From contig NZ_CP036262.1 in NCBI RefSeq assembly GCF_007741495.1, forward strand, positions 5,580,001 to 5,644,000: a DNA stretch of 64,000 bases. Direction: 5' to 3'. Below are positions 1-64,000 of this stretch, piece by piece. A program made the position numbers and the translations under genes. This DNA comes from Roseimaritima multifibrata. Its GTDB lineage: Bacteria > Planctomycetota > Planctomycetia > Pirellulales > Pirellulaceae. Within the stretch, counting starts at the first letter, position 1. The number at the start of each line of letters is the position of its first letter. The notes beneath the pieces are model-generated. The model saw only the letters and a list, made by a program, of their open reading frames with translations, was not told the DNA's origin and did not search any database.

Positions 1-2423
1 CAGTTTCCGTTCGCTTCCGTATAGGTTCCGGAAGTGGTGGATTCACCCGCAAACGCATAACCGGCAGGCAAAGAATCCAGAACGATCACATCGGTTGCGA
101 CATCAGGGCCGGCATTGTTCGCCCGAATCGTGAAAACGACTTCATCCCCAAGATTCGGACGCGCGTTGTCGACCGTTTTGGTCAAAGATAAATCGATCGC
201 CGGGACATCGATCGTTACGCTGTCCTGATCGTCGTCGTCAGGCAGGTTGTCGTTCGGTGTACTGTCGGGATCCTGCTGCTGGGAAGCGGAAACCTGAGCC
301 GAATTGATTAAGGTTCCTGGTGAATCAACCGTTGCGGTCAAAACCAAAATCCGCGGCACCCCGACGGCAATATTACCAACGGTCCAAACACCTGTCGCTT
401 GATCGTACGCGTCAGCATCCGAAACGCTCACCAACGTGAACCCGGCAGGAAGTTGGTCGGTAACGGTCACGCCACTGGCGGCATCGGGCCCCGCGTTGGA
501 AACGGTCAGCGTAAACGTCACCGATTCGTCTACGTTGGGGGTTAAATTGCTCGCCGTTTTGGTGAGAGACAAGTCGGCAGTCGGAGTCGTTAATCCTGCC
601 GAGGCTTGGTCATCCTCCTCGGCGTCCGCGTTGTTCGGCGTGCTGTCGACATCAAACTGGTCGGCGGCAATCACCTCGGCAGTATTCACCAACGACCCGT
701 TCGCTTGAACGGTCGCGACCATGGTTAAAGTCTGATCATCGCCACTTTCCAACGACGCCAATGTCCAGACGCCACTCCCTTCGTTGTAACTTCCGGCACT
801 CTCTGTCGCCGACACCAAAGCCAATCCGGTCGGGAGCAAATCACGGACTGCGATGCCTGTTGCTGTTTGAGGACCTGCGTTGCTTAGCGTGACCAGAAAC
901 GTGACGTTATCGCCAATATTTGGGCGTTCGTTATCGATCGTTTTAGCAACCGATAAATCGATCGTCTGCGGATCAACATTCACCGAAGCCTGGTCGTCCT
1001 CGCCCGGCAAACTGTTTGCTGGGGAACTGTCCGCGTCAAATTCGTTGGCGGCGGTGACCTGTGCCGTGTTCACTTTTCGGCCCGCGTTGTCGACCACTCC
1101 TGTGATCGTGATCGTTGCACTGTCTCCACTGGCGATGGTTCCGATCGTCCAGATTCCCGTGGCAGAATCATACGTTCCGTTGGCGGTCGAAAACCGTCGA
1201 AACGTAATTCCTGCGGGCAATGCGTCAGTGACTTCGACGCCGGTTGCCGAATCGGGGCCCGCGTTGTCGACTTGAACGGTAAAGGTTACTTCCTGCGAAA
1301 CATTCGGAGTCGCATTGTCGACCGTTTTGGTCAGCGATAAATCGGCCTCCTCATAGTTCGCAAAATCTTGCGTAAAGACAGTCGTACCGACCGTCCCCAC
1401 CAGTTCCGCAGCGCCGTTCACATCCGCCCCCGCCGTGATCTCCATCTCGATCGCAGTCACGTCCGTAAAATCGGCTCCTCCGCCAGACGTTGCAACAAAA
1501 TCGCTGAATCGAATCAGTTCGGCGGACAGAAAGTTCTGCTGCGTTAAAGGAATCGGCAGGGTCGCCGAGCTATACCGAGTTGCGGTGCCAGCAACCCCGT
1601 CGTCGCTATACAACCGGACAATGACATTTCCTCCAGCTTGATCCGCCCGGATCTGCAATTGGACGCCAACCGCATTTGCCGTCAAATCAACGTTAGCCAG
1701 CCCTGTATCGTTAACGCTTAACGCATCCCCATCAACGCCATCCCAGGTAATTCGTCGCTCTCCAGCCCCCGTAGTCACCGAGTCGAATGTGAGCTGATCG
1801 GGCAACAATGGATTGTCCACATTCAATTGCACGGCACCGTTGACGCTCGTTTTATTGACATACATGTCTCGTTCGCCACCGATCACTTCCGGAGCCGCCA
1901 CGCTACTTGTCACCGGCACATCGTCCTGGATCGTATCGATCACCTCCTGACTGGTTTGGTCAAAACTATCGATGGTCGTCCGGATCTGCCCTTTGACAGC
2001 TTCCGCACTGACGGTGATCAGCGGGGACTCGGACTGCAACAGCCCAAGGGCTGGCTGTGCAGGCTGAAGCACAAAGTACCCTCCAGCGGTCAGATCCGAA
2101 AATTCGTACAGACCATTTGCGTCCGTGGTGTCGGAGCCAACCAAACTGTCGCCACCGGATGGCTGGAAAATCCCGTCACCATTGTCGCGGTACAACTGAA
2201 GCGTCGCCCCGGCAATTTCTTCACCGGCCGTGTATCCGTTGTTGCTAACATCATCAAAGACTCGGCCTTGAAGCACGGCCAAGTCGACAGCAGCTGCTAG
2301 CAAACGCCTATCTTCTAACAGTTCCAGGCGAGGCTGAAAGCGACGTTGACGGCTATGAGCATTCGCATCCGATTTTACGAATGCGGCCAAAACTTTACGG
2401 CGACGCGCTGACCATGATGACAT
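1..2423 (-). CDS. Giant cell-surface protein with DUF11 repeats (partial)
   Basis: The frame opens with ATG at 2423 and stays open to the window edge, so at least 807 codons are present and the C-terminus is missing. Residues 33-42 carry the planctomycete LEPR-type motif (ELLEDRRLLA), found near the N-terminus of very large secreted planctomycete proteins. Residues about 45-120 resemble an SdrD B-like domain (VFDDVSNNG, then a D-rich DNGDG, then TDANGLYEF and LTAGGYFV). After a region without a recognised domain come at least four DUF11-type beta-sandwich repeats of about 128 residues. Each starts near DLSLTKTVDN, contains NAGPD and DxLPAG, and ends in an acidic DxDSxPNN...DDQ stretch that suggests calcium binding. 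It is probably an exported adhesin or surface-layer component. The family is clear; the biological role is inferred. Confidence 0.88.
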   Translation of the reverse strand, partial: MSSWSARRRKVLAAFVKSDANAHSRQRRFQPRLELLEDRRLLAAAVDLAVLQGRVFDDVSNNGYTAGEEIAGATLQLYRDNGDGIFQPSGGDSLVGSDTTDANGLYEFSDLTAGGYFVLQPAQPALGLLQSESPLITVSAEAVKGQIRTTIDSFDQTSQEVIDTIQDDVPVTSSVAAPEVIGGERDMYVNKTSVNGAVQLNVDNPLLPDQLTFDSVTTGAGERRITWDGVDGDALSVNDTGLANVDLTANAVGVQLQIRADQAGGNVIVRLYSDDGVAGTATRYSSATLPIPLTQQNFLSAELIRFSDFVATSGGGADFTDVTAIEMEITAGADVNGAAELVGTVGTTVFTQDFANYEEADLSLTKTVDNATPNVSQEVTFTVQVDNAGPDSATGVEVTDALPAGITFRRFSTANGTYDSATGIWTIGTIASGDSATITITGVVDNAGRKVNTAQVTAANEFDADSSPANSLPGEDDQASVNVDPQTIDLSVAKTIDNERPNIGDNVTFLVTLSNAGPQTATGIAVRDLLPTGLALVSATESAGSYNEGSGVWTLASLESGDDQTLTMVATVQANGSLVNTAEVIAADQFDVDSTPNNADAEEDDQASAGLTTPTADLSLTKTASNLTPNVDESVTFTLTVSNAGPDAASGVTVTDQLPAGFTLVSVSDADAYDQATGVWTVGNIAVGVPRILVLTATVDSPGTLINSAQVSASQQQDPDSTPNDNLPDDDDQDSVTIDVPAIDLSLTKTVDNARPNLGDEVVFTIRANNAGPDVATDVIVLDSLPAGYAFAGESTTSGTYTEANGN

Positions 2424-2731
2424 TGCAGTTCTTCCTTGAGAGTCGGTCGGTATCGATTCGGCAACAGAATTCGACATTGCCCGGGATTGCCAAATTCACG
2501 CTTCATCAACCAAGCGACCTAGGCAAACCGGGAGGTCTGCGAAGATTCTAAGACATGCAACGACTGGGGGAAAGAACCACAATGAAACAATACCGAAGCC
2601 AGACGTCCTGACCAGAGAAGGGGAGGGTCCTGTTTCGAAGAATTCAATCTTCTTTCCGCTTTCGGCGACCGCGCAGAGGAGACACGAAAGGGGCAGAGAC
2701 CATTTGCGGCGACCACTGGAAATCGCCCCCA

Positions 2732-3030
2732 TTCTTAGCGGAACGGCGCGAGCCGTCCGGCCTTTAGCAGAGTGGTTCCAGCGCCCAGAGAGCTTGCACG
2801 CCCAATACCGCAAGCAATCTGCGATTCGCGACCACCTCTTAGCGGAACGGCGCGAGCCGTCCGGCCTTTTGCAGAGTGAGTTCCAGGGCCGGAGAGCTTG
2901 CACGCCCAATACCGCAAGCAATCTGCGATTCGCGACCACTTCTTAGCGGAACGGCGCGAGCCGTCCGGCCTTTTGCGGAGCGAGCTGCCCGGGCCGGAGG
3001 GCTCGCGCCCTTCCGCTAGGAATTTCAGCT
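2732..3030. repeat. GNRA-hairpin repeat array 1 (104-base tandem units)
   Basis: Three copies of the unit TTAGCGGAACGGCGCGAGCC begin near 2735, 2839 and 2943. They sit in a 104-base tandem repeat of two full units and one partial unit whose spacers are nearly identical. A reverse-oriented unit follows near 2991-3028. Each unit folds as a short stem with a GCGA loop. The array lies between the giant surface protein gene and the BBP7 gene. The rest of the 2424-3151 gap holds no supported gene; small frames there run through the repeat on both strands. Confidence 0.9.
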
Positions 3031-3151
3031 CTTAACCATCCGAAACACCTGCGAATTGCTAGGCAGCGGGCGTCACGAGCAAAGCATTTCTCGACCGATG
3101 GAAACCGCCGCGACTTCGTTCGACGTCCGAATTGCAACGGCCACGAAATCC

Positions 3152-4405
3152 TTAAAACCGCAGCTCGGCTCCGATGTTGACACCGTGTGCCAGATAGTCG
3201 GTTTCGTTGAAACGGAACCCGGGACGTAGGGCTCCGACGAACGGAACCGTTTCTTCGGGAAAGAGATTTGGATTGACATCTTGGTCAATCTGTTCGCCCG
3301 CTCGCACCACTGCTGGCAAGTAGATAGCGTTGTAACCGACCGTTGCATGCAGGCAACTTGTCAAACGAAACCCGAACGTGATTCCCAATTCAGGAACCAT
3401 CGTGAATTGTTCTCGTTTGTGAGTACCCATATTGGTGCGCTGGGCATACAGGCCACCGGGATAAGTGTCCGAAACTCCGTTTTCCGTTAGCACGGTGTTA
3501 CCAGAAATACCAACTTCCTGCGTGTTGTTACCGAGCGCAACGCGCATTTTTGTTTCTAACCAAGCGCGTCGAAAATTGGCTTGATAGGTTACCCCTAGCT
3601 GAAGTCCGTTGAATTCGTTGCTCGATGAAAAATTCTCGGCCAGACTGATTTCTCCTCTCGGAGTGACCTGCGATTCCAGCTGCTCCCGAAAGCTCAACGA
3701 GTCATCAAGGCTGATGTGTCGATACCCGACAATCCAATCGATACGATCGGGTGCCACGTCTCCAGCACAAGCGACAACGGCCATCGGGACCATCGAAACA
3801 CGTCCATTGACCAAGTAGGAACTAAAACTTGAATTGGATCCAATCGACAACGAACCATTAACAAGGTTTGGATAGGAAACCAACTGAGCGGTTTCCTGAC
3901 CTTGGGTGATATCGAAGAAGGGCCTACCAATAATCTGTGTCCCATCACTCGATACGGCGTACCCATCGTTCTGGTCGGCGAACATCATGTACTCACCCTC
4001 GATCCCAACCGAACCATCCTGGACCAACCAGAACCCGGCTTGAAAACGAGTGCCACTGACCGCGCCGCCATTGATTTCGGATCCACCAAAGAGCGTCGTC
4101 GTCCCTGGCATCCCGAGGATTGCAGCCTGATCCTGAGGCGTACCGATTGGGCTGGTCGTTACCAGAGGCGGCACGTCCATCCCGTCGGTCCACATATGCA
4201 GATATTCCCAGCGGAACCAAAGTCGGTCATCAACCTTCCAGGACGTCGGCATCAGCCCACCCATTCCGGTTCCCGGGTAATACCCGGCTCCCGAAGTGGC
4301 GTAGGGATCCCCGCCATAGTTGTTATTGACAACTGCCTGAGCCCGCGCAGTGACGCTGCTTAACGCAAATAGCAACAACCATCCTAATAGCCAGCGCGAA
4401 TTCAA
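3152..4405 (-). CDS. BBP7 family outer membrane beta-barrel protein
   Basis: The 417-residue product starts with a typical signal peptide (WLLGWLLLFALSSVTARAQA) and then has the opening WKVDDRLWFRWEYLHMWTDG that I recognise from planctomycete BBP7 beta-barrel proteins. It has alternating amphipathic strands throughout and ends in a terminal phenylalanine (GAELRF), as outer membrane barrels do. The start is a TTG with a good GGGAG site seven bases upstream; no ATG in frame would keep the signal peptide. It should sit in the outer membrane, possibly as a porin-like or structural protein; no substrate is suggested. It is the last gene of a minus-strand group with the ceramidase-like and FG-GAP genes, 24 bases after the former. 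Confidence 0.85.
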   Translation of the reverse strand: MNSRWLLGWLLLFALSSVTARAQAVVNNNYGGDPYATSGAGYYPGTGMGGLMPTSWKVDDRLWFRWEYLHMWTDGMDVPPLVTTSPIGTPQDQAAILGMPGTTTLFGGSEINGGAVSGTRFQAGFWLVQDGSVGIEGEYMMFADQNDGYAVSSDGTQIIGRPFFDITQGQETAQLVSYPNLVNGSLSIGSNSSFSSYLVNGRVSMVPMAVVACAGDVAPDRIDWIVGYRHISLDDSLSFREQLESQVTPRGEISLAENFSSSNEFNGLQLGVTYQANFRRAWLETKMRVALGNNTQEVGISGNTVLTENGVSDTYPGGLYAQRTNMGTHKREQFTMVPELGITFGFRLTSCLHATVGYNAIYLPAVVRAGEQIDQDVNPNLFPEETVPFVGALRPGFRFNETDYLAHGVNIGAELRF

Positions 4406-4429
4406 CTTTCGACTCCCGTCCTGGAAAAT

Positions 4430-5194
4430 TTATCGTGATTTATTCTCAGATTCATTCAAGGAATCTGCATCACCTGCCGGACCATCGGCAATCCAACCAG
4501 TGGGCGTCAAGACGAATTGCTGCTGCAATAAGTCAATTGACAAAAAGAAAACGACTCCATTGATAAGGTGCCAGGCGAAATGGGTCCCGACGGGAAACCA
4601 TTCGCAAATCCAAAGGTCCACCGTGCGCAAAGAGACTGCCAAGGCAAACGCGGTAAAAATCCCAAGCATGCGATAGGGCAGGCGTGTTTGCGTCTGGACC
4701 TGGTAAAGCCCCAGCCCCCCCAAGACGAGCAACGTAGGAAGGTAGTTAAGCGATCCGTTAAACCAAGCTGGTCCGTTCAGATCCCTTGGGAACAGCATTA
4801 CCAACCCATGAGCTGCCAGAAACAGCGTGCAACTGACAGTCCCCCAGCGACGCGAGAGTCTGGGAACGATTCGTAAGTAGAACCAGAGAAACCAAACCTG
4901 GAAAACCAAGATCGGCGCCACATCCAACACCATTGCCCAGCGGGTAGCAAAGGTATGGAACAAGGCGCTGCCGATCGCGACCAGGCCAGCCAAAACGACC
5001 AACCCAGCGACCGGCCAGGGAAGGGCAGGGTGGGCGATTCGCCCACCTGCCAACCCTTTCTGCGTCTGCCTCCTGCCTCGCCACCAAACGGCAACTGCCG
5101 CGATCACAAAGGCAAAATTGCTGAACGCATTAAAAGGTTCAGCCCAAAAACTAGGATCACATCGTTCGCAGTACAGATCGAGTGGTTCGAACAT
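4430..5194 (-). CDS. Ceramidase-like integral membrane hydrolase
   Basis: A 254-residue polytopic membrane protein with about seven hydrophobic segments. It matches the alkaline ceramidase (CREST) family. The N-terminus has LYCERCDPSFWAEPFNAFSN, close to the ExxNxxSN-type start of that family. Later come GSALFHTFATRWAMVLD and GTHFAWHLING, which supply the Ser, His and Asp of a membrane-embedded zinc hydrolase site. Ceramidases cleave the amide bond of ceramides, but bacterial members of this family are mostly uncharacterised, so the substrate here is unknown. It lies 24 bases upstream of the BBP7 gene and 40 bases downstream of the FG-GAP gene, consistent with one transcript. Confidence 0.75.
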   Translation of the reverse strand: MFEPLDLYCERCDPSFWAEPFNAFSNFAFVIAAVAVWWRGRRQTQKGLAGGRIAHPALPWPVAGLVVLAGLVAIGSALFHTFATRWAMVLDVAPILVFQVWFLWFYLRIVPRLSRRWGTVSCTLFLAAHGLVMLFPRDLNGPAWFNGSLNYLPTLLVLGGLGLYQVQTQTRLPYRMLGIFTAFALAVSLRTVDLWICEWFPVGTHFAWHLINGVVFFLSIDLLQQQFVLTPTGWIADGPAGDADSLNESENKSR

Positions 5195-5234
5195 CTAGCC
5201 GCTAACGCGTTGAAAGATCCATCCAAGCAGCCAC

Positions 5235-6488
5235 TTATTTGGCAAGCAACAAGTAGGTCCCGCTTTTGCCGGCGACCGCCAAATCGACCTGTCCGTCTCC
5301 GTTGAAATCACCACTGGCGATTTGCAAACCGGTCCCGACGCGGCCTTCATCAATGGTATACCGCGTAAAGCTATTGCTGTCAGAGGACCATTTGTAGTAG
5401 TAAAGACAAGGTACTTCTTTGCCACCTGGGTCGCCCCCATTGTGAGCAAAGTAGCGTTTGCCAGCGACCAATTCACCCTGACCGTCTCCATCCAAATCAA
5501 TCCACGCAAGCGTATGAGGCTGACTGAATTCGCGATCGATCAAGTGTTTTTCCCACAGCGTCTTTCCTGCGTCATCGGTTCCCTTATTTTCCCACCACTC
5601 CAAACCATAATTGTGCCCATAACCGACAATCATGTCGTTCTTGCCATCCTTGTTTAGATCTTCAATCAAGACAGGCAAACTGGCGTGAATGTCCCAATCG
5701 GGATGAAATTCCCAATTTCCCTCCCAAGGGTTTTCGGCTGGTTGTTCGTACCAACCTTGCCCGACCAAAATGTCTTTGCGTCCATCACCGTTCAAATCCC
5801 CGACCCCAACTCCATGTCCATTCGCTTTGGCCCCTAGTTCCTGACGTTGCAGGCGAAATGCCGCCGCTTGCCCCTCTTTAGGCTCTTCAGGAACGATCCG
5901 CCAAACCAACATAGGGACATCTTTTTTCCAGCTGTTCACGATCCATTCCGGAATCCCATCCCCATCCAAGTCTTCAAATAATTGGCCTTCGTTGGCACTC
6001 GCTCCAGTATCGGTCCACAGATGTTGCGTCCACTGCTTGCCCAATCGCAAACCTTCCTCGCCGGGATTTTCGTACCAGTGAACCTGGGTTGGAATAAATG
6101 AACCGGCGACAACATCCAGTTTCCCATCCTGATTCACATCAAATAGATAATCACCATTGCTTTGCACGTACCCATTCCAGTCCTCAATATTTCGGACCGG
6201 TCGCGGCGTCCAATCGGGAGCCGCATACCAGTATCGGCCCGCCACCAAATCCAATTTTCCATCGCCATTTAGATCTCCCGCAGCAATTCCCTCATTTGCA
6301 TCGACAGCCAAAGGGTGGATAGAAAACGTAACCGGTTCCTCCGCAACGACCGGCGCCGCCAAGAACATCAGCTCACCGACGAATAGAGAAGCAAGTAGTC
6401 CCGACAGCCCCCACAGTCGCACGTTATTACCTGCACGACGCAATAGTGAATCCAGGCGGGACTGGCGAAACAGCGAAAGGTAGGGCAT
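5235..6488 (-). CDS. Secreted FG-GAP/VCBS repeat beta-propeller protein
   Basis: An N-terminal hydrophobic segment (LSGLLASLFVGELMFLAAPVVA) acts as a signal peptide. It is followed by repeated DxNxDGxxD calcium-binding motifs: DLNGDGKLDLV, DVNQDGKLDVV, DLDGDGIPEWI, DLNGDGRKDIL, DLNKDGKNDMI, DLDGDGQGELV and DFNGDGQVDLA. This spacing is that of an integrin-like FG-GAP propeller of about seven blades. I placed the start at the ATG at 6488 because the frame further upstream opens only with TTG. Such proteins are very common in planctomycetes and are exported, but no enzymatic function can be assigned. The calcium loops are the only functional residues visible. Confidence 0.85.
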   Translation of the reverse strand: MPYLSLFRQSRLDSLLRRAGNNVRLWGLSGLLASLFVGELMFLAAPVVAEEPVTFSIHPLAVDANEGIAAGDLNGDGKLDLVAGRYWYAAPDWTPRPVRNIEDWNGYVQSNGDYLFDVNQDGKLDVVAGSFIPTQVHWYENPGEEGLRLGKQWTQHLWTDTGASANEGQLFEDLDGDGIPEWIVNSWKKDVPMLVWRIVPEEPKEGQAAAFRLQRQELGAKANGHGVGVGDLNGDGRKDILVGQGWYEQPAENPWEGNWEFHPDWDIHASLPVLIEDLNKDGKNDMIVGYGHNYGLEWWENKGTDDAGKTLWEKHLIDREFSQPHTLAWIDLDGDGQGELVAGKRYFAHNGGDPGGKEVPCLYYYKWSSDSNSFTRYTIDEGRVGTGLQIASGDFNGDGQVDLAVAGKSGTYLLLAK

Positions 6489-6637
6489 CTGGGAAGGCTC
6501 CAAGTGGCGTACAGCAGGTCTAAAAAGCAATTTTAAATAGTGGGATTACCGCAAACATTAAATCCCCCCACCATCTTACCTAAAACAAATCAACGGTACG
6601 TAACGAACAGCCGATTATTAGTATCACCGTCACTTTC

Positions 6638-6648
6638 GGGGGGGGGGG
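6638..6648. repeat. Homopolymer tract of 11 G
   Basis: Eleven consecutive G lie in the 277-base divergent intergenic region between the FG-GAP gene and the maoC-like gene, 118 bases before the latter's ATG. Tracts of this length are prone to slippage. Whether it lies in a promoter cannot be told from sequence. Confidence 0.8.
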
Positions 6649-6765
6649 ACTGGCAACCGACTTTCACTGCACTAAAACAACCTAAACCCGGTTTGCGAAT
6701 CCCACACCTAGCTTGGAAGCTAAAGATTCGAATACAAACGGAACTAATCTGGAGAGAATGATTCA

Positions 6766-7275
6766 ATGAAACTCCACTTTGAAGAGTTAAAGATCGGCGA
6801 CACGTGGACCAGCGCTCCACGCCGACTGACTCGGGACGATGTCGTCGAATTTGCAGATTTGACAGGCGACCATGACCCGTTACACGGCGGCGAAGACAAT
6901 GACGCGGGCACTCCCTTTGGGCGTCCGATCGTACACGGCTTGCTTGGTTTATCGATCATGGCAGGATTGTCTAGCGATAACCCCGCGGTCAAAACACTCG
7001 CACTTGTCCGCATCGGCGAGTGGAAATTCGAACGCCCCGTCTACTTTGACGATACCGTTCACGTGGTCACCGAAGTCCAAGAGATGCTTCCTTACGGACG
7101 TCGCGCGGGGCGAGTGATCTGGCATCGCCGCCTGGTCAACCAAAACAACCAAACCACGCAAAGTGGGATTTTGGAAACCTTGGTCGCAACGCGGACTCGC
7201 CTTCCACGGATCAACCAACCTCGAGTCGTACACACCACGATCCGAACCCCATCCGGCTCTTCGGTGATGCGTTAA
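6766..7275 (+). CDS. MaoC-like hotdog-fold enoyl hydratase
   Basis: A 169-residue protein of the MaoC dehydratase family, which hydrates 2-enoyl-CoA or dehydrates 3-hydroxyacyl-CoA. The (R)-hydratase motif is present: TGDHDPLHGG (residues about 32-41) supplies the catalytic Asp and His, followed by FGRPIVHGL, the usual hotdog helix. The ATG is preceded by GGAGAG at 6751-6756. The gene stands alone on the plus strand between two minus-strand groups. It faces the OleC-like acyl ligase gene 271 bases downstream, and both would act on acyl chains, but no operon links them. The substrate chain length is not predictable. Confidence 0.85.
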   Translation: MKLHFEELKIGDTWTSAPRRLTRDDVVEFADLTGDHDPLHGGEDNDAGTPFGRPIVHGLLGLSIMAGLSSDNPAVKTLALVRIGEWKFERPVYFDDTVHVVTEVQEMLPYGRRAGRVIWHRRLVNQNNQTTQSGILETLVATRTRLPRINQPRVVHTTIRTPSGSSVMR

Positions 7276-7546
7276 GCCAAGCAGCTTACCTAACCAGCCA
7301 GCGTGCTTGTCACCTTTCGCTCGGGACGTGAAACCAATATGGGTTGGTTTCCGAGTGGAAGTGCAAGCCAGCGACGCGACAAATGCCGTCGTGACAAGAA
7401 TGCAGTAGGAAATACCGTCTGGCTACGACCGTCACCCTCCTGAGCTCGCCAGACCGACAATACATCACCAATAAATTTAACGTCTCACGCGAAAGACGTT
7501 ACAAAACAATTCACCGTCTCGCAGGCCCGGCGAAAAAGCCGAATCT
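7276..7546. other. Convergent intergenic region with a degenerate repeat
   Basis: No gene is visible. A fragment containing CACCTTTCGCTCGGGACGTG (7312-7331) resembles part of the CTTTCGC repeat family near 61.1 kb. The sequence GAGTGGAAGTGCAAGCCAGC just after it resembles one near 16.3 kb upstream of lpxD. These look like decayed copies of an intergenic repeat. Confidence 0.5.
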
Positions 7547-9211
7547 CTATCGCTGATATTCCACCGCCAATTGCTCACGAAAAATCTTGCTGTTATGACG
7601 AATGTCGACGGGCAATTTTCGCGGGTGGATACGGATATCCTGAATCGATGCCGTTAATGGATTGCTACCCGCCAACTGCTGCAATTCAGCGATCAACCTT
7701 TCCGTTGCGGGTCTCCCTTTCGGGCGAGCCCCTTTGTACGGTTCGATGACCAACACCGCTTGCTGATTCGGCGCTTCACCGATCCCAATCAAAGCCGATC
7801 GGAAAACATCTTGGTGATTATTGAAAATCGCTTCGCAGGGAACGGTATACAACACTCCGGCATTGGTTTGCACACGGTGTCCCTTGCGACCACAGAACCA
7901 GAATCGATCCTTTGAATCGAGGTATCCGACGTCGCCAACTCGGTGCCAAATCCGGTCCCCGTCGCGGACTTTATGAAGAGCGTTTTGTTCGCTGCGGGTG
8001 ACATACTCGCGAGTCACGACCGGCCCGCAAACCATCAACTCACCAATTTCGCCAACCGCCAGCTCTTCGATTTGATCGATCGATTCCAAGGGTCCGTCGG
8101 TGATTCGAATCACTCGCCATTCCATCTGCTCAAAACGGCTGCCGACACACGTCCCGGCTCCCTGGCGACTTTGATGGGCGGTTTCTTCCAGGACCTCACG
8201 AGATTCGATCGACGCGATGGGCAACGATTCGGTCGCTCCATAGGGCGTGAAGATCTCGGCGTCCGGGGCGATGATGTCTCGCAGCATCGCTAAAGTCTTC
8301 GGCGGAACCGGAGCTCCGGCGGACAGAACACGCGTCAGCGTCGGTAGTTTTTGATGATGCTCACGGCACCAGGTAGCGACCGTATTCCAGAGTGCTGGCG
8401 AACCAAAGGCTTGGTTGATTTCCCACTGCTCGACCGCTTCCAGCACTCGCTTGGGATTGATATCCGCAGGCTTGGTCGGATCCATATCGGGGATCACCGT
8501 GGTAACCCCCATCATTGCATCGAACAGACCGAACAGAGGAAAACATGCGAGGTCTCTTCCCCCCGGTCGAATGTTGTATCGCTTGCGAATCAGATCGACC
8601 TGATGATTAAAGATCCCGTGTGTGTACTGGACACCCTTGGGCGGCCCGGTACTACCGGTCGTAAATATCACCGCAGCGGAATCGGAATCCTGACGGGTCG
8701 GCAACGCGACTTGCGACGCCGCACCTCGCTTGGTGATTTCAGAGAGCGTCTGTTTTCCGCTCCAGCGTTTCGATCCAACCGTCACATTCCACACGGCCTG
8801 AGGAAATCGTTTTCGCAGCGCGGCTCGAATCAGCTGAGCCCGGGGGATCGCGATAAATCCTTCTGGCTGAGCCGCCGCCAAACAGTCGATCAAGTTACGT
8901 CGTCCCATGCCTGGATCGATTAGAACGACCGTGGCCCCCGCTTTTAGCAGCCCAAAAGTCAGCATCAAAAAATCGATCCCAAAGGGCACCAACATCGCCA
9001 ACCGAGTTCCCGGAGTAACGCCCCACTCGATCAGGCCTCGAGCAATCGCATCGGTCTGCTGATCCAGTTCGGCGAAAGTGATTACACGATACGATCGCGG
9101 CCCACTTGCAGGTGGTTTTCCTTCGGGTTGAGCAATCGCAACCGCCGTCGGCACCAAACCAGCAACTTTCCTAAGTCGATCCGCAACGTTTCGATTGGTT
9201 TTTTCCGTCAT
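7547..9211 (-). CDS. OleC-like acyl-AMP ligase (beta-lactone synthetase family)
   Basis: A 554-residue member of the AMP-forming acyl-CoA synthetase superfamily. The adenylate-binding loop IFTTGSTGPPKGVQYTHG is followed by a segment FNHQVDLIRKRYNIRPGGRD and FPLFGLFDA. This is the pattern of OleC, the enzyme that turns beta-hydroxy acids into beta-lactones in head-to-head olefin synthesis. Later motifs are TPYGATES and GDVGYLD. The ATG at 9211 overlaps the TGA of the upstream ATP-grasp gene in an ATGA tetranucleotide, so I prefer it to the codon nine residues further upstream. No oleA, oleB or oleD is in the window. It could instead be a generic fatty-acid ligase; the OleC assignment is by sequence resemblance only. 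Confidence 0.75.
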   Translation of the reverse strand: MTEKTNRNVADRLRKVAGLVPTAVAIAQPEGKPPASGPRSYRVITFAELDQQTDAIARGLIEWGVTPGTRLAMLVPFGIDFLMLTFGLLKAGATVVLIDPGMGRRNLIDCLAAAQPEGFIAIPRAQLIRAALRKRFPQAVWNVTVGSKRWSGKQTLSEITKRGAASQVALPTRQDSDSAAVIFTTGSTGPPKGVQYTHGIFNHQVDLIRKRYNIRPGGRDLACFPLFGLFDAMMGVTTVIPDMDPTKPADINPKRVLEAVEQWEINQAFGSPALWNTVATWCREHHQKLPTLTRVLSAGAPVPPKTLAMLRDIIAPDAEIFTPYGATESLPIASIESREVLEETAHQSRQGAGTCVGSRFEQMEWRVIRITDGPLESIDQIEELAVGEIGELMVCGPVVTREYVTRSEQNALHKVRDGDRIWHRVGDVGYLDSKDRFWFCGRKGHRVQTNAGVLYTVPCEAIFNNHQDVFRSALIGIGEAPNQQAVLVIEPYKGARPKGRPATERLIAELQQLAGSNPLTASIQDIRIHPRKLPVDIRHNSKIFREQLAVEYQR

Positions 9212-10197
9212 TCCGTCGGCCGTGCAAAAGGTGAACAATTCGAGGTGGGTTCCATGATGTCTGCAAACTCATTGCGGCGGGAGGCGACCAAGACTTCCAC
9301 ATGGCGAATCATTTCGGCCGCCAAATCGATCTGCAGTGCCGTCGCAGCCCCTTTCCAGCCCGGGACGCCGTTCACTTCCAGAACTCGGGGCAGACCATCA
9401 CTCGCTTCCAGCACATCGACCGAACCGATTTCGATCCCGATGCGTCGCGCCACACGCAAAGCTAACAATCGTTGCGATTCACTAACAGGAACCGCGACGC
9501 TTTGCCCGCCCTGCGAAACATTCGTCCGCCACCCTTCGCGAGCTTGGCGGCGAATCCCCCAAACCCCATCCCCGATCACAAAGTACCGAGTATCGATTCC
9601 GCCAGGCGGAACAAATTGCTGGACGTAACAGACCGCGTCCAAACGTTCCAGTGTTGCAAAGGTGGTCCACGCCAACTGCGGATCTTGGACGCGCATCACA
9701 CCGCGACCTTCACCACCGAACAGGGGCTTAACCACCACGTCTCCCCCCAACCGTTCGAACGCCTCCATCGCTTCGCGTCGCGACTGCACAACCACCGTCG
9801 CCGGGACATCGTATCCCAAGCCACTGACAGCCGTTAACGTGGCATACTTATCGATGGCTGTCTCTAGCGCGCGGGGCGGATTGACAACAACCGTTGGGGA
9901 ATCGATCAACGAGTGCAGCGTCGCTAAACGAAACGTAATTTGCTCCAGCGAACCTGTTGGCATTGTCCGGGTTAAAATCGCGTCAAACGATTCCAAAGTC
10001 CCCAAGGAACAACCCGGCCGGTGTCGGCCTTTACCATCCAAGGATGCAGCCAAAGTTTCATAGCGGGCAAACTGCATCTGGTGCCCGGCTGCCTGAGCCG
10101 CAGACCGCAAACGGTCCGCATGCCAGCCTTCATCGGGACCGAGGACCAATATCTGAAGCGGTTTGCGATTGGATGCCGGAACGGCAGGCTGATCCAT
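9208..10197 (-). CDS. RimK-type ATP-grasp ligase (H4MPT-associated)
   Basis: A 329-residue ATP-grasp protein of the RimK/MptN family, which joins amino acids such as glutamate to an acceptor through an acyl-phosphate. Visible motifs are the lysine strand VVKPLFGGEGRGV, the adenine-contact strand CYVQQFVPPGGIDTRYFVIG and the metal-binding VLEVNGVPGWKG. The start ATG overlaps the stop of mch (TGATG); a GTG one codon earlier is the alternative. Homologous ligases sit in H4MPT C1-transfer gene clusters of methylotrophs and planctomycetes, so a role in modifying the C1 carrier is a reasonable inference. It is not shown by the sequence itself. Confidence 0.8.
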   Translation of the reverse strand: MDQPAVPASNRKPLQILVLGPDEGWHADRLRSAAQAAGHQMQFARYETLAASLDGKGRHRPGCSLGTLESFDAILTRTMPTGSLEQITFRLATLHSLIDSPTVVVNPPRALETAIDKYATLTAVSGLGYDVPATVVVQSRREAMEAFERLGGDVVVKPLFGGEGRGVMRVQDPQLAWTTFATLERLDAVCYVQQFVPPGGIDTRYFVIGDGVWGIRRQAREGWRTNVSQGGQSVAVPVSESQRLLALRVARRIGIEIGSVDVLEASDGLPRVLEVNGVPGWKGAATALQIDLAAEMIRHVEVLVASRRNEFADIMEPTSNCSPFARPTE

Positions 10198-11150
10198 CAC
10201 GAAATACCGAAAGAGCGGCGTAAAACATCCCCAGCCAAACGCCCACTACGTCGGGTTTGCCCGGTTCGCAAATTGACCATCGTCACAACAGCAGGACTGA
10301 ACAAATTCGGATCCACTTTGTAAAAGTCGTACTCGTAATCTTTAAACACTTCAGCAAAGGGCCGTCCGTAATCAGCCGACGACTGGCTGGGCACTTTATC
10401 AATCACTTGGTCGACGGCATCCTGGTCCGCGTCGACCCACAACGTCACTCGGCCGCCGTACAAGATCGCGTCGTTCGTTCGGCCAATGCCGCCGACGGTG
10501 TCGCCCGGTTTTGCCATCGGAGGCAACGGTGAATTCCCCCATCCCGATACAACCTGACGGACATCAAAGCCGCACTCGTGCAATTTATGCATCGCGGTTT
10601 CAACGCTTCGAGCGACGACTTGGACCGTTCCCGCAAGAGAGGTGGACGGGGCGACGCAGAGCGTCAGCGCAGAGGCTTCCTTCTTACATTCCGCAGCGAT
10701 CGCAGCGATCACCCCTTCGGTAGGCAAACGGTCCGATTCCAACACCCCGGCAACCACAGCGGACTGCTCCTGCAACTGCAGCGATTCCAAAACCGCTTCG
10801 CGGCCTCGCAGCATCCGCATCGGCCCGCTTCCCATTGCAAAATAGTCCTCCGCCTGCACCGGCCAGCCGGCATACTGGCCACCTAAACAAGCGAGCAAAG
10901 GTTGGTCGGTCTGAACCGTTACCGAGACATCGCTCCCCAGTTCCGTGTCGGCTGTCGTTTCCAAGCGAACCTCAGCCGCCCCTCCTAAACAGACTCGAGC
11001 CATCAACAATCCAGCGGCCAAAGATCCTGCACCTGCGATCCCCGCATCAAGGATGCGAGCCCCCGCGATCGAATGAACCTCCAACCGCAGGTTCGCGGAA
11101 TTTTTCTCTGCTTGATCACACAAGCCAACCGCCGCCGCATTTAATGACAT
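10197..11150 (-). CDS. mch: Methenyl-H4MPT cyclohydrolase
   Basis: A 317-residue protein that matches methenyltetrahydromethanopterin cyclohydrolase, which interconverts 5,10-methenyl- and N5-formyl-H4MPT in formaldehyde oxidation. Recognisable blocks are CVAPSTSLAGTVQVVARSVE in the middle and DTVGGIGRTNDAILYGG and AVVTMVNLRTG near the C-terminus. I chose ATG at 11150 (MSLNAAAVG), which has AGGGA nine bases upstream; the frame continues to a GTG at 11195. It is first in a three-gene operon joined by 1-4 base overlaps. Planctomycetes are known to carry this otherwise archaeal and methylotroph pathway; the fae, mtdB and ftr/fhc genes are not in this window. Confidence 0.9.
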   Translation of the reverse strand: MSLNAAAVGLCDQAEKNSANLRLEVHSIAGARILDAGIAGAGSLAAGLLMARVCLGGAAEVRLETTADTELGSDVSVTVQTDQPLLACLGGQYAGWPVQAEDYFAMGSGPMRMLRGREAVLESLQLQEQSAVVAGVLESDRLPTEGVIAAIAAECKKEASALTLCVAPSTSLAGTVQVVARSVETAMHKLHECGFDVRQVVSGWGNSPLPPMAKPGDTVGGIGRTNDAILYGGRVTLWVDADQDAVDQVIDKVPSQSSADYGRPFAEVFKDYEYDFYKVDPNLFSPAVVTMVNLRTGQTRRSGRLAGDVLRRSFGIS

Positions 11151-11245
11151 CGAATCCCTGTCCATTCCGCAAAAACAAAAGCAATCTTCGACCACAGGCC
11201 GCTATTGAACCTGAAATACGCGTCCAGGGAAAGCGGCACGATGAA

Positions 11246-12163
11246 TCAGTAGGTGCTTCGCACGACCCGCTGGATCGCCTCCAGAATATCGTTACCAAGA
11301 ATCCTAGTCGCAGCGATCTCCGCAGCCTGCTCCGGGCGTCTAGCCCCCACAAGGGCACCACTTACGCCCGGCTGCGATGCTGCCCAACCAATGGCAAGCT
11401 GAGCGATGGTCAGACCACTTTCGGCAGCAAGCTCCTGCAATGCATCGATCGCATCATGAGCCTTGCGGCGAGCTTCCCCTTGGAAAATCGGATAATTCGG
11501 ACGACTATCCCCAGCCGAGAAAACGTGATCGCGGGATATTTTTCCCGCCAATAGACCTTTCATCAACGTCCAGTAAACATGGACGTCCGTCCCAGCGGCA
11601 GCCGCTTCTGGAATCTCTTTAATCAACGCTTCACGCTGCAGCAAGTTCAACGGTGTTTGGATTGCACTGCAGGCAACGACCTGAGCAAATTCAGCTCGTT
11701 GAGCGGGCGTCGCATTGCAAATCCCCACCCGCTTAGCCGCCCCGGCAGTCAGCAAGTCGGCCACTGCGCCAGCCGACTCGGCGACCGGCACCTTGGGATC
11801 CGGAGAATGCAACATCAACAGATCGAAACAGGAAATCCCCATTCGCTCAAGCGAAGTCTCCGCGTCTGCGATCAGCGTTTCCGGACGACCATCGATCACT
11901 CGCTGCCGATCCTTAGACCAACGCTGGCCAACTTTGCCGATGATTTCCAAGGGATCATCGGGAGAAGCCTGCTGCAAAAACGGGCCGATATATCGATCGC
12001 TTTCGCCGTCATACCCATAACTAAAAGCCGAATCAAAAGTACGCACTCCGTGTGCGATGGCTGTTTCAATCGTCGCAATGGCGTCCGCCTGAGTCACACC
12101 AATAGTCGTGACACCCGCGATTGGCCACAGACCAAGAATGACCGGTGAAAGATTTTGAGGCAT
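11246..12163 (-). CDS. Aldo/keto reductase
   Basis: A 305-residue TIM-barrel oxidoreductase of the aldo/keto reductase family, expected to use NADPH. The tetrad is visible: Asp and Tyr in FDSAFSYGYDG, Lys in IIGKVG, and His in LLMLHSPDP. The C-terminal cofactor segment is SGALVGARRPEQ. It lies 96 bases upstream of mch on the same strand, so it could be transcribed with the H4MPT genes. Nothing in the sequence gives the substrate. Confidence 0.85.
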   Translation of the reverse strand: MPQNLSPVILGLWPIAGVTTIGVTQADAIATIETAIAHGVRTFDSAFSYGYDGESDRYIGPFLQQASPDDPLEIIGKVGQRWSKDRQRVIDGRPETLIADAETSLERMGISCFDLLMLHSPDPKVPVAESAGAVADLLTAGAAKRVGICNATPAQRAEFAQVVACSAIQTPLNLLQREALIKEIPEAAAAGTDVHVYWTLMKGLLAGKISRDHVFSAGDSRPNYPIFQGEARRKAHDAIDALQELAAESGLTIAQLAIGWAASQPGVSGALVGARRPEQAAEIAATRILGNDILEAIQRVVRSTY

Positions 12164-12218
12164 CGCACGAAAGCCGAATGAGATGGAGGTGTAAAAAAGG
12201 AATCAAGACGGGCAAGCC

Positions 12219-12366
12219 ACTTACTAGCACGAAGCGCGAGCGAGTATTCACGGCCGCCACGCAACCGAGTAATCTGGACCCGCGTTAGCGAGCCGGGTGT
12301 TCACTCGCTTGCGTTTCGTGCTTGTATTTGTATTTGTATTCACTTACTCGCTTGCGCTTCGTGCGA
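12219..12366. repeat. Intergenic inverted/direct repeat (GCACGAAGCG family)
   Basis: GCACGAAGCGCGAGCGAGT near 12227-12245 is inverted relative to ACTCGCTTGCGTTTCGTGC at 12303-12321. A further copy, ACTCGCTTGCGCTTCGTGC, occupies 12346-12364. Between the last two are tandem TATTTG steps. The last copy overlaps the end of the phosphatase gene and encodes its final residues and stop. Confidence 0.75.
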
Positions 12367-14533
12367 CGGGGAAATGGAATTCGCTTACTTGTTTTCCATT
12401 TACCTCATGATGCCGGAGCGTCAATTCGGGCTTGCCATCTTTTCCTTTGGCTTCGACACGCCCCGACAAAAAGCCTCCAGCGACTCGTAAAAACTGATGC
12501 GATGGTCGCTTGTCCCCCGGCTTCCAGCCCAATTCATGATCGGCGCTTCCGGGCCCGCAGCCGAATTCCCACAGCCCTGATTTTTCGTCGTTCGACGCGT
12601 ATTGCCAATGGCGATCACCGCAGAAAATGATCAAACCGTCGATCTCCTCAAAGGCTTCCCGAAGCTCGTCTCCCTCATGGACAAAATTATCGTTGGCATG
12701 GTTGTCACTTTTGTTATCACGGTCTGGACCAACAATCGGCGTTGGACTGAACAGCAATTTAAAGGTTGCGTCGGAGTCTTTTAAGGTCTGCAACAGCCAC
12801 TCTTTTTGCGTCTTGCCCAAGATCGTTTTCTCAGGCCCGTCCGGCATGGTGTTGGGGCTGCGGAAATCGCGACCTTCCAAAATCCACATCTGAGCATGCT
12901 TGCCCCAAGAGACCGTTTGGTAGCGAGGTTGATGCGAAGGGAATTGCTCTTCGTTGAACAGCTGAACCCCTTCTTCAAAGGAGACCGATCCGTAGCGTTC
13001 TCCTGGCCAACAATCGTTCTTCAATGTGTCGTGATCATCTTTGATGAAGTAGGTCGTATGGTTTGCATAGAACCGACGGTTGTTGGGCAAAGCAAAAATA
13101 CGCTGCCACTTGAACCGCATCAACTCCTTTGTCATCGCCCACGGATCCGGTTTGTCGTAGTATTCGATGTCTCCGGCGTGGACGACAAAATCGGGACCAA
13201 TCTGCTCAAAAGCTGGATAGATTTTGTGTCCTAAATCGCCATCATCACGGCGAATAAAATCGTGACAGGTCGTCATACAAAACCGAACCTCTTTTTCACT
13301 GCTCGCTTCCGGTGCCGTTTCAAAACCGCCTCGCAAAACCGCCGAGAGGGCTTCTGCGGGAACTCCATCTTTGGTCAGCGGGCGAGCTTCCACGATCGCT
13401 GCGTACTCGGTTCCAGGCTTTAGATTTTCCAGGGCCCATTGAGCCGTAAAATCGTTTTCCGAGACTGTCGTCTTCCATTCGGTCGTCTTGGAATCGTAAC
13501 GTTTCAATTTCGGGAAATAGGTCAGACGGACTTCACCAGCAATGCCGGGACACGCCCCCAGCATTTGGTCTAACTCAGCTCCACCGGGCAACTGTGCGGC
13601 AAGAAGCTTTGTTGCATCGGTCCCCTTCGCAAGTTTCTTTGCCTTGCTGTTGGACAATTTTACGAAAGGAAGCCCATCCATCTTCGCTTCTGGATTTTTC
13701 GTCGTCCGAGTCCACAACACGATCGAGTTTTGGTCCGCCCAACTGTTCCGCATCCCATTCGCCAAGAACGGCCCTTCGACGGGAGAGGCAACGGGCGATT
13801 CGGTAGGAGCCGGCAAAACGGTCAATTGAAAATTTTTGTAAGCCGCTTTCCCACCATGATCGGTCAACATCACCCGGTCTCCGTCACGGGGCTGCGCAAA
13901 ACCGGACTCTTCAAAGAACTTGCTACGTGCGTAGATCGCATCCCACGCGGTTCCCACGGTCGAAGTTTCGGCGACCAGTTTGCCGTTGAGAAAATGCTGC
14001 AAGTGAGTCCCTCGGACGACCACTCGAGCATGATTCCACTCACCAGCGGGCTTCAAGGGTTTGTCGAGTGCGGGTGCCTTCAAATCGTAGATCGAAGCGG
14101 TCGATCCATTGCTAGGATTTTTCAGCGGAATCGCCTCGTCGATAATCTGGTATTCAACCCCCAAGTATCGACTACCAAATTTACGGACGCGGTACTTCAG
14201 GCCCGAATTCGTTTTCGGAGAGATCTTCCAGTCCCAGGCGAGTTCAAAATTTTGGGGCAGGGGAGGGCTGAGAATATTTCCATCGCCAGTACGAGGTTTC
14301 ACCAAGCGAACCTCTCCATCGGTGAACTCCCAAGCCTCTCCAACCGGTTTCCCTTTGCCAGTCCGCCAAAACGAGGGCTTAGTCCAATCGTCCTGCGGCG
14401 ACACAACCGAAATTTCCTTTGACTCCGGATCGCCTGACTTACTTGGATCGTCCGCAAAACAGGAATTCGCGGAAACTCCTCCACAGGCAACCAACAACAG
14501 CCACAAACAGTTGACCAAGCCAATCAATCGCAT
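12344..14533 (-). CDS. DUF1080 - PhoD-like phosphatase fusion, secreted
   Basis: A 729-residue two-domain protein. After a signal peptide (LVNCLWLLLVACGGVSANSCFA), residues about 50-255 form a DUF1080 (3-keto-disaccharide hydrolase/laminin-G-like) domain with DWKISPKTNSGLKYRV and GVEYQIIDE. Residues about 265-720 form a PhoD-type metallophosphatase with TTCHDF, VVHAGDIEYYD, KDDHDT and FCGDRHWQY as metal ligands. PhoD enzymes hydrolyse phosphodiesters and monoesters outside the cell. The open frame extends upstream to 14833 through the repeat array, but that part translates as repetitive sequence with no signal peptide in place. The ATG at 14533 is therefore the start. The pairing of the two domains is typical of planctomycetes. 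Confidence 0.85.
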   Translation of the reverse strand: MRLIGLVNCLWLLLVACGGVSANSCFADDPSKSGDPESKEISVVSPQDDWTKPSFWRTGKGKPVGEAWEFTDGEVRLVKPRTGDGNILSPPLPQNFELAWDWKISPKTNSGLKYRVRKFGSRYLGVEYQIIDEAIPLKNPSNGSTASIYDLKAPALDKPLKPAGEWNHARVVVRGTHLQHFLNGKLVAETSTVGTAWDAIYARSKFFEESGFAQPRDGDRVMLTDHGGKAAYKNFQLTVLPAPTESPVASPVEGPFLANGMRNSWADQNSIVLWTRTTKNPEAKMDGLPFVKLSNSKAKKLAKGTDATKLLAAQLPGGAELDQMLGACPGIAGEVRLTYFPKLKRYDSKTTEWKTTVSENDFTAQWALENLKPGTEYAAIVEARPLTKDGVPAEALSAVLRGGFETAPEASSEKEVRFCMTTCHDFIRRDDGDLGHKIYPAFEQIGPDFVVHAGDIEYYDKPDPWAMTKELMRFKWQRIFALPNNRRFYANHTTYFIKDDHDTLKNDCWPGERYGSVSFEEGVQLFNEEQFPSHQPRYQTVSWGKHAQMWILEGRDFRSPNTMPDGPEKTILGKTQKEWLLQTLKDSDATFKLLFSPTPIVGPDRDNKSDNHANDNFVHEGDELREAFEEIDGLIIFCGDRHWQYASNDEKSGLWEFGCGPGSADHELGWKPGDKRPSHQFLRVAGGFLSGRVEAKGKDGKPELTLRHHEVNGKQVSEFHFPVARSASE

Positions 14534-14654
14534 CGAAGAAGACCCACCAAAAGGAACAAACGAAGAAAGCTGGGCCCATGATACTCGAATCCACCCCCTT
14601 TCGTGGCGAAACAGGGCGATCTGCCCGCCCATCGGCATCTCCACCCGACGGCCC

Positions 14655-14878
14655 CCCTTCTTAGCGGAACGGCGCAAGCCGTCCGGCCACCAGCATTCGC
14701 AACCGACGGACAACCTTCTTAGCGGAACGGCGCGAGCCGACCGGCCACCAGCATTCGCAACCGACGGACAACACTTCCTAGCGGAACGGCGCGAGCCGTC
14801 CGGCCACCAGCATTCGCAACCGACAGACAACACTTCCTAGCCGATCGGCGCGAGTCGACCGGCCACCAGCATTCGCGG
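14655..14878. repeat. GNRA-hairpin repeat array 2 (58-59 base tandem units)
   Basis: Four units with starts near 14660, 14718, 14777 and 14836 are spaced 58, 59 and 59 bases apart and share the spacer CACCAGCATTCGCAACCGAC. The first has loop GCAA and the others GCGA. In the fourth copy the outer stem pair is T-A where the others have A-T, a compensated change. The array fills most of the 14534-14968 gap between the phosphatase gene and rpsG. Confidence 0.9.
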
Positions 14879-14901
14879 AGCGACGGCTGCCAGCGGCGCA
14901 T

Positions 14902-14940
14902 AAAAAAACGCAGTCGAGACGATTGCCTTGACTGCGTTTT
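14902..14940 (-). terminator. Intrinsic terminator of the rpsL-rpsG operon
   Basis: AAAACGCAGTC (14905-14915) pairs with GACTGCGTTTT (14930-14940) around a 14-base loop. On the minus strand the stem ends in a run of seven T. It lies 28 bases after the rpsG stop codon. Confidence 0.9.
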
Positions 14941-14968
14941 CGTTGTGCTATTTCGCTTTTGCTGGCGA

Positions 14969-15439
14969 TTACCAAGCAAAGTGCGAGAAGGCTTTATTAG
15001 CGTCCGCCATACGATGGGTGTTTTCTCGCTTGGTGTAAGCGACACCTTCTTTTTTGTAGGCAGCCAAAAGTTCGTCAGCCAATTTCAGGTGCGTTGGACG
15101 ACCTTTCTTGTCGCGAATTGCACCCAGAATCCAGCGAATCGCTAGGCTCTGTTGACGATTGCGATTGACTTGCATTGGAACCTGGTAGCTCGCACCACCG
15201 ACTCGCTTGCTGCGAACTTCGACGTACGGTTTAACGTTTTCGATCGCTTCATCAAAAACCGCGATCGCTTCGTTTTCAGGCAACCGACGACCGATTTCCT
15301 CAATAGCGTTATAAAAAACGCCTTGGGCAACCGTCTTCTTGCCGTCCTGCATCAAACAGTTAATGAACTTGCTGGCCAATGGTGAATTGAACCGCGGGTC
15401 TGGTTTGAAGTGCGAGCGGCTGGCAGTGATACGTCCCAT
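14969..15439 (-). CDS. rpsG: 30S ribosomal protein S7
   Basis: The 156-residue product is full-length S7, which nucleates the head of the small ribosomal subunit on 16S rRNA. The N-terminal basic segment, [16 protein letters not shown] and the C-terminal [19 protein letters not shown] are the expected family blocks. It follows rpsL by 57 bases. The fusA and tuf genes that complete the str operon in many bacteria do not follow; a strong terminator does instead. Confidence 0.97.
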
Positions 15440-15496
15440 TCGTGGTCTCTAACGCTATGCGATGTGTGCGAGGTTTAAAAAATTTGGTTCAGCTGG

Positions 15497-15865
15497 TTAG
15501 CTCTTTTTGGCACCGTAGCGGCTACGTGCCTGCTTACGGTTATCGACACCCAGTGTATCGCGAGAACCGCGAACGACTTGGTAACGAACACCTGGCAAGT
15601 CACGGACGCGACCACCACGAACCAAGACGATCGAGTGTTCCTGCAGGTTGTGACCTTCACCAGGAATGTAGACCGTTACTTCTTTGCCATTGCTCAAACG
15701 AACACGGGTAATCTTCCGCAAAGCCGAGTTCGGCTTTTTAGGAGTCATCGTGCGGACCTGCAAGCAGACCCCTTGCTTCTGCGGGCACTTTTCAAGTACC
15801 GGCGATTTACTCATTTTCCGCTGGCGTTTACGCGGTTTGCGAACCAATTGGTTGGTAGTGGGCAT
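15497..15865 (-). CDS. rpsL: 30S ribosomal protein S12
   Basis: The 122-residue product is full-length S12, the decoding-centre protein. It has the invariant loops [11 protein letters not shown] (site of streptomycin-resistance mutations; the lysine has its sensitive, wild-type form) and [12 protein letters not shown] with [14 protein letters not shown]. It is the promoter-proximal gene of the two-gene rpsL-rpsG operon. Confidence 0.97.
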
Positions 15866-16581
15866 CGGCTAATGTTTCATTCAGTTTGCGAAAAGTCGCG
15901 TGTAGTTCATACGTTAAGTCGCATGCTTACGACAGATACAGGCGGGCAAGTATCGCCGCCGCGGTTCGGCTGTCAAGGCCGGGCCGGGTATTCTTGCCGA
16001 TCCGTCGCCCAGCGCCCAGCCCGAAAGCGGCATCCAGACGCAAAAAATCATGACAGTGCGACCAGACAACCGTTCTGACCGTCCGTTTTTGACAACAAAA
16101 GAAATCTTAATCTTTCCGGGAAATTGCCACCAGTCGGCTGACACCATGACGTTTCGAGGGGCAAGTGCGTCGATTCCGCTGACCACGGTATGAATACGGT
16201 AAATCCACCCGCCCTCGCTCATCGGTTTGCTGCGTTTATTGGAAGCGGAGAAAGATTGCTGCGTTTTGCTCGAGACGTGAGAATCGATAAGTGACGTTTT
16301 CCGAGCGGGACTGCAGGTTAGCGACGCGGTTCGTGCCGCGGGGACAATAGTGCGGCAGGAACCACCGCCTGGCGACGGCAGGCGACGGCGGGCACGTAAC
16401 TACGCCGGTCAACGCAAATTCACTGACTTGCGGCGCTGCGTTCAGCGCACCGGACGTGGGACGTCGCTCGATTCGAAAAATTTCGCTCTTGTTTCGAATC
16501 GCGGACTTGAGTACCAATGCGCGTCCGTCTCCCGAAACCATCGACGGACTGCTACTGATTCCATGGCCAAGGAGGGCTCCG
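15866..16581. other. Divergent intergenic region between rpsL and lpxD
   Basis: About 700 bases without a supported gene. It must hold the promoters for the ribosomal operon (minus) and the lpxD operon (plus), but I see no clear -35/-10 pair. Open frames on both strands here lack a ribosome site and family resemblance. A stretch near 16295-16330 (GAGCGGGACTGCAGG...AGCGACGCG) resembles one at about 7350, suggesting a decayed repeat. Confidence 0.5.
16569..16575 (+). promoter_or_regulatory. Ribosome binding site that sets the lpxD start
   Basis: AAGGAGG, a near-perfect Shine-Dalgarno sequence, lies six bases before a GTG at 16582. This fixes the lpxD start at a GTG codon and excludes the 42 upstream codons of the open frame. 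Confidence 0.85.
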
Positions 16582-17676
16582 GTGAACTTATTGACGCTCG
16601 AATACCTGGCGAAAATCGTCGACGGGCACGTGATTGGGGATTGCAGCATCCACTGCGCCGACGCGCGCCCCTTACAGGAAGCCTCGACGGGCCAGATTAC
16701 TTTGCTCGATGACCCGAAACGAATTTCGGACGTCGAAGCTGCTGGAGTTGCTGCGGTGGTGGTTGCCGCTGCCATCCCCAACTGCACCATTCCACAACTT
16801 GTTTCCAAACTGCCCCACGCGGCGTTTGCAAAAATCGTGGAACAATTCCGCCCCTGTGTTGTGCGAGATTTCTCGGGCATCAGTCCGGCGGCACAAATCA
16901 ACGAAACAGCTCAAATCGGCGCCGGATGTGCCATCCATCCTGGCGTCCACATCGGCAAAGGGGCCGTCATCGGCGACGGCACGACCCTGATGCCCGGTGT
17001 GATCGTGATGCCAAACTGCAAGGTCGGCGCGAACTGCTTGCTCTTTCCTGGCGTGGTCCTTTACGAATACACGGTCCTGGAATCCGACGTGACGATCCAT
17101 GCCGGATCGATCCTGGGTGCCTATGGATTCGGATACCGACAACAGGATGGCCAACACGTCCGAACGGCTCAGCTTGGTTACGTCCACGTGGAAGCCAATG
17201 TAGAGATCGGAGCTGGCGCAACGATCGACCGCGGGACCTATGGGACAACTCGAATTGGTACCGGGACAAAAGTCGATAATCAGGTGATGATCGCCCACAA
17301 CTGCCAAATCGGAAAACACAACCTGATCTGCTCGCAGGTCGGCATCGCCGGCAGTTGCCGGACCGGAGATTACGTGGTGCTGGCTGGCCAGGTTGGCCTG
17401 AAGGACCATGTCGTCCTTGGCGATGCCGCAATCGTGGGCGCGCAAGCCGGAGTCATGGAAAATCTGGATGGAAACAAAGTCTATCTAGGCAGCCCTGCCA
17501 CTTCGCAACGTGAACAGATGCGAATCATGGCGGTCGAACGCAAGCTGCCAGATATGCGTCGAGCCCTGCAGAGGCTGACCAAAGAGGTCGCTGCACTGAC
17601 GTCTCAAATCGAAGCGAACGGCGCCCCCGTCGCCGCTGGGCAAACATCCGATGCAGCTGAGAATAAAGCGGCCTAA
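16582..17676 (+). CDS. lpxD: UDP-3-O-acylglucosamine N-acyltransferase
   Basis: LpxD adds the second acyl chain, from acyl-ACP, to UDP-3-O-acylglucosamine in lipid A synthesis. The 364-residue protein starts with the LpxD substrate-binding domain and continues from about residue 100 into a left-handed beta-helix of hexapeptide repeats (IGAGCAIHPGVHIGKGAVIG and so on). The block VMIAHNCQIGKHNLICSQVG contains the catalytic His. The C-terminal 35 residues (after QREQMRIMAV) are helical and end in an Ala-rich tail. It is first in an operon with lpxI and the methyltransferase gene; the gap to lpxI is five bases. It supports an LPS-type outer membrane. Confidence 0.95.
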   Translation: MNLLTLEYLAKIVDGHVIGDCSIHCADARPLQEASTGQITLLDDPKRISDVEAAGVAAVVVAAAIPNCTIPQLVSKLPHAAFAKIVEQFRPCVVRDFSGISPAAQINETAQIGAGCAIHPGVHIGKGAVIGDGTTLMPGVIVMPNCKVGANCLLFPGVVLYEYTVLESDVTIHAGSILGAYGFGYRQQDGQHVRTAQLGYVHVEANVEIGAGATIDRGTYGTTRIGTGTKVDNQVMIAHNCQIGKHNLICSQVGIAGSCRTGDYVVLAGQVGLKDHVVLGDAAIVGAQAGVMENLDGNKVYLGSPATSQREQMRIMAVERKLPDMRRALQRLTKEVAALTSQIEANGAPVAAGQTSDAAENKAA

Positions 17677-17681
17677 CTGCC

Positions 17682-18614
17682 ATGACTGACACCGCCAACA
17701 CAGCCCTTCGATCGGGCGCCCGGCTAACCCCTAACCGGGCGAACGCGGACAAACCAACCATCGGAATCATTGCCGGCTGGGGACGATTTCCGGTACTGGT
17801 TGCCGAAGCGGCTAAACGAGAAGGATATGGAGTCGCATGCGTCGGGATCAAAGACCATGCGGATGCCGAACTGGCACGAATTTGCGATCATTTCCAGTGG
17901 ATGGGGGTCGCCAAATTTGGATCCCACATGCGATTCTTCCGGCGACATGGTGCAGATCAGATCGCGATGGCCGGGAAACTATTTAAGTCTCAGATCCTTT
18001 TTTCGGGTTCCTTAATCTGGCGTCACTTACCCGATTACACCTGCCTTCGCTCGCTGGCTCCGCTGCTCCTTTCACGGCGCCGCGATGCACGCGATGACAG
18101 CTTGCTATCCCGTATCACTCAAACCTATCTTGACCGTGGCATCGACGTCCGCCCGGCCACCGACTTTGCTCCGGAGTTACTCGTGAAAGAAGGCTTCCTC
18201 ACCCGCAGACGAGTGTCCGCGGCACAACAACAAGACATCGAATTCGGCTGGCAAATCGCGAAACAAATGGGCGGCCTAGACATCGGCCAAAGCATTACCG
18301 TCAAGGATGGAACCGTCCTGGCTGTCGAGGCGGTCGAGGGAACCGATGCTTGCATCGAGCGAACCGGAGACCTATGCAAGCAGAAAGGCTGGACGCTCGT
18401 TAAAGTCGCTAAACCAAACCAAGACATGCGATTTGATGTTCCGACGATCGGCCCCCAAACGATCGATCGAGTCCAAAGGGCAGGGGGGACCGCCATCGCA
18501 ATCGAAGCCAACCAAACGATCGTGGTTGACGAAGCGGAATTGATCCAAGCCGCCGAAGCTGCAGGGATCGCAATCGTCGCTCGGCGAAGCCAAGCCGCTG
18601 CCGCCGCTGCGTAG
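17682..18614 (+). CDS. lpxI: UDP-2,3-diacylglucosamine pyrophosphatase
   Basis: LpxI cleaves UDP-2,3-diacylglucosamine to lipid X and UMP, replacing LpxH in many bacteria. The 310-residue protein has the LpxI N-terminal block IGIIAGWGRFPVLVAEAAKR, then MAGKLFKS, and the C-terminal catalytic-domain blocks FGWQIAKQMGGLDIGQS, VEAVEGTDACIERTG and NQDMRFDVPTIGP. The two catalytic Asp are expected within these blocks. An unusual Ala-rich tail closes the protein. It sits directly between lpxD and the methyltransferase gene, whose ATG is two bases beyond its stop. Confidence 0.93.
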   Translation: MTDTANTALRSGARLTPNRANADKPTIGIIAGWGRFPVLVAEAAKREGYGVACVGIKDHADAELARICDHFQWMGVAKFGSHMRFFRRHGADQIAMAGKLFKSQILFSGSLIWRHLPDYTCLRSLAPLLLSRRRDARDDSLLSRITQTYLDRGIDVRPATDFAPELLVKEGFLTRRRVSAAQQQDIEFGWQIAKQMGGLDIGQSITVKDGTVLAVEAVEGTDACIERTGDLCKQKGWTLVKVAKPNQDMRFDVPTIGPQTIDRVQRAGGTAIAIEANQTIVVDEAELIQAAEAAGIAIVARRSQAAAAAA

Positions 18615-18616
18615 CG

Positions 18617-19564
18617 ATGCTGCAAATCCTCGAATTTTTTGCGGGAATCGGCGGGGTTGCCGAAGCGATCCGCCAACAACCTCAGCTTGGCAGAATCAGC
18701 CAAGCTGTCGACATCGACGGGCAAGCCGGAGCGGTCTACGCCCATAACTTCGGACAGACGCCGCGAGTTGCCGCCATTGAATCCGCGAAGAGCTGGGAAT
18801 CAAAAATTGCCTGGCGAGAGGCAGACACATGGTGGCTATCCCCCCCATGCCAGCCCTACTGCCGGCGCGGAAACCAATCCGAAAACGACCCTCGCCGTGC
18901 CGCGTTCCAACAGGTTATGCTGTCTTTAAAACAGGCCGCAGACGGACGCCCCAGACAGATTGCGATGGAAAACGTTCCGGAATTTCGTGGCACACCGGAC
19001 CACCAAGCATGGCTAGAACTCCTGCGTGAACTTCATTACGAGGTCTGCGAATCGGTCCTCTGCCCAACGGCTTGGGGATTTCCCAACCGCCGCCAACGGT
19101 ACTACCTAACGGCCATTCATTCCCCGGCAAATAGCCTCGCCCGCCCCCCCGCTGCGATCCCTCCACCGATCCCTATCACACTGCCGCCGGCGAAGCATCG
19201 ACCACTGGATGGATTCCTTGAAAAAGACCCACCACTGGAGTGCTGGGTGGACGAAGGGGAACTGGATGCAAAGCGTCCGGGACTAAACATCGTCGACGGG
19301 GAAAATCGTGATACCGCATGCACCGCCTGTTTTACGAGCGGGTATGGAAAATCGATCCTGCAGGCGGGTTCCTACCTTCAAGTCGATTCAAGGCTGCGGC
19401 GATTCAGCCCTCTCGAAATCGCTCGACTGCTAGGGTTTTCCGACGAATTCAATTGGCCGGAAATGCCCGAACCGATTCGAATGCGGCGGAAGTGGAAACT
19501 GTTGGGCAACAGCCTATCGATCCCGGTCGTTCGAGCGGTCCTGAGCTCGCTGGTTCGCGATTGA
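18617..19564 (+). CDS. Dnmt2-like cytosine-5 methyltransferase
   Basis: A 315-residue SAM-dependent cytosine-5 methyltransferase with all core motifs: LEFFAGIGG (I), SPPCQPYCRRG with catalytic Cys78 (IV), MENVPEF (VI), GFPNRRQRYY (VIII) and LLGNSLSIPVV (X). The region between VIII and X is short. It contains TACTACFTSGYG (residues 234-244) and RRFSPLEIARLLGF, matching the CFT-x-x-YG signature of Dnmt2/TRDMT1, which methylates C38 of tRNA rather than DNA. No DNA target-recognition domain or restriction gene is present. The gene follows lpxI by two bases. A tRNA target is inferred from family resemblance; a solitary DNA methyltransferase is the alternative. Confidence 0.8.
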   Translation: MLQILEFFAGIGGVAEAIRQQPQLGRISQAVDIDGQAGAVYAHNFGQTPRVAAIESAKSWESKIAWREADTWWLSPPCQPYCRRGNQSENDPRRAAFQQVMLSLKQAADGRPRQIAMENVPEFRGTPDHQAWLELLRELHYEVCESVLCPTAWGFPNRRQRYYLTAIHSPANSLARPPAAIPPPIPITLPPAKHRPLDGFLEKDPPLECWVDEGELDAKRPGLNIVDGENRDTACTACFTSGYGKSILQAGSYLQVDSRLRRFSPLEIARLLGFSDEFNWPEMPEPIRMRRKWKLLGNSLSIPVVRAVLSSLVRD

Positions 19565-19567
19565 AAA

Positions 19568-19930
19568 CCCTAGCGGAAAGCCGCGAGCCCTCCGGCACCG
19601 CAACAAACACTCGCGACGGGCCGGACGGCTTGCGCCGTGCCGCTAAGAAATTGGAATCCCTAGCGGAAAGCCGCGAGCCCTCCGGTACCGCAACAAACAC
19701 TCGCGAAGGGCCGGACGGCTTGCGCCGTGCCGCTAAGAAATCGGGATCCCTAGCGGAAAGCCGCGAGCCCTCCGGCACCACAACAAACACTCGCGAAGGG
19801 CCGGACGGCTTGCGCCGTGCCGCTAAGAAATTGGAATCCCTAGCGGAAAGCCGCGAGCCCTCCGGCACCGCAACAAACACTCGCGAAGGGCCGGACCGCT
19901 TGCGCCGTGCCGCTAAGAAATCGGGACGGC
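19568..19930. repeat. GNRA-hairpin repeat array 3 (four 90-base tandem units)
   Basis: Four tandem 90-base units begin at 19568, 19658, 19748 and 19838. Each has a forward unit (CTAGCGGAAAGCCGCGAGCC) and, after about 25 bases, a reverse-oriented unit (GGACGGCTTGCGCCGTGCCG). The forward stem is degenerate in this array while the reverse one pairs well. Because 90 is a multiple of three, spurious long open frames run through on both strands. The array lies between the convergent ends of the methyltransferase and kinase genes. Confidence 0.92.
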
Positions 19931-19949
19931 GCGAACCGGTTCTGCTTTG

Positions 19950-21146
19950 TTAACCGCGACGAATTGGCGACCCTTTAAAATTCACCTGAAAGCGGAAGAC
20001 CGTCTTTTCGTGCCGGTGAATTTCGCCGGTCTGCAAATCGACTCGATCCGGAATTTCTTGGATATGCTTGTCGACCACGGCGTGGTAGCCGCGTTCAGAA
20101 AAGATATCGATCAACATGGACAGCGCGAGCGGGTCATGGAAAAGCTGATCTTCCGAATTCACTTGAGCTCGGCCGGAAAGGGCATGACGCTGGATGATCG
20201 GCATGAATTTTTCGTCGATCACCTGAACCGTACGGACGAACTTTTCAGTGTGCTCCAGTTCATAAGTATCCAGCCGCTTCACCAACAACTGGCGAGCGTG
20301 AACGACGATTTCTTCCGCTAGAGGAAGCGGCCGCAAGCGATCGTACGTCCGAGGATCCAGCTCTAACGAACTTTGATACTGCAATTCCGCAAGGATGTTC
20401 TCTTCAACCTCTTCGATCGGCCCTTCCGCATTGATGAAGTGGTAATGGTAGATTTCCTTCAAAGACTTCAAAGCGTCCCAGGTCTGCTCCTTAAAAACCC
20501 GGTATCGGCGACGAGCGGTCGCTTCACTGAGGTCCGTACTCCGCAGCGCCCACTTCTTGCCAACGCCCGTTTCTTCGACCTCCTTGTTGTGAGCGGCCAC
20601 CTTTTCACCACGTTCGATTTGCCGGGCGATACTTGTTTTTTCGCTGACAAACAAAACCATGGCGTGGATCGTTGGGCGACGAAAATTAATCGCCAACGGG
20701 GTATCCGCAAATTCGGTGTACAGCTGATTCAAGCGATCGACCAACAACTTCAGGCATTCCACCTGAACGCGGGTCCGCGGAAACCCGTCCAGCACGGCAC
20801 CATCGCGGAATTCCTCATCCAACAGGCGGCGCAGCAAGATCGCTACGACTTCCTTATCGCCGACCATCCCACCTGAATCTTTAATCGCCATAGCTTCACG
20901 GGTAACCAGCAGATCACTGATCACGATTGGCGGACAGGTCAGCCCGCGCGCTTGCATGACAAACCGGGTATGCGTGCCTTTACCAGCACCGGGTGCCCCC
21001 CCCAGCAGAATCAATTCTTTCGGAAACCTTAAGAATTCGTGACCGATTTCTTCTTCCAGCTGCTCCCAAACCGTTTTAAAAATCAGTTGGGCGTCTTTGA
21101 TTTCCAGGTCAGCAACTTCGGCGGGGGGAACAGGATTGGGAGACAT
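19950..21146 (-). CDS. Adenylate-kinase-like nucleotide kinase with extra C-terminal domain
   Basis: A 398-residue protein. Residues about 44-260 are a nucleoside-monophosphate kinase: P-loop GGAPGAGKGTHT, the NMP-binding region, and LDGFPRTRVQ before a lid-like segment rich in charged residues. Adenylate kinases are usually about 215 residues. Here there is an N-terminal helix (residues 12-40) and about 130 further residues at the C-terminus (from RPLPLAEEIVVHARQLLV to the end) that I do not recognise. The start at 21146 is the second in-frame ATG; the first, at 21191, would add 15 residues. The substrate is probably AMP or a related nucleotide, but the added domain implies a specialised role. 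Confidence 0.75.
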   Translation of the reverse strand: MSPNPVPPAEVADLEIKDAQLIFKTVWEQLEEEIGHEFLRFPKELILLGGAPGAGKGTHTRFVMQARGLTCPPIVISDLLVTREAMAIKDSGGMVGDKEVVAILLRRLLDEEFRDGAVLDGFPRTRVQVECLKLLVDRLNQLYTEFADTPLAINFRRPTIHAMVLFVSEKTSIARQIERGEKVAAHNKEVEETGVGKKWALRSTDLSEATARRRYRVFKEQTWDALKSLKEIYHYHFINAEGPIEEVEENILAELQYQSSLELDPRTYDRLRPLPLAEEIVVHARQLLVKRLDTYELEHTEKFVRTVQVIDEKFMPIIQRHALSGRAQVNSEDQLFHDPLALSMLIDIFSERGYHAVVDKHIQEIPDRVDLQTGEIHRHEKTVFRFQVNFKGSPIRRG

Positions 21147-21376
21147 GAACAGTAACAGACCTTTGAGTAGCGGAAATCGACGCCGTTGCATCTCGATTCC
21201 GGGATTAATTCATTTCCTATAGCGTATCCGCCAACGGCACCTCTCATCCAGGGCCAAAGGGAGCCCGGGGGACCACAAATTGCAGATGTTTTTTTCTTAA
21301 ATGTCCTTCCCGCGGCGAACGGTTGATTTATGTTGACGCAGAAACGCTTCAATCCTCATCAAATGGGCAGCAGACC

Positions 21377-22804
21377 ATGCCAACTCCTCCGGTCCCTCCC
21401 AAGGTCAATTCGACTCTGTGGTGCGGCCACATTGTGATGGGATTTGCCATTATTTGCATGGGCCTGGACCTCCATCGCCTGAATTCATTCGGGGTCATCT
21501 TGCTGGGAATCGTACTGACATCGGCCAGCTTGATCCTATCTCGGCGTGCGATTCAGGCGAATCTTCAGCCGCTGGTCGATGTAGCTCAGAAACTGATTCG
21601 CGAAAATGACCGGTGGCAAGAAGGAAAACCGACAACGGAGACCCGCACGACGCTCGATTCCCCTTTGTCGCGTCTGGTCGATTCCCAAAATGAGCTGCAT
21701 CGCGTGGCGGCCAGAGCTCAAAAAAACCTACAAAACGAATTCGAACAATTACTGACCATCCTAAACAGCATGGATGAAGGGGTGATCGCCATCGACAGCG
21801 ATGAAACCATCTTGCTGGCCAACACCGCCAGCAAAAAGTTGATTCGTTTTGTCACCGACGACGCCCGCGGACGTCCGTTCATCGAGGCCTCTCGCAACTG
21901 GGCACTCTGCAATGCGTTACGAAAATGCCTTTCGACCGGGCGAGTCCAAGAGAGCGAAATCCAAACCGTCTCGGGGCCGCTTCGCACCTACGCCCTTCGC
22001 GTCTCCTGTTTGCCGGGCAATCCACCGCCGGGAGCCGTCGCGGTTCTTCACGACGTGACCGAACTGAGGCGTCTAGAGAATCTGCGTCATGAGTTTGTGA
22101 CCAACGTGTCGCACGAACTGAAAACACCGTTGGCATCCATTTTGGCGTACGCGGAAACCCTCCGCTGCGGAGCCATCCACGATCAAGAAAACAACATTGG
22201 ATTTGTCCAACGAATTGAAGAACAAGCCGAACGCCTGCACCAATTGATCCAGGACATGCTGCAAATTGCTCGAGTCGAAACAGGGCAGGAAACGATGCAG
22301 ATCGTGGAACTGTCCCTCGCCAGTGCGGCCAGAGGGACCGTCGCCCAGCATGCCGACGTGGCTTCGCGGAAGGAAATCAATGTCCACGTCGAATGCAGCG
22401 AGGATGCCACGATCCAAGCCGACGAAGACGGGCTGAACACCGTCCTTGATAACTTGGTAAGCAACGCGATTAAGTACACTCCCGTCGGAGGAAAAATCGT
22501 TGTCGCGGTCAGGAAAACCGACGACGAAGCAATCCTCGAAGTCAGCGACAACGGAATTGGAATCGCCCCCGAGAACCAACCACGCGTCTTCGAACGGTTC
22601 TTTCGCGCCGACAAGGCTCGCTCGCGAGCGGTAATCAGCACCGGACTGGGACTTTCGATCGTAAAACACCTCACGCAGGCATTTGGCGGATCAGTCGCCG
22701 TATCAAGCGAACTAGGAAACGGAAGCACGTTCACCCTCCGCTTTCCGCTTTCCGCTGCCGGAGACTTCCCCCCTGCAGTCAACGCGGGGCCTCCTTCACC
22801 ATAA
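21377..22804 (+). CDS. phoR: Phosphate-regulon sensor histidine kinase
   Basis: A 475-residue membrane kinase. Two transmembrane helices lie within residues 14-56, followed by a PAS-type domain (LNSMDEGVIAIDSDETILLANTA in part). The dimerisation helix carries His246 in NVSHELKTPL, and the ATP-binding domain has DNLVSNAIKYTP, SDNGIGIAP, FERFFRAD and TGLGLSIVKHL. This is the PhoR layout with no large periplasmic sensor. Its place directly before pstSCAB-phoU-phoB supports the assignment. It would phosphorylate the PhoB homologue encoded at the far end of the cluster. The first in-frame codon upstream is TTG, so the ATG at 21377 was used. Confidence 0.9.
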   Translation: MPTPPVPPKVNSTLWCGHIVMGFAIICMGLDLHRLNSFGVILLGIVLTSASLILSRRAIQANLQPLVDVAQKLIRENDRWQEGKPTTETRTTLDSPLSRLVDSQNELHRVAARAQKNLQNEFEQLLTILNSMDEGVIAIDSDETILLANTASKKLIRFVTDDARGRPFIEASRNWALCNALRKCLSTGRVQESEIQTVSGPLRTYALRVSCLPGNPPPGAVAVLHDVTELRRLENLRHEFVTNVSHELKTPLASILAYAETLRCGAIHDQENNIGFVQRIEEQAERLHQLIQDMLQIARVETGQETMQIVELSLASAARGTVAQHADVASRKEINVHVECSEDATIQADEDGLNTVLDNLVSNAIKYTPVGGKIVVAVRKTDDEAILEVSDNGIGIAPENQPRVFERFFRADKARSRAVISTGLGLSIVKHLTQAFGGSVAVSSELGNGSTFTLRFPLSAAGDFPPAVNAGPPSP

Positions 22805-23003
22805 CTTCACATTACAAACCACTAAACGCATTAACTTAAACACCCCCAAGCAAACGACTTACAACTAAACAAACACTTCAAACCTTCGGCCAAACAAGGG
22901 TAGATAGAAAAACCTTCTCTAACGAAAATGCCCCTCGTAACCGAAAGCGTCATTTCGAGTGGTTCCCCAACTTTCTCAACTTATCACCTGACCGAGGAAA
23001 ATC

Positions 23004-24056
23004 ATGACTTTGGTTTCCAAGCTTTTCTGCAATGGCATGACCCTGGCATGTATCACGCTGATGCTTACCGGATGCGAATCGAAACAGAGCGATTCAACCG
23101 ACCCAGTGGCCCCTGTGTCGTCTCTCACTGGCGATGTCAAGATCGACGGCAGCAGCACCGTCTTACCGATCAGCAACGCCATCAAGGAAAAATTTTCCGA
23201 AGCCTATCCGGAAGTCAATGTTTCGGTCGCGGGGTCGGGGACCGGCAACGGATTCAACCGATTTTCGGGAAAAGAAACCGACATTTCAGGCGCTTCACGC
23301 CCGATCAAGCCGGGCGAACTAGAGGCATGCAAAGAAGCGGGAATCGAATTCATCGAATTACCGGTTGCCTACGACGGTTTGACGTTGGTTATCCATCCCG
23401 AAAATGACTGGGTGAAGCAACTAAGCATCGAACAGCTAAAGAAAATTTTCGTCGGCAGCGATGCGGTAAAGAAATGGAGCGACATCGACCCGACATGGCC
23501 TGAGGAAGATCTCAAGATTTTTGCTCCAGGCGTGGGCTCTGGAACCTACGACTATTTCCACGAGGTCATGGCGAAAAAAGACAAAGCCGAACTTCGCAAA
23601 GACATGACGCTGAACGAGGACGACAACGTCCTGGTCCAAGGGGTTGCGGGCAACAAGTACTCGATCGGTTTCTTTGGAGTCGCCTACTTCGAAGAGAACA
23701 AAGACAAACTCCAAGCGGTTCCGATCATTAACCCAAGCGATGACACCGCCTACCTGCCGACACAAGAGAATATTGCTTCTGGCAAGTATGCCCCCTTCAG
23801 TCGTCCGCTGTTGATCTATGTCAATGCGGCATCGCTAAACAATGCACAGGTTCAGACCCTTGCGGAGTATTACCTGCAAAATGCTTCGGAAACGAGCGAA
23901 CAGGTTGGCTATGTTCGATTGCCCGAGGAAGTGATTCAAAGGGGGATCGCTAACCTAGACGCGCAAAAAACGGGCAGCCATTACGTCGATGCTGAAGGGC
24001 AAAGCCGCAGTGGTTCGGTTGCGGACATTTTTGTCGAGGCAAACCGAGTTGAATAG
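23004..24056 (+). CDS. pstS: Phosphate ABC transporter substrate-binding lipoprotein
   Basis: A 350-residue periplasmic phosphate-binding protein anchored as a lipoprotein: the lipobox LTGC places the lipid on Cys24. The phosphate-binding blocks are DGSSTVLPIS, SGTGNGFNRFSGKETDISGASRP and GVGSGTYDYF. It delivers phosphate to the PstCAB transporter. The ATG has GAGGAAA just upstream. The 199-base region before it is A/C rich and should contain the regulated promoter, but I could not identify a convincing Pho box. A hairpin follows the gene. Confidence 0.93.
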   Translation: MTLVSKLFCNGMTLACITLMLTGCESKQSDSTDPVAPVSSLTGDVKIDGSSTVLPISNAIKEKFSEAYPEVNVSVAGSGTGNGFNRFSGKETDISGASRPIKPGELEACKEAGIEFIELPVAYDGLTLVIHPENDWVKQLSIEQLKKIFVGSDAVKKWSDIDPTWPEEDLKIFAPGVGSGTYDYFHEVMAKKDKAELRKDMTLNEDDNVLVQGVAGNKYSIGFFGVAYFEENKDKLQAVPIINPSDDTAYLPTQENIASGKYAPFSRPLLIYVNAASLNNAQVQTLAEYYLQNASETSEQVGYVRLPEEVIQRGIANLDAQKTGSHYVDAEGQSRSGSVADIFVEANRVE

Positions 24057-24067
24057 GCAACGATTCC

Positions 24068-24088
24068 GCAGGAACGGCGCGTTCCTGC
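24068..24088 (+). promoter_or_regulatory. Hairpin between pstS and pstC
   Basis: GCAGGAAC and GTTCCTGC form a perfect eight-base stem around loop GGCGC. There is no T run, so it is more likely an mRNA-stabilising or processing element than a terminator. This position commonly lets pstS accumulate above the transporter genes; that effect is inferred. Confidence 0.6.
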
Positions 24089-24138
24089 AGTAAAATCGCA
24101 CCTAACTTACTTCACAAACGCTGCGGCACGGAACTGTC

Positions 24139-25086
24139 ATGTCTCAACCGGCTGCCCTCAGAAACCGACGCTTTCGATCGACCTCAACAGCCGTTTATTC
24201 AGAACGGTTTGTGGTGATGATGTTGGCGTCCTGTGCCACGATTACGGTTCTTATCACCGCCGGCATTATCTACATGCTGATCACCGAGAGCTGGCATTTT
24301 TTCACCAGCGACTACGTGAACTTTAAGCAGTTTCTCACGGGTTCGGAATGGTCGGCGCTTCAGGCCAAAGATATCAAGGACGCCGAATTCGGAATCTGGC
24401 CGTTGCTCTCAGGCACCCTGCGAGTGACGATGATTGCGATGCTGATTTCACTGCCGCTGGGCTTGATCACGGCGATCTATTTAAGTGAATTTGCATCACG
24501 GCGAATCCGTGGAATTCTGAAGCCGACGCTTGAAGTGATCGCGGGAATTCCAACGGTGGTTCTGGGATACTTTGCCGTCTTGGTAATCAGCCCAAGTTTG
24601 CAGTGGGTCAGCAGCGGCGGGTTCGACACTTTCAACGCGACCAGTGCAGGGATCGCGGTCGGGATCCTGTGTCTGCCGATGGTTTGCAGTCTTTCCGAGG
24701 ACGCCTTACATGCGGTTCCCAATGCCCTTCGCGAAGGAGCCTACGGACTGGGCTGCACCCCTTTTGAAACCTCGATCAAAGTCGTTGTTCCGGCAGCCCT
24801 GTCGGGAATCATTTCAGCTTTTCTACTCGCTTTCAGCCGAGCGATCGGAGAGACGATGGTGGTTGCGTTGGCGGCCGGCACCCGCGCCACGGCGACCCTT
24901 GACCCGCGTGAACAATCCCAGACGATGACCGGGTTCATCGTCGAAATGATCAAAAGCGAAAACGAGTTTGGCACGGTCCAGTACTACAGTCTGTACGGTG
25001 TGGCGATCACACTGTTTGTGATCACCTTTGGGATGACCCTGCTGGGTCAATTAATCCGTCGCCGTTATCGGGAATCCTACGAATGA
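24139..25086 (+). CDS. pstC: Phosphate ABC transporter permease
   Basis: A 315-residue inner-membrane permease with about six transmembrane helices. The ABC coupling (EAA) loop is visible as LREGAYGLGCTPFETSIKVVVPAALSG with the downstream AIGETMVVALAAG. It pairs with PstA to form the phosphate channel. Its stop overlaps the pstA start in ATGA, implying coupled translation. Confidence 0.93.
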   Translation: MSQPAALRNRRFRSTSTAVYSERFVVMMLASCATITVLITAGIIYMLITESWHFFTSDYVNFKQFLTGSEWSALQAKDIKDAEFGIWPLLSGTLRVTMIAMLISLPLGLITAIYLSEFASRRIRGILKPTLEVIAGIPTVVLGYFAVLVISPSLQWVSSGGFDTFNATSAGIAVGILCLPMVCSLSEDALHAVPNALREGAYGLGCTPFETSIKVVVPAALSGIISAFLLAFSRAIGETMVVALAAGTRATATLDPREQSQTMTGFIVEMIKSENEFGTVQYYSLYGVAITLFVITFGMTLLGQLIRRRYRESYE

Positions 25087-26387
25087 GCTCGATCCCTCTT
25101 CCTGCCGCCCTGCAACGTGATGACCACGTCGCGATGGAACAGAAGGCGAACCGTCGCAAGCGGATGAGCCGTTGGTTTTCGATCCTATGTGTCATCATCG
25201 CGTTCCTCAGCGTTGTTGTGCTGGTTGTGCTGCTGGTATCGATTTCGATCCAGGGAAGCTCACGCTTAAGCACCGACCTTCTAAGCAACGCTCACAGCGA
25301 ACTCCACCCCGAACAGGCGGGGATGTGGCCAGCGATTGTCGGGACCTTATTTGTTTGCGGTGTGTGCGCCCTAGGATCCCTCCCGCTGGGAATTGGAACC
25401 GCTGTTTTCCTTGAAGAGTTCCGTCCGCGAAAATTAGAACTTCGCTGGCTTCGACATCGCTTTCCCGATCAATCGAAGACCTGGGACAAACTTGCCAGCG
25501 GACTTTACAAATCGATTCGCGGCTTCCATAGCTTCATTCAATTAAACATTTCCAACCTCGCGGGTGTCCCCTCGATCGTCTACGGACTTTTAGGGCTATC
25601 GCTATTCGTTTACATGTTCAATGTCTTTGGGCAAATCAAAGTCAATGAAGCGAGTGGCTGGGAAATCGCGGGTGCCCAACATTACTACCAGGTGCTTTCG
25701 CTTGAATCAGGCCAAGTGGTTCTGATCCCGCAAACCGACCGCACGCAATCGACTCTGACGGTTGAAAGCCCAACGACGGGCGTGACCCCCGACGGAAAAA
25801 CCTACGAGGTCGGAGTCTGGGAGCCAGGTTCTCCAAAACCGACCGACCCTTCCGTACGGCGCCGAACCGTTCGCAAAGGGGCGAAAGGAGGCGTCTTCAC
25901 CGACCGCGCTTGGTACTACTTCCGGCTTCCCTTCGACCGCAGCTTCCTAGCCGCGGGGCTGACCTTGGCGTTGGTCATCTTACCTGTCGTGATCATTGCT
26001 TCCCAAGAAGCCCTCCGCGCGGTCCCGCCATCAATGCGAGAGGCTTCCCTGGGGCTGGGTGCCACCACCTGGCAGACCACCCGCGACGTCTGCTTGCCAG
26101 CGGCGATCCCCGGAATCATGACCGGCGCGATTCTATCGATGGGGCGTGCGATCGGTGAAGCGGCTCCACTGCTCGTAATCATGGGAGCCGCGATCGCCAA
26201 AAGTACAGGCCCCCAACATTTAATGGACGATGCCGTAACCATGCCCGTTCTGATCTACAATTGGGCTGGGCGTCAACAAGCGGTTTACCAAGAACTTGCG
26301 GCGGCAGCGATTATCGTGCTCCTCATCGTATTGCTTCTGATGAACTCCGTTGCAATCTATTTACGGGAGCGGTTAAGCCATGTCTAA
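25083..26387 (+). CDS. pstA: Phosphate ABC transporter permease, with large insertion
   Basis: A 434-residue permease, against roughly 280-300 usual for PstA. The core is intact: first helix [20 protein letters not shown], then [33 protein letters not shown], and the EAA loop [20 protein letters not shown] with [14 protein letters not shown]. The extra length is in two places. A charged segment ([24 protein letters not shown] in part) follows the second helix. A stretch of about 110 residues (from [11 protein letters not shown] to [10 protein letters not shown]), rich in beta-type sequence, follows LFVYMFNV. It appears full-length and functional. The start overlaps pstC. Confidence 0.9.
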
Positions 26388-26416
26388 GTTACCCAGCAAC
26401 CCCGAGGCCCAGTACT

Positions 26417-27358
26417 ATGGATACGACATCGGAACGACGCGACACGCGACTTGGCCTTTTGCCGGAGAATCCATTGGAAACTGAACCGACCCCAAGCCGC
26501 ATCACCTTGTCATCGGTGCGTGATACGGAACACGAAGGCCCGGCGGTCCCCTGTGTCGAAATCGCCAACTTCAACGCTTGGTATGGCGATTTCCAAGCGA
26601 TCCATGATCTCAGTTTGATCATTCCCCACAACCGCGTGACCGCGTTTATCGGCCCCAGTGGCTGCGGCAAAAGCACGCTGCTGAAATGGATCAACCGGAT
26701 GAACGATGTGGTCCCCAGCGCCCGCGCTGAGGGAAAACTGATCCTCAAAGCCATCCCCGCCGAAGAGCAGGGGGAGGAATCCGCAAGCAACCACCGAGAC
26801 CAATCGGTCGACACCGATGTCTTGGCACACAGCACCGACGTCGTGGCGATGCGTCGCCGTGTCGGGATCGTGTTTCAGAAACCGAATCCATTCCCGAAAT
26901 CGATCTACCAGAATGTCGCTTTTGGACCTCGCCTGCACCTGAATACCTCGCGGCAGGATCTGGACGAACTGGTCGAATGGTCGCTGCGAAAAGCGGCTCT
27001 GTGGGATGAGGTCAAAGATCGCCTGCATCAATCGGCGCTGGGATTAAGCGGCGGGCAACAACAACGCCTATGTATCGCTAGAGCGATCGCGGTCGGGCCA
27101 GAAGTCCTACTGATGGACGAACCCTGCTCGGCATTAGACCCAGCAAGCACCGACCGTATTGAAAACTTGATCTACGAACTACGGGAACAGTACACGATCG
27201 TCATCGTGACCCATAGCATGCAGCAAGCCTCGCGAGTGAGCGATCAAACGGCCTTCTTTTTTCAAGGAAAATTGATCGAGAGCGGCACAACCGAACAAAT
27301 TTTCACCACCCCTAAAAACTCACAGACCGAAGACTACGTCACCGGGAAATTTGGATAA
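26417..27358 (+). CDS. pstB: Phosphate ABC transporter ATP-binding protein
   Basis: A 313-residue ABC ATPase that powers phosphate uptake. Walker A is GPSGCGKST, the Q loop [15 protein letters not shown] is diagnostic for PstB, the signature is LSGGQQQR, Walker B is [13 protein letters not shown], and the switch His lies in VTHSMQQA. Two additions are unusual: an N-terminal extension of about 50 residues before the first strand, and a roughly 25-residue charged insertion ([18 protein letters not shown]) before the Q loop. Typical PstB is about 250-270 residues. The start ATG at 26417 has GAGG nine bases upstream. Confidence 0.92.
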
Positions 27359-27363
27359 TCCGC

Positions 27364-28053
27364 ATGAGCAGGCATCTAGAACGCGATATGGATCGGTTGC
27401 AAAGTTCCATCCTGTCGCTCTCCTCCCAGGTCGAAGCAATGATCGACAAGGCGATGCTGGTCCTGTGTGACCGCCGCTTCAGCTTGGCTTCCGAAGTCGA
27501 AGCGGACGATGACGCGATCGACCAAGAAGAAACGCGGATTGAAGAAGAGTGTCTGAAAATGCTCGCCTTGCACCAGCCGGTCGCGATCGATCTGCGGCGC
27601 ATCGCAACGGTCCTGAAAATCAACAATGACCTTGAACGGGTTGCCGACCTGGCGGTCAACATCGCCGAAAGGGCCCAGGGATTCGGACAGTTTCCAGAAT
27701 TTGAAATCCCGCCAATGCTGCGCGACATGAGCATCGCAGCGGTCAACATGCTCCGCCGCTCGCTGGACTCGTTTGTCCACTTGGATGCTCAAATGGCTCG
27801 CCAAGTCCGCATGATGGACAATGAAGTCGATGATTTCAACATCGCGATCATCGATCAACTGCAGACCACCATGCAACAACACTCCGCATTGGTGGCTCCC
27901 GCACTGCATTGTTTCTCGGCCGCAAGGCACCTCGAACGCATCGGCGATCTGGCAACCAACATTGCCGAAGATGTCATCTATTTAGTCGAAGGCGAAATCA
28001 TTCGCCACAAACATGACCCCGGACCAACGGTCATGACAAACAAACACTCTTAG
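27364..28053 (+). CDS. phoU: Phosphate signalling regulator PhoU
   Basis: A 229-residue all-helical protein made of two PhoU repeats, each with the metal-binding ExxxD-type motif: NDLERVADLAVNIAER in the first and RHLERIGDLATNIAED in the second. PhoU links the Pst transporter to PhoR and represses the regulon when phosphate is ample. It starts five bases after pstB and is followed by phoB, so the whole unit is probably cotranscribed. Confidence 0.94.
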   Translation: MSRHLERDMDRLQSSILSLSSQVEAMIDKAMLVLCDRRFSLASEVEADDDAIDQEETRIEEECLKMLALHQPVAIDLRRIATVLKINNDLERVADLAVNIAERAQGFGQFPEFEIPPMLRDMSIAAVNMLRRSLDSFVHLDAQMARQVRMMDNEVDDFNIAIIDQLQTTMQQHSALVAPALHCFSAARHLERIGDLATNIAEDVIYLVEGEIIRHKHDPGPTVMTNKHS

Positions 28054-28094
28054 TCACCTTTCCATTGCATGCTTCACCGAAAAGCTAAGTGACG

Positions 28095-28778
28095 ATGTCT
28101 AAAACTTCCGTATTGATTATCGAAGATGACAGCTCCATCGCGGACGTCATCTCTTACAATCTTCGCCAGCAGGACTACGAAGTCTTTACCTGCGACGATG
28201 GCGTCGAAGGGCTTGCTCAGGCCAGACGCCAGCCTGTCGATGTGATCATCCTGGACCTGATGCTGCCAGGAATGGACGGGCTGGAGATTTGCCGGAAACT
28301 AAAAGCGGATAAAGAGACGCGTAAAATGCGTGTTTTAATGCTGACCGCAAAAGCCGAAGAATCGGACCAATTGGTCGGGTTCACGTTAGGAGCCGACGAC
28401 TACGTTACCAAGCCATTCAGTGTCAAAATCCTTTTGGAACGAGTCAAATCGCTCTGCCGACGCGACACAACCGATGACTATGACAGCGTCATCTCCGCGG
28501 CAGGCATCACCATCGATCCGGTTAAATTCACCGTCCATGTGGATGGGACATCGCTGCAACTAACACGAAGTGAATTTGTCCTTCTGGAAACGCTGGCACG
28601 AAACCGCGGACGTGTTTTTTCCCGAGGCGAATTACTTGATGCCATTCTTGGCGACGGGACAATCGTCATGGAGCGAACCGTCGACGTCCATATTCGGGCC
28701 GTTCGCCGCAAACTAGGCGAGCGAGCCGATGTGGTCGAAACCGTTCGCGGAGTCGGTTATCGGTTTTGCAGCGAGTAG
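28095..28778 (+). CDS. phoB: Phosphate-regulon response regulator
   Basis: A 227-residue OmpR/PhoB-type regulator. The receiver domain has the phospho-acceptor Asp54 in VIILDLMLPGMDG and the switch lysine in DYVTKPFS. The winged-helix DNA-binding domain has LTRSEFVLLETLARNRGRVFSR and the recognition region VDVHIRAVRRKLGE. I used the ATG at 28095 rather than a GTG two codons earlier. Its position at the end of phoR-pstSCAB-phoU makes PhoB the natural assignment. Confidence 0.92.
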   Translation: MSKTSVLIIEDDSSIADVISYNLRQQDYEVFTCDDGVEGLAQARRQPVDVIILDLMLPGMDGLEICRKLKADKETRKMRVLMLTAKAEESDQLVGFTLGADDYVTKPFSVKILLERVKSLCRRDTTDDYDSVISAAGITIDPVKFTVHVDGTSLQLTRSEFVLLETLARNRGRVFSRGELLDAILGDGTIVMERTVDVHIRAVRRKLGERADVVETVRGVGYRFCSE

Positions 28779-28810
28779 GCCGTTCGTGCTTCCGCCGAAA
28801 CCATGTCGCC

Positions 28811-30091
28811 TTAGGCCGGTGCGACTTGCACTTGAGCCATCACCGATTCGGGCTGAGTGACGGTTGCGACAGACGTCGCTCGCAGCACCAGCAAAGCCAA
28901 CTCTGGCGGGCACATGATCCGCAGCAGATGGACTCCGCTTAGTCCCCGAGAGACATGCAGCGTCGTTGGCGGCAGATAGAATTCACCCGAGGCGAACCGA
29001 CTTCCATACCAACTGGGCGATAACACCGGGCCGATCAGTGGCAGCCGACCTTGCCCACCATGCGTATGCCCTGCAAGCATCAGCGTGACGTGATGCTCGC
29101 GAGCCCACTCAATGCGATCGGGCGAATGACACAAAGCAAGCCTGAACGGATTCTTCCGGGGGCGTTCTTTTGAATTTGACGATACGGACGGAGACTGCCG
29201 AGGGTCTAACACGGGTGCCGGAAACCATGGGGCTTCGTTTCCGATCAATTGAATTCGGCGGCTACCAAACGACTGCTCGACCTCTCTTCCTCCCAGGTCT
29301 TGCCAGCCAATTTGCTCCATCGCCTGGCGGATCTGTACCGGATCGCTAACCCGTGTGTCATGATTTCCCAAGACGAAGAACTTGCCGTACTTCGCCGTCG
29401 CCGATTGCAAGCTTGGCTGGATCATCCCTAAACATTTGTCGTAATCAACGATGTCTCCCGTCAATGCAACGATGTCCGGATTCCATGCGTTCGCTTGCTC
29501 CACCGCATAGCGAAAAAACTCGGTAGCCACATGCCCCGTAAGATGGATGTCCGAAAGATGGGCGATCTTAAAACCGTCCCATTCCGGCGGCAGTCCAGGG
29601 ACCTGCAGTTCCTTCTCTTCGACAGCCAGTTCAAAAATCTGATTGCCCGGCCAACGAGACTCAAAGCGGCATTTAGGGGTCAACGCCAAAGGGGTCGGAA
29701 CCATTCGATTGACGGAGATTCGTCGCACGTGCCGACGAACAACGGATCGTTGAACCCCCAAGATTGGTCGACTCCAAAACCAGCCCAATCCCGGATAGAT
29801 CCAAGTCGTTAGACAAACGAATGCGTAGATCGCCAACCCCTTGGGCATCTCTGCCAGCAGCGGTTGCCCGAACAAGATGTCGACGAAAAAATCTTCGTAA
29901 CACCAAACGAGGAACAAGGGTGTCAGCAGGCACAGCGACAGTAGCAACCAAACGAATCGTTTGATCGTTTTACGCGGCAGCCCACAAGCATTTAGGCGAT
30001 TGTACAGTGCAACGTATAAACCGCCGTGTCCGATGATGGCAGCACAAAGCCCCACCCACCAAAGCACCGTTTGCCACTGAATCGCCTCCAT
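28811..30091 (-). CDS. Membrane-anchored metallophosphoesterase
   Basis: A 426-residue protein with about three N-terminal transmembrane helices (residues 8-110), then a calcineurin-type phosphoesterase domain. The metal ligands are in HLSDIHLTGH, ALTGDIVDYD, VLGNHD, and AGHTHGGQGRLP. This is the YkuE-like group; the known Bacillus members act on UDP-lipid A precursors or other substrates, and the one here is unknown. The ATG at 30091 was chosen because the longer frame begins with TTG. It converges with phoB, 32 bases away, and follows the sixA homologue. Confidence 0.85.
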   Translation of the reverse strand: MEAIQWQTVLWWVGLCAAIIGHGGLYVALYNRLNACGLPRKTIKRFVWLLLSLCLLTPLFLVWCYEDFFVDILFGQPLLAEMPKGLAIYAFVCLTTWIYPGLGWFWSRPILGVQRSVVRRHVRRISVNRMVPTPLALTPKCRFESRWPGNQIFELAVEEKELQVPGLPPEWDGFKIAHLSDIHLTGHVATEFFRYAVEQANAWNPDIVALTGDIVDYDKCLGMIQPSLQSATAKYGKFFVLGNHDTRVSDPVQIRQAMEQIGWQDLGGREVEQSFGSRRIQLIGNEAPWFPAPVLDPRQSPSVSSNSKERPRKNPFRLALCHSPDRIEWAREHHVTLMLAGHTHGGQGRLPLIGPVLSPSWYGSRFASGEFYLPPTTLHVSRGLSGVHLLRIMCPPELALLVLRATSVATVTQPESVMAQVQVAPA

Positions 30092-30106
30092 TGCAATCAC
30101 CAAACG

Positions 30107-30598
30107 CTAAAGTCCTTTCGGTCGCTGGATGACTAAACACTCACAATCGACCGAGGCGTTTAGTTCCGACCAACGTTCAATTTGACAATCAAAAACCGCC
30201 ACAGCGGCCGTCGGAAACGCCAACATGGTCCCGGAGAATCGTTCGACCAACATCTCCAGTCCTGGATTGTGAGCCAACACCATAACGCTATCAACGTCCA
30301 ACGCGTCGCTACGTACCGTCCTCAACATGTCCTCGGGTGAAGCCAAATAGAGATCCCGCGTCGGATAGACTGCGACTTCGCTCTTCCAGCAGGGGAGCAT
30401 CCTTTCGATCGTCTGCTGAGTCCGCACCGCGGTCGAGCAGAGAACCAGTTCGGGGACGTATCCATGGCCCTGCATCCATTCAGCCATCTTAGGGGCTGAA
30501 GCTTCACCACGCGCGTTCAGAGGCCGATCGTGATCCCCCAATTCTGGGGACCCCCAATCGCTCTTCGCATGCCGCATTAAGATTAATCGCTTCGTCAT
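30107..30598 (-). CDS. sixA: Phosphohistidine phosphatase SixA-like
   Basis: A 163-residue histidine phosphatase with the catalytic RHG-type motif near the N-terminus (LILMRHAKSDWG), the second block CSTAVRTQQTIER and the second His in VLAHNPGLE. SixA proteins remove phosphate from phosphohistidine in signalling or PTS proteins; others in the same superfamily act on small molecules. Its stop is 15 bases before the start of the metallophosphoesterase gene, so the two are likely cotranscribed. Confidence 0.85.
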   Translation of the reverse strand: MTKRLILMRHAKSDWGSPELGDHDRPLNARGEASAPKMAEWMQGHGYVPELVLCSTAVRTQQTIERMLPCWKSEVAVYPTRDLYLASPEDMLRTVRSDALDVDSVMVLAHNPGLEMLVERFSGTMLAFPTAAVAVFDCQIERWSELNASVDCECLVIQRPKGL

Positions 30599-30821
30599 AA
30601 GCGGATAATGTCTCTGAAATGAATCGGATATACTAGGGCTTCGAAAAGGATTCCCCCCAGGAGTATCGCCTCACCGCCTAAGACTTACCGGCCTCCTCCT
30701 TTCCTGGCGGTTCCCACCAGCCCTCCGAACATTCGACCTTGTAAGCTTAATTACCAGAAGCGTTGACCGCCCAAGCGGACAGTTCTTGTTCACCTACCAT
30801 TTTAAACACGGCCGATCCGTC

Positions 30822-32195
30822 ATGCTCACCTTGCTCTCAAGAAAATTCCCCGCTCTCGTTGAATCGCTGAAGTTTCTTCCGCTGTTCTTAACGTCCAGCC
30901 TTCTTGGGATTTCATCAAGCCCTGCTGCCGACTGGCCCAACTGGCTAGGCCCCGACCACAACGGCGTTTACTCAGAAGAAGGGATTGTTGAATCGATTCC
31001 AGAGACAGGACTTCCTGTCTTGTGGCGTACCCCCGTCGGTGGCGGTTACTCGGGGCCCGCTGTGGTTGGCGACCAAGTGTTTGTCATGGATTATCAGAAA
31101 CAAGGTGGTGAAGCCTTCAACGATCCCGGCCGTCGAGCTCAACTGACGGGAAAAGAGCGAGTCCTTTGTTTGGACCGCAACACCGGCAAAGTGATCTGGG
31201 AACACGCCTACGAGCGCCCCTACAGTATCTCCTACCCGTCGGGACCGCGGTGCACCCCCACCGTCGATGAGGATTTGGTTTTCACGCTGGGTAGCGAGGG
31301 AGACCTCCACTGCTTGAACAAATCCGACGGCGAGCTGATCTGGAGCCATAACTTCCCCAACGATTTCTCTGCCGAAGTCCCGATCTGGGGATTCGCCAGC
31401 CATCCTTTGGTCGACGGAGACCTGCTGATCTGCTTGGTTGGCGGGGAAGGGCAGACCGTCGTCGCTTTCGATAAACGGACCGGCGAGGTTGTCTGGAAAG
31501 CGCTTAGTGCCTCGGCGATCGGGTACTGCCCCGCTTCGATCATCGAAGCGGGTGGAAAACGCCAACTGTTAATCTGGCATGCCGATGGCTTATACAGCCT
31601 CGATCCAGCCAACGGCGAAACCTACTGGAACGTAGAAATCAAACCAAGCTACGAAATGGCGGTCACCCAGCCTCAGAAAGACGGCAACCACCTGTACGTC
31701 AGCGGAATCCACAGCGAATCGGTGATGCTGGAATTGGGGGAAGACGCACCAACGGTGAAGGAACTATGGCGAGGCAAACGGAACCAGGCGGTCTACTGCT
31801 GTAACAGCACTCCGATCTTTCACCATGGCACCATTTTCGGCGCCGACTGCAACGTCGGGGCGCTGATCGCAGTGAACGGAAAGACGGGCGACCGATACTG
31901 GCAAACCTTCGCCGCAACCAAGCCGGACGAAAAACGTTTCGTCAAGCATGGAACCGCGTTCATCACCCGCCTAGCCGGCACCGACTCCTATCTACTGCTA
32001 AGCGAAGTAGGAGATCTCATTCTGGCCGATCTATCCGCAGAAGAGTACAAAGAACGAGGGCGATTTCACGTCCTGGAACCAACCTCCGAAGCCTTTGGAC
32101 GACGCGTCTTGTGGAGCCACCCCGCGTACGCAGGTCAAACGGCCTTCGTCCGCAACGACAAAGAAATCGTCGCCGTCGACATCAGCAAAAAATAA
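30822..32195 (+). CDS. Secreted PQQ-like beta-propeller protein
   Basis: A 457-residue exported protein with a signal peptide ending near SSSPAA and the planctomycete opening DWPNWLGPDHNGVYSE. Blades of the outer-membrane BamB/PQQ-dehydrogenase type follow, each with the pattern VxxLDxxTGxxxW (LCLDRNTGKVIWEH, HCLNKSDGELIWSH, VAFDKRTGEVVWKA, YSLDPANGETYWNV, IAVNGKTGDRYWQT). Residues for binding quinone and calcium are not evident, so it is probably a structural propeller and not a dehydrogenase. The start was moved from a TTG to the ATG at 30822. Confidence 0.85.
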   Translation: MLTLLSRKFPALVESLKFLPLFLTSSLLGISSSPAADWPNWLGPDHNGVYSEEGIVESIPETGLPVLWRTPVGGGYSGPAVVGDQVFVMDYQKQGGEAFNDPGRRAQLTGKERVLCLDRNTGKVIWEHAYERPYSISYPSGPRCTPTVDEDLVFTLGSEGDLHCLNKSDGELIWSHNFPNDFSAEVPIWGFASHPLVDGDLLICLVGGEGQTVVAFDKRTGEVVWKALSASAIGYCPASIIEAGGKRQLLIWHADGLYSLDPANGETYWNVEIKPSYEMAVTQPQKDGNHLYVSGIHSESVMLELGEDAPTVKELWRGKRNQAVYCCNSTPIFHHGTIFGADCNVGALIAVNGKTGDRYWQTFAATKPDEKRFVKHGTAFITRLAGTDSYLLLSEVGDLILADLSAEEYKERGRFHVLEPTSEAFGRRVLWSHPAYAGQTAFVRNDKEIVAVDISKK

Positions 32196-32239
32196 TCCGC
32201 CGCGTCGGCCAAGAGACAGCGATGCCGCCAAACTGACGT

Positions 32240-32340
32240 CACTCTCCTTTAGGGAGAGTGCGATAAATAAGTTGACGGATATTGGTCACGCCTTGAGCGT
32301 CTCACTCACGCCCAATCTTTTGGTTGGGGGACGTGAGTGA
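32240..32340 (+). other. Two hairpins after the PQQ-propeller gene
   Basis: CACTCTCC (32240-32247) pairs with GGAGAGTG around a TTTA-type loop. CTCACTCACG near 32300 pairs with CGTGAGTGAG ending near 32340. Neither is followed by a T run on either strand, so terminator function is uncertain. Confidence 0.5.
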
Positions 32341-32785
32341 GAATAAGTGAAGAAAGCCTGGCTCCCCTCGCCCTCAAAACAAGCTCGCTTAAAACAGGGT
32401 TGATGCTCGATCAACGGTTCGCCAGCTAATTCAATTAAGGTCGATTCAAAGGCTTGTTTTGGGGGAGAGGGGCTGGGGGAGAGGGGCCGACAGCGTTGGG
32501 CAAAGCGTGGCATAATCCCTTAAAATCCTAGGCGTTCACCGCGTCTTCGCTGCAAAATCGCCGCCTGGAAATCTCCCCCTCTCCCCCAGCCCCTCTCCCC
32601 CAAGCGAGCTCCATTAAATCAAACAAAGAGGCAGAGATCACGCAATGAGCTAGCAGAGATTTCTTCCGCAACAAAGAGCTCGCTTAGGGGCGAGGGGAGC
32701 CAGACTTTCTTTACTTATTCTTTTCACGCCCGCCGTGAAAGAACGCCCGCAAACACACTTTCGCAGAGCGAAACGCGACAATCGC
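32341..32785. mobile_element. Composite short inverted-repeat (MITE-like) element
   Basis: GAATAAGTGAAGAAAGCCTGG at 32341 is inverted at 32687-32720 (GGCGAGGGGAGCCAGACTTT... to TTACTTATTC), giving terminal inverted repeats of about 35 bases around 310 bases with no gene. Inside are further CCCTCTCCCCC/GGGGGAGAGGG inverted blocks. An approximately 50-base segment (32621-32675) recurs almost unchanged, in reverse orientation, at 61204-61260. Just beyond 32720 is a piece of the CTTTCGC palindrome family (32735-32785). No transposase is encoded. Confidence 0.75.
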
Positions 32786-32845
32786 TTAAATCCACAGGCC
32801 GTCCAAGCCCGGAAACGGAACTCTTCTATGGCGGCCTAATTGCAC

Positions 32846-32876
32846 AAAAAAACCACGCCCCGAGGGACGTGGTTTT
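32846..32876 (-). terminator. Intrinsic terminator of clpC
   Basis: AAACCACG-C-CCC pairs with GGG-A-CGTGGTTT, with one mismatch. On the minus strand the stem is followed by a run of seven T. It lies 25 bases after the clpC stop. Confidence 0.88.
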
Positions 32877-32900
32877 GGTTTCTGTTAAGAGCGATTCCGA

Positions 32901-35462
<2,562 letters not shown>

Positions 35463-35560
35463 GGCTTCGAACCTTTCAGTGCGAGTTCGCTTGGATTCGT
35501 ATTCAGTTACTCCCTTTTGGTTACCCAAAAGGAAGAAAGTCGATTAAGGCGACAAAAAAT

Positions 35561-35606
35561 AAAAAAGGAAGCAAAGCCTCACCTGCCAAGCTGGCGTGAG
35601 GCCTTT
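35561..35606 (-). terminator. Terminator-like hairpin in the region before clpC
   Basis: AAAGCCTCAC (35573-35582) pairs with GTGAGGCCTTT (35596-35606), with an inner GCCA/TGGC stem. On the minus strand the stem leads into a T-rich tract (TTTTTTATTTTTT). It lies about 110 bases before the clpC ATG. It either ends the upstream membrane-protein transcript or attenuates clpC. The remainder of 35463-35815 shows no gene. Confidence 0.65.
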
Positions 35607-35815
35607 GACACTCTTTCCATTGCAAACTGTACGCCGTACGAAAGCCTTCATCGGAATCCAAGGCCCTCAACGTGTACCCGTTCACCATCAATGGATGTTT
35701 TGAAGCGACTATTTTGATTCTATCGCTTTTAATAAAAACGGGGGATAGGAGGTAACGCGTGATTGGCGTTGTTTCGCTGATTCCTTGAAGACTTTTTTTC
35801 AGGAATTCCTCGCGA

Positions 35816-36616
35816 TTACGCAGATCGAGCCTGTGGAGGATCCTGAACCCCTGCCATTTCGGCAGCAATGGCTTCATCGGTCGCATCCGCTAGCAAAGAA
35901 TCCTCATCCGAAGACTCCCTTTCAGGCGGAGATTCCGCCTCAACCGATAGTTTCGAATCGGGGTTTATTTCAGATTCAGGACTCGTGTCCGACTCGGATT
36001 CCGATTCGGAAAAATTCTCCGGATCGTCGGTCGGTTCGCTCGATGCCTCTTCCTCACCCTCTTCAGGATCATTGCTAGCATTCTTAGCGTCAAAAAATCG
36101 CTGCCAGCGTCGCCTTTCGTCTCTTAGCTCCATCCACCAACGATCGCCATTTTCCATTCGCTCTAATTGATCAAGCAAATTCTTCGCCGCATCAAGCCTG
36201 TCGGTATGCCGATAAACCCCTGCTAGCATAAGAACCGCAGGAGGATCCCGTTCTTCGATTTTCAAACAATCGACCAGCAGCGCCTCGGCCTCGCTCCAGT
36301 GGCCCCGCAGGTATTCGATATGAGCGTCGCAGAATTGGTCCGGCCGGTCGCTCACTTCACGGGGGCTGACGACTTGAGGCAAACGACGAATCGCTTTCAG
36401 CACCGAATAGACCCAACTGCCCATCGCCAACCAACAGGCGATCTTCACCAACAGCGGAGTCAACCATTCCGGATAGATGAACCGGGCGACGAGCAAAAAA
36501 TTAACGGCAAAAGCGAACGCAAGCGCAGCAGGCAATGCGGACAGTTGGCCGCGATACCACAATTCGGGCAACCCTGGCCACAGGCAAGTCAGATAGCTTT
36601 TACCGGCAGAGGACAT
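35816..36616 (-). CDS. Membrane protein with TPR-like segment, function unknown
   Basis: A 266-residue protein I cannot name. Two hydrophobic helices (about residues 27-47 and 52-75) are followed by about 90 soluble residues that look like a short helical-repeat pair (HIEYLRGHWSEAEALLVDCL, then LMLAGVYRHTDRLDAAKNLLDQLE). A very acidic, Ser/Glu-rich tail of about 80 residues ends the protein. The sequence suggests a membrane-tethered scaffold. Its ATG lies 254 bases from the stop of the next unknown membrane protein gene on the same strand. Confidence 0.6.
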   Translation of the reverse strand: MSSAGKSYLTCLWPGLPELWYRGQLSALPAALAFAFAVNFLLVARFIYPEWLTPLLVKIACWLAMGSWVYSVLKAIRRLPQVVSPREVSDRPDQFCDAHIEYLRGHWSEAEALLVDCLKIEERDPPAVLMLAGVYRHTDRLDAAKNLLDQLERMENGDRWWMELRDERRRWQRFFDAKNASNDPEEGEEEASSEPTDDPENFSESESESDTSPESEINPDSKLSVEAESPPERESSDEDSLLADATDEAIAAEMAGVQDPPQARSA

Positions 36617-36870
36617 GCGTAGCGATCAGACCCAAAGGCATAAGCGTGGAAGAAATAAAAGGAATCGATCATCAATCGGCATGAAACGGGAGGCATCCAT
36701 TCGACACCCGGTCCCGTTTTCAATAGCAGCCTACAAGCAAGCGGTTCAAAGAGACAAGAGAAACCCGCCAAACATTTGGCGATCCAAGATCATTATCCCA
36801 CACAAATCCGCTCCGAGTGAACGGCGAACCGCTAACGGCAGTGCCAAACACCTTTGCATTTTGCAGATGG

Positions 36871-37500
36871 TTACTCCACGAACGAATCGTCCGGACGGGT
36901 TATGAACGGATGCGATACCGCATCCGCGTCGGTCATCCGTTCCAAATCTGCCGCGTCCTGCCTCCGTTTTGCTCGGCGCACCCACGGTTCGATCCAGATC
37001 CAGGTAACCGAAGCTCCAACGCCCGCCGGAACACAGGCAAACAGGGCCCCCGTGATTTGCAATTCGGTCAACGCCAATAGTGCCAAGCTAGCAAAGCCAG
37101 CGGCTCCTCCCATCACAATCGCCGCCCACCGGAGGAAAACGGGAGACCAAATCCGGGGGACTTTTAGAACGAAGATACAAAATAGAGTCCCAACCAAAAC
37201 GACGGGGACCCCAAACAGCCCCGCCCAACAGGCTCCAAACAGCATCCCCATGGGGATCAACATTGCAGCTCCATCAAACGTTTCACTGGAGGCCAGCGCG
37301 AAGATCGCCATTCCGATTCCAAAGACCGCTCCAGAAATAACGATCCCCGTCAGAATGGTGAAGGCTGAAGCGATCGCCCCCATCCCGGCACTTGGCAATT
37401 CGGGAAGCGCTACCATTCCCACTTCGTTTACGGGCAAATAAGGATTGACCTCGTTTTCAACCACTTCGCTTTCGACCGATTGACCGGGATCAGAATTCAT
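36871..37500 (-). CDS. Polytopic membrane protein, function unknown
   Basis: A 209-residue protein with an acidic N-terminus (about 35 residues) followed by four or five hydrophobic helices, a Gly/Ala-rich core and a charged cytoplasmic tail. I do not recognise the family. The ATG at 37500 lies inside the last codons of the lipid ABC transporter gene (11-base overlap), so the two are almost certainly cotranscribed and translationally coupled. This makes it a candidate accessory subunit of that transporter. Confidence 0.6.
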   Translation of the reverse strand: MNSDPGQSVESEVVENEVNPYLPVNEVGMVALPELPSAGMGAIASAFTILTGIVISGAVFGIGMAIFALASSETFDGAAMLIPMGMLFGACWAGLFGVPVVLVGTLFCIFVLKVPRIWSPVFLRWAAIVMGGAAGFASLALLALTELQITGALFACVPAGVGASVTWIWIEPWVRRAKRRQDAADLERMTDADAVSHPFITRPDDSFVE

Positions 37501-39118
37501 AAAATGCCACAACGAAGTGAATGACAAGGACGTACAAAGTCGCCCACAAGACCGTTGAAGTGATCGAGTGGCTGACATCGGTAGCCGACTGTTTCGGACG
37601 TGCACCTCGATAATAACTGATTGCGGCCACCCCTACGCCCGAGGCAACCGTTTTCAATAACAACCAATAGGCTCCTTCGGGAAACCAGCCATCGCTGACC
37701 AGTTCGGATTCAAAGTGCAAGGCCCAAAAATGCGGGCCAACGTTCGGATTGCTGGCAGTGAAGCTGATCAAACTGACCGTTCGCGCCGCTTGATACGCCA
37801 TCCATTCAAGTATCGGCGTTCCGATGACAAATGCCAACAGAATCGGGGTCAACAGATAGGCTCGTGAGCGAACGCCCAAAGTGCTTAACGCTTCGATCTG
37901 CGATCCATACCTTTTCACCCCAACGTCCGCGGCAACCGCCGCCCCGCAGCGAGCCGCGATCAATGTTGTCGCCATGATCGGGACCAAAACGCGATAGAGT
38001 GCAAACCCGATCGCGGTCAACAAATCTTCTAACAGCAACGGTTTCGTATACAGCGAATACGGCAGGAATTTAAAAGTGAAGTGGCTGGTTGTAAAACCAA
38101 CGATCATCCCCGTCACGATCAAATAGACCCAAGCCGACGGCCCACAGATCAGTCGCAGGTAATGCAGAAAAAACCGAAATCCCCAACGCAGTCTTGGCCA
38201 AGCGGGAATCAAATCGAATGGCAAACGAAGCGAGGAAGAAACAGCGTCTCCTGTCCCGCTAAAAAAGCCAATGATCCCATTCACGATTCGCGCAAGAGCG
38301 GTCGGACGCGAACGAGAAGAGGGAAGGGCAGGGGCCCCATCGCTTCCATTCGATTCATCGGTTTGCCGCTGAACCGGTTTCATCAAATCCGGAATCCTTG
38401 CCCATTCCGATTCAGGAACCTTTACCAATTGCTTGCGATCACTATCAAGCAGAAAGACACAGTCGGCAATTGGCAGCAGCGTTTCGTAATCGTGCGTCAC
38501 GACCACACTCGTACGGCGATGCGTCGTCTGCGTCCGGCGAATCAATTGAGCGACCTGCCGCCCGCTGGCAGAATCCAGCCCCGACGTCGGTTCGTCATAC
38601 AGCACCAATTCAGGATCGGCCGCCAATGTCCGAGCGATCGCTAACCGCTGCTTTTGGCCGCCGCTAAGCGCAGCCACTGGAACGTCGGTGGGGACGCGTA
38701 GTTCTTCCAGCCAAGCCGAGGCACTTTGCACCGGTGGTTGCCGGCGGTCGCGGCGGTGATCGATCGCAAATTGCACATTCCCAATCGGCGACAATTCATC
38801 AAACAAGGCGAACTGTTGGAATACGATCCCGACGCGTCCCAGTGGAGCGTCATTATCATGACCGACGTGACCATTCCAGGTAATCACACTTCCTGCCTGT
38901 GGGATCAAACCGGACAGGATCCGCAACAGAACCGACTTGCCCGCACCACTACCGCCAACAATAACCGTAATCTTCCCGGCAGGCATTTCAGCGGACGTCT
39001 GCGTCAACAACGCTCGCCCATCCGCAGCAACATTCAGGTTTTCCAACACCAGCGGGCGCACCAGAGCGAGCGATTCCTCGACGCGTCTAAGCTCCGCAAC
39101 GTTTTCAGATTGATTCAT
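37490..39118 (-). CDS. Single-chain MlaF-MlaE type lipid ABC transporter
   Basis: A 542-residue fusion. Residues about 22-235 are an ABC ATPase with Walker A GGSGAGKS (55-62), a Q loop VFQQFALFDELSP, signature LSGGQKQR (151-158), Walker B LVLYDEPTSGLD and switch His in VVTHD, all as in MlaF. A linker of about 70 residues follows. Residues about 315-540 are a membrane domain with the MlaE hallmark ARCGAAVAADVGVKRYGSQIEALSTLGV and five or six helices. In most bacteria MlaF and MlaE are separate proteins that move phospholipids between the inner and outer membranes with an MCE protein. The ATG at 39118 (MNQSEN) was preferred over an upstream in-frame codon. Confidence 0.85.
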   Translation of the reverse strand: MNQSENVAELRRVEESLALVRPLVLENLNVAADGRALLTQTSAEMPAGKITVIVGGSGAGKSVLLRILSGLIPQAGSVITWNGHVGHDNDAPLGRVGIVFQQFALFDELSPIGNVQFAIDHRRDRRQPPVQSASAWLEELRVPTDVPVAALSGGQKQRLAIARTLAADPELVLYDEPTSGLDSASGRQVAQLIRRTQTTHRRTSVVVTHDYETLLPIADCVFLLDSDRKQLVKVPESEWARIPDLMKPVQRQTDESNGSDGAPALPSSRSRPTALARIVNGIIGFFSGTGDAVSSSLRLPFDLIPAWPRLRWGFRFFLHYLRLICGPSAWVYLIVTGMIVGFTTSHFTFKFLPYSLYTKPLLLEDLLTAIGFALYRVLVPIMATTLIAARCGAAVAADVGVKRYGSQIEALSTLGVRSRAYLLTPILLAFVIGTPILEWMAYQAARTVSLISFTASNPNVGPHFWALHFESELVSDGWFPEGAYWLLLKTVASGVGVAAISYYRGARPKQSATDVSHSITSTVLWATLYVLVIHFVVAFYEF

Positions 39119-39233
39119 TAAGCTTACGTCCGTGCTGCTGCGAAATAGATGATGTCGCCCTTCCAGGCCTGCAGGCTGCCGAAATTTCAACCCGCGGTGT
39201 CACGGGCTGTCGTTTTAATCGGAAGCCGAAAAA

Positions 39234-39303
39234 GATTGTAGCCTTTCGCTCGGCGAAAGTAGCTTTAGGGGAGCGTTCTTTCGCCGAGCGAAAGGCGACA
39301 ATC
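39234..39303. repeat. Long palindrome of the CTTTCGC family
   Basis: A left arm of 26 bases (39234-39259, starting GATTGTAGCCTTTCGCTCGG) is inverted at 39278-39303 with a single mismatch, around an 18-base middle. It lies between the MlaF-MlaE gene and the gene upstream of it. Partial copies occur near 32.75 kb and 61.4 kb. Confidence 0.85.
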
Positions 39304-39364
39304 AGCCAATGGCGCAGCGGCTGCGGATCCTGCAAAAGCTTGCCCTGTCTCCTGGGGGTCGCCC

Positions 39365-40735
39365 TCACAAATCGTTTGCTTCATTCGGAGCCGTTGGATT
39401 TGCGTTAAGACCTTCCTGTGCGGCCATAATCACCAACGGAAAGGGAACTCTGCCTGTGCCATGCTGAATGGTTCTTGTTCCTGACGGCCCCATGGTCGGT
39501 GCGGACACGGTCGTTGCGTTTTGCGAAAGGGGAACGGCGACGATCCAGCGTTTGTCTTTGCCTAAAATTTGATTACGTAGGACTCGGGCAAAGTCCGGGT
39601 CGATCCCTCCTTCTCTCGTCCCAAACAGATCATCACCGATCTCGCGAACGACTGGTTCAAAACGTTCGCCGGCCAAACGGATAGCGGCTTTGGCTTGGTC
39701 GCTTTTGAAATTGCGTGCCCAGATCTGATGCAGTTCTTTGTTATCGATGACCGCTTCGCGAACAACGGTCTTCATTAAGTCTTGAAACGGTTTGTCAGCG
39801 GCCATCTCTTTAAAAACCGCTTCCACTTCGTCGCGTAGTGTTTCGTTTTCCGAGATATCGACAAAGATTTGTTTTTGCGCATTCACGATATCGTCCATGT
39901 GACTTTCAAAAACCGGAATCGCTTCGTTATCGACAAAACGCTCCCACTCCGCCTTCAACAGATCCTTTTCGGGAAGGGGCGTCCTGTCATACAAAGCCCG
40001 CCAGCCAAATCGCCAGATGGAAGCGCGGTCCCATAGCTCTCGTCCGATCTGTTTGGCGACCGGTTCCCCATGCTCGCGTACTGTCGGGAGGATTTCTTCC
40101 CGGAACAACGGAATCATTCGGTCTTTAAGAATCTCCTGTTCCCAGCGGCTTCCCAGTTCCTTGAATTCGGCTTCGTGGCGTTCGACCGAAGCCTTCAAAG
40201 CATCCTCCAGCACGGGGGCCGATTCTTTTAGGCTGTTTTCGACGACGGGGCGAAATGCCGCGGTAATTTCCTCGCCATGTTCACTTAACGTGTCGGTGAT
40301 CCGCTGCTGAATCCGATCCCGCTTCTCCGGCGGCAACAAGGTTTCCAAGACATCGTTGAAACGGCCTCGATTCCGATAGGCGACCAACTGATAGTCGCTT
40401 GATGCCACCTCGGTTTGATACCAGAGGACGTCTCCTCGAGCTCCTTCTGGATCGATCCGATCGACATAGCCGACTTGCTCCCAGCCCGCAGAGGCTGGCA
40501 ATTGCCGGAAGATCGGGTCGCCTCGACGCATCGAGTGACCTTTTAAATCGACTTCGAATTTCTCGGGCCTGGTCGCGGCATAGTCGACCAACTGATCAAA
40601 CGCCGGCGTTTGACCAGTCGAATCCGCTGCAGCGTTCTGGGAAGTCGAAGTGCGGACAGCGGCAACCGCTAACCAGACGATCCCTGCCCAAAAAACCATT
40701 CCGATGACCGCCGCGTGCTTTGGCGAAAGACGCAT
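39365..40735 (-). CDS. Membrane-anchored helical protein, possible MCE-like partner
   Basis: A 456-residue protein with one N-terminal transmembrane helix (IGMVFWAGIVWLAVAAV, residues about 11-27). A compact region follows at about 58-112, FEVDLKGHSMRRGDPIFRQL, then WEQVGYVDRID. This faintly resembles an MCE domain, in which a small loop is followed by a V-G-x-V-x-x-I strand. Residues about 125-400 are long charged helices. The C-terminus has a short hydrophobic patch. MlaD proteins have the same layout of anchor, MCE domain and helices. The MCE identification is weak on sequence alone and depends on the neighbouring fused MlaF-MlaE gene, 246 bases downstream. Confidence 0.5.
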   Translation of the reverse strand: MRLSPKHAAVIGMVFWAGIVWLAVAAVRTSTSQNAAADSTGQTPAFDQLVDYAATRPEKFEVDLKGHSMRRGDPIFRQLPASAGWEQVGYVDRIDPEGARGDVLWYQTEVASSDYQLVAYRNRGRFNDVLETLLPPEKRDRIQQRITDTLSEHGEEITAAFRPVVENSLKESAPVLEDALKASVERHEAEFKELGSRWEQEILKDRMIPLFREEILPTVREHGEPVAKQIGRELWDRASIWRFGWRALYDRTPLPEKDLLKAEWERFVDNEAIPVFESHMDDIVNAQKQIFVDISENETLRDEVEAVFKEMAADKPFQDLMKTVVREAVIDNKELHQIWARNFKSDQAKAAIRLAGERFEPVVREIGDDLFGTREGGIDPDFARVLRNQILGKDKRWIVAVPLSQNATTVSAPTMGPSGTRTIQHGTGRVPFPLVIMAAQEGLNANPTAPNEANDL

Positions 40736-40830
40736 TGCATACTCCGTTACAGAACCAAAACCTGAAGTGCTCTTTTTAGCTCACGCAATCTCTTTTCGAT
40801 ACGTCGGTCGAATTCTTGGCATGCCGCCTT

Positions 40831-42237
40831 TTATTCCGGCAATGCTTGGCCCTTGGTTTCTGGCCCGAAGAGCACGATCACGGCCCCCACGAGGAATAGC
40901 AAACTAAAGCAAGACGTGACCACATAGAACTGTCCAGGGTCCCCATTTCGAATCAGGGTACCACTTAGGATCAACGCAGGAGCGGCGGTGATGCGGGCAC
41001 AATTGAAACAGATTCCGGAAGCCGCCCCACGAATCCTTGAGGGAAACAATTCCGGAAAATAGACCGCGTAGCCGGCATGCATCCCCAGCGTAAAGAAACC
41101 GAACACCGGCAGCCAAATCCCAATAGGCCAGGGGGTCGCATTCTTTAAAAAGGTAAACAAGATGACCGAAACGACCGTGGCGGCAACGTGAAAACCGATG
41201 AATGCTTTGCGGCGTCCGACCCATTCGCAAATCGGCCCAAAACTAAACAGCCCCAGTCCACCGCCGACGGTCACCAACCACATCCCCAACATTTCCTGTC
41301 GCTTCAGCGTCTGTTTTCCATCTTCGGAATCGACGGCAACCCATTCCGGATGAGCCGCCTCGACCGATTTCAAGTAGGCTTGCCGGCCGTAGACATGCAC
41401 TCCCCAAAACGTCGACAAACCGACGGTTGCCAAGAGGATTCCCAGGAGAAGATTTTTCAGCACCCCGGGCTCGCGCCAAGCCGATTTGGTATGGGTAGCA
41501 CTCGCCGCCTGATGGGAATCCTCCGCTTCTTTTCGCTCGGGGGAATCGTGCAGACGAACCCGGATCAGAACAACCAACAACGCAGGCAGGGCTCCGATCA
41601 GGAAGGCCGGCCGCCAGCCAAGATCTGGATTGGCGACCACAAAGGCTCCAATCGCTGCGGCGATCATCGTCCCAAACGTACTGGATCCATGGAAAATCGA
41701 AGCGGCTCGAGCTCGCGCTCGCGGCGGAAACGTTTCGGCGACCATCGCACTTGCAACCGCCCACTCGCCTCCCGTCCCCAGAGCCGCCAAAAAACGGAGG
41801 ACCAACATCTGAGGCAGGTCGGTCACGAAATAGGTCAAACCGGTAAACAGCGAATAGGTCAGGATCGTCAACATCAAGGTCAGCGATCGCCCCATCCGGT
41901 CGCTGATCCAGCCAAACCCAAAACCGCCGACGGCCCCGCCAACCAAAAAGGCCGCGAAGCCCAGATTCTCATAAAAGTGACTGACGCTACTGATTTCATC
42001 ACGAAGGACTTGAGCGTTCTGAGGATCGGTCGCCTCCTGCAATTGAGCCGACAACGCCGCCAACTGCGGAGTCAGCTCGACAAGCGACTCCCGCATGCAG
42101 GCAACAAACAGTTGCCCTTCAAAGGCATCAAACACCCAGCCTAAAGAGGCGACCGCCAGAACCATCCATTGATATCGCGAGATCCCGTGGTACCACGCCC
42201 GCGATGATTCTTCCATTTTGGGCGTTGTATTCGACAT
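40831..42237 (-). CDS. Major facilitator superfamily transporter
   Basis: A 468-residue, twelve-helix transporter. The MFS loop motif is present as WISDRMGRSLTLML, and the second-half equivalent as WVGRRKAF. The segment GTGGEWAVASAMVAETFPPRARARA and FPELFPSRIRGAASG are typical of the metabolite/sugar-acid symporter groups. A loop of about 40 residues after the first helix (from VELTPQLAAL) is longer than usual. The substrate cannot be told. The neighbouring oxidoreductase and dioxygenase genes on the same strand suggest a catabolic set. The ATG at 42237 was used instead of a TTG at 42255. Confidence 0.85.
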   Translation of the reverse strand: MSNTTPKMEESSRAWYHGISRYQWMVLAVASLGWVFDAFEGQLFVACMRESLVELTPQLAALSAQLQEATDPQNAQVLRDEISSVSHFYENLGFAAFLVGGAVGGFGFGWISDRMGRSLTLMLTILTYSLFTGLTYFVTDLPQMLVLRFLAALGTGGEWAVASAMVAETFPPRARARAASIFHGSSTFGTMIAAAIGAFVVANPDLGWRPAFLIGALPALLVVLIRVRLHDSPERKEAEDSHQAASATHTKSAWREPGVLKNLLLGILLATVGLSTFWGVHVYGRQAYLKSVEAAHPEWVAVDSEDGKQTLKRQEMLGMWLVTVGGGLGLFSFGPICEWVGRRKAFIGFHVAATVVSVILFTFLKNATPWPIGIWLPVFGFFTLGMHAGYAVYFPELFPSRIRGAASGICFNCARITAAPALILSGTLIRNGDPGQFYVVTSCFSLLFLVGAVIVLFGPETKGQALPE

Positions 42238-42325
42238 TCGATTTAATCCAATCAAAGACTACGGGGGAACAGGCACTTCGGACGGACCGATCGGTCTATT
42301 TCGCAGGCGACGAAACCTGCCAAGG

Positions 42326-43375
42326 TCAATCGTTCGGTTGATTTCCATTGTCAATCACCACGGGAAGTCCGCTCTGCACGGACTCCGCTGCGGCCAAACA
42401 CATGGCAACCGACCAGCGTCCGTCAACGCCCGTTGTGGTGAGTGGTTTTCCATCGCGAACCGCCGCGGCGAGCATTGCAATCTGGTCTTCTAATTCAAAG
42501 ACCTCTCCTGTCATCTTCTCAATCGGAATCTCTTTTACCGATTGCCCATCGGAGGCTTTTAGGAAGAAATGAGGATGTCGGGTTCGGTCCATCGCACCAC
42601 TCCAACCGGCCCACAACGATCCCTTGGTCCCCGCGACCTTGACGGTTTGATGATGTTCGAACATCGATAGCGTCTGAGTAACCACCGCCTGAGCCCCACC
42701 GTCAAATTTTACGATCGCACTGAAGTTGTCTTGCAATTCGGGGTGATTGGGTTGGCGAGAATTTGCCGAAGCGAACACCGTCTGCGGGTCGCCAACCGAC
42801 TGCAGGTACCAACGAGCAAAATCGAAGAAGTGAATCGGTTCTTCCAATATCCAATTGCCGACACGATCGATGTCGTATCGCCATCCATCCGAGCCTTGCC
42901 GATAAGGATTCCGCGATAGTTCCACCAACACATACTGCGGCGTTCCAATAAATCCTTCGTCGATCAATTGCTTCACACGGCTCCATAGTGACGACAGCCT
43001 CAGTTCATGCCCGACCGCCAACAGCCGTTTGTGTTTCGCAGCAAGTTGCAATAGATCGTCACACTCGGCCAAATTCAGGCACATCGGTTTTTCTAGCAAC
43101 AGATGTTTGCCCGCATTTAAAACATCCGCAGCGACGCGATGATGCAGATGGCTTGGCAAAACAACATCCACAACATCGATATCGTCACGTTTAAGAAGTT
43201 CGCGATAATCGGCGACGACGCTGGCTTCCGGAAAAGCATCGCGAGCGGCTTGGCAACTCGCTTCAGAATTTGCCGCGATTGCGACAAGATCGACGTCGGC
43301 GGTATTACGAATCGCTTCCGCATGACACTTACCCCATGCGCCGAATCCGATCAGTCCAAATTTTGTCACTGCCAT
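42326..43375 (-). CDS. Gfo/Idh/MocA family oxidoreductase
   Basis: A 349-residue NAD(P)-dependent sugar-type oxidoreductase. The Rossmann fold begins with FGLIGFGAWGKCHAEAI, the family motif is EKPMCLNLAEC, and the central block is WILEEPIHFFDFARWYL, containing the catalytic His expected in the family. Members reduce or oxidise sugars, inositols or related polyols. It is 89 bases from the MFS gene on the same strand, consistent with uptake and oxidation of one substrate. Confidence 0.88.
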   Translation of the reverse strand: MAVTKFGLIGFGAWGKCHAEAIRNTADVDLVAIAANSEASCQAARDAFPEASVVADYRELLKRDDIDVVDVVLPSHLHHRVAADVLNAGKHLLLEKPMCLNLAECDDLLQLAAKHKRLLAVGHELRLSSLWSRVKQLIDEGFIGTPQYVLVELSRNPYRQGSDGWRYDIDRVGNWILEEPIHFFDFARWYLQSVGDPQTVFASANSRQPNHPELQDNFSAIVKFDGGAQAVVTQTLSMFEHHQTVKVAGTKGSLWAGWSGAMDRTRHPHFFLKASDGQSVKEIPIEKMTGEVFELEDQIAMLAAAVRDGKPLTTTGVDGRWSVAMCLAAAESVQSGLPVVIDNGNQPND

Positions 43376-43480
43376 CTGTTGTTAGGTTCCCTGTTTTTAG
43401 AATGCTATTTTGGATCGTTATTCAGCCGGTTTGCCGCGAACCAGCAGCCGAGGTGCTACCGAAGTCGCGATCAGGGGCGG

Positions 43481-44482
43481 TTATGCTTGTTTTTGTGGAG
43501 TCGCAAGCGATGCGAGAACCCGCCGTTTTCCGGTGAATGAGCGGCGTCCATGCATCACAATTCGGTTATCGACGAAAGCCAAATCTCCCGCCTGCCAAGG
43601 AACGTCAAAGGTTAAAGCTTCCGCCATTTGAGCCACTTCGATGACCGTGTCACGCGGAAGCGGAGTTCCATCTCCAAAGGTGATCGCTTTGGAGGGGTCG
43701 TTCCGATCGTCTTTCCAGCCCTGGAAGGCAGCGATCAATTGATTGAAAAACGATTTCCTTCCCGGTTCGATTTCATAGACGGCCGGCAAGGTTCGGCTGG
43801 TTGCACGCAAGCAGCCGTCGGCTTGCCAAACCCATGTGTATCCCAGCTCTCGCATCCGCTGCTCGGCTTCGTCACGATCGTTGGCGCGGAACGTACTTTG
43901 CCAATTGCGGCCCATCCCTGATGTCGGATCGGATTCGGAAGGCATCACCGTGCTGTACTGCAATCCTTTCGCTTCACAGTCCGCCGCGAACGTTGGAAAG
44001 CGTTCCGCGATTTGCTCAAACAACACATCCGATCGGCAGAGCGGCGTCGCACCTCCGGCTTCGGCAGGCTGTTGGCAGAAGAAGAACAACTGTGCGGGGA
44101 AGACCGGAGTCTGTGCCATTTCGTGGTGCAGGAAAATGGTCACATCCGAGGGCGCCTCGTTGGCAGAGAATATCCGTGGCGTGTAATTAATCCGGACGGC
44201 ATTGGAGAGCGATTGCTCGTAGGGAAAATTCTCCAGATCAAATGCCGCGACGAACGCATCCACATCTTCAGGGACCGATAGTGGAAAGCCGCGAAACAGA
44301 ATGGCTCCGTGTCGCTGCAGCTGCTGCATCAAATCCGCACGCTGCGATTTCGCCCACTCGATCGCGCCCGGAAGATCCGGTTTCGGACCATCGCATCCCA
44401 GCACCAACGGGAAGTCAGCGTCACCATATTTCTGCTGCCCGGCAACAAGCATGGGAGCGACAGACAAAGATTCGGAAGTCAT
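43481..44482 (-). CDS. TauD/TfdA-type Fe(II)/2-oxoglutarate dioxygenase
   Basis: A 333-residue member of the TauD family, which hydroxylates small molecules using oxygen and 2-oxoglutarate. The iron ligands are the H-x-E of LHHEMAQ and the distal His in VDNRIVMHGRRSF. The 2-oxoglutarate-binding Arg is expected shortly after (HGRRSFTGKRR). The start at 44482 (MTSESLS) was taken because the longer frame begins in non-coding sequence. The substrate is unknown; it is not preceded by sulfonate or taurine transport genes. Related genes include clavaminate synthase-like enzymes. Confidence 0.85.
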   Translation of the reverse strand: MTSESLSVAPMLVAGQQKYGDADFPLVLGCDGPKPDLPGAIEWAKSQRADLMQQLQRHGAILFRGFPLSVPEDVDAFVAAFDLENFPYEQSLSNAVRINYTPRIFSANEAPSDVTIFLHHEMAQTPVFPAQLFFFCQQPAEAGGATPLCRSDVLFEQIAERFPTFAADCEAKGLQYSTVMPSESDPTSGMGRNWQSTFRANDRDEAEQRMRELGYTWVWQADGCLRATSRTLPAVYEIEPGRKSFFNQLIAAFQGWKDDRNDPSKAITFGDGTPLPRDTVIEVAQMAEALTFDVPWQAGDLAFVDNRIVMHGRRSFTGKRRVLASLATPQKQA

Positions 44483-44699
44483 TACGTCCAACGAAAATTT
44501 AAGGAAGCCAACGAAGAGAGTCCACTCGACAGAGCTAAGGTAACAAATTCCAAGTGGCCAATTGGCGGCTCCCTTTATTTTCGAATGGAGTCCTCCCTTA
44601 GAGCCTGCCAAACGGAGCACTTCCGGCCGACAGCGTGTGGTGTTAGCACGATCCGCACCTAGGGGAAGATCGCGCGACGCCGGCCCGGTAACTCACTCT

Positions 44700-45008
44700 G
44701 CAAAAGGGCCGGACGGCTTGCGCCGTGCCGCTAAGAACTAAAATCCTTAGCGGAAGGGCGCGAGCTCTCCGGCCCCGCAATCCACTCCGCAAAAGGGCCG
44801 GACGGCTTGCGCCGTGCCGCTAAGAACTAAAATTCTTAGCGGAAGGGCGCGAGCCCTCCGGCCCCGCAATCCACTCCGCAAAAAGGCCGGACGGCTTGCG
44901 CCGTGCCGCTAAGAACTAAAATTCTTAGCGGAAGGACGCGAGCTCTCCGGCCCCGTAATCCACTCCGCAAAAGGGCCGGACGGCTTGCGCCGTGCCGCTA
45001 AGAAGGGG
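44700..45008. repeat. GNRA-hairpin repeat array 4 (89-base units)
   Basis: Forward units TTAGCGGAAGGGCGCGAG near 44747, 44836 and 44925 repeat every 89 bases. Each is followed by a reverse-oriented unit (GGACGGCTTGCGCCGTGCCG), and a reverse unit also opens the array. Spacers (CCGCAATCCACTCCGCAAAA) are nearly identical between copies. Some stems have G-T wobbles (GGGC with GCTC). The rest of the 44483-45431 gap holds only the tRNA-Glu gene and its terminator. Confidence 0.92.
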
Positions 45009-45020
45009 CTTCCGGCAACG

Positions 45021-45068
45021 AAAAAAGGCGATCTCGACATGTGAAATCCATCATGCGAAATCGCCTTT
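45021..45068 (-). terminator. Terminator of the tRNA-Glu gene
   Basis: AAAGGCGAT and ATCGCCTTT flank a roughly 28-base loop. On the minus strand the stem ends in a six-T run, starting four bases after the tRNA 3' end. Confidence 0.85.
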
Positions 45069-45070
45069 AG

Positions 45071-45143
45071 CGCCCCCTAGTGGAGTTGAACCACTGTTTC
45101 CGGATTGAGGACCCGGCGTCCTGGGCCACTAGACGAAGGGGGC
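45071..45143 (-). tRNA. tRNA-Glu (anticodon CTC)
   Basis: A 73-base cloverleaf: acceptor GCCCCCT/AGGGGGC, D arm GTCTAGTGGCCCAGGAC exactly as in bacterial tRNA-Glu, anticodon arm CCGGG-TCCTCAA-TCCGG, T arm AGTGG-TTCAACT-CCACT, discriminator G. The CCA end is not encoded. Positions 34-36 read CTC (Glu). Position 33, almost always T, is C here, and the 31-39 pair is a G-T wobble. Position 38 is A. Confidence 0.92.
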
Positions 45144-45431
45144 AAACGCTATTTTAGGTCCCCCAACGAATTTCTACCATCCGTGGAATGAGCCTGAACC
45201 GACGCCGAGGCAAATTCGATTCGACAATCTCGATGCGGATCGAAATCCAGGCCCCCCCCACAGTTGCTATCCCCCCTCTTTACCAGCTCCCGTGGCGTCT
45301 GGTTTTCTGATTGGACTTGCCATGCCCAAGTGGGATTCGGTAGTTTCCCAAACGTTCCACCTACGTCCTTCCTGAATGTTTCATTCCGCGGGAGGTTGGA
45401 CGCCCCACCTTCACCGGAGCATTTTTTTCGT

Positions 45432-46343
45432 ATGAGACCCTGTTTTACCAATCTGCTAAGAGGCCGTCTGGTGTTGCAGGTCGGTGCATGCGCACTGGGC
45501 GTCATGCTGCTGAGCGGATGCGGAATTACGAAAATGCAGGATGCGACCGACCAACTTGTCCTTAGCGACGCAGTCGATCACAGCATCGCAGCCATCGATT
45601 TCCGGCCGCTGACCGGCCACAAAGTCTATCTGGACACCACCTACATTAAAGCGGTTAAAAGTGTCGGATTTGTCAATTCCGATTACATCATCAGCTCGCT
45701 TCGGCAACAGGTCGTCGCCGCCGGATGCCATCTGCAAGACAGCCTGACCGACGCCGACCTGGTGATCGAAGTTCGCTGTGGGACGCTTGGTGCCGACGGA
45801 CATAGCACGACTTACGGGATCCCCGCCAACAACGCCGTTTCCGCAGCCGCACAGGCACTGCCTCAAGCCCCTTCGGTTCCCACCCTGCCTGAAATCTCGT
45901 TTGCTCGCCGCGAGAGCAACGAAGGGGCCGCCAAGATTGCGGCCTTTGCCTATGACCGCGAAACCAGAGCTCCGGTATGGCAATCGGGAACATCCCAAGC
46001 GATGACGTCTGCCAAAGACACCTGGGTGCTTGGCATCGGGCCCTTCCAAGGCGGCACCGTTCGCGATTCAACTCGCCTGGCCGGCGCCGACATCGGATTT
46101 GGCGACGAAGAGACTCAAACTTCGCCCGTGCTGCCGCTTGATCGGCCTCCGGTCGATTTCACCGCCCAAGTCTACTTCGACGAAGGCTGGCCCTTAATGC
46201 GAAAGAACCGAACCTCTCAAATGCTGGTCGGGCCGGTCGAAAAATCGGACATCAGCGAGAAACCGGAAGAGGGGGAAGTCGCCCAGGCTGGATTCGAAGA
46301 GGACAAGAAAGCCCCCCCCAAAGAGAAAAAGAAGGGTCCCTAG
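45432..46343 (+). CDS. Lipoprotein, function unknown
   Basis: A 303-residue protein with a lipoprotein signal peptide: the lipobox LLSGC puts the lipid on Cys30. The body has a DUF-like domain with DFRPLTGHKVYLDTTYIK and DYIISSLRQQVVAAGCHLQD, reminiscent of planctomycete lipoproteins of unknown function that resemble an LptE/YbbC-type alpha-beta unit. The C-terminal 40 residues are Lys/Glu/Pro-rich and likely disordered. The ATG at 45432 is the only start that keeps the signal peptide. It is transcribed divergently from the tRNA gene and convergently with pyruvate carboxylase. Confidence 0.75.
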   Translation: MRPCFTNLLRGRLVLQVGACALGVMLLSGCGITKMQDATDQLVLSDAVDHSIAAIDFRPLTGHKVYLDTTYIKAVKSVGFVNSDYIISSLRQQVVAAGCHLQDSLTDADLVIEVRCGTLGADGHSTTYGIPANNAVSAAAQALPQAPSVPTLPEISFARRESNEGAAKIAAFAYDRETRAPVWQSGTSQAMTSAKDTWVLGIGPFQGGTVRDSTRLAGADIGFGDEETQTSPVLPLDRPPVDFTAQVYFDEGWPLMRKNRTSQMLVGPVEKSDISEKPEEGEVAQAGFEEDKKAPPKEKKKGP

Positions 46344-46345
46344 TG

Positions 46346-46373
46346 AGCCGCAAGCGATCCGCTTGCGGGCTCT
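46346..46373. terminator. Hairpin between convergent genes
   Basis: GAGCCGCAAGCG pairs with CGCTTGCGGGCTC across a short loop, giving a stem of about 12 bases with one bulge. It lies between the convergent lipoprotein and pyruvate carboxylase genes. There is no T run, so any terminator function would be weak. Confidence 0.55.
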
Positions 46374-46415
46374 TGAATAACCACATCTTCTCAAACTTGA
46401 TCGAAACCGCAGGCT

Positions 46416-49400
46416 TTAGGATTCAAGCGTGACCAGCAGGTCACCCGCTTCGACTTGGCTGCCTCGGTCCATGTTGATCGTGGCCACTTTGCCGTCGCAG
46501 GGAGCATTGATGGTGGTTTCCATTTTCATCGCTTCCAAAACCATTAGCTTCTGGCCTGCTTTGACTCGATCGCCGACATCGACGGCGACGTTGATTACCA
46601 TTCCCGGCATCGAAGCACCGACCTGACCATCGACATTCGGATCGGCTTTGACCGCCGCCTTTTTCTCTGGTTCCAGGGCTCGGTCTTCAATCGTGACTTC
46701 GCGTGGCTGTCCATTCAATTCGAAGAAGACGGTCCGTGTCCCATCGGGATGCGGTTGCCCGGTGGCGAGGTACCTGACAATCAACGTCTTGCCACGTTCG
46801 ATCTCGACAGCGATCTCTTCCCCCGGTTCTTGTCCATAAAAGAAGTTGGGCGTTGGCAGGACATCCACATCGCCGTACGTCTGCATATGCTGGGCATAAT
46901 CTGCAAAGACTTTTTCGTACAACAACGACGACGCGGCGTCGCGGCGAGTCGCCGTTCCGCCCAGCTGTTCGCCAGCCTTTTGGAGAGCTGCATCGACGTC
47001 TGCGGGAGGCATCAGCGCCCCTGGACGTTCGGTCAAAGCCGGTTCGCCTTGTAGAATCGCTTCCATGATGGCGGGTGGGAATCCGCCAACGGGTTGTCCC
47101 ATTCGCCCGGCGACCAAATCGATCACCGACGCGGGGAAGGCAATCGGTTTCTTTTGCTGCAAGACGTCTTCGGCGGTCAGTTCATTCTGAACCATAAAGA
47201 GTGCCATATCGCCAACGGCCTTACTGGTAGGCGTCACTTTGACAATATCGCCTAACATCGCATTGACCGTCGCGTAGGTTTTACAAACCTCCGCCCAACG
47301 ATCCGAAAGCCCTAAGGCTCGGGCCTGCTGGAAGAGATTGGTATACTGCCCACCCGGCATTTCGTGTTCGTACAAATCGCCGGTCGCCGGCAGCACTTGG
47401 CTTTCGAACGGGAGGTAGAATTCGCGAGCGGCTTGCCAGTAAGTCGCCAAGTTCGTCAAGACTTCCGTCTGCAGGGCACTTTCGTGCGAGGAATTCCGCA
47501 GTGCTTCGACCAGGGTATTCAGATTGACCTGAGACGTACCACCGGAAAGTGGCGCAAGTGCCGCATCCGCAATCTGCAGCCCCTCATCCGCAGCCGCCAA
47601 AATCGAGGCCGCTTGCGTGCCCCCCGTATCATGAGTGTGGAAGTGGATCGGGATCCCAACTTCCTCTCGCAAGGCTTTCACCAGCATGCGAGCGGCCGCA
47701 GGCTTGCACAATCCAGCCATGTCCTTGATGGCCAGCAGATGCGCTCCCATGCTCTCCAGTTCCTTCGCCAAACCGACGTAATACTTCAGGTCGTATTTCG
47801 TTCGCTTCGGATTCTGCAGGTCTCCTGAGTAACAGATCGACGCTTCGCAGATCTTGCCTGAATTCAAGACCGCGTCCATCGCGACCTTCATGTTGGGAAC
47901 CCAGTTCAAAGCATCAAAGACGCGGAACACGTCCATTCCCGCGTCGGCTGCTTCTTCGACGAACAACTGAACCACGTTGTCGGGGTAGTTGGTGTACCCG
48001 ACCGCGTTACTTGCTCGCAGCAACATTTGAAACAGGATGTTGGGGACCTCTTCGCGGAGGTCGGCCAAACGCTGCCAAGGACTTTCTTTCAGGAACCGCA
48101 TGCTGGTATCAAACGTGGCCCCTCCCCACATTTCCAGCGAGAACAACTGAGGCGCCAAGCGGGCGTATGCCGGCGCGATCTGCAGCATGTCGTAGGTTCG
48201 CACGCGCGTTGCCAACAAAGACTGATGGGCATCCCGCATCGTCGTGTCGGTGAACAACAACCCTGACTGCTGATCGATCCATTTCCGCAGCCCAGGGATC
48301 CCCTCTTTCAGGAACGCGGTTCGGCTGCCATCGGGGATCGCTCCTTTGGCTTCTGGAACCGGAGCTGGTTGTCGGCGAGTCGCCACGGGACGTCCGACGA
48401 CAAGCGGATTGCCATTAACAATCTGCTCGGCCAGAAACGTCAGCAGCTTCGTCGCACGATCGCGGCGTTTGGGCAGTTGCACCAATTCCGGAGTCTGGTC
48501 GATCAACCGCGTGGTCGCTTCACCAGCCAGGAAGATTTCATTGTTCACCAACCGCATCAAAAACGGAATGTTCGTTTTGACTCCGCGAATCCGAAACTCT
48601 TGAAGGACGCGGTCCATTCGCCGCGAGGCTTCTTTCAACGTCCGTCCACGAGCGGTCACTTTGACCAGCATCGAATCGTAAAACGGATTGACGACGGCTC
48701 CGGAGAAGGCACTTCCGGCATCCAAACGAATCCCTAAGCCAGCGGCTGAACGGTAGTGACTGATCCGTCCGTAATCGGGCCGAAATTCATTTTCGGGATC
48801 TTCGGTGGTGACCCGGCACTGCATCGCAAAGCCATTGGTGCGAAGTTCGGACTGGGGCGGCAACCCCAATTCTTCATCGTCCAGCTTATACCCCTGAGCG
48901 ACCAAGATCTGCGACCGCACCAAGTCGATCCCGGTCACTTCTTCGGTGACGGTGTGTTCGACCTGGATCCGTGGATTGACTTCGATGAAGTAGAATTGTT
49001 GTTGGTCGACGTCGTACAGGAATTCAACTGTACCAGCGTTTTCATAGCCGACTTGGCGGCCAATTTTCAGGGCGGCTTCACACAGTTCTTCACGAATGCT
49101 GGGGGCTAGGTTCGGAGCCGGCGCCAGTTCCACAACTTTTTGGTGACGACGCTGAACGCTGCAATCACGTTCGTACAGATGGAGCAAGTTATTGTGACGA
49201 TCGCCCAGCAGCTGGACCTCCAAGTGACGAGCTCGCTGAACAAAACGTTCGACAAAAACCTCGTCGCTACCAAACGCGGTCTTCGCTTCGCGTTGGGCTT
49301 GCTCAAATTGGCTGGCGACCTCGTCCGCTTTGTGTACGACTCGCATCCCACGACCGCCCCCCCCTTTGGCGGCTTTCAGAATAACAGGGAATCCCATTTC

Positions 49401-49862
49401 CTCGGCGATCGACACCGCTTCTTCAGCTGATTTAAGAGCAACGTTCGTCCCCCCCAGGACGGCTACTCCCGCTTCGGTTGCGACCTGCCGGGCCGACATT
49501 TTGTCCCCCAGAACCCGCAGCGATCGCACGCTTGGTCCGACAAACAGGATTCCAGCTTCTTCCAAGGCCTCGGCAAATTCCGGATTTTCCGACAAAAATC
49601 CGTAACCGGGATGAACGGCGTCGATTTCGTGCTCCAGGCACAGCCGCACGATTTCGGGAATATTCAGATAGGATCGAATGGGTTCCCCAGCGACACCGAT
49701 CTGATACGCCTGGTCGGCCTTGAAGCGGTGCAGGGCGTAACGATCTTCATGGGAATAGATCGCAACGGTGCGAATACCGAGTTCGGTGGCACTGCGAAAG
49801 ACGCGAGTCGCAATTTCACTGCGGTTTGCGACTAAAAGACGCTTGATCGGGCGAACGCTCAT
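46416..49862 (-). CDS. pyc: Pyruvate carboxylase
   Basis: A full-length 1148-residue biotin enzyme that carboxylates pyruvate to oxaloacetate, the main anaplerotic step. The biotin carboxylase domain (residues 1-450) has KAAKGGGGRGMR and the catalytic EVNPRIQVEHTVTEEVTG. The carboxyltransferase domain begins at about residue 530 with DTTMRDAHQSLLATR and has the metal-binding HFHTHDTGG. The biotin carrier domain at the C-terminus has LEAMKMETTINAP with biotinylated Lys1113. I used the ATG at 49862; the codon at 49898 is TTG. It is the alpha-4 single-chain form. Confidence 0.96.
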   Translation of the reverse strand: MSVRPIKRLLVANRSEIATRVFRSATELGIRTVAIYSHEDRYALHRFKADQAYQIGVAGEPIRSYLNIPEIVRLCLEHEIDAVHPGYGFLSENPEFAEALEEAGILFVGPSVRSLRVLGDKMSARQVATEAGVAVLGGTNVALKSAEEAVSIAEEMGFPVILKAAKGGGGRGMRVVHKADEVASQFEQAQREAKTAFGSDEVFVERFVQRARHLEVQLLGDRHNNLLHLYERDCSVQRRHQKVVELAPAPNLAPSIREELCEAALKIGRQVGYENAGTVEFLYDVDQQQFYFIEVNPRIQVEHTVTEEVTGIDLVRSQILVAQGYKLDDEELGLPPQSELRTNGFAMQCRVTTEDPENEFRPDYGRISHYRSAAGLGIRLDAGSAFSGAVVNPFYDSMLVKVTARGRTLKEASRRMDRVLQEFRIRGVKTNIPFLMRLVNNEIFLAGEATTRLIDQTPELVQLPKRRDRATKLLTFLAEQIVNGNPLVVGRPVATRRQPAPVPEAKGAIPDGSRTAFLKEGIPGLRKWIDQQSGLLFTDTTMRDAHQSLLATRVRTYDMLQIAPAYARLAPQLFSLEMWGGATFDTSMRFLKESPWQRLADLREEVPNILFQMLLRASNAVGYTNYPDNVVQLFVEEAADAGMDVFRVFDALNWVPNMKVAMDAVLNSGKICEASICYSGDLQNPKRTKYDLKYYVGLAKELESMGAHLLAIKDMAGLCKPAAARMLVKALREEVGIPIHFHTHDTGGTQAASILAAADEGLQIADAALAPLSGGTSQVNLNTLVEALRNSSHESALQTEVLTNLATYWQAAREFYLPFESQVLPATGDLYEHEMPGGQYTNLFQQARALGLSDRWAEVCKTYATVNAMLGDIVKVTPTSKAVGDMALFMVQNELTAEDVLQQKKPIAFPASVIDLVAGRMGQPVGGFPPAIMEAILQGEPALTERPGALMPPADVDAALQKAGEQLGGTATRRDAASSLLYEKVFADYAQHMQTYGDVDVLPTPNFFYGQEPGEEIAVEIERGKTLIVRYLATGQPHPDGTRTVFFELNGQPREVTIEDRALEPEKKAAVKADPNVDGQVGASMPGMVINVAVDVGDRVKAGQKLMVLEAMKMETTINAPCDGKVATINMDRGSQVEAGDLLVTLES

Positions 49863-50049
49863 GGAAGTGTCGAAGGGGGTAGGTGGCAAGTTAGTCAATC
49901 GAGGAAGGAGGAATTTAACCTACTAACTACCTACAATGCCAGAAGGCCGCCCCTAAGTTATGAGCGAAAGCGACCCCGGCGCTACCCCAAACCGCAAAAC
50001 TGCCACGGTCGACGCGGGTGGTGGTCCGTAGGAGAGGGAATCAGAACCC

Positions 50050-50340
50050 AAATTCCTAGCGGAACGGGGAGAGCCCTTCGGCCCAAAAACCACTCCGCAA
50101 AACGGCCGGACGGCTTGCGCCGTACCGCTAAGAAAGGATCGCGAACCACAAATTCTTAGCGGAAGGGCGCGAGCCCTCCGGCCCCGCAACCACTCAGCAA
50201 GAAAGGCCGGACGGCTTGCGCCGTACCGCTAAGAAAGGATCCCGAATCACAAATTCTTAGCGGAAGGGCGCGAGCCCTCCGGCCCGAAAACCACTCCGCA
50301 AGAAAGGCCGGACGGCTTGCGCCGTGCCGCTATGAAAGGA
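50050..50340. repeat. GNRA-hairpin repeat array 5 (100-101 base units)
   Basis: Forward units start near 50055, 50156 and 50257, each followed by a reverse-oriented unit (GGACGGCTTGCGCCGTACCG or GTGCCG). The bulged base in the reverse unit is T in two copies where other arrays have C or A. The first forward unit has a different loop (GGAGAGCCC), so it is degenerate. The array fills most of 49863-50352 between pyruvate carboxylase and the flagellar operon; no gene is visible there. Confidence 0.9.
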
Positions 50341-50352
50341 TCGCGAATCGCT

Positions 50353-50856
50353 TTAGCTTGCTTCGTCCAACAACCCTCCACCGGTCACCTGACCGGCCGG
50401 CTGACGATTGTAGGTTTGCGGGCGAGCGGTACTCGGTAGCAGCAACCTTAGAAAGTGGCTGGTGGTATCGGCCAAATGATACTGGCAGACAAACAGCGAC
50501 AAAGCCTCCTCTCGCACCAAATCAATCTCACTCGAAAGTTTTTGACAGCGATCCAGCAATTCACTGGCGAGCGTCAATTCATCTGCATCGGCGGGTGCCT
50601 GCCGCAATGCATCGCGAAGCGAATAGACTGGCCGGTCGCTGGCGACCCGACTGAGCAGTGCGCTGCGATGTTCCAGCAGTTTTTCCAACTGGTCCAACCC
50701 CAACCGCAAACCGACCGTCGCTTCGGGCAACGACGCGAATGCACCGTCTTTCGTCAATCCTCGAGTCGTTTGGACTGCGGCATTCAGCTCTCCGACAGCC
50801 GTTTCCATCTGATCTAAATATTCGGTTAGATCTTCATACCAATTTGCATCGACCAT
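50353..50856 (-). CDS. flgN: FlgN-like flagellar chaperone
   Basis: A 167-residue helical protein of the FlgN family, export chaperones for the hook-associated proteins FlgK and FlgL. Helices cover most of the chain (DLTEYLDQMETAVGELNAAV, then SLRDALRQAPADADEL and LASELLDRCQKLSSEIDLVRE). FlgN is poorly conserved, so the call relies mainly on its position as the last gene of a flagellar operon, four bases after the rod-binding protein gene. The C-terminal 25 residues are polar and likely disordered. Confidence 0.7.
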   Translation of the reverse strand: MVDANWYEDLTEYLDQMETAVGELNAAVQTTRGLTKDGAFASLPEATVGLRLGLDQLEKLLEHRSALLSRVASDRPVYSLRDALRQAPADADELTLASELLDRCQKLSSEIDLVREEALSLFVCQYHLADTTSHFLRLLLPSTARPQTYNRQPAGQVTGGGLLDEAS

Positions 50857-50860
50857 TTGA

Positions 50861-51268
50861 TTACCCTCGACGAAGCGTGAATAAATCGTACATCGGGTCG
50901 GCGATTTGATCGGCCGATGCCTCGGTCATCTCTTCCACCAAAACCTGATCCAATTGTTTCTGAAAAATCTCTTCGGTTTGCCCACCATGAAAATAGGCTG
51001 GCTTGGTAACCGTTTCTCGCATGGAGGCCAACATCTGCCCGAACATCGTTTCTCCGACGAACTGCCGGAACGCATCCTTCATTTCACTTGTCTCTTCGCC
51101 ATCGACCGACAGCCCACTACCGGAGGGCGCGTTATCGGCAGCCAGTCCGCCCACTCCCGGCGCACCTAAACTCTCCTGCTTGGCCAACAAATTGCTAGCC
51201 GAGTTAGTCTGGGACATCGCCGTAGCGGAATAGCGTTGGCCCACCAACGGATTTGATGAAAGGTCCAT
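50861..51268 (-). CDS. flgJ: Flagellar rod-binding protein FlgJ, without muramidase domain
   Basis: A 135-residue protein matching the N-terminal rod-binding domain of FlgJ, which helps assemble the rod through the periplasm. The helical core MKDAFRQFVGETMFGQMLAS and FQKQLDQVLVEEMTEASADQ is clear. It stops where enterobacterial FlgJ continues into a peptidoglycan hydrolase domain, as in many bacteria where that enzyme is separate. The ATG at 51268 (MDLSSNP) does not overlap flgI; an ATG 11 codons upstream would. Confidence 0.82.
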   Translation of the reverse strand: MDLSSNPLVGQRYSATAMSQTNSASNLLAKQESLGAPGVGGLAADNAPSGSGLSVDGEETSEMKDAFRQFVGETMFGQMLASMRETVTKPAYFHGGQTEEIFQKQLDQVLVEEMTEASADQIADPMYDLFTLRRG

Positions 51269-51278
51269 ATCGTTTTGC

Positions 51279-52409
51279 CTACTGGAAGATGACCTCGCCA
51301 TACAAATCGCCTTTTAACTTCAGCGTTTTGATAATGGCGATCAGGTCTTCGGTGGGAACATCCAACGCATTGAGAGCGTCTGCAAGATTCTTAAGTTTGG
51401 CGTTCTGCTGTGGAGGTGCTTGAGGATCCAGCGGCATGGTGGTATCCAGTGGAACAAATGTCTTCATCGGAACCGCTTCGATCCGTAGACCTCGATGCGA
51501 AATCAACACGGGCGCGATTTCAACATCTTCGCCAATCACCACAACTCCGTCTCTCTCATTGATCACGACGCGTGATGAGTTTTTGGGTAATTGAATCGGG
51601 ATATTCAGAATCAGCGAAATGAAACTGACGGGGTTTTCCCGATAAACCGGCGGGATAGGAACTTCCACATAAGATTGACCGATCGCACGCGCCTTCAAGG
51701 CACGATCCGAAGCGTTCGCGTTCGCTCCCGCGATTCCAATCGTGATCTCGCCCAAGTTGTTGATCTCTTCTTCGATCCGAAACGCTGTGTCAAAGGTCGC
51801 GAAATCTCGATTGATAATCAGAGTGATTTTTCCGCCGGCAGAAAACGAGGTGTTAACCGTCGCTTCCATCTTTGCGCCTCCTTGGATGGTTGCCGTGGTC
51901 CGAGCCTCATCCGGTGATAACTGCAGCGGCCCTTCCGCCAATGCGAAGACTTTCTGATTATCCGAGCGAGGTCCCAACAGCGGCGTCAGCATTAAGTAAC
52001 CACCTTCCAGGCTTTTAGCGCTGATCGCGTTCACTCGCAGATTGATGGTGTCTCCCTGCTGTGCACCGGTGGGCGGGATCTGTGCCGAGACAAAAACGAG
52101 GGCAACATTTTTGGCCGTTTCAACATCGCTTAAATCCAGCTGGCCCGCCATGTCGCGATCGACTTGACCTCCCATCAATTGCATCATCCGTGCCAGGGCT
52201 CGAGCCGTCGGGCGAGCGTTCGGGTCTCCGGTTCCCTGCAGGCCCACGACCAACCCCAGACCTTGCAGCGTATTTCCCTCCTGACCTTTCAGGCGGCAGA
52301 TATCCCCTAACATCAGTCCACCAGCAACCCCAGGCGAAGCGGGCACCAACAGCGACGCCCCTCCAACCATCAGCGCGAGCAGGAGGGCCGAGATGAACCG
52401 AGGAAACAT
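51279..52409 (-). CDS. flgI: Flagellar P-ring protein
   Basis: A 376-residue protein that forms the P ring in the peptidoglycan. After a signal peptide (MFPRFISALLLALMVGGASLL), the family blocks are LKGQEGNTLQGLGLVVGLQGTGD, GGYLMLTPL, INLGEITIGIAG-like strands and DVPTEDLIAIIKTLKLKGDLYGE. The length agrees with the family. The start at 52409 was chosen because it leads straight into the signal peptide; the frame continues 54 codons upstream through the end of flgH. Confidence 0.92.
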   Translation of the reverse strand: MFPRFISALLLALMVGGASLLVPASPGVAGGLMLGDICRLKGQEGNTLQGLGLVVGLQGTGDPNARPTARALARMMQLMGGQVDRDMAGQLDLSDVETAKNVALVFVSAQIPPTGAQQGDTINLRVNAISAKSLEGGYLMLTPLLGPRSDNQKVFALAEGPLQLSPDEARTTATIQGGAKMEATVNTSFSAGGKITLIINRDFATFDTAFRIEEEINNLGEITIGIAGANANASDRALKARAIGQSYVEVPIPPVYRENPVSFISLILNIPIQLPKNSSRVVINERDGVVVIGEDVEIAPVLISHRGLRIEAVPMKTFVPLDTTMPLDPQAPPQQNAKLKNLADALNALDVPTEDLIAIIKTLKLKGDLYGEVIFQ

Positions 52410-52464
52410 AATAAATTCGCCGTGGAAGAACGTGAGCGGATAAAAAGTGAGTGACCGGAAGGAC

Positions 52465-53253
52465 TCAGAATGGTTGGAAACGATCAAGCAAGCGTGTGAA
52501 CCAACCACGTTCATAACCTTCGCGAATCCGGCCTCGTTCGTCTTTGCGGATTTCGGCATCCAGAAGATCACGGCTAAGCAGCACGTTGTCAGGCCCGATA
52601 TCTCTGGCTCGACAAACGCCGATCAACGAGGTTTCAAAGACACTATCGTTCACCCAAATTGATTTATTTGCTTCTAAAACCAAATTCCCGTTTGGCAAAA
52701 TGTCGACGATCTCTGCAGCAATATTGAAAGACAACGATTCTTGGGATTGGATCGATGAATCCGCACGGTACTGCGACTGCATCGTCCCACCGATCTCGGG
52801 ATCCCCCGACGGCTGAGGTGCCGGCGAAAGCTGTCCACCGGTCAACCGCACCCACTCTTCCAGAACGATGTCGTAGATCCCATTCTTTCGCGAGGAGGCT
52901 TTACCTTGAGCCCGCATCTGAGCGATTTCGTCGACCCGGATGGTGACCACGTCGTGCTTTGCATACTGCTGAAGTGGCGGTGGTGGTACATACGTCCAAC
53001 TGGCTTGGCTGAGATTCGCTTGAGGCCCATAGTTACTCGGACCGGGCATCGGATATTGCCCCTGGCCCGCAGGCTGGCCGGCCATCCCCGGAGGGTAGTT
53101 TGCACCCGGATTTGCCATCGGAGGCGGCTGATGAAAAAGGCTACTCTCTTGAGCTGCCAACGGTCCACTGACGGCAGCCCCAAGGAGGGCTCCAACCAGA
53201 AGTAAAATCCGTTTGCCGGTTCTGCGTACGTGAGTCAAAGGAATGTTGTTCAT
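52465..53253 (-). CDS. flgH: Flagellar L-ring protein
   Basis: A 262-residue L-ring protein, which lines the outer membrane pore for the rod. The conserved core is VVTIRVDEIAQMRAQGKASS, NIAAEIVDILPNGNLVLEANKS and GVCRARDIGPDN. The N-terminus has a signal peptide but no lipobox Cys: the cleavage region reads SGPLAAQES, while most FlgH proteins are lipoproteins. A Pro/Gly-rich stretch of about 60 residues precedes the core. Its ATG overlaps the stop of flgA in ATGA. Confidence 0.9.
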   Translation of the reverse strand: MNNIPLTHVRRTGKRILLLVGALLGAAVSGPLAAQESSLFHQPPPMANPGANYPPGMAGQPAGQGQYPMPGPSNYGPQANLSQASWTYVPPPPLQQYAKHDVVTIRVDEIAQMRAQGKASSRKNGIYDIVLEEWVRLTGGQLSPAPQPSGDPEIGGTMQSQYRADSSIQSQESLSFNIAAEIVDILPNGNLVLEANKSIWVNDSVFETSLIGVCRARDIGPDNVLLSRDLLDAEIRKDERGRIREGYERGWFTRLLDRFQPF

Positions 53254-54239
53254 GGCGAGAACCTCGCTGGGGTCTGCGGGGGTCGCGTCAAGATTTCAAC
53301 TTTGCCCGGTGCGACGACTCGAGCCAACAATCGACGTCTCGGTTCCGATGTTTCAACTTGAATAAGCCTCCCATGGCTCCCTTCCTCCATCGCTTTGCCT
53401 CCGGTCCGGACGACGATCCCGCCTCCAACAACACAAATTTCCAATAGGTCTCCGCGTTGAATCAAAATCGGCGCCCCAACGTTAAGCTTTTCCAGGGGAC
53501 GGCCCTGATAAACATTGTCCTGTAACTGCTGTCCGACCACGGAAGCGATGTCCAGGACCATTCCCTCCGTCGAATCCCCTTTTTCCAGAGGAGCGAGGAC
53601 GAGGTCGGCAGGTGAGAGGATCTGGCCGCGTCGCAACATCCTTGTCGCCGTCGCAACGAGGGGCAGGGGAGGTTCTTCCGCCGTCGGTGGCGGAACCACC
53701 ACGGACGCCGTAATTGCCGAGGAGAGGGGCAGGGAAGTCGTCTGTTGAAAACCGGTCCGCTGAATGGGCACTTTGGCTGCGGAACGCGGGTTCGCAACAA
53801 GGGTCGACGGCACGTCCGGTTTCGCTACTGTCGTTGTTCCAGCAGAGACCGACGACTGCGGTGTGACCGGAGCGGAATTTTGTTGGCGAGCCAAATCGGT
53901 TGATGCGACAGACGCCTCCACCGCAATCGACATGGGCCCCGACCAACGAATCGCGGTAGTCGGTCCAACGCGACGCGATAGCGCATCGGCGATCCGTTGC
54001 CGTTCCAGCGTCAGACTGCGGCCATCTGGAGGCAACAAACCAACCACCAGGGCTCCGAGCGACTCCCATTCGGCAGGAACAGTACCGATCGGTTTGGCGA
54101 CATCTCGCAACCGAATCAAGGATGACTCGGTTGAAACCTGCCCCAAGGACTGCAGCGCCCAGATTTGCGGAGCGGCATGTGGCGAGACCTGGGCGTGCGC
54201 AATCGCACACCACCCGATCCACACCAACAATACTCCCAT
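53250..54239 (-). CDS. flgA: Flagella basal body P-ring formation protein
   Basis: A 329-residue periplasmic chaperone for P-ring assembly. A signal peptide (LLVWIGWCAIAHAQ) is followed by an N-terminal domain, a Pro/Ser/Thr-rich linker of about 80 residues, and a C-terminal SAF and FlgA domain: ATRMLRRGQILSPADLVLAP, then VGAPILIQRGDLLEICVVGGG and LARVVAPGKVEI. Typical FlgA is about 220-250 residues; the long linker accounts for the extra length. The start was moved from GTG at 54299 to ATG at 54239. Confidence 0.85.
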   Translation of the reverse strand: MGVLLVWIGWCAIAHAQVSPHAAPQIWALQSLGQVSTESSLIRLRDVAKPIGTVPAEWESLGALVVGLLPPDGRSLTLERQRIADALSRRVGPTTAIRWSGPMSIAVEASVASTDLARQQNSAPVTPQSSVSAGTTTVAKPDVPSTLVANPRSAAKVPIQRTGFQQTTSLPLSSAITASVVVPPPTAEEPPLPLVATATRMLRRGQILSPADLVLAPLEKGDSTEGMVLDIASVVGQQLQDNVYQGRPLEKLNVGAPILIQRGDLLEICVVGGGIVVRTGGKAMEEGSHGRLIQVETSEPRRRLLARVVAPGKVEILTRPPQTPARFSP

Positions 54240-54330
54240 CCGGTTACCGATCAAAATAAGACACTCACATGTAGAAAAGGAGACGAAAACCAACAACACC
54301 CACTCAGAACTTTGATCCTTAACATCGTTA

Positions 54331-55137
54331 CTAGAATCGTCGCAAGTTCGAAATCGTTTGCATCATCTGGTCGCCGGCCTGGACCGCTTGACTGTTCAGT
54401 TCAAAGGCTCGCTGGGTGGTGATCAAATCGATCAACTCCTGCACCGGTTCGACGTTGCTGGCTTCTAAATATCCCTGGTTTAGGACTCCCAACCCATCGT
54501 CGCCGGGGTTTGCGTCCAACGCTTGCCCGGAAGCGTCGGTCTGCTGGTACATGTTCTCCCCAACTTTCAACAGACCATCCGGATTAACGAACTGCGAAAG
54601 CTGCACCTGGCCCAGTTCCGCAAGTTCAACCTGCCCAGGCAGGCGAGCCATGACCACACCGTTGGTATTGATCACAACGTTCGTGGCGTCTTGAGGTATA
54701 TCAATGGGCGGATCAAGCAGACGTCCAGTCTGAGCCGACCCGATCACCAGTTGACCATTGGCGTTGATGTCAAGGTTACCGGCTCGGGTATACATCGGCG
54801 TTTGGGTACTGGGGTCGGTGACCTTCAAATACCCTTGCCCCTGGATCGCGACATCCAGATCACGGCCGGTAGGCTGGAGCGTTCCTTGACGTTGATCGGT
54901 TTGGGTACTGGTCACCCGGACTCCCAGCCCGACCTGGGTTCCTACCGGCGTAGGATTCTGCTGTGCGTCCATCGCCCCCGGATAGACCTCGTGCCGGTAG
55001 AGCAGGTCCTCAAAATTCGCACGGTCTTTCTTGAAGCCCGTCGTATTGATATTGGCCAAATTATTAGCGATCACATCCAACTTGGTTTGCATCGCATCCA
55101 TACCGGTGGCGGCGGTATACAGCGTTTGAACGCTCAT
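54331..55137 (-). CDS. flgG: Flagellar distal rod protein
   Basis: A 268-residue distal-rod subunit. It starts with the flagellar rod motif LYTAATGMDAMQTKLDVIANNLANINTTGFKK and ends with the matching helix EPVQELIDLITTQRAFELNSQAVQAGDQMMQTISNLRRF. The central GRDLDVAIQGQGYLKV identifies FlgG. It lies 50 bases after flgF. The rest of the operon follows after 91 bases. Confidence 0.95.
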   Translation of the reverse strand: MSVQTLYTAATGMDAMQTKLDVIANNLANINTTGFKKDRANFEDLLYRHEVYPGAMDAQQNPTPVGTQVGLGVRVTSTQTDQRQGTLQPTGRDLDVAIQGQGYLKVTDPSTQTPMYTRAGNLDINANGQLVIGSAQTGRLLDPPIDIPQDATNVVINTNGVVMARLPGQVELAELGQVQLSQFVNPDGLLKVGENMYQQTDASGQALDANPGDDGLGVLNQGYLEASNVEPVQELIDLITTQRAFELNSQAVQAGDQMMQTISNLRRF

Positions 55138-55187
55138 CGTCAGGTTCCTCGAACAACGGGGTGTTTTACTATTTAGTTTTCAATGAC

Positions 55188-55934
55188 TTACAAAACGCGC
55201 GAGACCAACTGACCGGTCACTTGATCCTGGTTTTGAATCATTCGGACATTGGCCTCGTAGACCCGCGAGGTCTCAATCAGTTCCATCATCGCCGACGTCG
55301 GATTGACCCCCGACTGCTCTAACGCCCCGGTGACTACCGGACGTTCCGTCGCATCGGCAAGGTCAAATTCGGCAAGCGGTTTGAATTCATTTCCCCCCAG
55401 GTGAGCCAAATCGCCAAGCGATTTTGGGCGGGCGATCATCAATTCTTGTTGAATGCCCAGCTGGTCAATTCGGCCTCCGTCCAAGGTCTGATAGGGCAAG
55501 CGAGGATCGATTTGAATCGGTTTCCCATCTTTGCCCATCACCTGCTGTCCGGACTGAGTGATCATTTTTCCTGATGCATCAAAGAGGAAATTGCCCGCTC
55601 GGGTGAGACGTTGCTCGTCCCCCTCTTCGACGACAAAGAAGGACCCTTCCTCGTTGATGGCAAAATCGGTCTTATTTCCTGTTTGCCGGATCGGACCGAC
55701 CGCAAACTGCGTCTGAACTTCCTGAGCGGTCACCCCACCACCCACGTCATCGGCACCTCCCAGTCCTGGCGAAATATTCCCCTCTTCAATCATTTCGGAG
55801 AAACGAGCCTGCAGGATCGCGTTTTGAGGGCGGTAGCCTGGAGTTTCCACATTTGCCAAATTGTTACTCAATACCTGCAGTCGGTGATTCTGAACATTCG
55901 CACCGGCCGCCGACATATAGACGCCATAGGACAT
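55188..55934 (-). CDS. flgF: Flagellar proximal rod protein FlgF-like
   Basis: A 248-residue rod protein with the N-terminal MSAAGANVQNHRLQVLSNNLANVETPGY and the C-terminal helix MMELIETSRVYEANVRMIQNQDQ of the FlgF/FlgG family. The middle has FAINEEGSFFVVE. Its position before flgG and its shorter chain favour FlgF. The start is uncertain: ATG at 55934 gives the usual rod-protein N-terminus, while ATG at 55985 would add 17 residues. It begins the operon and is divergent from ispE. Confidence 0.85.
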   Translation of the reverse strand: MSYGVYMSAAGANVQNHRLQVLSNNLANVETPGYRPQNAILQARFSEMIEEGNISPGLGGADDVGGGVTAQEVQTQFAVGPIRQTGNKTDFAINEEGSFFVVEEGDEQRLTRAGNFLFDASGKMITQSGQQVMGKDGKPIQIDPRLPYQTLDGGRIDQLGIQQELMIARPKSLGDLAHLGGNEFKPLAEFDLADATERPVVTGALEQSGVNPTSAMMELIETSRVYEANVRMIQNQDQVTGQLVSRVL

Positions 55935-56024
55935 ATTTATTTTTCGTCGGAAAGCGGAATCCCCCCCGATTTCGACAACTTCCATTTGTCCATATCAATT
56001 AAACGAGCGACGGAGCAAGAGCGG

Positions 56025-57011
56025 ATGCAGCGGGTCATAATGAAATCTCCAGCCAAACTGAATCTTTTTCTGGAATTACATCGTCGTCGCGAGGATGGGT
56101 TCCATGAACTGGAAACGGTGATGGTTGCTATCGATCGCTGCGACCAGTTGTCGATCACTCGGCGAGACGATTCGGAATTGAATGTCACCGCCCAGTGGTC
56201 TCCCTCGCAAGCCGCCTGGGAACAACAGCTACCGGGCATGCCCGCCGGATCGCTTGATCTTCCGCAGGGGGAGGGCAACCTGGTCTATCAAGCCGTCCAG
56301 CGGTTCCGACAACGGTGCCAGATCAAACACGGGTTCGATATCCACATCGAAAAAACCATTCCAGCCGGAGCGGGGATGGGAGGCGCCAGCAGCAACGCCG
56401 CCTGCAGCTTGCGAGGGGTCGCCAAACTGAGCCAAATCCCCCTCTCCGATGCAAGGATACGGCAAACCGCAGCGGAAATAGGAAGTGACGTTCCGTTCTT
56501 CTTAGGGCCAACCACCGATCAAGACGCAAAGCCGGAAGGAAGCGACGCTAGCAATCCTCTAACCAAAGGCTCGGCCGCTTTGGCAACCGGTCGGGGCGAA
56601 CAATTGGCCGAAGTGGCGTTGGCGGCTCCCATTTCCTTTGTGGTCTGCTTTCCTCCCCACCCCTTATCAACCGCCGCAGTCTACTCAATCTGCCAAGTGC
56701 CAGTGAATCCATGTTCAGCGGAGGAACTTTTGTCGACTATGGCGAAAGGGCCTCTGGAGAAGCTTTCCTCCCTTTTATTTAACCGTTTAGGGAAACCAGC
56801 ATCGACTATCTGTCCACCGATGGCCGACTTATTAGAAAGCATGCGCAGCATTGGCTTGAACGGATGTCAACTGACGGGAAGTGGGTCGGCCTGTTTCGGA
56901 ATTGCAGAATCCCTTGCGGACGCAAACCGAATCGCCACAGAATTATCGAAGGCGGGTTATCCGGTTTCCTTCGCGGCGTCCCCACTTCCGTTGCCAACTC
57001 CGCTACAGTAG
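56025..57011 (+). CDS. ispE: 4-diphosphocytidyl-2-C-methyl-D-erythritol kinase
   Basis: IspE phosphorylates CDP-methylerythritol in the non-mevalonate isoprenoid pathway. The 328-residue GHMP kinase has the substrate-binding start KSPAKLNLFLELHRRREDGFHEL, the ATP loop IPAGAGMGGASSNAA, and the C-terminal LTGSGSACFGI. A short insertion of about 15 residues (from TDQDAKPEGSDASN) follows the DVPFFL block. I used the ATG at 56025, with GGAG nine bases upstream; the ATG at 56040 is the alternative. spoVG follows by 45 bases. Confidence 0.92.
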   Translation: MQRVIMKSPAKLNLFLELHRRREDGFHELETVMVAIDRCDQLSITRRDDSELNVTAQWSPSQAAWEQQLPGMPAGSLDLPQGEGNLVYQAVQRFRQRCQIKHGFDIHIEKTIPAGAGMGGASSNAACSLRGVAKLSQIPLSDARIRQTAAEIGSDVPFFLGPTTDQDAKPEGSDASNPLTKGSAALATGRGEQLAEVALAAPISFVVCFPPHPLSTAAVYSICQVPVNPCSAEELLSTMAKGPLEKLSSLLFNRLGKPASTICPPMADLLESMRSIGLNGCQLTGSGSACFGIAESLADANRIATELSKAGYPVSFAASPLPLPTPLQ

Positions 57012-57056
57012 TGATTGCTGATCACAGAAACGCAACCGGTTAGGGAGGGTCGGACG

Positions 57057-57686
57057 ATGGAAATTACTGAAGTGCGGATCAAATTGATGGACGATTCAGA
57101 AGATCGCCTGAGAGCATTCTGTTCGATCACCATTGATCATTGCTTTGTAGTCCGAGATCTGAAAATTATCGAAGGGTCCAACGGACCATTTGTGGCGATG
57201 CCAAGCCGCAAACTAACAAGCCATTGCAACCGTTGTGGCTACAAGAATCATTTGCGCGCAGGTTTCTGCAATCAATGCGGTTCAAAATTCAGACGCGAGC
57301 AGTCGAACGATTATGACTCGCCACAAAAACTGTACGCCGATGTCGCGCACCCGATTAACAGTGAATGCCGCGAACTAATCCAAACAGCGGTTGTCCGGGA
57401 ACTGGACGCGGAACTGAGTCGAGCCGGTCAGCCGGGCTATCGGTCTCGGTACGATGACGAGTTTGATATCGAAGACGTATTGACCGAAGGCATCGAACCG
57501 CCGCCGGCCGCTGCGACTCAAGATTCAGCGTCATCGCAGCCCGCCAAAGGATCGCCGCCGAAGCCACACTTCCAGCGCAGACGCGAAGATCAGAATCGGC
57601 CGGCACCTCAAGAGCGAGAGAGAGCAGAATCTCCACGCAAATCAGATGACGACCAACAAGATGGTTTTGGCGCAGGGATTTTGTAG
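57057..57686 (+). CDS. spoVG: SpoVG family protein with inserted zinc ribbon
   Basis: A 209-residue protein. Residues 1-52 match SpoVG, an RNA- and DNA-binding regulator: [27 protein letters not shown], then [23 protein letters not shown]. Where normal SpoVG passes directly to its last helix, this one has a C-x2-C...C-x2-C ribbon ([19 protein letters not shown], about residues 58-76). It then resumes the helix ([25 protein letters not shown]) and adds a Pro/Gln/charged tail of about 80 residues. A strong ribosome site (GGGAGG) lies just before the ATG at 57057. It is just downstream of ispE, the same order as in Bacillus. Nucleic-acid binding is inferred. Confidence 0.88.
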
Positions 57687-57840
57687 CTGCCCCCGTTTCA
57701 AGCTAACGCCTCCACCAAGGTACCGCAGAGCTTGCGATAGCTCTTTGAGGCGACAATCACTGAACCGCTAGCCCGGTAAAGGGAAAGATACCCGAAGCGG
57801 TTTCAGCGACAGGAATGAATTCCCTGCGGTGCGGCAACGC

Positions 57841-60054
57841 TTATCCCAACCGTCTTGTGTACAGCACCCATTCGGCTGTTAGAAAACCGATGGCTGCCAA
57901 CAGCAACCAACGCCACAATTCGCTTCTTGCGCTGACTTCAACCGTTCCCTCATCCGCTCGCAAGATCGCGTTCTCTCGCGCCTCATCGATGATTCGAATT
58001 TGATCTCCCTCTTGAACATTCTGGTCGGTCGCTGCCGGACCGTCGTTGACACGGACCAGTCCCTGTTGCAACCAACTGAGGATTTGAGTTTCCGTGCCTG
58101 CTTCCATCGCTAACATCACATCCTTGACCGGGTTTCCATCCTGAAGGGCGGGAACGGTGTACTCGTTATCAAACTGCGCGACCGGACCGATCTGGCGAAC
58201 CGCAGGCCGCTGCAGTTGGCTTTCCGTTTTATCAAACAGATTGATCGTAAAACCGCCTAGTGACAGGCCATCCGATTCCAGCGTGTACAACCCTGGCTGC
58301 TCGGTGTTTGCCATCGACACGGTTCCTCCTGGTGAAACCGCGATCGATTCCGTCTTTCCATCTGGCCCAGTCAGCTGCACGTCGGTCAAGCGATTGTCGA
58401 CGCGCATCGATACCGTTTCGCCTGGGCGATAGGAGGGGGACGAACTGCTATCGACGGCTCCTCCCAGATGACGCAGCAAATTCAAAACGAACACCGGCCA
58501 GCTCCGCTGCACGGGCCAATCGGTATTGAAGGCGGCCCCGCCATCGACGGTTGACAAAATTTCGAATCCGACGACAAGGTCTTGGTAACCCGAACGCGGA
58601 GCCAGAACCATCATGGGACCACTATCGGCGGTCAACAAATCGACCGCTCCGGCGGGCGGGACCAAGGGACGCCCTTCAACGATCTGCAGTGAATACAGTT
58701 CAAGAAAACGCATCAAGGGATGCGTCCGATCGATGTCGATCAGCAAGACCGGCGACGAAACGTCCAGTTGTTCCCAGCCCTGCGGTGGGATGGATCCGAT
58801 AAAAATCGTATTCGTTCGCGGCATCGTCTCCGGTGCGGTTCGATCGTAGATGATCAAATCGTCCAGCCCAGCGTTGGCACGTTCTAAATATTTCGGCGAT
58901 TTGAGATACGACGGGGGAACGACCTCCAACAGGCAAACCTTAGTGGTTTCCTCGGTCTGCAGCGCTAACTCCAAAGGCCGATTCCCAGTCGTGACCAACA
59001 GAACCGACACGGTTCGCATCGGAGCGATCGCAGCATAGGCAACATTATCGATTTTCAACGCATCGGGAACGATCGGGTTCCCTTTGGCATCATAGACCTC
59101 CAATTCCAATTTCAACTCCGCCGATTCACTATTGGAAAGCTGAAAAGGGGCTCCCGCTTCTTCACCGGCAGGAATACTGACCTCGATCGCGTCGACAAAT
59201 TCGCCATCCATGCTAAGCGTGGCATTAAACGTCTGCTCACGATTACTGGTATTTGCGATTCGAGCAAACGCTTCGACCGTTTCAGGCGATTCAGGATTTC
59301 GTTGGGCGCTAAACGCGACGATCCCGACATTGGAAGCTTCTTCACTTCCGACCGGCACATAAACAGCATGCAAGTTTTCCAAATCGAAATCGGTCACATT
59401 GGGAAACCCGCCGTCGGAGTAGATCAACAAATCGGCTGGCAACGCATCGGCCACTTGGTAGTCTTGGGTGTTTCCCGCTTCACTGGTCCGGTTGGGGTTC
59501 GCTAATCCGGCTGCCGCCTTCAGGGCTTCGCGAATATCGGTTGGACGATCGGTTTGAACCGCCCGCTGCAGCGCTTCACGCAATCGATTTCGGTCCGCCG
59601 TAAAGGACTGCAACACCTCGGCTCGATCATTAAACGCAATCAGCATGGCGACATCGCTATCGTCCATCCGGTCAATCCGATCACGCACCAGTTTCTTGGC
59701 CGCATCAAACCGCGTGACTCCGGCTTCTAAATCGGTCGCCCGCATGCTCGCCGACGTATCAAGCAATAAAATGAGACGTTCATTTTGAGAATCGGTCCCT
59801 TCCCAGCCTGGACGCAGCAAGGCAAGCGCCGCCATCGCCACCACCAACAACTGCAACAGCAGCAACAAACTTCGCCGCAACTTTTGCAGCAAACTATTAA
59901 CGTGCAGGTCCTCGATCGTGCGTGACCAAAGGAACGTACTGGGAACGACCATCGGCTGACGCCGAAGTTTCAAAAAGTAAAGCAGGATGATTCCCAGCGG
60001 AACCATCCCCAGCAAAACCCATTGCCAAGGGAGCAGGGCAGGCAGAATATTCAC
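57841..60054 (-). CDS. BatA/VWA-domain membrane protein
   Basis: A 737-residue membrane protein. It begins with two helices and the BatA-type N-terminus (LGIILLYFLKLRRQPMVVPS, then DLHVNSLLQKLRRSLLLLLQL). A von Willebrand A domain (residues about 85-260) follows, with the metal site LLLDTSASM. The later part has repeated beta domains ending in a C-terminal helix (WLLLAAIGFLTAEWVLYT). The start is a GTG that overlaps the DUF58 gene's stop (GTGA), so the two are coupled. Such pairs are normally served by a MoxR AAA+ ATPase, which is not in this window. Confidence 0.85.
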   Translation of the reverse strand: MNILPALLPWQWVLLGMVPLGIILLYFLKLRRQPMVVPSTFLWSRTIEDLHVNSLLQKLRRSLLLLLQLLVVAMAALALLRPGWEGTDSQNERLILLLDTSASMRATDLEAGVTRFDAAKKLVRDRIDRMDDSDVAMLIAFNDRAEVLQSFTADRNRLREALQRAVQTDRPTDIREALKAAAGLANPNRTSEAGNTQDYQVADALPADLLIYSDGGFPNVTDFDLENLHAVYVPVGSEEASNVGIVAFSAQRNPESPETVEAFARIANTSNREQTFNATLSMDGEFVDAIEVSIPAGEEAGAPFQLSNSESAELKLELEVYDAKGNPIVPDALKIDNVAYAAIAPMRTVSVLLVTTGNRPLELALQTEETTKVCLLEVVPPSYLKSPKYLERANAGLDDLIIYDRTAPETMPRTNTIFIGSIPPQGWEQLDVSSPVLLIDIDRTHPLMRFLELYSLQIVEGRPLVPPAGAVDLLTADSGPMMVLAPRSGYQDLVVGFEILSTVDGGAAFNTDWPVQRSWPVFVLNLLRHLGGAVDSSSSPSYRPGETVSMRVDNRLTDVQLTGPDGKTESIAVSPGGTVSMANTEQPGLYTLESDGLSLGGFTINLFDKTESQLQRPAVRQIGPVAQFDNEYTVPALQDGNPVKDVMLAMEAGTETQILSWLQQGLVRVNDGPAATDQNVQEGDQIRIIDEARENAILRADEGTVEVSARSELWRWLLLAAIGFLTAEWVLYTRRLG

Positions 60055-60938
60055 CGCACGACTCCTCGTTCACGCAAGTAACGTGTCACCATTTCATCCA
60101 CCGGCATATCCGTTCGAGCCAACATGTATGTAATCGAACGGCGACTGCAAAATCCTCTCGCGGTATCGACAAATGCTTCGACCGTTTCTCGGTATCGATC
60201 CAACAAGTGACGATTAATCGTCACTTCCGCAAGATCTCCGTCTTCACTATCCACCAGCTTTAAATCCCCTTGCAGCGGCGGCTCCAATTCCTCGGGCGCC
60301 AGCAAGTGGATCACGTAGACATCCATCCTACGTCCCAACAGCATCCGCAACGCTTGCTCGTAGCCTTGCTTGTCCAACAAATCGGTGATCAATACGGCGA
60401 TCCCACTTCCCGAATTCCGCAGGGCGAAATCTTTCACGCCTTCATACAAGGAAACGTTTTCTCCCGGTTGAACACTTTGCAGGTACTGCAACATCCGCCA
60501 GAGATTTGACTTGCCTCGCATCACAGGCGCCTGCGTCCCACGCTTCCCCAAGGCCGTCACTTTGACGCGATCCGCCCGGCACAACCCGATATACCCCAAA
60601 CATGCGGCCAATTGCTTGGCAACATGCAACTTGGTCGGATCGCCGAAGTTCATCGATTCACTCGCATCGATCAACGCATAAAAATGGAGATCCTCCTCCT
60701 CAAGGAACATTTTCAGAAACAACTGATCCAGACGTGCGTAAAGATTCCAGTCGATCTGCCGCAAATCGTCTCCGGCGACGTAATTTCGGAAATCGGCGAA
60801 TTCAACGCTCTGTCCCTTCCGACGACTGCGACGCTCGCCCTTCATTCGGCCGCGAAAGACCTTTCGAGAAACCAACTCCAATCGCTCCAGTCGAGCCACC
60901 AGATCGGCGGGGAGCAATTCCGTGGCAACTGTGGACAT
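60051..60938 (-). CDS. DUF58 protein (MoxR-associated)
   Basis: A 295-residue protein of the DUF58 family, with the signature RRKGQSVEFADFRNYVAGDDLRQIDW, in which the R-x-Y-x-x-GD-x-x-R-x-ID-W pattern is complete. A degenerate VWA fold follows (ALIDASESMNFGDP, then AVLITDLLDKQGYEQAL). DUF58, VWA and MoxR proteins form a system that remodels or activates other proteins. The start at 60938 (MSTVATE) was chosen because the frame upstream to 61085 has no family resemblance. It shares an operon with the VWA protein. Confidence 0.88.
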   Translation of the reverse strand: MSTVATELLPADLVARLERLELVSRKVFRGRMKGERRSRRKGQSVEFADFRNYVAGDDLRQIDWNLYARLDQLFLKMFLEEEDLHFYALIDASESMNFGDPTKLHVAKQLAACLGYIGLCRADRVKVTALGKRGTQAPVMRGKSNLWRMLQYLQSVQPGENVSLYEGVKDFALRNSGSGIAVLITDLLDKQGYEQALRMLLGRRMDVYVIHLLAPEELEPPLQGDLKLVDSEDGDLAEVTINRHLLDRYRETVEAFVDTARGFCSRRSITYMLARTDMPVDEMVTRYLRERGVVR

Positions 60939-61163
60939 ACCGAACTCAAGCTCAAAGACAAGGATGTGCGGAGGCAGCGGCGAAATCCCAGAAAACGCGG
61001 CTGAAATGCAAGGCCATCTTAGCACCGGGCGAAGCGCGCAGCGACTGACCTCTGTGCAGATCGCCATTTCCAACCACCCTCGCACCGATCGGTAGAGACC
61101 ATTGGCTTCACAGGCTGTCGATCAAGCGTTTGTCCCCTTTTGCTCGGGACGTGCAATCAATTG

Positions 61164-61313
61164 GTGAAGAAAGTCTGGCTCCCCTCTCCCCTAAGCGAGC
61201 TCTTTGGTGCGGAAGAAATCTCTGCTAGCTCATTGCGTGATCTCTGCCTCTTTGTTTGATCTAGTGGAGCTTGCTTGAGGGCGAGGGGAGCCAGACTTTC
61301 TTCACTTATTCTT
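61164..61313. mobile_element. MITE-like short inverted-repeat element
   Basis: A 150-base element bounded by GTGAAGAAAGTCTGGCTCCC (61164) and its inverse GGGAGCCAGACTTTCTTCAC near 61304, with inverted repeats of about 38 bases. The internal 50-60 bases are nearly identical, in reverse orientation, to 32618-32680. No coding sequence. The 60939-61599 gap contains this element, a CTTTCGC palindrome fragment and the DUF1559 promoter region. Confidence 0.8.
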
Positions 61314-61395
61314 TTCACGTCCCGCTGGTCTAAAAGCAGCACTCAGACTCGGATGGGCAGGGTTGAAATCGCAACCGATCAATCGCACGTCCTCC

Positions 61396-61446
61396 GCGAA
61401 AGAACGCCTCCTTAAAGCTACTTTCGCAGAGCGAAAGGCTTGACAA
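61396..61446. repeat. CTTTCGC palindrome family fragment
   Basis: CGAAAGAACGCC (near 61398) and GCTACTTTCGCAGAGCGAAAGG (61418-61439) match the arms and middle of the palindrome at 39234-39303, in reverse orientation and with mismatches. It lies 83 bases past the short inverted-repeat element, as another copy does at 32735-32785. Confidence 0.65.
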
Positions 61447-61599
61447 CCCCATACCCGACACCTAACATCCCTAGTGAGATTAAGTCTCATTATCAACCTA
61501 TGTCAGCCAGCCATTATTTAGCCAGCCAGTCACGTGGGACCCTGCCGTCGCCTCTCCCTGAGGCGTCCTTCGTTTTCCTCTGACACCCCCTGATTGGCT

Positions 61600-62700
61600 A
61601 TGTCTCGATTTAGCTCCCCCACGTCTCCATCTTCTCAAGCCCGTGGCTTTACACTCGTCGAATTATTGGTGGTGATCGCCATCATCGGTGTTTTGGTCGG
61701 GTTGTTGCTTCCCGCCGTGCAGGCTGCCCGCGAAGCAGCACGCCGCATGCAGTGCAAAAACAACGTGAAACAAATCGCGTTGGGAATGACGATGCACGAG
61801 CATACGTTTGGGCACTACCCTTATTCTCGAACAGGTTCGCTGTGGCGTATTCTCGACTTCGTCGAGCAATCGACTTTGGCAGACACCTTCAACGAAGCCA
61901 AGCATCCCAATTACGCGATTCCGACCTCCAGTGAATACCGCTGGGGTTACAACGCCAGCATTGGAACGGACTGGAGCAACAAAGCGGACCTGGTCGTGGC
62001 AGCGGGAACCTCTTTGAGCGTTTTCCAGTGCCCCAGTGCGACCGGCACGCGGACGGTGGAAGACAGTGGCGTGGCGCTTGGCGTCGCGGACTACACAACC
62101 CCTCGCGTCCCTGCGCTGCGTCCAGTCGGGCACCCCCTGTATTACCAGAGTGGTGAGCCTCAAATGCAATTCAGCACTGCGATGACCCCCGCCTCGGGAT
62201 CACGAAATCGCAATCCGCTGAATAAAGGTGGTAAGGCTAGAGACATCACCGATGGGTTAAGCAACACGATGATGTACTACGAATGTGTCGGTTCGCCCGA
62301 ACTCTTTGTCCGAGGAAAAGTCGCGGCCTTGACCGGGGGTGCGAGCCTTGCATGGGCAGGTCGCGGGGACGGCGTCAAAATGCGTGCTTACGCTTCTGAC
62401 AACCTAACAGCCGATACGTCGGGATCGAATCGGGGCCTGTCGTCGTCGGGCGACCCGACGATGCCGGACACGCCGACGGACTGTTCGGCATCCAGTGCCT
62501 GGGAAGCGACGATCGACACCTGTGGGAACTACAGCGTGATGAACCACACCAACAAAAGCCAACCCTACAGTTTCCACTCAGGAACCGTGAATGTCGGCAT
62601 GTGTGATGGTTCTTCGCGGTCGCTCAGCGAGACCGTTGACATCGGCGTTTTCCTAAACTTAATGCTCCGCAACGACGGCCAGGTTCTGGGCGAATACTAA
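61600..62700 (+). CDS. DUF1559 prepilin-like protein
   Basis: A 366-residue protein with a type IV prepilin N-terminus: [22 protein letters not shown], in which cleavage is expected before the Phe after Gly. The following [21 protein letters not shown] is the DUF1559 hallmark, and the C-terminus [22 protein letters not shown] fits the family. DUF1559 proteins are expanded in planctomycetes and are thought to be pseudopilin-like surface proteins; the role is unknown. ATG at 61600 is used in preference to a TTG two codons earlier. Confidence 0.92.
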
Positions 62701-62782
62701 CGGACCTCCTTTCATTCGGTCGGAGGGTTTTTGCGAATTCCTCCGACCAGCAGCCTCCCAGAGCTTCGACATCCCTACTGAC

Positions 62783-63406
62783 ATGAATCCGCCTGGACAA
62801 ATTCGGCGCAGCTTTTGGCTGCGTACCATGATTCATTGGCACTGGATCAGCTCTGCGATCTGCCTGGTTGCAATGATCGGTTTTTCGGCCACCGGGATCA
62901 CGCTAAACCATGCATCGCAGATCAGCGTAGAACCTTCGATCGACAATCGAAACCGAAGCATCCCCGAAGCCTTTCGATACGATTCATTTCCCGACACCCC
63001 ACCGGAAAACGCTCCGTTACCAGCCGAACTTGCCGCGTGGTTGAGCAGCGAACTAGCCGTTTCCATCGGTTCCCAGCCTGCCGAGTGGAGCGAAGACGAA
63101 ATCTATTTATCGCTGCCTCGACCTGGTGGAGACGCATGGCTGAGCATCGACCGAGTCAGCGGCGACCTGGAATTCGAACGAACCGATCGCGGCTGGATTT
63201 CCTACTTCAACGACCTTCATAAAGGGCGGAACACGGGCCCCGCCTGGAGCTGGTTCCTAGACGTTTTTGCAATTGCCACGTTGGTCTTCTGTTTCACCGG
63301 GCTGGGATTGTTATTCCTTCACGCCCGTCAACGGAAATGGACATGGCCTTTGATTGGCCTGGGACTGGTCATTCCATTGCTATTGGCCTTTTTGTTTATC
63401 CACTAA
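62783..63406 (+). CDS. PepSY-associated membrane protein
   Basis: A 207-residue membrane protein with one N-terminal helix ([21 protein letters not shown]) preceded by a basic, His-rich start (RTMIHWHWI). A periplasmic region of about 100 residues resembles a single PepSY domain ([28 protein letters not shown]). Two C-terminal helices follow. The LHKG-type His near the second helix and the N-terminal His are positioned as in PepSY/FMN- or heme-type reductase components. It is 30 bases before the DUF2271 gene, with which it is probably cotranscribed. Confidence 0.8.
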
Positions 63407-63436
63407 CCAACCCTTTCTTCAACCGATTTAACAGCC

Positions 63437-63967
63437 ATGAAACGCTTTGCCTATATCGCTGCGATCCTGTTCCTTTGCAGTGGTTCGACAGCAACGATTT
63501 CCAACGCCGAAGAGATGGAACTGAGCGTTGAAATTCCCCAGCTGAATGTCTCGGAATACCATCGCCCTTACGTCGGGATTTGGATCGAAGATTCCAAGAA
63601 CCAACACGTTCGCAATCTGGCGGTCTGGTATCAGATGCGAGAGGGCAAAGAAGGACATGGCACCAAGTGGTTGCCAGACCTTCGGCAGTGGTGGCGAAAA
63701 TCGGGCCGCACCTTGGACGTTCCCGTGGACGGCGTCACCAGTGCAACGCGTCCGGTCGGCAAACAGACTCTAACTTTCACCGACTCCGATCCACATTTAA
63801 AGGGACTGGCTGCCGGCAATTACACGCTGGTTGTCGAAGCAGTGCGTGAAGTTGGCGGACGCGAGATGATCAAAATCCCGTTCACCTGGCCCGCTTCCGC
63901 CTCTCAACAGGCCTCTAAAAAAGGTAGCCGCGAACTGGGGATGGTGGAACTTTCCATCAAGCCTTAA
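63437..63967 (+). CDS. Secreted DUF2271 protein
   Basis: A 176-residue exported protein: signal peptide IAAILFLCSGSTATISNAEE, then a beta-sandwich domain with YVGIWIEDSKNQHVRNLAVWY and WLPDLRQWWRKSGR, which is the DUF2271 pattern. DUF2271 proteins are commonly encoded next to PepSY membrane proteins and flavin-transfer proteins in putative iron or electron-transport operons. That context supports a role in a periplasmic redox or metal system, but the substrate is unknown. The window ends 33 bases later, so further operon genes may lie beyond it. Confidence 0.85.
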   Translation: MKRFAYIAAILFLCSGSTATISNAEEMELSVEIPQLNVSEYHRPYVGIWIEDSKNQHVRNLAVWYQMREGKEGHGTKWLPDLRQWWRKSGRTLDVPVDGVTSATRPVGKQTLTFTDSDPHLKGLAAGNYTLVVEAVREVGGREMIKIPFTWPASASQQASKKGSRELGMVELSIKP

Positions 63968-64000
63968 TCCCACCAACCGCTCCGCACTCTTCAAGAAAGT

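What the first reader, a model, noticed from the sequence alone, without database searches (positions are those of the whole stretch)
2732..50340. Dispersed intergenic repeat that folds as a GNRA tetraloop hairpin with covarying stem
Five arrays (2732-3030, 14655-14878, 19568-19930, 44700-45008, 50050-50340) share a unit of the form TTAGCGG-x-A[CG]GGC-GNRA-GCC[CG]T-CCGGCC. The stem changes in compensating pairs: ACGGC with GCCGT, AGGGC with GCCCT, and TCGGC with GTCGA in one copy. The bulged base x is A, C or T without disturbing the stem. The loop is GCGA or GCAA, both GNRA, but only when read in the TTAGCGG orientation; the other strand gives TCGC or TTGC. That asymmetry points to selection on an RNA (or single-stranded) fold with a fixed sense strand.
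Basis: partly seen in the sequence, partly recalled or inferred. Interest (0 to 1): 0.8.

Follow-up and report, generated by a model that had tools for sequence, protein, structure and literature searches.

The report
Planctomycete hairpin repeats with matching transposase
The repeats are a large family of short DNA hairpins scattered through a planctomycete genome, most likely copied as single-stranded DNA by a small transposase whose gene sits elsewhere in the same genome inside an array of the same hairpins, so they look like mobile DNA rather than an RNA gene or switch.

Summary
The five arrays hold 29 copies of a 24-28 nt hairpin (17 on +, 12 on -). All 29 have a GNRA loop when read from the TTAG end; 19 stems are fully Watson-Crick (20 with G.T). 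The genome holds 745 copies, against 0 for a reversed control. Two stem pairs covary strongly.

The RNA reading is not supported. Copies lie equally on both strands (371/374), often as inverted pairs near gene 3' ends. DNA energies favour the TTAG strand in 3 of 3 variants; RNA energies in none. A sister family has mainly GCTA loops, which are not GNRA.

The decisive result is a gene. Clustering open frames around the repeats pointed to a divergent HuH/Y1 protein, like the 'class 3' proteins described in 2018. In this genome it sits among 32 copies of the repeat. Of 13 close homologues (59% identity or more), 12 carry the repeat on both sides; of 17 distant ones examined none does within one mismatch, and 6 carry the sister repeat.

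So these are REP/REPIN elements of a class-3-like REPtron: a new variant of a known kind. Several repeat-rich genomes lack the gene, which is unexplained.

The parts
2731..3024 (.). Array 1: REP copies at 2737-2760 (+), 2841-2864 (+), 2945-2968 (+), 2994-3017 (-); 104-bp tandem unit ending in an inverted pair
14657..14870 (+). Array 2: REP copies at 14663-14686, 14721-14744, 14780-14803, 14839-14862, all +; 58-59-bp tandem unit; two of the four stems carry a mismatch
19566..19920 (.). Array 3: four inverted (+,-) REP pairs, 90-bp unit, between convergent genes 18617-19564 (+) and 19950-21191 (-); the four + halves and the last - half have stem mismatches. No REP (<=2 mismatches) lies in the fetched 3' flank of the orthologue of gene 19950-21191 in 3 of 3 congeneric genomes (about 1.5, 1.5 and 0.78 kb of flank)
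44703..45005 (.). Array 4: seven REP copies alternating -,+,-,+,-,+,-; 89-bp unit; one + copy (44927) with a stem mismatch
50052..50337 (.). Array 5: six REP copies as three inverted (+,-) pairs; 100-101-bp unit; first copy decayed

Best explanation
The repeat is a REP element (repetitive extragenic palindrome), often used as inverted pairs with the feet outside (REPIN/BIME style), and belongs to a REPtron whose transposase is a 168-aa class-3-like HuH/Y1 protein at G000:C1:6384302-6384805 (minus strand, outside the window). Proposed mechanism: when the DNA is single-stranded (replication fork, repair) the TTAG strand folds into foot + 8-bp stem with one bulged base + stable DNA tetraloop; the protein recognises foot, bulge and loop, cleaves next to the foot with its tyrosine, and moves or re-joins the element; unequal exchange then multiplies the unit with its local flank into tandem arrays. 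SHOWN: the repeat family, polarity, covariation, dimers, 3'-end location, gene linkage, conserved HUH, Y and Q residues. INFERRED: binding, cleavage, strand choice, the part played by the loop, and that the protein makes new copies.
For: (a) Linkage: 32 REP copies (<=2 mm) within 1.5 kb of the gene in this genome; 12 of 13 close homologues (59-100% identity; 7 genera) with the same REP on both sides; 0 of 17 distant homologues examined (41-53%) with it at <=1 mm; 6 of these 17 with a sister REP instead. (b) Co-occurrence: 13 of 13 genomes with a close homologue hold the REP, against 62 of 199 overall, Fisher p = 1e-7, not corrected for kinship. (c) Protein: NHxH, Y154 and Q159 invariant in 17 of 17; matches to Y1_Tnp (E 0.0019 to 4.8e-6 in 5 of 5), IS200 (5 of 5) and REP_Tyr_transpos (3 of 5) models, mostly below cut-offs; hhalign to seven other Y1 proteins of this genome 88.7%, E 2.6e-6. 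(d) Dimers: of 127 neighbouring pairs under 300 nt apart in the genome sample 47 are +-, 32 -+, 25 ++, 23 --; 44 of the 47 +- pairs are 20-29 nt apart. (e) 41 of 42 arrays between genes; their edges face 56 stops and 23 starts against 724:800. (f) DNA folds favour the TTAG strand. (g) Patchy distribution within genera and absence at an orthologous place in 3 congeners.
Against: G178 (565 copies), G149 (490), G038 (89) and G095 (74) hold the REP but show no class-3 match even with a profile; G178 is a single contig. In the G178 sample 18 of 34 copies at <=2 mm are perfect at the fixed letters and 13 have two mismatches (3 such expected from a Markov copy), so many are not visibly decayed. G184 and G190 (923 and 662 copies) have only a distant homologue (47% and 46%) without this REP beside it. 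One close homologue (G161, L334) has no REP within 1.5 kb. Genomes with only a distant homologue hold the REP in 26 of 65 cases, genomes with none in 23 of 121. Pfam's cut-off is passed by 2 of 5 class-3-like proteins scanned, NCBIfam's by none. No structure was predicted and nothing biochemical is known. The foot is not the GTAG of classical REPs nor the CnGA reported for class 3.
Confidence: 0.77

Rival explanations
1. RNA element: the hairpin acts in transcripts (terminator, mRNA 3'-end stabiliser or protein-binding GNRA hairpin), and the loop polarity marks the transcribed strand.
For: GNRA is a classic RNA tetraloop; loops are GNRA in 95% of 365 copies; arrays lie beside gene 3' ends and between convergent genes; the 5 single-copy arrays in co-directional gaps are 4 sense, 1 antisense.
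Against: Balanced strands, 371/374; 24 sense against 37 antisense copies in co-directional gaps; inverted neighbours put both strands into one transcript; RNA energies give the other strand equal or better stability in 3 of 3 variants; no Rfam match in the window beyond a tRNA; sister family with mostly GCTA loops.
Confidence: 0.1
2. The REP is spread by another enzyme acting in trans (another Y1 protein or another ssDNA enzyme), and the class-3-like gene is only one of several users or a passenger.
For: Four REP-rich genomes show no class-3 gene; 19 of 20 REP-bearing relatives have Y1_Tnp matches (some of the weak ones are the class-3-like genes themselves).
Against: In 38 Y1_Tnp loci, 40 wider stretches (overlapping sets) and 26 loci of a second RAYT group none has this REP next to the gene; the nearest perfect pair is 2.1 kb off, in G184. 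This is a part of the Y1 genes listed. Five of 7 Y1 stretches of this genome carry hairpin or GTAG repeats of their own. The close class-3-like clade carries the REP in 12 of 13.
Confidence: 0.17
3. No transposition now: the arrays are only tandem duplication and gene conversion of an ancient repeat.
For: Arrays repeat locus-specific flanks together with the REP, as slippage or unequal exchange would.
Against: 42 separate arrays in 23% of the genome, the five of the window with different spacers; absence at the orthologous place in 3 of 3 congeners; copy number 0 to 923 within one genus, g36.
Confidence: 0.06

Closest known systems
REP / BIME / REPIN elements with RAYT (TnpA-REP) transposases of Proteobacteria (PMC2817692 and PMC8266576, passages read; PMC3116915, listing and start of abstract only)
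   Same: Short intergenic hairpin with a 5' foot, hundreds of copies, inverted dimers of two sub-types, repeats flanking a HuH/Y1 gene, REP sequence changing with the protein clade
   Different: Foot TTAG/CTAG here instead of GTAG or GTGG; nearly strict 4-nt GCRA loop; the protein is class-3-like, below the Pfam Y1_Tnp cut-off in this genome
Class 3 HuH-Y proteins and their flanking structures (PMC6006769, class 3 section and passages read)
   Same: HuH, W-T/A and Y-4-Q signature, long conserved N-terminus, Planctomycetes, gene flanked by several hairpins, about 600 copies reported in Solibacter usitatus
   Different: Published foot CnGA is not what is seen here; the published Y motif ends EQ, here mostly AQ; no REP family of Pirellulaceae is named in the passages read
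GTAG-tagged REPs reported from Rhodopirellula baltica (PMC3733652, first part of Results and passages read)
   Same: Same family of bacteria; G129, whose length (7,145,576) equals that of R. baltica SH1 as I recall it, carries this REP, some copies with a GTAG foot, and the close class-3-like gene
   Different: The published consensus is in a figure that could not be read, so identity cannot be settled
IS200/IS605 insertion sequences
   Same: Single-strand HuH transposase acting on hairpins with a bulged or looped base
   Different: No unit with paired left and right ends was defined here; arrays of repeats flank the gene instead

Membership tests
REP element (general kind) | 20-40 nt palindrome in high copy, mostly between genes | tested here: met
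   745 copies; 41 of 42 arrays intergenic by a simple gene caller
REP element (general kind) | Polarity: one strand with foot, stem irregularity and loop | tested here: met
   Foot (T/C)TAG, one bulged base, GCRA loop on one strand only
REP element (general kind) | Inverted dimers or BIME-like mosaics of two sub-types | tested here: met
   43 distinct dimers in the sample of this genome, 35 with a different base 7 in the two halves; in the G178 sample only 1 of 6
REP element (general kind) | Associated HuH/Y1 gene flanked by the same repeat | tested here: met
   12 of 13 close homologues, this genome included; not in every REP-rich genome
REP element (general kind) | Processed as single-stranded DNA by the associated protein | not testable with these tools
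   needs biochemistry
GTAG REP superfamily (PMC3733652) | GTAG tag in >90% of members of most families | tested here: not met
   The three bases ending in the A of AGCGG, in 365 copies: TTA 215, CTA 52, GTA 36, others 62; works like it, not filed under it
Class 3 HuH-Y proteins (PMC6006769) | HuH, tryptophan motif W[TA], Y followed by Q five residues on | tested here: met
   N86 H87 H89, W133, Y154, Q159 invariant in 17; T134 in 90% or more
Class 3 HuH-Y proteins (PMC6006769) | Extended conserved N-terminal region, profile about 155 aa | tested here: met
   TWTxYGTWLPGDxRGW block nearly invariant
Class 3 HuH-Y proteins (PMC6006769) | Exact Y motif YV[VI][AENY]EQ and class-3 HMM | tested here: inconclusive
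   Here Yx(3)AQ in most of 17; the HMM was not available
Class 3 HuH-Y proteins (PMC6006769) | Flanking structures with foot CnGA | tested here: not met
   Feet mainly TTAG/CTAG/GTAG and, in the sister family, TGAG or TCAG; hence 'class-3-like'
RNA family of Rfam | Match at gathering score | tested here: not met
   Only a tRNA in the window

The most novel reading that the evidence does not exclude
Pirellulaceae carry a separate lineage of single-strand transposase/REP systems in which a class-3-like HuH protein reads a d(cGNNAg) DNA tetraloop more than a GTAG foot, and in which REP populations of hundreds of copies persist or spread in genomes that have lost the gene, either by help from another enzyme or because the hairpins have been taken over by the host.
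Probability: 0.3. Interest if true: 0.62.

Novelty: new variant of a known kind. Interest (0 to 1): 0.45.

Why it matters
It replaces an RNA-structure puzzle with a testable transposase-substrate pair. It gives class 3, which PMC6006769 left as 'possibly evolutionary intermediates' between its classes 1 and 2, a concrete repeat family with a sharp protein-repeat match (close clade against sister clade). In this genome the partner gene falls below the Pfam cut-off, so a standard screen passes over it; that may hold for other 'orphan' REP families. The REP-rich genomes without the gene are natural material for asking whether REP populations outlive their transposase.

Tried and rejected
Y1_Tnp (PF01797) genes as partner: 8 in this genome and those of 20 relatives. 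Flanks of 8 loci, then of 30 loci and 40 wider stretches, were scanned; none has the REP next to the Y1 gene, apart from chance-level hits and one pair 2.1 kb away. These were the stronger Y1 matches for the most part. I overlooked at that stage that the weak matches already included class-3-like genes (for instance in G028, G173 and G182, coordinates as); one of them (G190, L129) was scanned and has no such REP. A RAYT fragment near a contig end, 188 nt (from its midpoint) from a single REP in one MAG (L043), was judged a chance neighbour. A second RAYT group (231-aa query): 26 loci, only 3-mismatch hits. Of the neighbour families the HuH-like one ranked third by number of genomes and was picked by eye; larger families seen there (protein kinases, sulfatases and others) were not pursued; the 262 control slices came from two genomes only. 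Replication-strand bias: counts, not tested formally. R-scape is not available; covariation was tested by column shuffles and slid partners, which do not fully correct for kinship. PDB: no hit with one sequence; with the profile two transposases (2f4f, 2ec2) at E 0.04-0.05 and an antibody chain at 0.87, not significant. PADLOC: none. Papers: six 12-mers of the core occur in 5 papers, none on planctomycetes by title; 'Rhodopirellula baltica' with 'repetitive extragenic palindromic' none; brought up the papers on REPs cited. Figures and supplements were not readable, so a drawing of this repeat in print is not excluded.
Full report
WHAT IS THERE. The window is positions 5580001-5644000 of a 7,216,590-bp single-contig genome. 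That it is a planctomycete is inferred: of 11 named records with the exact repeat, 10 have a title that names a planctomycete and one says only 'bacterium'. The five arrays hold 29 copies of AGCGG-x-A[C/G]-GGC-GCRA-GCC-[G/C]T-CCGG and close variants. Read from that end the sequence folds as foot, 3-bp outer stem, one bulged base, 5-bp inner stem and a 4-nt loop. All 29 loops are GNRA; 19 stems are fully Watson-Crick, one more is complete with a G.T, and 9 hold a mismatch. Four further window hits at 3 mismatches are at background level: in 1.664 Mb of this genome a first-order Markov copy gives 80 hits at exactly 3 mismatches, 11 at 2 and 1 at 1, against 120, 26 and 32 observed and 138 perfect ones. 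Genome-wide, 371 + 374 copies lie on the two strands at up to 2 mismatches.

COVARIATION. Letters at pairs 6-19 and 7-18 were left free in the search, so those two pairs are a fair test. In 365 40-mers, distinct within each genome (of 427 from 48 genome labels; the 62 with 2 mismatches were left out), they are Watson-Crick in 97.8% and 93.4%, against 70.8% and 53.5% for independent columns. In 102 distinct 24-mers the helix has 58 cells changed on both sides, against 15.1 +/- 3.0 in shuffles (0 of 500 reach it) and 1 to 6 when partners are slid. Two measures do not stand out: pairs with a double change (2, shuffles 2.2) and further pair types (12, reached by 35 of 500), because only two pairs vary much. 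Related sequences inflate these counts. Part of the variation within this genome is two sub-types that pair with each other: 21 of 43 distinct dimers join an AC/GT half with a GCAA loop to an AG/CT half with a GCGA loop.

ARRANGEMENT. In the sample (window plus 80 stretches of 20 kb, 23% of the genome) 170 copies at <=1 mismatch form 42 arrays, 14 of them single copies; 41 are between called genes (own simple gene caller). Of 36 intergenic arrays with both neighbours called, 17 lie between convergent, 16 between co-directional and 3 between divergent genes, against 138, 518 and 172 gaps of 40 bp or more (convergent p = 1.2e-5). Array edges face 56 stops and 23 starts, against 724:800 for edges of gaps of 60 bp or more (p = 3.7e-5). 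Of 127 neighbouring pairs under 300 nt apart 79 are of opposite orientation; 44 of 47 +- pairs are 20-29 nt apart, feet outside, as in REPINs. At the 3' end of the gene next to array 3, none of three congeneric genomes has a REP in the fetched flank (about 1.5, 1.5 and 0.78 kb).

SINGLE-STRANDED DNA, NOT RNA. Strand balance and inverted neighbours argue against one transcribed strand; the 4:1 sense excess among five single copies in co-directional gaps is too small to weigh. With DNA energies the TTAG strand is the more stable in 3 of 3 variants (-8.6, -8.6, -8.1 against -7.8, -7.8, -7.3 kcal/mol). With RNA energies it is less or equally stable (-13.7, -13.7, -14.5 against -15.1, -13.7, -15.9). 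Loops: 95% of the 365 copies are GNRA. Two other hairpin families next to Y1 genes of this genome have loops GCRA, GTAA or GTCA closed by C-G, and the sister REP family has mostly GCTA, with some GGTG. The usual form is thus cGNNAg, one of four stable DNA tetraloop motifs in the title of Nakano et al. 2002, which I saw only in a reference list (PMC9969394). A GNRA rule would not cover GTCA or GCTA. Against a general rule: a third such hairpin is closed by T-A (L136), and the two GTAG-type repeats of this genome have other loops. That the loop is selected as DNA is my inference.

THE TRANSPOSASE. The stronger Pfam Y1_Tnp genes gave no link. I then took 139 REP neighbourhoods and clustered all open frames; a family of four loci in four genomes, third in the ranking by genomes, was a HuH-like protein. 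In this genome its gene (168 aa, L220:14299-14805, minus strand; G000:C1:6384302-6384805 without stop) lies between two REP arrays, 32 copies in all within 1.5 kb. Its Y1_Tnp match is E 0.0019, below the cut-off, so one search did not list it; in relatives one search did list some genes of this kind among its weak matches, which I noticed only on checking. In 199 genomes of the family, 78 have a homologue at E <= 1e-5; 13 have a close one at 59-100% identity and the rest fall to 53% or less. Thirty loci were cut out: 13 close, 17 distant. Of the 13, 12 have the REP at <=2 mismatches on both sides; L334 (G161) has none. Of the 17, 0 have it at <=1 mismatch and 6 have the sister form TGAGCGG-xx-CGGC-GCTA-GCCG-CCGG or close to it. 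All 13 close genomes hold the REP somewhere, against 62 of 199 overall (p = 1e-7); of 65 genomes with only a distant homologue 26 hold it, of 121 with none 23. The 13 come from 7 genera, so independent events are fewer than genomes. Seventeen aligned proteins share NHxH, W133, Y154 and Q159 without exception.

WHAT DOES NOT FIT. In a profile search of 14 REP-bearing genomes, 4 (G178, G149, G038, G095) have no class-3 match, and G106 has only weak ones, one of them (C323:12066) inside a gene of the other RAYT group found. G178 alone holds 565 copies; in its sample 18 of 34 are perfect and 13 have two mismatches. Either the gene was lost, or another enzyme serves. The distant homologues in G184 and G190 have no such REP beside them.

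WHAT IS KNOWN. [quoted passage not shown] PMC8266576 (passages): TnpA-REP proteins cut single-stranded REP in a strand-specific manner and use foot, bulge or loop to different degrees. PMC6006769 (class 3 section and passages): class 3 is rare, mainly from Planctomycetes, Acidobacteria and Proteobacteria, flanked by atypical structures with foot CnGA, about 600 copies in Solibacter, possibly intermediate between classes 1 and 2. PMC3733652 (first part of Results and passages): GTAG REPs occur in the PVC superphylum, several REP families in R. baltica, and CGTC REPs lack a dedicated transposase. PMC3116915 (REPINs): search listing and start of abstract only. The repeat described here works like a REP and meets its general features. 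It is not filed under the GTAG superfamily (foot not met), and the protein is called class-3-like because the published foot is not met and the exact Y motif only in part. Its range: 62 of 199 family genomes; outside the family 2 single one-mismatch hits in 290 genomes (294 searched, 4 of them of the family), with one hit for the reversed control.

VERDICT. Real, non-random and explained with fair confidence as a REP/REPIN population of a class-3-like REPtron. The bold parts still open are DNA-loop recognition and REP populations without their gene.

Noticed in passing
L134:3722-4899 (G000:C1:2098721-2099898) beside Y1 gene 2098197-2098535: Eight hairpins CCTGGGAC-GCRA-GTCCCAGG (both orientations) with a further repeat (TCGCGAAGCGA) between them, next to an IS200-like Y1 gene: another hairpin family with a GNRA loop.
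   Followed up: partly
L135:2586-3678 (G000:C1:7106585-7107677) around Y1 gene 7107148-7107489: Arrays holding CCGTTGGC-GTAA-GCCAACGG and CCGGCGGC-GTCA-GCCGCCGG on both sides of a Y1 gene.
   Followed up: partly
L139:3015-4630 (G000:C1:6488514-6490129): Two tandem, nearly identical 182-aa RAYT genes flanked by GTAGGCCGGATCAAGGAGCG... repeats that resemble the enterobacterial REPs tabulated in PMC2817692.
   Followed up: partly
L140:2520-3450 (G000:C1:4494019-4494949): A 231-aa RAYT flanked by GTAGCGGTGGCATCCTGCCGCCG, a GTAG-tagged repeat whose first bases (TAGCGG) resemble the family studied here; a 57% identical protein in G095 has a similar flank (L281).
   Followed up: partly
L350, L355, L358, L359, L360, L361: Sister REP family (TGAGCGG..CGGC-GCTA-GCCG-CCGG) beside distant class-3-like genes: the repeat changes with the protein clade.
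   Followed up: partly
G000 sample: Further hairpin families in this genome: GAGTCTC, CCGCCTC and CTTTCGC stems with a GGA or TCC loop.
   Followed up: no
G178, G149, G184, G190: Hundreds of REP copies (490-923) without a close class-3-like gene.
   Followed up: partly
window 45070-45143: tRNA-Glu (ctc) gene lies just beyond array 4.
   Followed up: no
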